In this document: one piece after another, positions 1-38,197 of the stretch | How the letters are laid out: each line of letters begins with the position of its first letter | Position numbering within the stretch: position 1 is the first letter of the stretch | Origin: Actinomycetota bacterium | Lineage (GTDB): Bacteria; Actinomycetota; Thermoleophilia; Gaiellales; Gaiellaceae | DNA: 38,197 bases | Direction: 5' to 3' | Assembly (NCBI GenBank): GCA_004366385.1 | Contig: SIRU01000006.1 | Span: 1-38,197, forward strand | Program-made: the position numbers and the translations under genes | The notes under the pieces: model-generated | The model's database searches: none | What the model was told of the DNA's origin: nothing | The model's input: only the letters and a program-made list of their open reading frames with translations

Positions 1-28
1 CGCTTCAGGTCCCTAGTCGAGCGCGCGC

Positions 29-74
29 AAAATCGAGTGCGGCTCCGGAATCGGGGGGCGGAGCCGCGCTCGAT
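29..74 (-). terminator. Intrinsic terminator of the complete giant gene
   Basis: On the minus strand a long stem (arms at 59-74 and 32-47) is followed directly by TTTT (32-29). The stem is ATCGAG, one mismatch, then GCGGCTCCG, paired with CGGAGCCGC, one mismatch, then CTCGAT. The loop is 11 nt and C/T rich. A GC-rich stem followed by a T-run is the classic rho-independent layout. It lies about 80 nt past the stop codon, behind another large hairpin. The inner stem recurs behind the upstream paralog at 21329-21360. Confidence 0.8.
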
Positions 75-80
75 GTGGGT

Positions 81-151
81 GGCCGCGACCTCGAAGAGCG
101 GCTCGCGTTTCCCTGGGGAGGAGCGGTGAGCCGCTCTTCGCGGTCGCGGCC
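81..151 (-). repeat. 24-bp near-perfect inverted repeat just after the stop codon
   Basis: The arms at 81-104 and 128-151 are complementary at 23 of 24 positions, with a single mismatch at 91 against 141. The loop is 23 nt. On the minus strand this hairpin begins 5 nt after the TAG stop of the giant gene. There is no T-tract directly behind it. It could protect the 3' end of the very long mRNA, help termination together with the hairpin at 29-74, or be a genome-wide repeat. Only the inverted repeat itself is seen. Confidence 0.75.
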
Positions 152-156
152 GTCGT

Positions 157-3100
157 CTAGGGCGTCTTGAAGGTCAGGACCAGCTGGGGCCCGTTCGAGC
201 CCTTCTCGCGGGCGTGGAACTGCTGCTCGGCATCCTGGCCCTCGGTCGCGTCGCGGATCAGGAAGCCGTTGTTCGTGCTCGCGTACATCGCGCCGACGAT
301 CGAGGTCACCGTCCACTGGCGCCAACCGCTGGCGGAGGTCGTGGTGGCCGCGGTCCCGGTCGTCGCCGGCTGGTTCGACCAGTTCACGCCGCCCTCGGTC
401 CAGGAGCCGTTCAGGCGGAGCGCCTGGAGCGTGCGCTGGCTGCCCGAGGTGGAGGCGGCGAACAGGCGCAGCGTCGCGGTGTCGAGGACGCAGCCGGACG
501 GGATCGTCGGGAGGTCGAAGCGGACGAGCGCGCGCAGGTTCCCGTTCCCGCTCTTGGACATGACCTTGAGGATGCCGTCCGAGCCCTTGTTCGACGACGG
601 GCTGCCCTGCTCGATCCAGGAGTCCGCGACGGCGTTCACCGTCTGGCTCGTGCCGCAGCTCGCGCCGCCGCCGCCGGACTGGATCGTCCAGTTGAAGGTC
701 GCGGGCGAGCCGTCGACGTTGCCGGCGGCGTCGATCGCGCGGACGCGGAACGTGTGGGCGCCGACCGCGAGGCCCGAGTGAGACCGCGGCGACGTGCAGC
801 TTGCGAACGCGGCCGTGTCCAGCGAGCACTCGAAGGTCGAGTTGGCCTCGGAGGAGGTGAAGGAGAACGACGCGCTCGTGCTCGTCGTCGTCGCGGCCGG
901 CGAGGCCGTGATCACGGTCTCGGGCGGCGTCTGGTCGATCACCCAGGTGAAGACCGCCGGCTGCGGGTCGACGTTCCCGGCGCCGTCCACGGCCCGCACG
1001 CGGAAGATGTGAGAGCCGGGCGCGAGGCCGGAGTAGGTCTGCGGGCTCGAGCATGCGTTCCAGGGGCCGTTGTCGGCGACGTCGAGCTGGCACTGGAAGG
1101 TCAGGCTGCCGGCCGGCGTGACGTCGTCGGTGCCGGTGAAGGTGAAGGTCGCGGACGTGCTCGAGGTGGACGCGAGCGGGGTGCCCGTGATCTGCGTGTC
1201 GGGGGCGCCGTTCGGCGGCGGCGGCGGCGCGCCGTTCCCGAGGGTCAGCACGAGCTGCGGCCGGTTCCTGCTCTCCTCGCGGGCATGGAGCTGCTGCTCC
1301 GCGTCCTGGCCCTCGATCATGTCGCGGATCAGGAAGCCGTTGTTGGTGCCGCCGTACTGCGCCTGCACCATCGCGGCGACGTTCCACTCGCGGTAGCCGG
1401 TTCCGGAGGCCACGGCGACCGCGGGGCCGGTCGTGGCCGGCTGGTTCGCCCACGTCACGCCGCCTTCCGTCCACGAGCCGGCGACCTGGTACGCCTCGAG
1501 CATGCGGTTCGCGGCGCTCGACTTCGCGTAGATGCGGAGCACCGCGTTCTCGACCGCGCAGCCCTGCGGGAGCGCCGGGAGGTTGAAGCGGACGAGAGCG
1601 CGCAGGTTGTTCGCCGGGCCCTTGGACATGAGCTTCAGGATCGAGTCGGAGCCCTTGTTCGACGACTGGCTGCCCTGGTCGATCCAGGCGTCGCCGCTCG
1701 CGGTCAGCGTCTGCGGCGCGCCGCAGTTGGTCGCGCCCTCGATCGTCCACGAGTAGCTCGCGGGCGTCGAGTCGACGTTGCCGGCGGCGTCGATCGCGCG
1801 GACGCGGAAGGTGTGCGCGCCGGGCAGGAGGTTGCTGTAGTTGACGCCCGAGGAGCAGGCCGTGAAGGTCGCGTTGTCGAGCGAGCACTGGAAGGTCGAG
1901 CCGGCCTCGGACGAGGTGAAGGAGAACGAGGCGCTCGTCTGCGTCGTCGTCGCCGGAGGCTGCGCCGTGATCGTCGTGTCGGGCGGCGTCGTGTCCGGCG
2001 GCGCCTGGATCGTCCACGTGCGGCCGGCGGGCGTCGCGTCCGTGTTCCCGGCCTGGTCGGTGGCGCGCACCTGGAAGGTGTGCGAGCCGAGCGACAGGCT
2101 GTTGTAGGTGATGCCCGACGTGCACGAGCTGAACGCGGCGCCGTCGAGCGAGCACTGGAAGGTCAGGCTCGCGGCCGGCGTGACGTTGTCGCTGCCGGTG
2201 AAGGTGAAGACGGCGGTCGTGCTCGTGGTCGTGGCCGTGGGCTGGCCGGTGATGGTCGTCTCCGGCGCGGTCGTGTCGAGCACGGTCCACGTGTACGTCG
2301 CAGGCGTCGGGTCGGCGTTGCCGGCGGCGTCGACCGCGCGCACGGCGAAGGTGTGCACGCCGGGAGCGAGGCCGTTGATCGTCCTCGGCGACGTGCAGCC
2401 CTGGAAGGCGCCGCCGTCGACGGAGCACTGGAAGTCGAGCGAGCCCGCCGGCGTGTGGTTGTCCGAGCCGGTGAAGGAGAACACGGCCGTCGTGTTCCCG
2501 GTCGAGGCCGGCGGCTGGTCGGTGATGGTCGTGTTCGGCGCGATCGCGTCCTGCACCGTCCACGTGTAGAGCGCGGGGGAGGCGTCCGTGTTCCCGGCCT
2601 CGTCGGTCGCGCGGACGCGGAAGGTGTGCGAGCCGATCGAGAGGTCGGAGTAGGAGTGCGGCGAGGTGCAGGCCGCGAACGGGTCGCCGTCGAGCGAGCA
2701 CTCGAAGGTGAGCTGGCCGGGAGCCGTGTGGTTGTCCGAGCCGGTGAACTCGAAGCTCGCGGACGTGCTCGGCGTGGACGCCGGCGGCTGCGACGTGATC
2801 GTCGTCTGCGGCGCCGTCGCGTCCACGACCGTCCACGAGTAGCTCGCGGGCGTCGAGTCGACGTTGCCGGCGGCATCGGTCGCGCGCACCTCGAAGGTGT
2901 GCGGGCCGATCGCGAGGCCGGAGTACGCCTTCGGCGAGACACAGGCGGCGAACGGGGCGCCGTCGAGCGAGCACTCGAAGGAGAGCGCGCCTGCGGCGTT
3001 GTCCGAGCCGGTGAAGGCGAGGCTCGCGCTCGTTGCCGGGGTCGAGGCGTCCGGGCCGGAGGTGATCGTCGTCTCCGGCGCCGTGACGTCGACGATCGTC

Positions 3101-6100
3101 CACGTGTACGCGGCCGGGCTCCCGTCGGTGTTGCCGGCCTCGTCCGTGGCGCGGACGCGGAAGGTGTGCGAGCCGACCGAGAGTGCCGTGTACTCCTTCG
3201 GCGACGCGCAGGAGATCCAGGCACCACCGTCGAGCGAGCACTCGAAGGCGAGGTCGATCGCCTCCGTCGCGTTGTCCGAGCCGGTGAAGGAGAAGCTCGC
3301 GCTCGTGTCCGCGGTGCTCGCGTCGGGCTGTCCCGTGATCGTCGTCTCGGGCGCGGCGCCGTCGAGAACCGTCCACGTGTGGGTCTCCGGTGTCGGGTCG
3401 ACGTTGCCGGCCTCGTCGATCGCGCGCACCCGGAAGGTGTGCTCGCCGACGCCGAGCGCGTCGTTCTCGAAGTGGGCCGGGCTGACGCAGGGCTCCCACG
3501 GGCTGTCGTCGAGCGAGCACTCGTAGGTGAGGTTCTCGGTCGAGCTGAAGTTGTCGCTGCCTGAGAAGTGGATGATCATCGAGCCCGTGTCGGTGCCCGT
3601 GATCTGCGTCTCGGGCGTGGTCACGTCGGGCGAGATCCACTGGTGGCTCGCGACGGCCGTGTTGCCGGCTGCGTCGACCGTCCGCACCTCGAACGTGCGC
3701 TCGCCGGGCTCGAGCTCGTCGTAGCTCTTCGGGCTCGCGCAGACGGCGAACGCGCCGTCGTCGAGCCTGCACTCGAAGGCGAGCGTGCCCGGGCTGTCGT
3801 CGGTCGCGGAGAACGTGAAGGTCGCGGAGTCGCCGGCCGTCTCCGCGTCGAGCTGGATCGCCGGCGCCTGCGTGTCGACCGTCCACGTCCACGTCGCCGG
3901 CTCGAGCTCGACGTTCTGGTTCTCCCCGAGGTCGGTCGCGACGACCTCGAAGGTGTGCTGGCCGGCGCCGAGACCCGTGTACGTGATCGGCGACGCGCAG
4001 TTGAGCGAGATGTCGGTCCCGTTCAGCGTGCAGGTGAACGTCGCCGGCTCGTCCGCCGAGAAGGTGAACGTCGCGCTCGTCGAGTTGGTCAGCGCCGGCG
4101 GGCCGGTGTGGATCGTCGTCACGGGCGGGGTCAGGTCGAGGATCTCCCACTCGAACTCGGCCGGGAACAGGCTCTCGTGGCCGGCGGCGTTGATGGCCCG
4201 CACCTCGAAGGTGTACTCCTCCTCGAGCGCGAGGTCGGTGTACGTCTTCGGCGACTCGCACGGCGACCATGTCAGCGTGCTGTTCTCGGCGGTCAGCTGG
4301 CACTCGAAGGTGCTGCCGGCCTGGTCGGACTCGAACTCGAAGGTCGCGCTCGTCTCGTCCGTCTGGACGCCCTGCTCGAGCGGGTCCTTGTCCTCGGGGC
4401 CGGAGGTGATGGTCGCGATCGGCCGTGCGAGCACTTCCCAGGTGTGCGACGCCGGCGTGAGGTCGAAGTAGCCGAGCTGGTTCACGGCGCGGACGAGCAG
4501 CGTGTGCTGGCCGACGGGCGACGTGAAGACGCGCGGCGTCGAGCACGAGCCCCAGCTCGAGCCGTCGAGCGAGCACTGGAACGTCGCGAGCGGGTCGTTC
4601 GACGTGAACTGGAACTGCACCTGCGCGGCGCCGATCTGGGTCTCGAGGACCGGAGCCTCCGGGGCCTGGGCGATCGTCGTCTGCGGCGAGAGCCCGGGGG
4701 CCTCGGCGACGCCGAACGGCGACAGGCTGGAGACGACGCCGCAGACGATCCCGGCATCGACGTCGAGCGTGGTGGTGACGTCGACCCACGCGCCGTTCTC
4801 GAAGTGCAGGAGCCGCGGCTCGTCGAGTGAGCCCGTGTCGTACGCGATGCACACCTCGACGTCGCCGCTGAAGCTCGCGGTGGTCGAGACGTCGACGAAG
4901 ATCGCGCCGGCCGGCAGGTAGCCCGCGGGCAGCGCCGAGGAGCCGACGAGGACGTCGAGCGTCGTCACGCCCTCGGCCGTGACGTTCTCGAACGTCGCCG
5001 AGCTGCCGCCGCCGAGGCTCACGCCGACCGGGCCGCCGACCGTCGTGTTCACGGTGCCCGCGACGACCGTCCAGGAGCGGGTGGCCGGAGTCTCGTCGAC
5101 GTTGCCGAGCAGGTCGACCGCGCGCACCTCGAGCGTGTGCGGGCCGACGCCGAGGCCAGTCACCGTGTGGCCTGCCTCGCAGCTCTGCCAGGCCGTACCG
5201 GTCGTCGGGTCGAGGCGGCACTCGTAGGTGAGGTTCGCGACGGCGGTCAGGTTGTCGGTGCCGGTGAAGACGAACGTCGCGGACGTGCTCGCCGTGGTGG
5301 CGCCGTCGGCGAGGCCGAGCGCGATGAACGTCTCCGGCGCCTCCGAGTCGGGCGCGTCGACCTCGAACTCGTACGAGGCGGGCGGGCTCTCGGTGACGCT
5401 GAGGGCCGTGATCGCGCGGACCTCGAGCACGTGCTCGCCGTTCGTCAGGCCGGTGAGCTCGAGCGGCGACGTGCAGGCCGTGAACGGATCGGTCGGGAGC
5501 GTCGCGTCGAGGCGGCACTGGTACGTCGAGCCGGGCTGGTCGAAGAACGTCACCGTCACGTCGGAGCTCGTGACCGTGCCGCCGTTCGGCACCGGGCCGG
5601 TGATCACGGTGGCGGGCGGCGCGACGACCTGCCACGTGTGCGTGGCGGGATCCGGGTCGGCGTTCGGATTTGCGCCGAGCGTGCCGCTGTCGACCGCGCG
5701 CACCCGGAACGTGTGCTCGCCGCCGGCGAGGCCGGAGAGCGTCAGCGGGGACGAGCAGGCCGTGAACGGCGCGGCGTCGAGCGAGCACTGGTAGGCGAGC
5801 TGCGACGTAGGCGTGCCGCCCGGATCCTCGCCGTCGAAGGTGAACACGACCTCGTTCCCCGTCACGTCCGCGACGAGCGGCTCGACGAAGAACGTGTCGG
5901 GCGCGGTCAGATCGGTGACCGTCCACGTGTACTCGAGCGGCTCGCCGTCGACGAGCAGGAACGGCGTCCGCGCGAAGACCTCGAACGTGTGCTCGACGCC
6001 GGCGCGGACCGTGTACTCGACTCCGGACAGGCACGGCAGCGGGCCCACGCCGTCGAGCGTGCACCAGAAGGTCGCCAGCGGGTCGGGCGAGGAGAACTCG

Positions 6101-9100
6101 AAGACCGCGGTCGTGTCCGTCGTGCCGTCGACGGGCGTGCTGTCGAGCGTGAGCTCCGGCGGGGTCAGGACGCCGCTCACCCACTCGAACTCGGCCGGCG
6201 ACAGGTCGCGCGTCCCGAGCGCGCCGACCGCCTGCACGCGGAACAGGTGGTTCCCGTACGGGATGCCGTCGTACGTCGCGGGCGAGGTGCACGGCGTGAA
6301 CGTGACCGAGTCGAGCGCGCACTCGAACGACGCGCCGGTGCCCGTGAAGGTGAACGTGACCGTCGTCGAGTCGGTGATGAAGTCAGGTGCCATGTCCGGC
6401 GTGACCAGCGTGATCTCCGTCTCCGGCTCGGCCTCGATCGTGAACGTCTGGGTCGTCGCGGCAGGCGTCGGGTCGACGTTGCCCGCGAGATCCATGGCCC
6501 GGACGAGGAAGTGGTACTCGCCGGCCGGGACGTCCTCGAGGAAGACCTCGTGGAAGAAGGAGTCGTCCGCCCAAGGCTCGCCGCACTGCTCCCACACGAG
6601 CGGGGCGGAGTCGTTCACGTCGTCGAGGGCGCACTCGAACTCGAGCTCGTACGACGACGCGAGGTCGTCGGAGCCGCGGAACGTGAAGCGGAAGCCGGGC
6701 TCGAGGAACTGCGCCGGGCCGATCTCCTGCACCGAGAGGAGCTCGGTCTCGGGCGGCGTGACGTCGCCGACCGACCACGTCCAGGTCGCGGGCGAGAGAT
6801 CCATGACCTGCTCGCCGTTCGCGTTCAGGAACTGGTTGACCGCACGCACCTCGAACTCGTGCTCCATCGGCTCGCCGCCCTCGCCGGGCAGGAACGGGCC
6901 GGCGGAGAACGGCGACGTGCAGGGCACCCACGGCGTCCCGTCGACCGAGCACTGGAACGTCGCGCCGGCCTGGTCGCTCGTGAACGTGAAGGTGGCGGTG
7001 AACGCGCCCGTGATCGCCGGCGGGCCGGAGGTGATGGTCGTGCTCGGCTCGCCCGTCGTGATCCAGACGAAGGGCTCCGTGCCCGGCGCCGGGGTCGGGT
7101 CGACGTTGCCCGCGAGGTCGATCGCGCGCACCCACAGCCAGTGCTGGCCGGAGCCGAGGCCTTCGAGGAACAGCGCCACGCCGCACTCCTGCCAGTTGTT
7201 CGCCGGCGGCGACGCAGGCGCCGGCCCCGAGCCCCAGTTGCACTCGAACGACTCGACCGCCTCGTCCGCCGCGAACGCGAAGACGATGTCCGGGCCGGAG
7301 TTGGCCGGGTCCGGGCTGACCACGATGAACGTCTCGGGCGGCGTCGTGTCGGGCACGCCGATGACGAGCCACTCGTAGTACGCCGGCGAGATGTCACGGT
7401 TGCCGTCGGAGTCGACCGCGCGCACGTGGAAGACGTGCAGGCCGTTCTCGAGCGGGCCGGCGATGAAGTGCGGCGACGTGCAGGGCTCGAACTCGCCCTC
7501 GTCGAGCGCGCACTCGAACTGGTTCACGGGGGAGCCGTCGATGAGCTCGAAGCCCTCGAACGTGAAGGTGGCGCTCGTCTCGGTCGTCTCCTCCTCCGGC
7601 CCGGTGAGGATCTCGGTGTCGGGCGCGGACATGTCGATGACCGTCCACGTGCGGCTCGCACCGACCGGGTCGACGTTGCCGGCCTCGTCGATCGCGCGCA
7701 CGACCAGCGTGTACGTGCCGGGCGCGGTGACCTCGATCTCCTCGGGCGACTCGCAGTTCCCGAGGCTCTGGCCGTTGAGCGAGCACTCGAAGTCGAGCTC
7801 GATTGCCGGCGTGAAGTCGTCGCTGCCGGAGAACTCGAAGAACTGGATGAAGTTCGGGGTCTCCGAGCCGTTCGCCGGGCCCTTCGTGATGACGGTCGAG
7901 GGCGGAGTGACGTCCGGGCCGATGACCTCCCACTCGTAGAGCGCGGGCGTGAGGTCGCTCCAGCCGAGCTCGTTGATCGCGCTCACCGTGAACTCGTGCT
8001 CGCCCACGCCGAACGGGCCCACGGTCACCGGCGACTCACACGGGAACGGCGGCTCGCCGTCGACCGAGCAGAGCGCGAGGGCGTTCGGCTGGTCGACCCA
8101 GAACTCGAACGTCGCGGAGCCGCTCGTCGTCGTCGGGAGGCCCGAGGGCCCGAGCGGGCCGTCGGGGCCGGAGATGATGTACGCCTCCGGCGCCATCCCG
8201 CCCGACGCGAGCGCGATCGCGAAGAGGGAGAAGCTCTCGGCCTCGCCGCAGACCTTGGCCGGCGAGGAGAACGGGTTGTTCACGGTCGTGATGTCGAGCC
8301 ACGTCTCGCCGTCGAAGTGGAGCAGGCGCACCGACGGGGTCGGCGAGCCGTACAGGAGCGGGTCGTAGCTGAGGCAGACGATCACGGGCTCCGTGTAGGT
8401 GGTCGTGGTCGAGATGTCGTACATGCGCGTGCTCGAGCCGCCGAAGCCCTCGGGCAGCGAGGGGCCGCCGCCGAGCTGCTCGAGCGTCGTGTGGCCGGCC
8501 GTCTGCACGCCGAAGAACGTCACGGTCGCGTTGCCGGCGCCGCCGGGCTGCGGGAGGCTCACGACGACGTTGCTGCCGGTGGGCGTGTTCGGCGGGCCGG
8601 ACGGCGCGGCGATCGTCCAGGAGTGTGACGCCGGAGTCGGGTCGACGTTCCCGGACATGTCGACGGCCCGTGCCGTGAACGTGTACGCGCCGGGCGTGAG
8701 GTCCGTGAGCTCGGTGACGATGCCCTGCTCGCAGCCGACCTGCGTGCCGTTCAGCGTGCAGGTGACGGTAGCGGTGGGATCGTCCGAGCTGACGCCCAGG
8801 TACGCGCTCGTGCTCGACGTCGTCGGCGACGGGCCGAAGTCGATGTAGGTGTCGGGCGGGTCGAAGTCCTGCACCGTCCACGTGTGCGTCGCCGGCACGG
8901 GGTCGAACTCGAGCGGCTCACCGCGCCAGTCGACGCCGTCGTACTGGGTCTGCACGCGGAAGGTGTGCTGGCCCGGCCAGAGGAAGTTGTACGTCTTCGG
9001 GGACGTGCAGAGGCCGAGCGGGCGGTCGTCGATCGCGCAGTAGAAGACGGCGTTCGGGTCGAGCGGCTCGGTCGTGAACTCGAACGTCGCCGTCGTGCCG

Positions 9101-12100
9101 GTGCCGGTGGCGGGCGCGGAGGTGATCCTCGCCTGCGGCGGCAGGACGATGAACTCGACGTCCTCCCACTGGCCGATGTTCCCGAAGCTGTCGACTGCGC
9201 GCACCGCGAACAGGTGCTCGCCCATGCCGAGGTTCTCGTAGGTCACGCCCGAGGCGCACGGTGCCGGCTGGTTCACGCCCGGCTGCGACGGGTTGAACTT
9301 CCCGTCGAGCCAGCAGTGGAAGGTGACGCCGGCCACGTCGCTCGTGAAGGTGAAGGTCGCGGACGTGCTCGTCGACTCCTCCGGCGCGGGATCGATGCCC
9401 GGGCCCGACGTGATGGTCACGATCGGCGGCGGCGCGACGATCCACGTGTAGATCGCGGGCGTCGGATCCATGTTCCCCGCGACGTCGATCGCACGGACGC
9501 GGAGCGTGTGCGACCCGCGCGCGAGGTCGCCGTACTGCTGCGGCGAGACGCAGGAGCTGTACGAGGTCGTCGAGTTGAGCGCGCACTCGTAGCGCAGGTT
9601 CGCCGTCGGCGTCCGGTTGTCGGTGCCGGTGAAGGTGAAGGTCGCGGACGTGCTCAACGTGCCCGAGGTCGGGCCCGAGGTGATCGTCGTGTTCGGCGGG
9701 ACCGTGTCGGGCCCGAGCGCGACGAGCCACTCGTAGACGGCCTCGTCGCCGACGACGCCCTGGGGGTTGATCGCGCGGATCTCGACCTCGTGCTCGCCGC
9801 TCTCGACCACCCAGTACGCCTGCGTGAAGACACCCGGATCGGAGCCTGCCGGCGTGTTGCAGGAGACGAAGTCTCCGCCGTCCAGCGAGCACTCGAACGT
9901 CGAGCCGTCCTGGTCGGAGCGGAAGGTGAGGATCGCGGCCTCGGACGTGCTCGCGCCGTCCGCGACGCCGGTGACCGGGTCGATCTTCCCGGGCGGGCCG
10001 CTGAGGATCGTGACCACCGGCGCGGCCACGAACGTGATCGCGCGCGTGGCCGCGGGGCCGGTGTTGCCGGCGAGGTCGAGCGCCCGCACGGCGAAGGTGT
10101 AGTTGCCGGGCGCCGCGTTGACCGAGTGCGGCGAGTCGCAGGACCCCCAGACGGCGGCGCCGAGCGTGAGCGGGGCCGGGACGAGGGCACACTCGAACTC
10201 GAGCGCGAGCAGCGGCGTCGCGTTGTCGAGGCCGACGAACGTGTACGGGTCGGCCTCGGCCACGGAGGCGCCGTTCGCCGGCCCGCCGGTGATCTCGGTC
10301 AGCGGCGGCCGCGTGTCCGGGATCGCGACCCAGGTGTGGGACGCCGGCGTCAGGTCGACGTTGCCTTCGAAGTCCGGCTGCTGCGGGTTCGGGAACTCCG
10401 GCTCGAACATGTCGACCGCCCGGACGTAGAACGTCTTCTCGCCTGCCGCCATCAGCGCGTCCGCGTACGTGTAGACGTCGAGCAGGTTGAACGGGCTCGT
10501 GCACTCGAACCAGTCGTTCTCGTTCGGCGCCGCCGTGCCGGGCTGCACCTGGCACTGGAAGCGGAGCAGGAAGTCCGGGGTCAGGTCGTCCACGCCGGTG
10601 AACTCGAAGATGGTCGAGCTCAGGTCGGCCGGGCCGGGCGCGCGCTCGATCGTCGTGTCGGGCGGCGTCGTGTCCTCGTAGTCCACGACCTCCCACTCGT
10701 ACACGGCGGGCTCGAGCTCGGCCGCCGAGCCCATCAGCTCGGACTCCGCAAAGACCTCCAGCATGTGCTCTCCCGGGAGCAGAGGCTCGGGGAAGGCCGT
10801 GTTGCCGAGGTGCGCCGGGCCGGCGCGGAACGGCGACGCGCACGGGAAGAAATCGCCCGGGTCGAGGCTGTCGAAGCGGCACCAGAACTCGGCGTCGGCG
10901 ACGTTGGCCTCGAAGTGGATCTCGGCCGACGCGCTCGCCGTCGGGCCGCCCGTCGCCGGGTCGCCCTGCGGCCCGCCCGTCGCCGGCGTGAAGCCGGGAC
11001 CGTCGGTGAAGGTCACGACGACGCCGAGGACCGTCCAGGTGAAGGTCGCCCACGGGCCGACGTTGCCCTCGAAGTCGATCGCTCGGACGTAGAAGGTGTG
11101 CGGGCCGACCTCGTTCTCCGCGAATGCCCACTCGAACGCGCCCTGGTGCATGAAGGTCGCGCCCTCGACACCGAATCCGCACGGGACGATCGCGTTGGAG
11201 TCGACGCGGCACTGGAAGTCGACGTCGGGCTCGTTCGCGTGGAAGGTGAAGATTGCCTCGAGCAGCGGCGTCTGGACGCCCGTCGTCTCCGGGTCGGTGT
11301 CCGCCGGCCCGATGTCGATGGTCACGAGCGGCGCCACGCCGGAGGGCAGCGGGACGTACGTCCACTCGAACCGCGCCGGCGTCGGGTCGGCGAGCCCGCT
11401 GCCCCGCTGGTCGATCGCGCGGACCTCGAAGACGTGCGTGCCCGGGCTCAGGTTCAGGAACTCGGCCGGGTACTCGCAGTCCTCCCAGGCCGAGGGGCTC
11501 GTGGAGTCGATGCGGCACTCGAAGACGAGCTCGTAGATCGTCGAGTCGTCGTCGGCGCCCATGTACAGGAAGCTCGCGTTCCGGCTGTTGGACTGGACGC
11601 CGGGCGTGCCCGGGTCGACGTCGGCCGGCCCCGAGACGATCCACGTGTCGGGGGCGCCGGGGACGACGCCGATCGCGCAGACGACGCCGAAGCACTGGTC
11701 GGGCTCCATGTTCCCGGCCGCGAAGTTGCCGCCGCCGTCGGTCCCGCCGACCGTGTAGATGCCCCAGCCGCCGTTCAGCTGCGCGACGTTGCCCTTGATC
11801 AGGTGGCCTCCGCCCTCGACGTAGATGCCGTCGCCGCCGTTCGCGTCGGCCGTGTTGCCCTCGAGGATGTTCCCCTGGTTGATGATCGAGACCTCGCTCA
11901 CCTCGATGCCGTCGCCGCCGTTCCCGCTCGCCGTGTTGTCGCGGATGATGTTCGAGGCGGAGAGCTCGCCCACGGCGATGCCGGCGCCGAGCGTGCCGCT
12001 CGCGTTGTTCTGGGTGATCGTGTTGCGGTGCGCCTGGGCGAGCGCGATGCCGCCGCCGTTCCCGCCGAGCTCGTTGCCGCGGACGACGTTGTCGTTCGCG

Positions 12101-15100
12101 AGCTCGAGGGTGACGCCGGGGCCGGTGGAGGCGGAGACGGTGTTCTGCTCCACCCGGTTGCCGTTCCCGCTGATGAACACGCCGCCCTGGCCGCCGCGGA
12201 TCGAGTTCCCCCGGATCAGGTTGTTGTTGGAGCCGAGGAGGTCGTTCCCGGCCGAGATGCCCGGCCCGCCGCTGTCCTTGATCGTGTTGTCGAGGACCGA
12301 GGTCGAGCCGCCGCCGGCGAAGAACACGCCGGCGCCGCCACTGTTCACGATCGTGTTCTGCTCGATGCGGTTCTGGCTCGCGAACTCGGACAGGATCCCC
12401 GCCTCGCCCGAGTTGGCCACGAGCGTGTTGCCGCGGATCAGTGTGTGCTGCGTGCCCGTGAAGAGCGCGATGCCGAGCTCGTTGCCGAAGATCGTGTTGT
12501 CGCGGATCGTGTTCCCCTCGCCGCCCTGGTCGGCATCCGAGAGCGCGATCCCGGCCTCGGCGTTCGACTCGATCCGCAGGTTGGAGACGACGTTGCGCGC
12601 CGTTCCCGGGTTCAGCTGGATGCCGTACAGGAACTGGTGCACGAGGCCGTTCGTGATCGTGACGTCGTCGTAGCCCGGGTTGAAGATGCCCGCGTCCATG
12701 CCCACGCCGTCGATGACGTGCCCGTCGAGGTCGATGGTGATCCCCGACTTGCCGACCATGAGCGCGAAGCCGCCGCAGTCGACGAGGTCGTTCAGGACGC
12801 GGGTCGACTTCGAGATCACCTGGCCGCAGAAGACCTCCTCGGGCACCGGCGGCGGGCCGATCGTCCACGCGAACATGTCGGTGTCCGGTGTGCTCGCGAG
12901 GTCGGTCGCGCGCACCCAGAACTCGTAGGAGCCGACCGCCAGGCCGGAGTAGCTCCTCGGCGAGGAGCAGGTCGGCGCGGAGTCCCAGTCGACGGTCGTG
13001 CCCGGCGCGACGAGCGCGCACTGGTACGTGACGCCGCTCGAGCGGTTGGCCGAGAACGTGAACCGCGCGGACGTCTCGACCGTGACCCTGTCCGGGCTGG
13101 AGTCGATGGTCACCGTCAGCGAGCCGAGCTCGATCACCCATGTGTAGGTCGCGGGGGTCGGGTCGTAGTTCCCGGACATGTCGAGCGCGCGGACCTCGAA
13201 GGTGTGCGAGCCCTCCTCGAGGCCGGGATAGGAGGCGGGGCTCTGGCACGGATGCCAGTCCGCCTCCTCCGTGGAGTCGAGCCGGCACTCGAACGTCACC
13301 GGGCTCGCGTTGTCGGCCCCCGTGAAGCGGAAGGTCGCGAGGTCGTCGGGGCTCGGGTTCAGCGGCATGTCGAGCAGCGACGTGCTCGGCGCGATCTGGT
13401 CGCCGCTGCCGGGGCCGCCGAGGCAGTTCACGCCGTAGCACTGCTGCGGCTTGAGGTCGATGCCGAGCGGGCCGGCGTTGCCCTGGGCGATGTTCCCACC
13501 GCCGTCGATGCTGGCGCGACCGTTCGACGGGTCGCCGACGTTGATGCCCCAGCTGCCGTTGTCCATGGCGACGTTCTTGCGGAAGATGTGGCTCGGCTTC
13601 GAGGCGGTGATGCCCATCGTCTTGTTCGAGTTCGTCGTGTTGCCCTCGACGAGCGAGCCCTGGCCGGCGGGCGTCTCGTCGCCGATGTAGATGCCGTTGC
13701 CGTCGTTGTCGTTCGACTGGTTGTTGCGGACGACGTTGTTGAAGGAGCCGGAGCTGATCGTGATGCCCGTGGAGTCGGACTCGCTCGCGTCGTTGCCCTC
13801 GAGGACGTTCCCGACGGAGCCCTTCAGCGAGATGCCGCCCTTGTTGCCGTTGACCTCGTTGCCCTTGATGAGGTTGCCCTCGGCCTGGTACAGGTCGATC
13901 GCGTACGAGTCGGTCTCGGTGCCGATGTTGTCGACGACCTCGTTGTCGCTCGACTTCTCGATCTCGACGGCGGGGCCGCTCGAGTCGGTGATGTAGTTGT
14001 CGTGGACCTTGTTGCCCGTCGATTCGACGCCGATCGTCCCGCTCGTCGTCGCCGAGATGGACACGCCGGTCCCCGTCTCCGCGATCGAGTTGCCCTTGAT
14101 CAGGTTGTCGGTCGCGCCCTCGAGGAGCACGCCGAACTTGCTCGCGACCTGGATGTCGTTGCCCTCGATCAGGTTCTTCGTCGCGCGGTCGAGGAAGACC
14201 GCCTCGCCGCTCGTCGCGCCGATCAAGTTCTCGCGGACGAGGTTGTCGCGCGCGCCGTTCGTGATCCAGACGCCGCGCGAGTTCGAGACGAGCGTGCTCG
14301 AGCGGACGATGTTCCCGGTGACGCCCGAGAGGCCGCCCGGCGGCGGGTCGCTCGGCGCCTGCGCCGGGTCGAGCGGCGCGGTCGGGTGGCCGAGGCCGAC
14401 GCCCGCGTCCTGCATGAGGTGCGTCGTCACGCCGTCGACGATGTTGTTCTTGGCGCCGGCGTTCAGCGAGACGCCGTAGTCGAAGTCGACGAGCGTCCCG
14501 TTCTTGATCGTGACGTTGTCGTAGCCGTTGTTGAGGATCCCGGCGCCGAGGCCCTTGCCGTCGATCGTCCTCCCGTTCAGGTCGATCGTGATGTTGTCGG
14601 CGCCCACGATCAGGCCGTGCGCGAGGCAGTCGGCGACGCTGTTGAGCACGGTGATGCTCTGCGTCACGGTCATGCCGCAGAAGATGACCTTGTTCACCTT
14701 CGCGGGGCCGACGTTCCACGTGTACGTGGCCGCGACGCCGTCGTCGGCGCGGTTGCCGGCGACGTCGATCGCGCGCACCTGGAAGATGTGCTCGGTCAGG
14801 ACCGGCGGGCTCGTGAACGAGATCGTGTGCGGCGAGACGCACGTCGCCCAGGCCGAGACGATGGGCGCCACGGTGCGGCACTCGTACGTGAGCTCCTCGA
14901 CCGGCGTCTGGTTGTCGGTGCCGGTGAACGTGAAGGTCGCGGTGGTGTCGACGGTCGTCGCGTCCGGGCCGGTCAGGATCTCGGTGTCGGGCGGCGTGAC
15001 GTCCGGAGGCGGCGGGTGGATCCACCACGAGTGCCAGGCCGGGGTGACGTCGCGGTTACCGCCGCGGTCGATCGACCGCACCCGGAAGATGTGGCCGCCG

Positions 15101-18100
15101 TACTCGAGCCCGGTGTACCCCTTCGGCGAGGTGCACGGCCCCCACGGCGTGGAGGCCGGGATCTCGGACGGCTCGAGGAACGGGTCGAGCGGGTGGTGGT
15201 AGATCTGGCACTCGAACGCCATGTTGTAGCCGGCGGTCCGATCGTCGCTGCCGACGAAGCGGAGCGCCGCCGCGCGGTTGGTCGTGGCGAGGTAGACGAT
15301 CGGCTGGTCGTTCTCGTCGAGCATGGGCTCGGTTGAGGTGGTCACGATCTCCTCGCCCGTCTCCGGGTCGATCTCGGTGTGCGTGACCACCCTGCGGAGC
15401 TCCTGCAGCTCGCCCGGGGCGGCGGTGATGCGCGTCTCGGGCGCGACGGCCGGGTGCACGCAGTCGAAGCCGGGGACGCCCAGCGGGCCGCACTCGTCCT
15501 CGCCTTCCTCCTCGACGCCCGCGTGGATCTCCCACTCGTACACGGCCGGAGTGAGGTCCCAGTTCGTCGTCCAGTCGATCGCGCGCACCTCGAACTTGTG
15601 CTCGCCGGGCTCGAGGCCTTCGATCATGTACGGGCTCACGCAGTCGGACCAGCCGAGACCCTCGGGAGGCTCGGGGACGTCCGGGTCGTTCGGGTCCGGC
15701 GGCTCGAGGTCGATCTCCTCCTGGATCTCCGGATCCTCCGGCGCGTCGACGCGGCACTCGAAGCGCATCGCGGTCAACGGCGTGCCGTTCGGCCCGTCGT
15801 CGCCGATGAAGGTGAAGACCGCGTTCTCGTCAGCGGTCATCGCGCCGTCGGCGACCGGCGGCGGGCCCACCGGGCCGTCGGTGATGAACGTGTCCGGAGG
15901 CGTCACGTCCGGGTCGTCGAGCGGCACCTCCTCGGACTCGTCGCAGAGCACGCCGAGGCAGTTGGTGAACTCCATGTTCCCGCTCGCCTTGTTGCCGCCG
16001 CCGTCGATGTTGGCGACGAGCGGCGGGGCGGGCTCGAGCTCGCCGGCCGCGATCCCGAAGCCGAAGTTGTTGAACGCGCGGTTGTTCGCCACGGTGTGCC
16101 GGGCGACCGTGATCTCGATCCCGCTTCCCTTGTTCTCGTTCGTCGTGTTGCCGTCGAAGCGCGCGCCGCCGACGCCCATGCCGCTCGCGTCGAACGCGAC
16201 GCCCTCCATCGAGATCCCGTTGGCGCCGGTGTGGCTCGCGACGTTGTTCAGGATCTGCATCCCGATCCCGCTGCCGAGCTCGATGCCGTCCTGGAGCGAG
16301 TGGGAGGCGTCCACGCCCGAGACGATCAGGCCGTTCGTGTTCGAGGCCTGGATCCCCGACGGGTTGAAGCGGAGGTCGCTGTCCACGATCGAGCTTCCGC
16401 TCGAGTTGCCGATCACGACGCCGCCGTCCGACTGGCGGTGCGACGTGATCCCGCTGATGTGGATCCGGTTGGAGCCCTCGGCGATGATGCCGGCGTCGCC
16501 GTTGCGCGTCAGCAGGCCGCGGCCGAGGGCGCGGTCGCCCTCGATGCGCGTGTCGTGGGAGCCGGTCTCGATCTTGATCCCGGCGTCGCCGGTGTCGCTG
16601 ACGTCGTTGTTCTTGAGCAGGTTGTGGCGCGAGCTGTTCTCGAGCACGATGCCGGCGTCGGAGTCGAGCGCCGGGTCGAGGATGATCCCGCTGATCGTGT
16701 TGTTCTGGATCGTGTTCCGGCTGGCCGCGTACAGGTGGATCTGCATCCCGTTCGAGATCAGGAAGTTGTCCTCGATGAGGGCGCCCTCGGTCCCGGACGT
16801 CAGCTGGATGCCCGTCTCGCCGTTCGAGCTGATGCGGTTGTTGCGGACGGTGTTCCCGATCCGCCCGTTGTCGGCGTCGAACAGCTGGACCCCGGCGAGC
16901 ATGTTCCGGTACAGCGTCAGGTCGTGCACGAGGCTGTGCGTCGTCCCCGGTCCGAGCAGCACGCCGTAGCCGAAGCCGGTGACGACGCCGGGGCCGCGGA
17001 TCTCGACGTTGGAGTAGCCGTTCCGGATGCCCGGCGTGAGCCCGTCCTCCTCGCCCGGCTCGAACACGAGCCCGCTCGAGACGGTGTGGCCGTTGAGGTC
17101 GAGGATGATGTCCGGCTTGCCGATGGCGATGCCCTCGCCGAGGCAGCCGGTCACGTCGGCCGCGAGCCTGGTGCTCTCGGTGACGATCTCGCCGCAGTGG
17201 ACGACCCGCTCGACGAACGTCTCGTCGCGAGCGGGCGGCGGCGCCGCGTCGGCGGCGACGTAGCGGAGCTCGAGCTCCGGGAGCGTGATCTCGGGCGGAT
17301 CCTGGGCCGTCTCGCGTGAGTGGAAGGACTGGTCGCCGCCGTCCGGGTCGTTCTCGACCGAGTCGCGGATCATCCAGCCGTGGTTCTCCATCGCGCCGGC
17401 GCGGATGGCGTCGATGTGCGCCTTGACGTCCCACTCGCGGTAGTGCTCGCCGGCGTCCTCGGTGGCGGGCACGGAGCCGGGGACGGTGCCCGGCTGGTTG
17501 TGCCAGGTGAGGCTGCTCTCCTTCCAGGTCTGCGCGACCGGGACGGCCTCGAGCGTGCGGCCTTCGGTGTGGCCGCCGGAGTAGAGCCGGAGCGTCGCCG
17601 ACTCGAGCACGCAGTCGGGCGCGTCGTTCACGAACGGGAAGCGGAAGAAGGCGCGGGCGTTCTGCGGCGTGATCGGGCCCGTGCCGGGCACGATCGCGTC
17701 CGAGCGCACCTCGAGCTCGGTGTGGAAGAGGTGGTTCTGGAGCGGGTTGACCTGGTCGACCCAGCCGTCCGCGTTGGCGACGAGCGTGATGTTGGCCTCG
17801 TCGCAGCTGAGCGGCGGGTCGCCCGAGCCGCCCGGCCCGACGCGCCACGTGTAGCGCGCGGGAGTCGGGTCCGGCCCCGCGGCCTCGCCGGCGAACGCGC
17901 GCACCTCGAAGGTGTGCAGGCCGGTGGTGAGGTTCGAGTACATCATCGGGCTCGTGCACTCGAGCCAGGCGGCCGGGTCGCGGCTGTCGAGGCGGCACTC
18001 GTACTCGGCGAACTGCGCCGGCGTGAACTCGCTGACCGCCTTGAAGCTGAAGAGCGCGGAGCGGCTGTTCGTCTGCAGCGGCGGCTTCTCCAGGATGACC

Positions 18101-21075
18101 GTGTCCGGCGGGGTCATCCCGACCGGCGGCAGCAGATGGCTGATCGGGGTCGGGTCGATGTTGTCCGCATGGTCGATCGCGCGCACCTCGAAGATGAACA
18201 TGCCCTCTTCCATGAGCGGGACCGTCCACGGGCTCGAGCAGCCGTTCCACTGGTACTCGGCCGGGATGGGATCCCAGGGGGCGAAGATGTCGGGCGGCTC
18301 GGTGAGGTCGACCTCGAGCAGCCGGCACTCGAAGTTCAGCTGGTCCGCGGGCGTGAGGTTGTCGGTGCCGTGGAAGGTGAACGCCATCGTCTCGAGGCCG
18401 TTCTGGTACGGCCCGTCGGTCGCCGGGTCGTAGTACGTCTCCGGCGGAGTGTTGTCGAACGGCGGCGGGTCGCCCTGGAACTCGAAGGCGCCGGCGTCGC
18501 AGCGCCCGTTCTGCGGCCGCGTGACGCCGCGCTGGTCGACGACGGCGCAGGGCACCTGGCTGGAGTCGATGGCGAGGCTGCCGGGCTGGAGCGCGTGCGT
18601 CATCGTCAGGCCGCCGTTGTCGGCGATCGCCCACAGCTTGGGGTCGCCGCGGCGGTCGCGGACGCCGAGCTCGATCGGGCTCTGCGCGGTGGCGGCGGTC
18701 ACGGCCAGGAAGCAGGTGTGGACGTCGCCGGTCTCGACGTTGCCGCCCTCGGAGCGGATGTACCAGTCGCAGCTTCCGCCCTTGACGCTGCCGCCGATGA
18801 TCGAGTTCTTCGCGACCACTGCGGCGTTCGTCTTCGGCGGCGACTCGGGGACGAAGTCGGACTCGACGACGCCGACGCCGCCGCCCATCGGCGCCGAGTT
18901 CCGCCACACGGTGATGTGGTGCAGGCGCAGCTCGCCGTCGGCGTCGTGGAAGAGGCCGCCGCCGGCGACCTGGGCCTTGTTCCCGGAGAAGGTCGTGTTC
19001 TCGATCAGCGAGTCGCCGTCGGCGAAGCTCATGAGCCCGCCGCCGTGCCCGGACTCCTCCAGCAGCTCGCCTTCCTCGCTCCGGGCGATACGAGCGGAGT
19101 TGTTCAGGAACAGCGACCCCTTGATGATCAGGTCGTTGTCGGGGGCGTTGGCCAGGCCGCCGCCGATGGCGCCCGTGTTCTCGCGGATCGTCGAGTCGAT
19201 GATGCGGAAGGGGCCGCTGGAGGTGTTGAAGAGGCCGCCGCCCTCGCTCTTGGCGCGGTTGCCCTGCACCAGCACCCGCTCGAACGTGACCCGCGTCGCG
19301 CTGTTCTCGGCGCCGCCGCCGTCGTAGGCCTTGTTGTTCTTGAGCGTGGTGTCGCGCACGACGATGTCGCCGAGGTTGTGCAGCGACATGCCGCCGCCCT
19401 CCTCGGTCGCCGTGTTCCCCTCGATCACCGTGCCCTCGACCACGACCGGGCCGCCGTCCGTGTACAGGCCGCCGCCGCCGGCGTCGTTGATCGTCAGCTC
19501 GCCGTCCTCCATGTGCGGCACACCCGCGTGGTTGTCGACGATCTCCGAGTCGACGATCTTCTGCAGGCGCGTCGAGTGGGTGAGGATCCCGCCGGCCGCG
19601 CCCCACGACTCGTTCTTCTCGATCTTCGTCCGCGTGACCGTCAGGTTCGAGCGGCCCTCGCTCAGGATCGCCGCGCCCTCGTCCTCGGCGTGGTTCTTCT
19701 CGAACACCGAGTCGGTCACGAACATGTGCCCTTCGCCGTCGCTCAGCAGGCCGCCGCCGTTCTCGGCCTTGTTCTGCGAGACCACCGAGTCGCGCACCTC
19801 GAACCGCGGCCGCAGTCCGTACTCCGACTCGCTGCCGCCGCTGTACAGGCCGCCGCCGTTCGCCGCGATGTTCTTCGTAACGGTCGTCTCCGAGATCGTG
19901 ACCTTGCCACCGTCGGCGTACACGCCGCCGCCGCTCGCCTCCGTCCTGTTCCCGGTGATCAGCGACCGCTCGATCACGAGGATGCTGTCGCCCTCGCTGA
20001 TGATGCCGGCGCCCGAGCTCTCGGCCGCGTTGAGGGAGACCTCCGAGTCCTTGATGCGGAGCGTGCCGTGTGCGCCGAAGCGCGCCTGGTTCGCGATCGC
20101 GCTGGCGGCGATCGGGAGGTCCGCCGGGTCGACGAGGACGAAGCTCTCCGGCTCCAGCGGGTCCGGCTTGATCGGCCCCGGGTTCAGCGTTATGACGCTG
20201 CCGTCCGAGATCGTGACGATCCCGCCCGAGGTGTTGTTGATCGCCGCGCCTCCGCCGCCCGAGCCGTTGCCCGTGAACGTCGAGCGCTTGATGTCGACGC
20301 GGGGGTAGGGGAGAAGGTTCAGGTTCTCGGGCTCGGCGACCCAGTCGTAGTCGTGCAGGTCGGCGACGTTGAGCCCGCCGCCCTGCTCGACGCCCCAGCT
20401 GTCCTGCACGGTGACGCCATCGAGCGTGAGCTTGCCCAGCGACCAGTTCTGGATTGCGCCGCCTTCCTCCGCGTACCCGTTCTGGAGGGTGAGGTTCTTG
20501 AGCGTGACGTCGCCGGCCATCGGGTGGATCTCGAAGATCCGGTCGAGGCCGTTCTGCTCGGGCGGCGCTCCGGGGAGCGGCACGCCCGCGTCGATGATCA
20601 CGTCGCCGAGGTATCCGGGCGCCTTCTCGATGGTGACCGGGTCGAGGATCTCGAAGTCGCCGACGTTCGCCGCGTTCTCGTTGATCGGCGCGATCGTGAT
20701 CATGTAGGTGCCGGGGAGCACGAGGATCGTGTCCGCGCCCGGCCTCGAGTTCGCCTCCTGGATCGCGGCGCGCAGGGTGCACTTGTTCGCGGCGGTCTGG
20801 AGGCCGGCCCCGACGCAGTTGCCGTCGATCGAGCCGTCGACGCGGTCGAGCGTCGAGTTCACGATGAACGGCGGATCGCTCGGGAGCGCCATCGCCCCCG
20901 TGAGCCCGAAGACGCCGCCGAGTGCGACGGTCGCCGTCAGGGCCGCGAGGACGAGGCGCCGCCGCCGAGCCGGCTCTGCCGTCGCGCCGCTGGTGCGAGC
21001 AGATGCCGCGCGGCCGTCTCCGTCACGCGCGAGCATCTGCTCGAAGAACCCCAACCCCTTGCCCTTCCGCCCCAA
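157..21075 (-). CDS. Giant secreted multidomain beta-helix / Ig-like / DNRLRE protein (6,972 aa)
   Basis: A single open frame of 20.9 kb starts at TTG (21075-21073) and stops at TAG (159-157). The start is chosen because GGAGG lies 8 nt upstream; the next candidate, ATG at codon 14, has a poorer upstream site. Residues 1-63 look like a signal peptide: RRRR at 37-40, a hydrophobic stretch 41-60, and A-M-A before Leu64. Domains in order, by approximate residue: CSLREA/anchor-Q beta-helix 70-867; two Ig-like repeats to 1082; DNRLRE 1090-1275; beta-helix 1293-1711; three Ig-like; beta-helix 2132-2556; two Ig-like; beta-helix 2749-3131; ten Ig-like; a beta-rich module 4162-4293; eleven Ig-like; a second module 5342-5460; eleven Ig-like; DNRLRE 6451-6613; two Ig-like; DNRLRE 6807 to the end. 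Most Ig-like repeats carry one close Cys pair. There is no C-terminal anchor and no recognisable catalytic site. The mass would be roughly 0.7 MDa. A role in adhesion or the extracellular matrix is inference; an enzymatic role for the helices cannot be excluded. Confidence 0.95.
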   Translation of the reverse strand: MGRKGKGLGFFEQMLARDGDGRAASARTSGATAEPARRRRLVLAALTATVALGGVFGLTGAMALPSDPPFIVNSTLDRVDGSIDGNCVGAGLQTAANKCTLRAAIQEANSRPGADTILVLPGTYMITIAPINENAANVGDFEILDPVTIEKAPGYLGDVIIDAGVPLPGAPPEQNGLDRIFEIHPMAGDVTLKNLTLQNGYAEEGGAIQNWSLGKLTLDGVTVQDSWGVEQGGGLNVADLHDYDWVAEPENLNLLPYPRVDIKRSTFTGNGSGGGGAAINNTSGGIVTISDGSVITLNPGPIKPDPLEPESFVLVDPADLPIAASAIANQARFGAHGTLRIKDSEVSLNAAESSGAGIISEGDSILVIERSLITGNRTEASGGGVYADGGKVTISETTVTKNIAANGGGLYSGGSESEYGLRPRFEVRDSVVSQNKAENGGGLLSDGEGHMFVTDSVFEKNHAEDEGAAILSEGRSNLTVTRTKIEKNESWGAAGGILTHSTRLQKIVDSEIVDNHAGVPHMEDGELTINDAGGGGLYTDGGPVVVEGTVIEGNTATEEGGGMSLHNLGDIVVRDTTLKNNKAYDGGGAENSATRVTFERVLVQGNRAKSEGGGLFNTSSGPFRIIDSTIRENTGAIGGGLANAPDNDLIIKGSLFLNNSARIARSEEGELLEESGHGGGLMSFADGDSLIENTTFSGNKAQVAGGGLFHDADGELRLHHITVWRNSAPMGGGVGVVESDFVPESPPKTNAAVVAKNSIIGGSVKGGSCDWYIRSEGGNVETGDVHTCFLAVTAATAQSPIELGVRDRRGDPKLWAIADNGGLTMTHALQPGSLAIDSSQVPCAVVDQRGVTRPQNGRCDAGAFEFQGDPPPFDNTPPETYYDPATDGPYQNGLETMAFTFHGTDNLTPADQLNFECRLLEVDLTEPPDIFAPWDPIPAEYQWNGCSSPWTVPLMEEGMFIFEVRAIDHADNIDPTPISHLLPPVGMTPPDTVILEKPPLQTNSRSALFSFKAVSEFTPAQFAEYECRLDSRDPAAWLECTSPMMYSNLTTGLHTFEVRAFAGEAAGPDPTPARYTWRVGPGGSGDPPLSCDEANITLVANADGWVDQVNPLQNHLFHTELEVRSDAIVPGTGPITPQNARAFFRFPFVNDAPDCVLESATLRLYSGGHTEGRTLEAVPVAQTWKESSLTWHNQPGTVPGSVPATEDAGEHYREWDVKAHIDAIRAGAMENHGWMIRDSVENDPDGGDQSFHSRETAQDPPEITLPELELRYVAADAAPPPARDETFVERVVHCGEIVTESTRLAADVTGCLGEGIAIGKPDIILDLNGHTVSSGLVFEPGEEDGLTPGIRNGYSNVEIRGPGVVTGFGYGVLLGPGTTHSLVHDLTLYRNMLAGVQLFDADNGRIGNTVRNNRISSNGETGIQLTSGTEGALIEDNFLISNGMQIHLYAASRNTIQNNTISGIILDPALDSDAGIVLENSSRHNLLKNNDVSDTGDAGIKIETGSHDTRIEGDRALGRGLLTRNGDAGIIAEGSNRIHISGITSHRQSDGGVVIGNSSGSSIVDSDLRFNPSGIQASNTNGLIVSGVDASHSLQDGIELGSGIGMQILNNVASHTGANGISMEGVAFDASGMGVGGARFDGNTTNENKGSGIEITVARHTVANNRAFNNFGFGIAAGELEPAPPLVANIDGGGNKASGNMEFTNCLGVLCDESEEVPLDDPDVTPPDTFITDGPVGPPPVADGAMTADENAVFTFIGDDGPNGTPLTAMRFECRVDAPEDPEIQEEIDLEPPDPNDPDVPEPPEGLGWSDCVSPYMIEGLEPGEHKFEVRAIDWTTNWDLTPAVYEWEIHAGVEEEGEDECGPLGVPGFDCVHPAVAPETRITAAPGELQELRRVVTHTEIDPETGEEIVTTSTEPMLDENDQPIVYLATTNRAAALRFVGSDDRTAGYNMAFECQIYHHPLDPFLEPSEIPASTPWGPCTSPKGYTGLEYGGHIFRVRSIDRGGNRDVTPAWHSWWIHPPPPDVTPPDTEILTGPDATTVDTTATFTFTGTDNQTPVEELTYECRTVAPIVSAWATCVSPHTISFTSPPVLTEHIFQVRAIDVAGNRADDGVAATYTWNVGPAKVNKVIFCGMTVTQSITVLNSVADCLAHGLIVGADNITIDLNGRTIDGKGLGAGILNNGYDNVTIKNGTLVDFDYGVSLNAGAKNNIVDGVTTHLMQDAGVGLGHPTAPLDPAQAPSDPPPGGLSGVTGNIVRSSTLVSNSRGVWITNGARDNLVRENLIGATSGEAVFLDRATKNLIEGNDIQVASKFGVLLEGATDNLIKGNSIAETGTGVSISATTSGTIGVESTGNKVHDNYITDSSGPAVEIEKSSDNEVVDNIGTETDSYAIDLYQAEGNLIKGNEVNGNKGGISLKGSVGNVLEGNDASESDSTGITISSGSFNNVVRNNQSNDNDGNGIYIGDETPAGQGSLVEGNTTNSNKTMGITASKPSHIFRKNVAMDNGSWGINVGDPSNGRASIDGGGNIAQGNAGPLGIDLKPQQCYGVNCLGGPGSGDQIAPSTSLLDMPLNPSPDDLATFRFTGADNASPVTFECRLDSTEEADWHPCQSPASYPGLEEGSHTFEVRALDMSGNYDPTPATYTWVIELGSLTVTIDSSPDRVTVETSARFTFSANRSSGVTYQCALVAPGTTVDWDSAPTCSSPRSYSGLAVGSYEFWVRATDLASTPDTDMFAWTIGPPPVPEEVFCGQVISKSTRVLNDLVDCGGFALMVGKSGITIDLDGHVIDGVGMDAGIFNPGYDDVTITNGLVHQFLYGIQLNPGTARNVVSNLRIESNAEAGIALSDADQGGEGNTIRDNTIFGNELGIALFTGTQHTLIRGNTLVANSGEAGILSEFASQNRIEQNTIVNSGGAGVFFAGGGSTSVLDNTIKDSGGPGISAGNDLLGSNNNLIRGNSIRGGQGGVFISGNGNRVEQNTVSASTGPGVTLELANDNVVRGNELGGNGGGIALAQAHRNTITQNNASGTLGAGIAVGELSASNIIRDNTASGNGGDGIEVSEVSIINQGNILEGNTADANGGDGIYVEGGGHLIKGNVAQLNGGWGIYTVGGTDGGGNFAAGNMEPDQCFGVVCAIGVVPGAPDTWIVSGPADVDPGTPGVQSNSRNASFLYMGADDDSTIYELVFECRIDSTSPSAWEDCEYPAEFLNLSPGTHVFEVRAIDQRGSGLADPTPARFEWTYVPLPSGVAPLVTIDIGPADTDPETTGVQTPLLEAIFTFHANEPDVDFQCRVDSNAIVPCGFGVEGATFMHQGAFEWAFAENEVGPHTFYVRAIDFEGNVGPWATFTWTVLGVVVTFTDGPGFTPATGGPQGDPATGGPTASASAEIHFEANVADAEFWCRFDSLDPGDFFPCASPFRAGPAHLGNTAFPEPLLPGEHMLEVFAESELMGSAAELEPAVYEWEVVDYEDTTPPDTTIERAPGPADLSSTIFEFTGVDDLTPDFLLRFQCQVQPGTAAPNENDWFECTSPFNLLDVYTYADALMAAGEKTFYVRAVDMFEPEFPNPQQPDFEGNVDLTPASHTWVAIPDTRPPLTEITGGPANGASVAEADPYTFVGLDNATPLLALEFECALVPAPLTLGAAVWGSCDSPHSVNAAPGNYTFAVRALDLAGNTGPAATRAITFVAAPVVTILSGPPGKIDPVTGVADGASTSEAAILTFRSDQDGSTFECSLDGGDFVSCNTPAGSDPGVFTQAYWVVESGEHEVEIRAINPQGVVGDEAVYEWLVALGPDTVPPNTTITSGPTSGTLSTSATFTFTGTDNRTPTANLRYECALNSTTSYSSCVSPQQYGDLARGSHTLRVRAIDVAGNMDPTPAIYTWIVAPPPIVTITSGPGIDPAPEESTSTSATFTFTSDVAGVTFHCWLDGKFNPSQPGVNQPAPCASGVTYENLGMGEHLFAVRAVDSFGNIGQWEDVEFIVLPPQARITSAPATGTGTTATFEFTTEPLDPNAVFYCAIDDRPLGLCTSPKTYNFLWPGQHTFRVQTQYDGVDWRGEPLEFDPVPATHTWTVQDFDPPDTYIDFGPSPTTSSTSAYLGVSSDDPTATVTCTLNGTQVGCEQGIVTELTDLTPGAYTFTARAVDMSGNVDPTPASHSWTIAAPSGPPNTPTGSNVVVSLPQPGGAGNATVTFFGVQTAGHTTLEQLGGGPSLPEGFGGSSTRMYDISTTTTYTEPVIVCLSYDPLLYGSPTPSVRLLHFDGETWLDITTVNNPFSSPAKVCGEAESFSLFAIALASGGMAPEAYIISGPDGPLGPSGLPTTTSGSATFEFWVDQPNALALCSVDGEPPFPCESPVTVGPFGVGEHEFTVSAINELGWSDLTPALYEWEVIGPDVTPPSTVITKGPANGSETPNFIQFFEFSGSDDFTPAIELDFECSLNGQSLGNCESPEEIEVTAPGTYTLVVRAIDEAGNVDPVGASRTWTVIDMSAPDTEILTGPEEETTETSATFTFEGFELIDGSPVNQFECALDEGEFEPCTSPHFIAGPLENGLHVFHVRAVDSDGNRDISPAYYEWLVIGVPDTTPPETFIVVSPDPANSGPDIVFAFAADEAVESFECNWGSGPAPASPPANNWQECGVALFLEGLGSGQHWLWVRAIDLAGNVDPTPAPGTEPFVWITTGEPSTTITSGPPAITGAFTATFTFTSDQAGATFQCSVDGTPWVPCTSPFSAGPFLPGEGGEPMEHEFEVRAVNQFLNANGEQVMDLSPATWTWSVGDVTPPETELLSVQEIGPAQFLEPGFRFTFRGSDDLASSYELEFECALDDVNDSAPLVWEQCGEPWADDSFFHEVFLEDVPAGEYHFLVRAMDLAGNVDPTPAATTQTFTIEAEPETEITLVTPDMAPDFITDSTTVTFTFTGTGASFECALDSVTFTPCTSPATYDGIPYGNHLFRVQAVGALGTRDLSPAEFEWVSGVLTPPELTLDSTPVDGTTDTTAVFEFSSPDPLATFWCTLDGVGPLPCLSGVEYTVRAGVEHTFEVFARTPFLLVDGEPLEYTWTVTDLTAPDTFFVEPLVADVTGNEVVFTFDGEDPGGTPTSQLAYQCSLDAAPFTACSSPLTLSGLAGGEHTFRVRAVDSGTLGANPNADPDPATHTWQVVAPPATVITGPVPNGGTVTSSDVTVTFFDQPGSTYQCRLDATLPTDPFTACTSPLELTGLTNGEHVLEVRAITALSVTESPPASYEFEVDAPDSEAPETFIALGLADGATTASTSATFVFTGTDNLTAVANLTYECRLDPTTGTAWQSCEAGHTVTGLGVGPHTLEVRAVDLLGNVDETPATRSWTVVAGTVNTTVGGPVGVSLGGGSSATFENVTAEGVTTLDVLVGSSALPAGYLPAGAIFVDVSTTASFSGDVEVCIAYDTGSLDEPRLLHFENGAWVDVTTTLDVDAGIVCGVVSSLSPFGVAEAPGLSPQTTIAQAPEAPVLETQIGAAQVQFQFTSNDPLATFQCSLDGSSWGSCSTPRVFTSPVGQHTLLVRAVNQLGYFDLTPASHTWEVLARPIATITSGPEDKDPLEQGVQTDETSATFEFESDQAGSTFECQLTAENSTLTWSPCESPKTYTDLALEEEYTFEVRAINAAGHESLFPAEFEWEILDLTPPVTTIHTGPPALTNSTSATFTFSADEPATFTCTLNGTDISLNCASPITYTGLGAGQHTFEVVATDLGENQNVELEPATWTWTVDTQAPAIQLDAETAGDSATFTFSATDDSPGTLAFECRLDDGAFAVCASPKSYDELEPGERTFEVRTVDAAGNTAVASHQWISPDVTTPETQITGTDTGSMIIHFSGSDNFSSTENLTYECSLDDSPWEPCVSPAHFENDALGVGEHTFRVRAIDEAGNVDPTPETHTWTVLDGAAPETTITGQPDASTADTSASFSFTGSDNATEAIDLAFECSLDGGAWISCASPKEYTALSVGSHTFRVRATDEAGNTDGSPAAYTWTIVDVTAPETTITSGPDASTPATSASLAFTGSDNAAGALSFECSLDGAPFAACVSPKAYSGLAIGPHTFEVRATDAAGNVDSTPASYSWTVVDATAPQTTITSQPPASTPSTSASFEFTGSDNHTAPGQLTFECSLDGDPFAACTSPHSYSDLSIGSHTFRVRATDEAGNTDASPALYTWTVQDAIAPNTTITDQPPASTGNTTAVFSFTGSDNHTPAGSLDFQCSVDGGAFQGCTSPRTINGLAPGVHTFAVRAVDAAGNADPTPATYTWTVLDTTAPETTITGQPTATTTSTTAVFTFTGSDNVTPAASLTFQCSLDGAAFSSCTSGITYNSLSLGSHTFQVRATDQAGNTDATPAGRTWTIQAPPDTTPPDTTITAQPPATTTQTSASFSFTSSEAGSTFQCSLDNATFTACSSGVNYSNLLPGAHTFRVRAIDAAGNVDSTPASYSWTIEGATNCGAPQTLTASGDAWIDQGSQSSNKGSDSILKLMSKGPANNLRALVRFNLPALPQGCAVENAVLRIYAKSSAANRMLEAYQVAGSWTEGGVTWANQPATTGPAVAVASGTGYREWNVAAMVQAQYGGTNNGFLIRDMIEGQDAEQQLHAREESRNRPQLVLTLGNGAPPPPPNGAPDTQITGTPLASTSSTSATFTFTGTDDVTPAGSLTFQCQLDVADNGPWNACSSPQTYSGLAPGSHIFRVRAVDGAGNVDPQPAVFTWVIDQTPPETVITASPAATTTSTSASFSFTSSEANSTFECSLDTAAFASCTSPRSHSGLAVGAHTFRVRAIDAAGNVDGSPATFNWTIQSGGGGASCGTSQTVNAVADSWIEQGSPSSNKGSDGILKVMSKSGNGNLRALVRFDLPTIPSGCVLDTATLRLFAASTSGSQRTLQALRLNGSWTEGGVNWSNQPATTGTAATTTSASGWRQWTVTSIVGAMYASTNNGFLIRDATEGQDAEQQFHAREKGSNGPQLVLTFKTP
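160..1725 (-). other. C-terminal DNRLRE / Ig / Ig / DNRLRE cassette
   Basis: DNRLRE copies lie at about 1236-1725 and 160-657, with two Ig-like repeats (676-1209) between them. Both DNRLRE copies show DAWIDQ or DSWIEQ, SNKGSD, RALVRF, WTEGGV followed by W-x-N-Q-P, NNGFLIRD, and HARE. The protein ends a few residues after the last copy, so the C-terminus is a folded domain and not an anchor. The paralog ends with the same four-domain cassette. Confidence 0.87.
1735..4690 (-). repeat. Ig-like array 3 (11 repeats)
   Basis: Eleven units averaging about 90 residues. They become more uniform toward the C-terminus, with A/PPxTTIT, TFTFTGSDN, FxCSLDGxxFxxC, then SHTFRVRATDAAGN and TPAxYTW. The corresponding array in the paralog has 15 units. 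This is the only block whose copy number differs between the two genes. Confidence 0.85.
4696..5052 (-). other. Beta-rich module, second copy
   Basis: Marks shared with the first copy: SATFENVTAEGVTTL, VDVSTTASFSG, VCIAYD, RLLHFENGAW with VDVTT, and VCGVVSSLSPFGVA. About 120 residues. It sits immediately before the most regular Ig-like array. Confidence 0.7.
5055..8192 (-). repeat. Ig-like array 2 (11 repeats)
   Basis: Eleven units lie between the two beta-rich modules, for example those starting TPPSTVI, SAPDTEI and TPPETFI. They are still divergent from one another but pair one-to-one, in order, with eleven units of the paralog (about 27410-30618). Each usually has one C-x(n)-C pair. Confidence 0.8.
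8196..8592 (-). other. Beta-rich module, first copy, between Ig-like arrays
   Basis: About 130 residues. Marks: NATVTFFGVQ, a T-T-L-E step, LPEGFGG, YDISTTTTYTEP, VCLSYDP, RLLHFDG with W-L-D-I-T, and VCGEAESFSLFAIA. It has no Ig-like Cys-loop. Similar stretches occur in other bacterial surface proteins, but I cannot name the family with certainty. It recurs at 4696-5052 and twice in the paralog. Confidence 0.7.
8600..11655 (-). repeat. Ig-like array 1 (10 repeats)
   Basis: Ten units of about 90-120 residues lie between beta-helix 4 and the first beta-rich module. They are divergent in length and sequence, but most keep C-x(n)-C and the H-T/L-F-x-V-R-A step. The paralog has the same ten units in the same order at about 31020-34150. 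Confidence 0.8.
11680..12831 (-). other. Fourth beta-helix (NosD-like)
   Basis: Starts with FCGQVISKST, then ITIDLDGHVIDG, GIFNPGYDDVTI and FLYGIQL. It closes with DGGGNFAAGN and C-F-G-V-V-C. Coils carry the G-N-x-I and N-x-V steps of a right-handed beta-helix. It matches the helix at 34160-35316 in the paralog. Confidence 0.87.
12840..13395 (-). repeat. Two Ig-like repeats between beta-helices 3 and 4
   Basis: Units begin APSTSLL and TVTIDSSP. The first keeps the short F-E-C-R-L-D to C-Q-SP pair. The second has a longer Cys-Cys loop and ends FAWTIG directly before the next beta-helix. Confidence 0.78.
13405..14682 (-). other. Third beta-helix (NosD-like)
   Basis: Starts with FCGMTVTQS, followed by ITIDLNGRTIDG, GILNNGYDNVTI and DFDYGVSL. 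Many coils contain the pattern N-x-I/V plus GN. It closes with DGGGNIAQGN and C-Y-G-V-N-C. Order and length match the helix at 35915-37192 in the paralog. Confidence 0.87.
14700..15910 (-). repeat. Three Ig-like repeats between beta-helices 2 and 3
   Basis: Units begin TPPDTFI, APETRI and TPPDTEI. The first has an acidic, proline-rich insertion of about 30 residues between its two cysteines, and the second has an insertion rich in Glu and Thr near its start. The upstream paralog keeps all three, with the first visible only in part at the right edge of the window. Confidence 0.8.
15940..17199 (-). other. Second beta-helix (NosD-like)
   Basis: Starts with HCGEIVTEST, then the IILDLNGHTV step, then GIRNGYSNVEIRG and GFGYGVLL. 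Coils with repeated N-N and G-I/V steps follow. It closes with DGGGNKASGN and then C-L-G-V-L-C. The CG...LDLNGHT...GYDNVTI layout is typical of right-handed beta-helix proteins in Actinobacteria. Confidence 0.85.
17250..17808 (-). other. DNRLRE domain, first copy
   Basis: Residues about 1090-1275. Visible marks are A-DGWVDQ near the start, A-F-F-R-F-P, S-A-T-L-R-L-Y, W-K-E followed by LTWHNQP, REWDV, and a terminal F-H-S-R-E. This order matches DNRLRE domains, jelly-roll-like modules found in large bacterial surface and carbohydrate-associated proteins. It is more divergent than the two C-terminal copies and is the only one placed between beta-helices. Confidence 0.8.
17830..18460 (-). repeat. 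Two Ig-like repeats between the first beta-helix and DNRLRE
   Basis: Two units open with TPPETYY and TPPDTVI. Each contains F-x-C-R-L, a downstream C-S/T-SP, and F-E-V-R-A, the marks of the Ig-like repeat used throughout the protein. The first is longer than average because of an insertion between its two cysteines. Confidence 0.8.
18475..20868 (-). other. N-terminal CSLREA / choice-of-anchor-Q type parallel beta-helix
   Basis: Residues 70-867. The motif CTLRAAIQEAN (from Cys99) is the CSLREA-type start. It is followed by many coils containing GGG[LIV] or GGAI and F/V-x-x-N steps, as in right-handed beta-helices of polymorphic outer-membrane type. The block closes with an anchor-Q signature: DPKL, ADNGG, HALQPGS, AIDSS, DQRGV, then RCDAGAFEFQ. 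This family is common in secreted proteins and has no fixed enzymatic function. The matching part of the upstream paralog lies outside the window. Confidence 0.85.
20887..21075 (-). other. Signal peptide region of the complete giant protein
   Basis: Residues 1-63 form a long basic n-region of about 40 residues ending in four arginines. A hydrophobic core from about Leu41 to Gly60 and an A-x-A signal peptidase I type site (Ala61-Met62-Ala63) follow. The R-R-x-L-V arrangement also fits a loose Tat pattern, but Sec export is more plausible for a chain this long. The unusually long n-region is real if the TTG start is right, and would be about 27 residues if translation began at Met14. Confidence 0.7.
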
Positions 21076-21083
21076 GATTCCGT

Positions 21084-21088
21084 CCTCC
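21084..21088 (-). promoter_or_regulatory. Ribosome binding site of the complete giant gene
   Basis: Minus-strand GGAGG ends 8 nt before the TTG at 21075. A perfect anti-16S match at normal spacing supports the TTG start over the ATG at 21036. Confidence 0.8.
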
Positions 21089-21090
21089 CC

Positions 21091-21328
21091 GATCGACTTT
21101 CCCCACGACCACTCTCTCCCAGGGGCGTCAAACGGCCATAAGAGAAAGATGAAGAGACCTTCATCTTGTGTTCGAGAGGTTTCTCACCCTGCGATGGAGA
21201 TGTCCTGGCGGAGAGGGTTTGCGCGTGCGTGCGCACACGACACCGGCTCGCCCGGAATCCCCCGAATGGTGGAAGCGTGAGAGCCGGCTCAGGATCCCGG
21301 TCCAGGAGGAGGGCCCGGTCCGTACGAG
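21091..21328 (-). promoter_or_regulatory. Presumed promoter and leader region of the complete giant gene
   Basis: This non-coding stretch lies between the hairpins behind the upstream gene and the ribosome binding site, so it should hold the promoter if the two genes are transcribed separately. I found no good pair of -35/-10 boxes: TTGACG near 21130 has no matching -10 at 16-18 nt. It contains a 10-bp palindrome (21281-21290), GTGCGCAC (21229-21236), a pair of GAGAGG(G)TTT repeats on the plus strand (21174-21182 and 21211-21220), and the inverted repeat at 21146-21167. Short open frames here look random. Confidence 0.4.
21146..21167 (-). repeat. AT-rich 9-bp perfect inverted repeat upstream of the giant gene
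   Basis: Arms AAGATGAAG and CTTCATCTT are separated by 4 nt. The site lies about 70-90 nt upstream of the TTG start in otherwise GC-rich DNA. On the minus strand it is followed by TCTCTTAT, which is fairly U-rich in RNA, so it could be a weak terminator or attenuator. It could equally be a repressor site. The symmetry is certain; the role is not. Confidence 0.55.
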
Positions 21329-21381
21329 GAGCGGCTCCGGGATCGGGGGCGGAGCCGCTCTCGTCCTGGGCCCGGGACGAG
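21329..21381 (-). terminator. Two GC-rich hairpins behind the upstream giant gene
   Basis: A near-palindrome (21360-21381, arms CTCGTCC and GGACGAG) abuts a perfect 11-bp stem with a 10-nt loop (21329-21339 with 21350-21360). They lie 29-82 nt past the stop of the upstream gene. No T-tract follows, so termination strength is uncertain. The second stem and its loop nearly match the terminator hairpin at 39-67 of the other gene. Confidence 0.55.
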
Positions 21382-21409
21382 CCCGGGACACAGTTTTCTA
21401 TAGGGGCCG

Positions 21410-24400
21410 CTACGACGGCCTGAAGGTGAGCACCAGCTGCGGCGGGCTCTCGCCCTTCTCGCGGGCGTGGAACTGCTGCTCCGCGTCCTGGTTCTCGGTC
21501 GCGTCGCGGATCAGGAAGCCGTTGTTCGAGCCGCTCGAGTACATGCTCGAGACGATGGTCGTGACGCCCCACTGCCTGTAGCCTGCGCCCGAGGTCGTCG
21601 TGACCGCCGACCCGATGGTCGCGGGCTGGTTCGACCAGGTGACGGTCGACTCGTTCCATACGGCGTTGGCGCGGAAGGCCTGGAGCGTGCGCGTCCCGGA
21701 CGAGGCCGACGCGGCGAACAGGCGCAGCGTGGCGGTGTCGAGGACGCAGCCCGACGGGATCGCCGGCAGGTTGAACCTGACGAGCGCGCGCATCGCGTTG
21801 CTTCCGCTCTTGGACATGACCTTGAGGATCCCGTCGGAGCCGTTGTTCGAGCTCGGGCTGCCCTGGCTGATCCAGGAGTCCGCGACCGCCGTGACCGTCT
21901 GAGCGGTGCCGCAGTTCGCGCCGCCGCCGCCGCCGCCCGACTGGATCGTCCACGTGTAGGTCGCGGGCGTCGCGTCGGTGTTGCCGGCCGGGTCGGTCGC
22001 GCGCACCTGGAAGGTGTGCGTGCCGACCGCGAGGTTGCTGTAGCTCGCCGGCGACGTGCAGGCGGTGAAGGAGCCGCCGTCGAGCGCGCACTGGAAGGTC
22101 GAGCCGGCCTCGGACGAGGTGAAGCTGAAGGACGCGCTCGTGCTCGTGGTGGTCGTGCCCGGGCCGTTCGTGATGACCGTCTCCGGCGCGGTCGTGTCGA
22201 CCGTCCAGGTGTACTGGGCGGGCTGCGGGTCGACGTTGCCCGCCTGGTCCTTCGCGCGGACGTTGAAGATGTGCGAGCCCTGGGCGAGGCCGGAGTACGA
22301 CGTCGGCGACGTGCACGCGCTCCAGGCGCCGCCGTTGAGCTGGCACTCGAAGGTGAGCGCTGCGGGAGCGGTGACGTTGTCGACGCCGGTGAACGTGAAC
22401 GTGGCGGACGTGCTCGACGAGGCGGCGAGCGGCGAGCCCGTTATCGTCGTGTCGGGCGGCGTCGAGTCGCCGGAGCTCGAGGGCGGCGGCGCCGCGCCGC
22501 TCCAGAGCTTCAGCACGAGCAGCGGCCGGTTCGTGCTCTCCTCGCGGGCGTGGAACTGCTGCTCCGCGTCCTGGTTCTCCGTGGCGTCACGGATGAGGAA
22601 GCCGTTATTGCCGCCGAGGTACTGCTCCTGCACGAGGCTGGCGACGTTCCAGTCGCGGTAGCCGGTGCCGGAGGTCGTGACCGCGGCGCCGCCGGTCGTC
22701 GCGGGCTGGTTCGCCCAGGTGACGCCGCTCTCCGTCCAGGCGGCGCCGAGCTGGATCGCCTGCAGCGTCCGGTTCGCCGCGCCCGACTTCGCGAAGATGC
22801 GGAGGGACGCGTACTCGACCGAGCAGCCCTGCGGCATGGTCGGCAGGTTGAAGCGGACGACCGCGCGGAGGTTCCCGTTGCCGCTCTTCGACATGACCTT
22901 CAGGATCGAGTCGGAGCCCTTGTTGCTGGTCGACGAGCTCTGGTCGATCCAGGCGTCCGCGGCCGCGGTCAGCGTCTGCTCGGTGCCGCAGTTGACCGGG
23001 CTCTGCACCGTCCACCCGTACGTCGCCGGGGTCGGGTCGACGTTGCCGGCGGCGTCGGTCGCGCGGACGCGGAACGTGTGCGAGCCGACGGCGAGGCCGG
23101 AGTACGACGCCGGGGACGCACAGCCGCTCCAGGCGCCGGTGTCGAGCTGGCACTGGAAGGTGAGCGTGCCCGGGACGTCGTCGCTGGCGGAGAAGGAGAA
23201 CGACGCGCTCGTGTCGATCGTCGTCGCGGGCGGCTGCCCGGTGATCGTCGTCTCGGGCGGCGTCGTGTCGGTGAGCTCCTGCACCGTCCACGTCCAGGTC
23301 GCGGGCGTCGCATCGGTGTTCTCGGCGGCGTCGGTCGCGCGCACCTGGAAGGTGTGCGAGCCGACGGCGAGGCCGGAGTACGTCGCCGGCGAGGTGCAGG
23401 CGGCGAAGTCGGCGCCGTCGAGCGAGCACTCGAACGAGAGCAGGCTTGAGACTGTCCCGTCGTCCGTGCCGGTGAAGGCGAACGCCGCGGACGTGTTCGT
23501 CGTGAGCGCCGCCGGCTGGCCGGTGATGGACGTCTCCGGTGCGGTGACGTCCCTCACCGTCCATGTGTACGTGGCCGGGGACGGATCCACGTTGCCGGCG
23601 GCGTCGACGGCCTGCACCGAGAAGGTGTGCGTGCCGGGTGCGAGGCCCGTGTAGCTCTTGGGCGACGTGCACGCGCCGAGCGGGCCGTCGTCGAGCTGGC
23701 AGCGGAAGGTCGGGCTCGCCGTCACGTCGTCCGTGCCGGAGAACGTGAAGGTCGCGTTGCCGCTGTCGGTCGACGCCGGCGGGCCCGAGTCGATCGTCGT
23801 CTCGGGTGCCGTCGAGTCGAGCACCGTCCACGCGTGGTTCGCCGGGCTCAGGTCGTGGTTGCCGGCCGCGTCGACCGCGCGCACGCGGAAGGTGTGCGCG
23901 CCGACGGCGACGCTGTACGTCGCCGGCGACGTACAGGCGGCGAAGTCGGCGCCGTCGAGCGAGCACTCGAACGTGAGGCTGACGGCCGGCGTGTGGTTGT
24001 CGGTGCCGGCGAACGCGAAGGTCGCGCTCGTGCTGGTCGTGGACGGATCGGGCTTCGCGGTGATCCCGGTGTCCGGCGGCGTGACGTCGGTGACCTGCCA
24101 CATGTAGGTCGCCGGGGTCGGGTCGACGTTGCCGGCGCCGTCGATCGCGCGCACCTGGAACGTGTGCGTCGCGATGGTGAGGCCGGTGTACGTCGCCGGC
24201 GACGAGCAGCCGGTGAACGCTGCGCCGTCGAGCGAGCACTGGAAGCCGAAGCCCGCGATCGTGACGTCGTCGTTGGCCGTGAAGGAGAACGACGCGGTCG
24301 TGCTGCCCGACGAGGCCGGCGGGCCGTTCGTGATCGTCGTGTCGGGCGGTGTCGTGTCGTTGACCGTCCACGTGGAGCTCGCCGCGGCGCCCGTGTTGCC

Positions 24401-27400
24401 GGCCGCGTCCGTCGCGCGCACCCGGAACGTGTGCGAGCCGGGGAAGAGGCCGCTGACGGTCTCGGGCGACTCGCAGGCGGCGAACGGCGCGCCGTCGATC
24501 GAGCACTCGAAGGTGATGGCCGCGGCGCCGGAGACGTCGTCCGTCGCCGAGAAGGTGAACGTGGCCGACGTGTCGTCGGTCGAGGCGTCGGGCCCGCCGT
24601 CGATGGTCGTCACGGGCGCGATCGTGTCGAGGACCTCCCACGTGGCGCTCGCGGCCGCGCCCGTGTTCCCGGCTGCGTCGGTTGCGCGCACCTGGAAGGT
24701 GTGGTCGCCGACGGCGAGGCCCGAGTACGTCGCGGGCGAGGTGCAGGCCACGAACGGGGCGCCGTCGAGCGAGCACTCGAAGGTGAAGCCCGAGGTCGTG
24801 ACATCGTCCGTCGCCGTGAACTCGAAGGTCGCTGAGGTCGCGCCTGTGGCCGCGGCCGGCGAGCCCGTGATCTCCGTCACCGGCGCCGTCGTGTCGAGGA
24901 CCTCCCACGTGGCGCTCGCGGCCGCGCCGGTGTTGCCGGCTGCGTCGGTCGCGCGCACCCGGCAGGTGTGGTCGCCGACGGCGAGGCCGGAGTACGCGGC
25001 CGGCGACGTGCAGGCTGCGAACTCGGCGCCGTCGAGCGAGCACTCGTAGGTCAGGCCGGTCGCGGGCGTGACGTCGTCGCTGCCGGTGAACGAGAAGCTC
25101 GCGGACGTGTCGCCGGTCTGGGCGTCGGGCTGCGCCGTGATTGTCGTCACCGGCCCGGTCGTGTCGAGGACCTCCCATGTCCGGGTCGCGGGCGTCGCGT
25201 CGGTGTTGCCGGCGGCGTCGGTCGCGCGCACCTGGAAGGTGTGGTCGCCGACGGAGAGGCCGGAGTACGTCGCGGGCGAGGTGCAGGCCGCGAACTCGGC
25301 GCCGTCGAGCGAGCACTCGAAGGTGAAGCCGCCGGCGGTCGTGACGTCGTCGGTCGCGGTGAACTCGAAGGTCGCGGACGTGTCGCCGGTGGCGGCCGGC
25401 GGGCCGTCGGTGACGAGCGTGCTCGGCGCCGTCGTGTCGAGGATCTCCCACGTGTAGGTCGCGGGCGTCGGGTCGGTGTTCCCCGCCTCGTCCGTCGCGC
25501 GCACCCGGAGGGTGTGCGAGCCGGCGGCGAGGCCGCTGTACCCGGCCGGCGACGTGCAGGCTGCGAAGTCGGCGCCGTCGAGCGAGCACTCGAACGTCAG
25601 GTCGCCTGCGGCCGACGTGTCGTCGGAGCCGCCGAACGCGAAGCTCGCGGCCGTGCCGGGAGTCGGCGAGTCGGGCCCGCTCGTGATCGTCGTGTCGGGC
25701 GCCTTCGTGTCGAGCACCGTCCAGGTGTGGCTCTCGGGCGTCGGGTCGACGTTGCCCGCTGCGTCCACGGCGCGCACGAGGAAGGTGTGCTGGCCGACGC
25801 CGACGGCGTCGTTCTCGTACACGACCGGGCTCACGCAGGGCACCCAGTCGCTGCCGTCGAGCGAGCACTCGAACGTGAGCTCCTCGGCCGCGGTGAAGTT
25901 GTCGCTGCCCGAGAAGTGGAAGATCACGGAGCCGGAGAAGACCGCCAGCCCGGTGTCGGGCGGCGTGACGTCCGGCGACTCCCACGTGTGGCTCGCGGTG
26001 CCGACGTTGCCGACCGAGTCGGCCGTGCGGACCTCGAACGTGCGCGTGCCCGGATCGAGGTCGACGTACTCGACTCCGCTGGAGCACGGCACGAACTCGC
26101 CGCCGTCGAGCGAGCACTGGAACGCGAACGGGCCCTCGTCGAGGTTGTCGCTCGCGGAGAAGGTGAACGTCGCGGTGTCGCCGACCGTGATCGCCGCGAG
26201 GTCGATCACCGGCGCGCTCAGGTCGATCGTCCACGTGTACGTCTTCGGCTCGAGCTCGACGTTCCCCCACGTATCGACGGCGTACACCGTGAAGGTGCGG
26301 GTCCCGGCGCTGAGATTCGTGAACGTGAAGCCGGAGGTGCACGGCTGCGTCGCCGCGGTGCCGAGCGCGCAGAAGAACGTCGCGGGCTCGTTCGACTCGA
26401 AGACGAAGGTGGCGCTCTTCGACGAGGTCGGGTCGGCCGGCCCGGAGACGATCGTCGTCACCGGCGCCGTCAGGTCGGCGACCTCCCACTCGAACTCGGC
26501 CGGGAAGAGGCTCTCGTGCCCGGCTGCGTTGATCGCCTTCACGTACAGCGTCTGCTCGCCGAGCGGCAGGTTCGTGTACGTCACCGGCGACTCGCAGGGC
26601 TGCCAGACGGTGGTCGTTTCGTCGTGGTCGAGGAGGCACTCGAACGTGCTGTTCGGCTGGTCGCTGGAGAGCTCGAAGGTCGCCGTCCTGCTCTCGGTCT
26701 CGATGCTGTCGGGCGTGCTCGGGTCCTGATCCACCAGGGTCGAGTCGATCGTCGCGACCGGCCGCGCGAGCACCGTCCAGGTGTGCGTGGCCGGGGTGAG
26801 GTCGTAGTAGCCGGCGGCGTTGAGCGCGCGGACGCGCAGCGTGTGCGTGCCGAGGAGCGCGAAGAACCGGTACTGCGCCGCGCACGAGTTCCAGGGCGCG
26901 TTGTCGAGCGAGCACTGGAAGGTCACGGTCTGCTGATCCGAGGTGAACGCGAAGTCGGTGAGTGCACCGCCGTACGCGGTCTCGAGCGACGGGTCGTCCG
27001 GGTAGAGGCCGATCTCCGTGTCGGGCGAGAGACCGGGCGCCTCGGCGACGCCGAACGGCGACAGGCTGGAGACCGAGCCGCAGACCACGGTGATCCCGCT
27101 GACCACCTTGATCGAGGTGGCGACGTCGACCCACGCCCCGCCCTCGAAGTGGAGCAGGTGCGGCTCGTCGAGGCCGCCGGTCGGCAGGCAGATCTCGATC
27201 GTGCCCGAGTACGAGGCGGTCGTCGAGATGTCGAAGAAGATCGCGCTTGCACCCGTGTAGCCGTCGGGCAGCGTCGTCGAGCCGCTCATGATCGAGAGCG
27301 ACGTGAGCCCGGCGCCGGTCACGTTCTGGAACGTGGCGGAGGCGCCGCCGCCGAGATCGACGGTCACGCCGGTGCCGACCGAGGTGTTGTCGTCCTCGGC

Positions 27401-30400
27401 CGCGACGACCGTCCAGGTGTGGCTCGCGGGCGTCGGGTCGACGTTGCCGTCCGCGTCGATCGCGCGCACCTCGAGCGTGTGCTCGCCCGGCTCGAGCCCG
27501 GTGAGGCCGAGCGGCGACGTGCAGGCCGTGAACTCTCCGACTCCGTCGAGGCGGCACTGGAAGGTGATCAGCGCCGCCGGCGTCAGGTTGTCGCTGCCGC
27601 TGAAGAAGATCGAAGCCGTCGTGCTCGTCGTCGGCCCGGCGAGCCCGACGTCGATCGACGTGTCGGGCGGGATCGCGTCGGGCGCGTCGATCGTCCACGT
27701 GAACGACGCGGGCGGGTTCTCGACGACGCCGAGGAGCGTCGTGGCGCGGACCTGGAAGAGGTGCTCGCCGTTGGTCAAGCCGGTGTACGTCACCGTGCCG
27801 GAGTTGCACGCCGTCCAGCCGCCGGTCAGCACCTGCGGGTCGGCCGGGTCGAGGCGGCACTCGTACGTCGAGCCGGGCTGGTCGAAGAAGGTGAACGTCG
27901 CGTCGGGGCTCTCGGTCACGCCGGCCACGAGCGGCGGCCCGCCGGTGATGACCGTGCTCGGCGGGGCGACGACCTGCCACGTGTACGACGCCGGCGTCGG
28001 GTCCGTGAGCGGCACGGCGTCGATGGCGCGGACCTCGAACGTCCTCGTCCCGCCGGGCAGCCCTGTGAGCGTCAGCGGGGACGAGCACTCCGCGAACGGA
28101 GCGCCGTCGAGGGAGCACTCGAAGCCGAGCTGCTCCGGCAGCGTCCCGTTGTCGGTGCCGGTGAACGCGAACGTGACGTCGGACCCGGACGGGATCAGCG
28201 CCGACGGGGCCTGCGTGATGATCGTGTTCGGCGGCGCATCGTCCGTGATCACCCACTCGTGCGTCGCCTGGAGCTCGGCCGCGAGCAGGTGCGGCTTCCA
28301 CGCGGTCACGGTGAACGTGTGAGGGTTCTGGTCGCCCGCGAGCAGGACAGGCTGATCCGGGTTCGGGTAGGTGAACGGCGACGCGCACGGCAGGATCGGG
28401 CCGGTGTCGAGCTGGCACTGGAAGAACGCCAGCGGGTCGCTCGACTCGAACTCGAACGTCGCCGTCGGCTCGACCGTCGGGTTGGCGGGCGCGCTCGTGA
28501 TCGCGACGTCCGGCGCGGTCAGATAGCCGCTCTGCCACTCGAAGACCGCCGCCTCCGGATCGGGCGTGCCGTACTGGCCGACCGCGAGGACGCTGAACAC
28601 GTGCGTCCCGTAGGCGACGCCCGTGTACTCCACCGGCGACGTGCACGGCGTGTACTGCGGAGGCGCCATCGACACGGTGCTGAGCCGGCAGAGGAACGTC
28701 GTCCCGGGCGTGTCGGACGAGAACTCGAACGTGATCGACTGCTCTTCGGTCAGGAGCTCGGCGGTCAGGTCGAAGACGGGCGTGGTGCCGTCGAAGACGC
28801 CGTCGATGAAGGTGTCGGGCTCGGCCTCGACGACGAACGCGTAGCCGTCCGCCGGTGCCGGCGTCGGGTCGGCGTTCTCGACCACGTCGAGCGCGCGGAC
28901 GGAGAAGCGGTACGGGCCGGCCGCGAGGTCGGCGAACGCGATGTCGTGGGCGAACGCGTCGTCGAGCACGGTCGTCCCGTCGATCCACGTGAGCGGCTCG
29001 CCGCACTCCTCCCACGTCTCGTCGCCTGCGACCTCGGTGTTGTCGAGCATGCACTCGAAGGTCAGGTTGTAGGACGAGCCGAGGTCGTCGTCGCCGCGGA
29101 AGTGGAAGCGGAGGCCGGGCTCGATGAACTGCGGCGGGCCGATCTCGGTCACGCCGAGGAACACCGTGTTGGGCGCGTCGACGTCCTGCACCGCCCACTC
29201 GTACACGGCGGGGGAGAGGTCCACCACCTGCGCGCCCTCGAGCGTCGTGTGCTGGTTGACGGCGCGCACCTGGAACGTGTGCTCCAGCGGCTCGCCGTCC
29301 ACGCCGGGCAGGAAGTAGCCGGCGTTGTGGGGCGACGTGCAGGGCACGAAGAGCGAGTCGTCGACCGAGCACTGGAAGGTCGCGCCGACCTGGTTGCTCT
29401 CGAACTCGAAGATCGCCGTGCCCGCGCCGGACACGAGCGGCGGGCCGGTGAGGATCTCCGTGTCGGGCTCGCCCAGCGTCGTCCACACGTACGGGCCTGC
29501 CGGCGTCTGCCAGTCGACGTTCGGCGTCGGCTCCGCGAAGTCGATCGCGCGGACGAAGAGCCAGCGCGTGCCCGAGCTGAGGCCCTCGAGGATGTGCACG
29601 GCGCCGCACTCGGTCCAGCCGGTCGCCGGCGCGGACGCGGGCACGTTCGGGTTCTCGGCCGTCAGCGTGCCCATGACGCACTCGAACTCGGCGGGCTCGT
29701 TGCTGGCGAACGCGAAGATCGCGTCGGGGCCGGAGTTCGCCGGGTCCGGGCCGGAGACGATGAACGTGTCGGGCGGCGTCGTGTCGGGCGGCGTCACGAT
29801 CGTCCACTCCCAGTAGGCCGGCGAGATGTCGCGGTTGCCGTCCGGGTCGACCGCGCGCACGTGGAAGACGTGCAGGCCGGCCGCGAGCGGGCCCTCGATG
29901 ACGTGCGGCGACGTGCAGGGCACGAACTCGCCCTCGTCGAGCATGCACTCGAACTGGTTCACCGGCGAGCCGTCGAGGAGCTCGAAGCCCTCGAACTCGA
30001 ACGTGGCCGACGTCTCGGTCGTCTCCTGCTCGGGGCCGCTCAGGATCTCGGTGTCGGGCGCGGACAGGTCGAGGACCGTCCACGTGCGCGTCGCGCCGAC
30101 CGGGTCGACGTTCCCGGCCTCGTCGATCGCCTGCACGAGGAGCGTGTACTCGCCCGGCGCCGTGACCTCGATCTGCTCCGGCGACTCGCAGTTGCCGAGG
30201 TTCTCGCCGTTGAGCGTGCACAGGAAGTCGAGCTCGAGCGCGGGCGTGAAGTCGTCCGTGCCGGAGAACTCGAAGGTCGAGATGAAGTTGGGCGTCGTGC
30301 CGGTCGGGCCCCTCGTGATGACGGTCGAGGGCGGCGTGACGTCCGGCCCGATGATCTCCCACTCGTAGAGCGCGGGCGTCAGGTCGGGCCAGCCGAGGAT

Positions 30401-33400
30401 GTTCATCGCCTGCACCATGAACTCGTGCTCGCCCTCGCCGAGCGGGCCGACCGTGTACGGCGACTCGCAGTAGAACCAGGGAGCGCCGTCGACCGAGCAC
30501 AGCGTCACGGCCAGCGGGTCGTCCGACCAGAAGGTGAAGGTCGCCGATCCGCTCGTCGTGGTCGGGATGCCTTCCGCGTTCAGGTCGCCGGTCGGGCCGC
30601 TCAGGATGTACGTCTCGGGCGCCATCCCGGCCGAGGCCTCCGCGATCGCGAACGGCGAGAGGCTCTCGGCGAGGCCGCAGATCTTCGCGGTCGCGCCGAA
30701 CGGGTTGTTCAGGCTCGTGACGTCGATCCAGAGCTCGCCGTCGAAGTGGAGCAGGCGGACGCGCTGCGTCGAGTAGTTCTCCGGGTCGTACGTCAGACAG
30801 ACGGTGACGGGCTCGGAGAAGACGGCCGTCGTCGAGATGTCGTAGACGACGCCGCCGCCGTAGCCCTCGGGCAGCGGCGGGGCGCCGCCGAGCTGCTCGA
30901 CGGACGTGAAGCCGGCGGCCTCGACCCCGAAGAAGGTGACGGTGGCGTTGCCGGTGGCTCCCGGCTGCGGCAGCGTCACGGTGACGTTGGCGCCGACGGG
31001 CGTGTTGTTCGCCCCGGGCGGGGAGACCGTCCACGTGCGCACGGCGGGCGTCTCGTCGACGTTGCCGGACGCGTCGGTCGCCTGCGCCGTGAAGGTGTAC
31101 GTCGTGCCGGGCACGAGGTCGGTGAGCGCGGTGACGATGCCCTGCTCGCAGCCCTCCTGCACGCCGTTCAGCGTGCAGGTGACGACCGCCAGCGGGTCGT
31201 CGGAGCTGACGCCGAGGTACGCGGAGGTCGAGAACGTGGTCGCCGCCGGGCCGAAGGCGATGTACGTCTCGGGCGGCGTGAAGTCCTGGACCGTCCAGGT
31301 GTGCGTCGCCGGCACCGGCTCGAACTCGAGCGGCGCCCCGGTCCAGTCGACGCCGGTGTAGTGGGTCTGCACCCGGAAGGTGTGTGCGCCGGGCCAGAGG
31401 TTCGTGTACGTCTTCGGCGACGTGCAGAGGCCGAACGGCTTTCCGTCCAGCGAGCAGTAGTAGGTCGCGCCCGGATCGAGCGGCTGGGTCGAGAACTCGA
31501 ACGTGACCGTGGTGTCGGTCGTGTCGCCGGGGCCGGAGGTGATCACCGCGGCGGGCGGCAGGACGGTGAACTCGACGTCCTCCCAGGCGCCGATGTTGTT
31601 GAACGGATCGACCGCCCGCACCGCGAACAGGTGCGGCCCGAGGCCGAGGTTCTCGTACGTGACGCCCGAGGTGCACGGCGCCGGCGTCGTCGTGGTGCCG
31701 GGGTTGAAGCGGCCGTCGAGCCAGCAGTGGAAGGTGACGCCGGGGACGTCGCTCGTGAAGGTGAAGGTCGCGGTCCGGCTCGTGGACTCCTCCACCTCGA
31801 CGCCGGGCCCGCTCAGGATCGTCGTCGTCGGCGGGGGGGCGACGAACCACGTGTACACGTCGCACCAGCTCGTGCCGGGGCTGAACGGGCCGGTCTCCGG
31901 CACCGTGCACGTGTTCGGCGTGTTGTCGGCCAGGTTCGCCGCGTCGATCGCCCGCACGCGGAGCGTGTGCGTCCCGCGCGCGAGGTCGCCGAACTGCTGC
32001 GGTGAGACGCAGGAGCTCCACGAGGTGGTCGAGTCGAGCGCGCACTCGTAGCGCAGGCCCGACGCCGGCGTGCGGTTGTCCGAGCCGGTGAACGTGAACG
32101 TCGCCGTGGTGCTCAGCGTCCCGTTCTGCGGGCCGGTGAGGATGCGCGTCGTCGGGCGGGTCGTGTCGGGCCCGAGCTCGACGCGCCACTCGTACACCGC
32201 CTCCTCGCCGACGATGCCCTGCGGGTTGATCGCGCGGATCTCGACCTCGTTGTCGCCGCTCGTGACCACCCAGGCGGCGAAGGTGAAGACGACGGGATCC
32301 GTCTCGGCCGGGTCGGCGGGCGTGTTGCACGGCGCGAAGTCGCCGCCCTCGAACGAGCACTCGAACGTCGAGCCGGGCTGGTCGGCGCGGAAGGTGAAGA
32401 TCGCGCTCTCGCTCGAGCTGTACGGCAGCGCGGCGACGCCCGTAGCCGGGTCGATCTTGCCGGCGGGGCCGCTGAGGATCGTCGTGACCGGCGGGGCCGC
32501 CACGGTGAGCGCGCGGGTCGCCGGGATGCTGCCGTTGCCCATGAGGTCGAACGCCCGCACGGCGACCGTGTACGTGCCCGGGTCGAGGCCGTTGACGCTG
32601 TGCGGCGACGTGCACGTCGGCACCGAGCCCCACTGGACGTCGGCCACGCTCTGCTGCTCGGAGATGACCGTGCACCGGTACACGAGCCGGCCCATCGGGG
32701 TCGCGTTGTCTGAGCCGAAGAACGTGTACGGATCGGCCTCGGCGACGGTGGCGCCGTCAGCGGGCCCGCCGGAGATCGACACGGTCGGCGGCGTCGCGTC
32801 CGCGATCGGCGTCCAGGTGAACGAGGCCGGCGTCGGATCCGGGTTGCCCTCGAAGTCGGGCTGCGTGGGCGGCGGGAACTCGAGCTCCGCCATGTCGACC
32901 GCGCGCACCCAGAACGTCTTCTCGACGAGGCCCATGAGCGGGTCGGCGTACGTGTACGCGTCGAGGAGGTTGAACGGGCTGAAGCACGGGAGCCAGAGGT
33001 TCTGGTTCGGCGGCTGGGTGCCGAACGTGAGCTGGCACTCGAACCGGAGCAGGAACTCGGGCGTCAGGTCGTCGGCGCCGCTGAACTCGAAGGTCGTCGC
33101 GCTCAGGTCCGCCACGATCGGCGTGCTCTCGATGAACGTCTCCGGCGGCAGCGTGTCCGCCGGGTCGACGATCTCCCACTCGTACACGGCGGGCTCGAGC
33201 TCGGCCGCGGAGGCGAAGCCCTCGACCTCCGCGAACACCTCGAGGACGTGGTCGCCCGGCGCGAGCGCGTAGGCGAACGGATCGTTCGCCGGGAGCCCGA
33301 CGCCGAGGCCTGCGCGGAACGGCGACGCGCACGGGAAGAAGTCGCCCGGGTCGAGGCTGTCGAAGCGACACCAGAACTCGGCGCCCTCGACGTTCGCCGT

Positions 33401-36400
33401 GAACTCGATCACCGCATTCGGCGCGGAGGTCGGGCCGCCGGTCGCGGGCACGCCCTCCGGGCCGCCGGTCGCCGGCGTGAAGCCGGGCCCGTCGGTGAAG
33501 GTGACGACGACGCCGAGGAGCGTCCAGGTGAAGGTCGTCGGCTCGCCGACGTTGCCCTCGAAGTCGATCGCTCGGACCTCGAACGTGTGCGGGCCGGCCT
33601 GGGTCTCGAGCAGCTGCCACTCGAACGCGCCCTGGTGCATGAAGGTCGCGCCCTCGAAGCCGCACGGCTGCCAGCCGGACGCGTCGACGCGGCACTGGAA
33701 GACGACGTCGGGCTCGTTCGCCTCGAACGTGAAGATCGCGTCGAGGAGCCAGGTCTGGACGCCGGCGTTGTCCGGATCCATGTCCAGCGGCGCGTGGTTG
33801 ATCGTGACCGTGGGCGCGACACCGGCCGGCAGCGGCACGTACCTCCACTCGTAGCGCGCAGGCGTCGGGTCGGCGAGGCCGGTGCCGAGCCTGGTGATCG
33901 CGCGCACCTCGAACACGTGCGGGCCCGGGCTCAGGTTCAGGTACTCGGCCGGGTACTCGCAGTCCTCCCACGCGCCGGGGTTCGTGGAGTCGAGGCGGCA
34001 CTCGAAGACGAGGTTCCCGGCGATCGGGTTGTCGCCGTCCGAGCCGAGGTACGTGAAGCTCGCGTTCCGGCTGTTCGACTGGATGCCGGGCGTGCCGGTG
34101 TCGGCGTCGGCCGGGCCGGAGACGACCCACGTCTCGGGCGCGCCGGGGATCTCGAGGAGCTCGCAGACGACGCCGAAGCACTGGTCGGGCTCCATGTTCC
34201 CGGCCGCGAAGTTGCCGCCGCCGTCGTGCGCGCCGACGGCGTAGATGCCCCAGCCGCCGTTCATCTGCGCGACGTTGCCGCTGACGTCGTGACCCGGGCC
34301 CTCGACGTAGATGCCGTCGCCGCCGTTCGCGTCCGCGGTGTTCCGCGCGACCTCGTTGCCGCGGTTGACGATCGAGGTCTCGGTCACCTCGATGCCGGCG
34401 CCGCCGTTCCCGCTCGCGACGTTGTCCACGATGCGGTTGTCGAGCGAGATCTCGGCGACGGAGATGCCGGTGCCGCCGGTGCCGCTCGCGTTGTTCCGGC
34501 TGATCGTGTTGTCGTTGGCCTCGGACAGGACGATGCCGCTGCCGTTGCCCGCGAGCTCGTTGCCGATGACGTCGTTGTCGTTGGCGAGCTCGAGTGCGAT
34601 GCCCGGGCCGGTGGCGCCGGCGATCGTGTTGTTCAGGATCGCGTTGCCGTTGCCGCTCATGAGCACGCCGCCCTGGCCGCCGCGGATGGTGTTGCGCTGG
34701 ATCGAGTTGCCGTTCGAGCCGAGGAGGTCGTTGCCGGCGACGATCCCGGACGCGCTGCTGTCCTTGATCGTGTTCTCGAGGATGACGTTGTCGCCACCGC
34801 CGACGATGGCCACGCCAGCGCCGCCGCTGCCGGCGATCGTGTTGCCCTCGATCCGGTTCTGCCGCGCGAACTCGAGGTAGACGGCGCCCTCGCCGCCGTT
34901 CGCGGCGAGCGAGTTGCCCTTCACGAGCGTGTGCTGCGTGCCCGTGTACAGGGCGATGCCGAGCTCGTTCCCGATGATCGTGTTGTTCCGGAGCGTGTTG
35001 CCCTGGCCGCCCTGGTCCGCGTCCGCGAGGGCGATGCCGGCCTCCTCGTTCTGCTCGATGCGGAGGTCGGAGACGATGTTTCCGGCCGTCCCCGGGTTCA
35101 GCTGCACGCCGTACAGGAACTGGAGGATGTAGCCGTTCGTGATCGTGACGTTGTCGTGGCCGTTGTTGAGGATCCCGGCGTCGAGGCCCATGCCGTCGAG
35201 CGTGTGGCCGTCGAGGTCGATGGTGATGTTCGGGGCGCCGACGACGAGCGCGTAGCCGCCGCAGTCGATGAGGTCGTTCGTCAGGCGCGTCGACTGCGTG
35301 AGGATCTGGCCGCAGAAGACCTCGGTTGCGACCGGCGGCGCGCCGATCGTCCACGTGGAGAACGCCTCGACCTCACGCTGCTGCGCGTCGGTCGCGCGGA
35401 CCCAGAACGTGTACGTGCCGGGGTCGAGGCCGGTGAAGCGGACCGGCGACCGGACCGACGAGCTGTTCGCCGGCGGGGCGCACGCCGCCGGCGTGCCGTA
35501 GCTGTCGGGCGCCCCGGTGCCTGCCACGAGCGCGCACTCGTACGTGATCGGCGCGGTGCCGCGCGCGGACGAGAACTCGAACGTCGCGGAGGTCTGGACG
35601 GTGACCGGGTCGGGCGCCGCGTCGATCGTGACCTGGAAGTCTCCGAGCTCGACCGTCCACGACCACTCGGCGGGCGTCGGGTCCTTGTTCCCGGAGAAGT
35701 CCACCGCGCGCACCGCGAACGTGTACTCACCGTTGCTGAGCCCGCCGTAGACGGCCGGGTTCGTGCAGGGGGCGAACTCGCTGTTCTGGAACGAGCACTC
35801 GAACGTGACCGGGCTCGCGTTGTCGGCGCCCGCGAAGCGGAGCTTGGCGACGTCATCCGGGTCCGGGTCGTTCGGGCCCTCGAGGATCGAGGTCTCGGGC
35901 GCGATCTGGTCGCCGCCGCCCGGGCCTGCGAGGCAGTTGACGTTGTAGCACTGCTGCGGCTTCAGGTCGGTGCCGAGCGGGCCCTTGTTGCCCTGGGCCA
36001 CGTTGCCGCCGCCGTCGATGTTGGCGCGGCCGTTGGACGGGTCGCCGACCCAGATGCCCCAGCTGTCGTTGTCGAAGGCCACGTTGGCCCTGAAGATGTG
36101 GCTCGGCTTCGACGCCTGGATGCCCATCGTCGTGTTCGAGTTGGTCGTGTTGCCCTCGACGAGCGTGCCCTGGCCGGCCGGCGTCTCGTCGCCGATGTAG
36201 ATGCCGGTGCCGCCGTTGTCGCTCGAGTGGTTCCCGCGCACGACGTTGCTGAAGGACTGCGACTCGAGCGTGATGCCGGTCGAGTCGGACTCGCCCGCGT
36301 CGTTGCCCTGGATCACGTTCCCGCTCGACCCCTTGAGCGAGATGCCGCCCTTGTTCCCGCTGACGTCGTTGCCCTTGATCAGGTTGTCGTCGGCCTGGAA

Positions 36401-38197
36401 GAGGTCGATCGCGTACGAGGAGACGACGGTGGCGACGTTGTCGACGATCGTGTTGTCGTTCGACTTCTCGATGTCGAATGCCGGGCCGGCGCTGTCCGTG
36501 ATCGTGTTGCCCTCGACCGTGTTCCCGCTCGACTCGATGCCGGTCGGGGCGCTCGTGGTCGCGCGGATGACGACGCCGTTGCCGACGTCCTCGATCACGT
36601 TGCCGCGGATGACGTTGTCCGTCGCGCCCTCGAGCAGCGCGCCGGCCTTGCTGGCGACCTCGATGTCGTTGCCGAGGATGCGGTTCTGGCCGGAGCGCTC
36701 GATGAACACGGCCTCGCCGCTCGTCGCGCCGATGAGGCTGTCGCGCACGACGTTCCGGCTCGCGCCGTTCAGCATCCAGACGCCGCGCGCGTTCGAGACG
36801 AGCGTGCTCGAGCGGACGATGTTGTCCGTCACCTGCGACTGCACGCCCGGCGGCGGGTTGCTCGGAGCCTGCGTCGCGTCCTCCGGCGCCGTCGGCTGGC
36901 CGAGCCCGATGCCCGCGTCCTGGTTCAGGTGCGCCGTGACGCCGTCGACGATGGTGTTCTTCGTCCCGAAGTTGAGCGCCACGCCGTAGTCGAAGTCGGT
37001 CAGCGTGCCGTTCCTGATCGTGACGTTGTCGTAGCCGTTGTTCAGGATCCCGGCGCCTATCGACTTGCCGTCGATCGTCTTGCCGTTCAGGTCGATGGTG
37101 ATGTTGTCGGCGCCGACGATCAGGCCGTGGCCGGTGCAGTCGCCGAGGCTGTTCAGCACGAGCGTGCTCGTCGTGAGCTTCTGGCCGCAGAACACCGCCC
37201 GCGGGACGGGCGCCGGCCCGAGCATCCACGTGTAGGCCGCGGGGGTGCCGAGATGGACATTGTCGTCCACGTTCCCCGCCTCGTCCACGGCGCGCACCTG
37301 GAGGATCTGCTCGGTCAGAGTCGCCGGGCTCGTCAGCGTCACGTCGTACGGCGACGGGCACGGCGTCCACGACGGCTCGCCCGCCGCCATCGCGCCGTTG
37401 AGGCGGCACTCGAACGTGAGGTCTTCGGGCGCGGTCTGGTTGTCGCTGCCGGTGAACGTGAAGGTCGCGGTCGTGGACACCGTCGTGGCGTCCGGGCCGG
37501 TGAGGATCTCGGTGTCCGGCGCCTTGGTGTCGGGCGGCGGCGGGTGGACCCACCAGGAGTGGTACGCCGGCTCGATGTCCACGTTCCCGGCGAGGTCGAT
37601 CGACCTCACCATGAAGATGTGCCCGCCGTAGGCGAGGTCGGCGTAGCTCTTCGGCGAGTCGCAGTCTCCCCACGCGCCCCAGTCGACGCCCGGGCTCTCC
37701 GGCGCGAGCGCGTACTCGTTCGGGTGGTGGCCGATGCGGCACTCGTACTCGAGGTTGTAGCCCGCCGTGACGTTGTCGCTGCCGGTGAAGCGCAGGGTGG
37801 CCGAGCGGCTCGTGGTGGAGAGGTACTCGATCGGCGCGCCGGTCTCCGGGTCGAGCACGGGCACGACGGTGGTGGTCACGACGCCGGTGCCCGGATCGGT
37901 GTGGGTGACCACCCTCCGGAGCTCCCGGACCTCGCCGGGGGCGGAGGTGATCCGCGTGTCCGGCGGGACCGGCGGATGCTCGTTCTCGCCCTCGTCGTCG
38001 ACGCCGGCGTGGATCGTCCACTCGTACACCTCGGGCGTCAGGTCCCAGTTCCGCGCCCAGTCGATCGCGCGCACCTCGAACTTGTGCTCGCCGGGCTCCA
38101 GGCCGAGGAACGTGTGCGGGCTCACGCAGTCGGACCAGCCCTCGCCCTCGAGCGGCTCGGGACCCGGGTCACCCTCGGGCGGCTCGAGCTGCGGCTC
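21410..38197 (-). CDS. Giant multidomain beta-helix / Ig-like / DNRLRE protein, tandem paralog, 5' end outside the window
   Basis: The frame is open from the TAG stop (21412-21410) to the right edge. The GTG at 38125 is an internal Val codon, because the 24 codons upstream of it are open and match the other gene (...GWSDCVSP). About 5,595 codons are visible. Visible domains in order: the end of one Ig-like repeat, two Ig-like, beta-helix 35915-37192, two Ig-like, beta-helix 34160-35316, ten Ig-like, a beta-rich module 30622-31010, eleven Ig-like, a second module 27025-27400, fifteen Ig-like, DNRLRE, two Ig-like, DNRLRE. This matches the gene at 157-21075 from about its residue 1,790 onward, except for four extra Ig-like repeats. 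By that comparison the full protein would be near 7,400 residues, with a signal peptide and two more beta-helices off the edge; this is inference. No C-terminal anchor is seen. Function is unknown; surface adhesion or matrix building is a guess from the domains. Confidence 0.94.
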   Translation of the reverse strand, partial: EPQLEPPEGDPGPEPLEGEGWSDCVSPHTFLGLEPGEHKFEVRAIDWARNWDLTPEVYEWTIHAGVDDEGENEHPPVPPDTRITSAPGEVRELRRVVTHTDPGTGVVTTTVVPVLDPETGAPIEYLSTTSRSATLRFTGSDNVTAGYNLEYECRIGHHPNEYALAPESPGVDWGAWGDCDSPKSYADLAYGGHIFMVRSIDLAGNVDIEPAYHSWWVHPPPPDTKAPDTEILTGPDATTVSTTATFTFTGSDNQTAPEDLTFECRLNGAMAAGEPSWTPCPSPYDVTLTSPATLTEQILQVRAVDEAGNVDDNVHLGTPAAYTWMLGPAPVPRAVFCGQKLTTSTLVLNSLGDCTGHGLIVGADNITIDLNGKTIDGKSIGAGILNNGYDNVTIRNGTLTDFDYGVALNFGTKNTIVDGVTAHLNQDAGIGLGQPTAPEDATQAPSNPPPGVQSQVTDNIVRSSTLVSNARGVWMLNGASRNVVRDSLIGATSGEAVFIERSGQNRILGNDIEVASKAGALLEGATDNVIRGNVIEDVGNGVVIRATTSAPTGIESSGNTVEGNTITDSAGPAFDIEKSNDNTIVDNVATVVSSYAIDLFQADDNLIKGNDVSGNKGGISLKGSSGNVIQGNDAGESDSTGITLESQSFSNVVRGNHSSDNGGTGIYIGDETPAGQGTLVEGNTTNSNTTMGIQASKPSHIFRANVAFDNDSWGIWVGDPSNGRANIDGGGNVAQGNKGPLGTDLKPQQCYNVNCLAGPGGGDQIAPETSILEGPNDPDPDDVAKLRFAGADNASPVTFECSFQNSEFAPCTNPAVYGGLSNGEYTFAVRAVDFSGNKDPTPAEWSWTVELGDFQVTIDAAPDPVTVQTSATFEFSSARGTAPITYECALVAGTGAPDSYGTPAACAPPANSSSVRSPVRFTGLDPGTYTFWVRATDAQQREVEAFSTWTIGAPPVATEVFCGQILTQSTRLTNDLIDCGGYALVVGAPNITIDLDGHTLDGMGLDAGILNNGHDNVTITNGYILQFLYGVQLNPGTAGNIVSDLRIEQNEEAGIALADADQGGQGNTLRNNTIIGNELGIALYTGTQHTLVKGNSLAANGGEGAVYLEFARQNRIEGNTIAGSGGAGVAIVGGGDNVILENTIKDSSASGIVAGNDLLGSNGNSIQRNTIRGGQGGVLMSGNGNAILNNTIAGATGPGIALELANDNDVIGNELAGNGSGIVLSEANDNTISRNNASGTGGTGISVAEISLDNRIVDNVASGNGGAGIEVTETSIVNRGNEVARNTADANGGDGIYVEGPGHDVSGNVAQMNGGWGIYAVGAHDGGGNFAAGNMEPDQCFGVVCELLEIPGAPETWVVSGPADADTGTPGIQSNSRNASFTYLGSDGDNPIAGNLVFECRLDSTNPGAWEDCEYPAEYLNLSPGPHVFEVRAITRLGTGLADPTPARYEWRYVPLPAGVAPTVTINHAPLDMDPDNAGVQTWLLDAIFTFEANEPDVVFQCRVDASGWQPCGFEGATFMHQGAFEWQLLETQAGPHTFEVRAIDFEGNVGEPTTFTWTLLGVVVTFTDGPGFTPATGGPEGVPATGGPTSAPNAVIEFTANVEGAEFWCRFDSLDPGDFFPCASPFRAGLGVGLPANDPFAYALAPGDHVLEVFAEVEGFASAAELEPAVYEWEIVDPADTLPPETFIESTPIVADLSATTFEFSGADDLTPEFLLRFECQLTFGTQPPNQNLWLPCFSPFNLLDAYTYADPLMGLVEKTFWVRAVDMAELEFPPPTQPDFEGNPDPTPASFTWTPIADATPPTVSISGGPADGATVAEADPYTFFGSDNATPMGRLVYRCTVISEQQSVADVQWGSVPTCTSPHSVNGLDPGTYTVAVRAFDLMGNGSIPATRALTVAAPPVTTILSGPAGKIDPATGVAALPYSSSESAIFTFRADQPGSTFECSFEGGDFAPCNTPADPAETDPVVFTFAAWVVTSGDNEVEIRAINPQGIVGEEAVYEWRVELGPDTTRPTTRILTGPQNGTLSTTATFTFTGSDNRTPASGLRYECALDSTTSWSSCVSPQQFGDLARGTHTLRVRAIDAANLADNTPNTCTVPETGPFSPGTSWCDVYTWFVAPPPTTTILSGPGVEVEESTSRTATFTFTSDVPGVTFHCWLDGRFNPGTTTTPAPCTSGVTYENLGLGPHLFAVRAVDPFNNIGAWEDVEFTVLPPAAVITSGPGDTTDTTVTFEFSTQPLDPGATYYCSLDGKPFGLCTSPKTYTNLWPGAHTFRVQTHYTGVDWTGAPLEFEPVPATHTWTVQDFTPPETYIAFGPAATTFSTSAYLGVSSDDPLAVVTCTLNGVQEGCEQGIVTALTDLVPGTTYTFTAQATDASGNVDETPAVRTWTVSPPGANNTPVGANVTVTLPQPGATGNATVTFFGVEAAGFTSVEQLGGAPPLPEGYGGGVVYDISTTAVFSEPVTVCLTYDPENYSTQRVRLLHFDGELWIDVTSLNNPFGATAKICGLAESLSPFAIAEASAGMAPETYILSGPTGDLNAEGIPTTTSGSATFTFWSDDPLAVTLCSVDGAPWFYCESPYTVGPLGEGEHEFMVQAMNILGWPDLTPALYEWEIIGPDVTPPSTVITRGPTGTTPNFISTFEFSGTDDFTPALELDFLCTLNGENLGNCESPEQIEVTAPGEYTLLVQAIDEAGNVDPVGATRTWTVLDLSAPDTEILSGPEQETTETSATFEFEGFELLDGSPVNQFECMLDEGEFVPCTSPHVIEGPLAAGLHVFHVRAVDPDGNRDISPAYWEWTIVTPPDTTPPDTFIVSGPDPANSGPDAIFAFASNEPAEFECVMGTLTAENPNVPASAPATGWTECGAVHILEGLSSGTRWLFVRAIDFAEPTPNVDWQTPAGPYVWTTLGEPDTEILTGPPLVSGAGTAIFEFESNQVGATFQCSVDDSLFVPCTSPHNAGYFLPGVDGEPLEHTFQVRAVNQHTTLEGAQVVDLSPAVYEWAVQDVDAPNTVFLGVTEIGPPQFIEPGLRFHFRGDDDLGSSYNLTFECMLDNTEVAGDETWEECGEPLTWIDGTTVLDDAFAHDIAFADLAAGPYRFSVRALDVVENADPTPAPADGYAFVVEAEPDTFIDGVFDGTTPVFDLTAELLTEEQSITFEFSSDTPGTTFLCRLSTVSMAPPQYTPCTSPVEYTGVAYGTHVFSVLAVGQYGTPDPEAAVFEWQSGYLTAPDVAITSAPANPTVEPTATFEFESSDPLAFFQCQLDTGPILPCASPFTYPNPDQPVLLAGDQNPHTFTVTAWKPHLLAAELQATHEWVITDDAPPNTIITQAPSALIPSGSDVTFAFTGTDNGTLPEQLGFECSLDGAPFAECSSPLTLTGLPGGTRTFEVRAIDAVPLTDPTPASYTWQVVAPPSTVITGGPPLVAGVTESPDATFTFFDQPGSTYECRLDPADPQVLTGGWTACNSGTVTYTGLTNGEHLFQVRATTLLGVVENPPASFTWTIDAPDAIPPDTSIDVGLAGPTTSTTASIFFSGSDNLTPAALITFQCRLDGVGEFTACTSPLGLTGLEPGEHTLEVRAIDADGNVDPTPASHTWTVVAAEDDNTSVGTGVTVDLGGGASATFQNVTGAGLTSLSIMSGSTTLPDGYTGASAIFFDISTTASYSGTIEICLPTGGLDEPHLLHFEGGAWVDVATSIKVVSGITVVCGSVSSLSPFGVAEAPGLSPDTEIGLYPDDPSLETAYGGALTDFAFTSDQQTVTFQCSLDNAPWNSCAAQYRFFALLGTHTLRVRALNAAGYYDLTPATHTWTVLARPVATIDSTLVDQDPSTPDSIETESRTATFELSSDQPNSTFECLLDHDETTTVWQPCESPVTYTNLPLGEQTLYVKAINAAGHESLFPAEFEWEVADLTAPVTTIVSGPADPTSSKSATFVFESNEPATFFCALGTAATQPCTSGFTFTNLSAGTRTFTVYAVDTWGNVELEPKTYTWTIDLSAPVIDLAAITVGDTATFTFSASDNLDEGPFAFQCSLDGGEFVPCSSGVEYVDLDPGTRTFEVRTADSVGNVGTASHTWESPDVTPPDTGLAVFSGSVIFHFSGSDNFTAAEELTFECSLDGSDWVPCVSPVVYENDAVGVGQHTFLVRAVDAAGNVDPTPESHTWTVLDTKAPDTTITSGPDSPTPGTAASFAFGGSDDTSAAGDLTFECSLDGADFAACTSPAGYSGLAAGSHTLRVRATDEAGNTDPTPATYTWEILDTTAPSTLVTDGPPAATGDTSATFEFTATDDVTTAGGFTFECSLDGAEFAACTSPATYSGLSVGDHTFQVRATDAAGNTDATPATRTWEVLDTTGPVTTITAQPDAQTGDTSASFSFTGSDDVTPATGLTYECSLDGAEFAACTSPAAYSGLAVGDHTCRVRATDAAGNTGAAASATWEVLDTTAPVTEITGSPAAATGATSATFEFTATDDVTTSGFTFECSLDGAPFVACTSPATYSGLAVGDHTFQVRATDAAGNTGAAASATWEVLDTIAPVTTIDGGPDASTDDTSATFTFSATDDVSGAAAITFECSIDGAPFAACESPETVSGLFPGSHTFRVRATDAAGNTGAAASSTWTVNDTTPPDTTITNGPPASSGSTTASFSFTANDDVTIAGFGFQCSLDGAAFTGCSSPATYTGLTIATHTFQVRAIDGAGNVDPTPATYMWQVTDVTPPDTGITAKPDPSTTSTSATFAFAGTDNHTPAVSLTFECSLDGADFAACTSPATYSVAVGAHTFRVRAVDAAGNHDLSPANHAWTVLDSTAPETTIDSGPPASTDSGNATFTFSGTDDVTASPTFRCQLDDGPLGACTSPKSYTGLAPGTHTFSVQAVDAAGNVDPSPATYTWTVRDVTAPETSITGQPAALTTNTSAAFAFTGTDDGTVSSLLSFECSLDGADFAACTSPATYSGLAVGSHTFQVRATDAAENTDATPATWTWTVQELTDTTPPETTITGQPPATTIDTSASFSFSASDDVPGTLTFQCQLDTGAWSGCASPASYSGLAVGSHTFRVRATDAAGNVDPTPATYGWTVQSPVNCGTEQTLTAAADAWIDQSSSTSNKGSDSILKVMSKSGNGNLRAVVRFNLPTMPQGCSVEYASLRIFAKSGAANRTLQAIQLGAAWTESGVTWANQPATTGGAAVTTSGTGYRDWNVASLVQEQYLGGNNGFLIRDATENQDAEQQFHAREESTNRPLLVLKLWSGAAPPPSSSGDSTPPDTTITGSPLAASSSTSATFTFTGVDNVTAPAALTFECQLNGGAWSACTSPTSYSGLAQGSHIFNVRAKDQAGNVDPQPAQYTWTVDTTAPETVITNGPGTTTTSTSASFSFTSSEAGSTFQCALDGGSFTACTSPASYSNLAVGTHTFQVRATDPAGNTDATPATYTWTIQSGGGGGGANCGTAQTVTAVADSWISQGSPSSNNGSDGILKVMSKSGSNAMRALVRFNLPAIPSGCVLDTATLRLFAASASSGTRTLQAFRANAVWNESTVTWSNQPATIGSAVTTTSGAGYRQWGVTTIVSSMYSSGSNNGFLIRDATENQDAEQQFHAREKGESPPQLVLTFRPS
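21413..22990 (-). other. C-terminal DNRLRE / Ig / Ig / DNRLRE cassette, upstream paralog
   Basis: DNRLRE copies lie at about 22505-22990 and 21413-21912, with two Ig-like repeats at about 21940-22470. Marks include DAWIDQ or DSWISQ, SNKGSD or SNNGSD, WTESGV followed by W-A-N-Q-P, NNGFLIRD and HARE. Same order as at the end of the other gene. Confidence 0.87.
22995..27020 (-). repeat. Expanded Ig-like array 3 of the upstream paralog (15 repeats)
   Basis: Fifteen units of about 89 residues, against 11 in the other gene. Units 7-10 are very similar even at DNA level (compare 24680-24840 with 25210-25390). Units 8, 9 and 10 share a private ending, AGNTGAAAS, in place of the usual AGN-D-x-TPA. 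Unit 8 has an extra cysteine (codon 24962-24964) where its neighbours have Phe. Confidence 0.87.
27025..27400 (-). other. Beta-rich module, second copy, upstream paralog
   Basis: Same marks as at 4696-5052: SATFQNVTGAG, FDISTTASYSG, LLHFEGGAW, and VCGSVSSLSPFGVA. It precedes the expanded Ig-like array. Confidence 0.7.
27410..30618 (-). repeat. Ig-like array 2 of the upstream paralog (11 repeats)
   Basis: Eleven units pair one-to-one with those at 5055-8192, including the variants beginning SAPDTEIL, EPDTEIL and EPDTFI. Confidence 0.8.
30622..31010 (-). other. Beta-rich module, first copy, upstream paralog
   Basis: Same marks as at 8196-8592: NATVTFFGVE, LPEGYGG, YDISTTAVFSEP, VCLTYDP, RLLHFDG, and ICGLAESLSPFAIA. 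Sits at the same place between Ig-like arrays 1 and 2. Confidence 0.7.
31020..34150 (-). repeat. Ig-like array 1 of the upstream paralog (10 repeats)
   Basis: Ten units follow the same order as 8600-11655, recognisable by shared idiosyncratic starts such as VVVTFTDGPGF and AEADPYTF. This shows the units were already distinct before the two genes separated. Confidence 0.8.
34160..35316 (-). other. Beta-helix in the upstream paralog (equivalent of helix 4)
   Basis: Starts FCGQILTQST, with ITIDLDGHTLDG, GILNNGHDNVTI and FLYGVQL. It closes with DGGGNFAAGN and C-F-G-V-V-C. Counterpart of 11680-12831. Confidence 0.87.
35915..37192 (-). other. Beta-helix in the upstream paralog (equivalent of helix 3)
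   Basis: Starts FCGQKLTTST, with ITIDLNGKTIDG, GILNNGYDNVTI and DFDYGVAL. It closes with DGGGNVAQGN and C-Y-N-V-N-C. Almost the same length as its counterpart at 13405-14682. Confidence 0.87.

Follow-up and report, generated by a model that had tools for sequence, protein, structure and literature searches.

A tandem pair of colinear giant genes for predicted secreted beta-helix/Ig proteins, adjoined by two-component genes on an inserted island of an Actinomycetota genome

The window analysed here, 38,197 nucleotides in length, is the whole of contig C6 in a host genome of 2.73 Mb and 63 contigs, and it carries two giant genes, A and B (Table 1). Gene A is complete, with a TTG start preceded by GGGGAGGA, and encodes a product of ~730 kDa with a predicted pI of 4.2. 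Given that the window is the entire contig, gene B could not be completed inside it. Contig C38 (3,438 bp) is open throughout, continues gene B and overlaps the end of C6 by 149–152 bp at 97%, and the last 1.9 kb of contig C43 hold the N-terminal 630 codons, which begin with a GTG with a good ribosome site after GGGGAGGAG and encode a hydrophobic signal segment and a CSLREA-like helix 66% identical to A. Going by colinearity with A, C43 would precede C38, and the near-identity of A and B in the stretch between them leaves ~100 codons of gene B unread; the contig breaks fall in such near-identical stretches, which explains the fragmentation of gene B. We estimate the full length of gene B at ~7,420 aa. 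An earlier note on this DNA had described two adjacent, same-direction genes of about 7,000 codons each, and had asked how the upstream gene begins past position 38197 and whether more copies follow. Both frames are indeed open and B, like A, begins with a hydrophobic signal segment and a CSLREA-like helix, but a third copy was not found, as other genes occupy both flanks: a disulphide oxidoreductase gene, read on contig C51, is the next gene after A, and kinase and regulator genes lie ahead of B. As a result of the 70% GC repeat composition, the real genes are overlaid by spurious long ORFs, the longest of 2,345 aa (8884..15336 and 24968..32005 of the window on the plus strand, and others), and automatic gene callers may mis-annotate loci of such composition.

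Table 1. Features of the window, in window coordinates.
Feature	Position	Strand	Basis or remark
Region downstream of gene A	1..156	minus	first 135 bases overlap C51 (97.8%)
Gene A, complete, giant secreted protein (predicted)	157..21075	minus	ORF, translation, domains; 6,972 aa, stop-free
A C-terminal cassette: CBM96 II, Ig 40-41, CBM96 III at C-terminus	160..1722	minus	
A variable Ig tail, units 34-39 (6 units)	1738..3369	minus	best matches within gene
A Ig stalk, units 8-33	3367..11649	minus	unit HMM, unit tree
Two non-Ig modules interrupting A Ig stalk	8197-8610, 4690-5064	minus	
A helix 4, NosD-like	11692..12852	minus	
A helix 3, NosD/AlgE-like beta-helix	13408..14694	minus	AlphaFold2 mean pLDDT 90.7
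A helix 2, NosD-like	15940..17214	minus	
A CBM96/DNRLRE module I	17284..17790	minus	Pfam PF24517 70.8 bits, NCBIfam NF033679 67 bits
A helix 1, right-handed beta-helix, CSLREA-like N-terminus	18466..20868	minus	NCBIfam, Pfam Beta_helix
A choice-of-anchor Q domain, end of helix 1	18475-18645	minus	NCBIfam choice_anch_Q
A N-terminus with hydrophobic signal segment (residues 41-59)	20878..21075	minus	hydropathy 2.0 over 19 residues
Intergenic region, promoter-like, gene A's own	21076..21409	minus	
Gene B, 3' part	21410..38197	minus	open frame, 5,595 aa, start outside window
B C-terminal cassette: CBM96, Ig 44-45, CBM96	21413..22990	minus	Ig units, homology to A
B variable Ig tail, units 34-43 (10 units)	23003..25717	minus	
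B helices 3 (35918-37201) and 4 (34178-35338)	34178..37201	minus	colinear with A

The modules run from the signal segment through beta-helix 1 with its choice-of-anchor Q domain, two Ig units, a CBM96 module and helix 2 to three Ig units, helix 3, two Ig units, helix 4 and an Ig stalk with two unmatched modules, and end with the variable Ig tail, a CBM96 module, two Ig units and a terminal CBM96 module. Against curated models, the choice-of-anchor Q domain (NF041518) scored 72 bits in A and 73.6 bits in the homologue at locus L052 (cut-off 25), and CBM96/DNRLRE modules scored 70.8 and 200 bits with PF24517 (cut-off 26) and 67 and 185 bits with NF033679 (cut-off 34). The CSLREA domain (TIGR04214) stayed below its cut-off of 25 bits in A (22.0), B (19.8) and Nocardioides astragali (24.2), so that the N-terminal helices are called similar only. 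Pfam and NCBIfam scans gave no family match for the two stalk modules of A (~125–139 aa) and revealed no toxin or lytic domain, and an LPxTG-like sortase motif was absent from the last 200 residues, the giant proteins ending in CBM96.

By the unit profile, A has 41 Ig units and B has 45. At least two cysteines are present in 86/86 units, and one cysteine pair, invariant in the alignment of double Ig units, probably forms a disulphide. Modelled with AlphaFold2 (pLDDT 97.4), an Ig pair of A is a predicted Ig/FN3-like sandwich and not a membrane barrel, unlike Leptospira OmpL47; summed over the second half of A, the Ig units reach 354 bits with the OmpL47-type domain model (NF047446), and the OmpL47 equivalog model (NF047441) is not reached (92 vs 250 bits). 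For the helices, the general Pfam NosD model is matched whereas the NosD copper maturation model (TIGR04247) is not (96.5 vs 300 bits). The model of helix 3 superposes on AlgE epimerase modules with a Z of 35.8 and 2.3 Å over 319 residues, and the giant-protein helix has its beta-helix fold in common with the A-modules of AlgE4 and AlgE6 and with NosD (Z about 32–36). However, identity to these proteins is 14–19% and the AlgE catalytic motif is missing: the segment aligned with AlgE4 lacks residues matching DPHE, and neither DPHE nor DPHQ occurs in A, in the window part of B or in five homologues. We did not take fold matches as function.

A and B share 68.6% protein identity over 6,784 aligned residues and 77% DNA identity. 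In the unit tree, 31 of the 41 A Ig units (30 of A01–A33, plus A40/B44) each join the B unit at the colinear position as a tip pair, with support mostly >0.9, and best-match scores additionally pair A03, A31 and A41 with their B counterparts. The tail departs from this pattern, as A34–39 (6 units) and B34–43 (10 units) are not one-to-one and mostly find their best matches inside their own gene, which suggests that it was expanded or homogenised after duplication. The earlier note had proposed a whole-gene duplication from a shared unit order and from units more alike between genes than within them; both observations hold along the genes and fail only in this tail block, and whole-gene duplication is confirmed. 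Given that A and B split together from all other homologues (support 97–100), the duplication belongs to the host lineage. Estimated with a simple method, dN/dS between the copies is 0.5–0.65 in most blocks, indicating only moderate constraint, and 0.94 in A 4800–5900. Values of dS, probably underestimated because of codon bias, are 0.14 in A codons 550–800 versus 0.25–0.50 elsewhere, consistent with local gene conversion. With its fixed core, variable Ig tail and local conversion, the tandem pair is a natural case for studying the divergence of a 21-kb gene after duplication.

Full-length colinear homologues were found in Jiangella aurantiaca, Nocardioides gansuensis, N. astragali and two further genomes, all single-copy, with open frames of 6,670–6,798 aa and 37 Ig units each. 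They are mutually 78–85% identical and share 59–61% identity with A over 6,200–6,780 aa. Shorter relatives have ~2,900–3,100 aa (11–13 Ig units) or ~4,100 aa (18 units), and one genome has two copies, of 6,670 and 4,097 aa, far apart. The search of related genomes that the earlier note had advised thus recovered the gene, but no second tandem full-length pair among the homologue genomes found. What matters here is that the family has retained its ~6,700 residues and the arrangement of its 37 Ig units in separate taxonomic orders.

Within the host genus, the giant gene had no match in 10 other genomes, several of which are incomplete; one lacking it has an RpoB 94% identical to that of the host, and another (G038) is 97% complete on one contig. 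In the host family and order only isolated modules match, and in a sample of the phylum the single matching genome out of 396 is the host's own. In the same-genus genome G033, tRNA-Ser(CGA) lies ~20 bp from the oxidoreductase gene, and these two genes bracket the block in the host genome, where the tRNA gene is at C43:25209-25296. Given this junction and the absence from the 10 genomes, the pair sits on an inserted island, whose size of ~52 kb is the sum of contig parts, with part of the island unassembled. The block shows the insertion beside a tRNA gene, and the empty junction in a relative, that are expected of a tRNA-site island. The flanks on C43 and C51 are genus-typical (77% and 75% DNA identity), and GC content is 70–71% in the island vs 71–72% in the flanks. 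Other genes on the island encode a flavin reductase-like protein and a protein kinase, along with two kinase/regulator pairs; no integrase was found among the island genes scanned, and no tRNA end repeat of ≥10 bp at the far island end. RpoB of the host is 58–59% identical to that of Jiangella and Nocardioides, and the giant protein A is 59–61% identical; between Jiangella and Nocardioides the values are 76–78% for RpoB and 80–81% for the giant protein. Conservation equal to that of RpoB is unusual for a secreted repeat protein and points to transfer, and the family appears to move horizontally. A plasmid was also considered as the source, but a 917-aa query gave one short weak match, in Streptomyces chartreusis, and thus no plasmid source. 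Around the insertion site there are three tRNA-Ser genes (GCT, CGA and GGA; L017:5039-5297, L018:1548-1638), and beyond the island lie a DUF6351 tannase-like gene and a bacterial large SRP RNA (L018:4212-6590, L018:9056-9320).

Two-component genes adjoin the giant gene at 14/14 loci read, which are related loci with at least three arrangements (OmpR-type upstream, NarL-type upstream and OmpR-type downstream). At the first nine a histidine kinase adjoins, as does a response regulator except at K540, where the sequence read ends; both adjoin the giant gene at all five loci read after the prediction was recorded. At locus M1020 the response regulator matches in two pieces. Given a density of one response regulator per 94–141 kb in four of these genomes, we estimate chance adjacency at a few per cent per locus. 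The regulator ahead of B resembles the one in front of the Jiangella gene (70% identity) more closely than the other regulator on its island (61%). Three NarL-type loci have a palindrome, CGTTCA-N6/7-TGAACG, immediately ahead of the giant gene. The direct repeat TTCATC-N5-CTTAT is found ahead of A, at 21137-21154 on the minus strand, and recurs ahead of both B and the Jiangella gene; given that 7/100 shuffles reach the observed value for this OmpR-type motif, it is suggestive only and was kept as a lead. Taken together, the neighbouring two-component system probably controls the giant gene, and this regulator offers a concrete way into the question of when cells make so costly a protein, and why. 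Further CGTTCA-N6-TGAACG palindromes occur in N. astragali (G131:C9 477308, 478533 and 478657) at other genes near the kinase, possibly a small regulon.

The closest published case, as portrayed in the giant-gene text of PMC12863079, is a row of giant genes in Apilactobacillus kunkeei. According to that text, Giant1–5 are consecutive genes for extracellular proteins of 3,000–8,000 aa with beta-solenoid domains, they are thought to derive from duplication, and positional homologues are more alike than neighbours. In contrast to the 69% identity between A and B, neighbours there share <20%, the host group and the modules differ, and the term two-component does not appear in the text on those genes (PMC12863079). 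The giant surface proteins surveyed in PMC11573180 resemble A and B in size, secretion and repeats; however, giant genes are described there as strain-specific (citing Reva and Tummler), whereas the family of A and B keeps its length and module order across orders. CBM96 binds alginate in one protein, via named Lys/Arg/Tyr residues (PMC9971899). A is like CBM96/DNRLRE proteins in having three such modules, but it bears them in a giant stalk without a recognised catalytic domain. In the literature searched, with most subscription journals outside its scope, we found no description of the giant-protein family or of its two-component link, and CSLREA turned up only incidentally, in two papers. 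The full-length single-copy homologues, the inserted island and the accompanying two-component system go beyond the earlier note and are new.

We interpret the locus as encoding a two-component-controlled, secreted, polysaccharide-binding fibre that was acquired horizontally and then duplicated, a reading to which we assign a probability of roughly two in three and in which control, secretion, ligand and role are inferred. A block of ~52 kb with kinase and response-regulator genes and one giant gene would have entered by horizontal transfer; the giant gene would then have been duplicated and the copies diverged, with local conversion near A codons 550–800 and separate expansion of the Ig tails. 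Upon an envelope or environmental signal, the adjacent two-component system may turn the giant gene on, and the product may leave the cell by the general secretion route and form a long fibre of ~40 Ig units. Its beta-helices and three CBM96 modules could bind polysaccharide, be it in the coat of the cell itself, in a biofilm matrix or on a surface, so that the giant protein would act as an adhesin or matrix linker and not as an enzyme.

The beta-helix fold is common to many non-enzymes, NosD and adhesins among them, and this weighs against the idea of a polysaccharide-processing machine in which the four beta-helices work as lyases or epimerases while the Ig and CBM96 modules keep them on the substrate. 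Mannuronan C-5 epimerases and lyases are the nearest solved folds and CBM96 was defined in an alginate lyase (PMC9971899), but with the DPHE motif missing from the giant proteins searched, a check confined to AlgE-type catalysis, we consider enzymatic processing unlikely. Size and Ig stalk would also suit a fibre for contact with prey or neighbours, like the giant hook or adhesin proteins of predatory or aggregating bacteria, and the many Ig/FN3 folds matched by the Ig model include SiiE, SraP, RbmA and the grappling hook protein GhpA. These matches are, however, generic to the fold and have low TM-scores, and the domain scans turned up nothing toxic or lytic, which makes such a contact role quite improbable.

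An ancestral locus lost in the sampled relatives, without horizontal transfer, could likewise give a sporadic distribution, and the incompleteness of several same-genus genomes leaves some room for it; but near-complete genomes of the genus, such as G038 (97% complete, one contig), lack the gene, the junction at the site is intact and tight in G033, and A is as similar to the Jiangella and Nocardioides copies as RpoB is, and we regard loss alone as a rather poor candidate. As to an artefact of assembly or binning, in the form of a chimeric duplicate or a contig from another organism, which the earlier note had wished to see excluded, gene B is indeed spread over three contigs with breaks exactly in regions where A and B are nearly identical. 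Yet 77% DNA identity is too low for strain variants, a single contig contains A together with the 3' part of B and the region between them, and the two sides have separate flanks, genus-typical on C43 as on C51 (77% and 75%), so that an artefact is highly improbable and the pair can be taken as real.

Extending the fibre reading to the whole family is more tentative, and we rate it at somewhat less than even odds. The family would then represent a mobile signalling-plus-fibre module of extracellular polysaccharide-binding giants of 3,000–7,400 aa, whose length and module order persist in distant lineages; a neighbouring two-component system would govern each of them, its regulator type (OmpR or NarL) being swapped while the target stays.

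Further genes with similar modules were seen in passing. In N. astragali a distant relative of 2,195 aa lies directly downstream of the giant gene in the same direction (L069; G131:C9:447104-453691), and in N. gansuensis a separate gene of 1,013 aa in the vicinity of the giant one contains two CBM96 and beta-helix stretches (L068:12414-15452; G130:C12:100414-103455). The host genome itself carries, away from the pair, another beta-helix/Ig gene, of 1,758 aa that is open at a contig end (L019:786-6059; G000:C9) and has ~65% DNA identity to the Ig tails.
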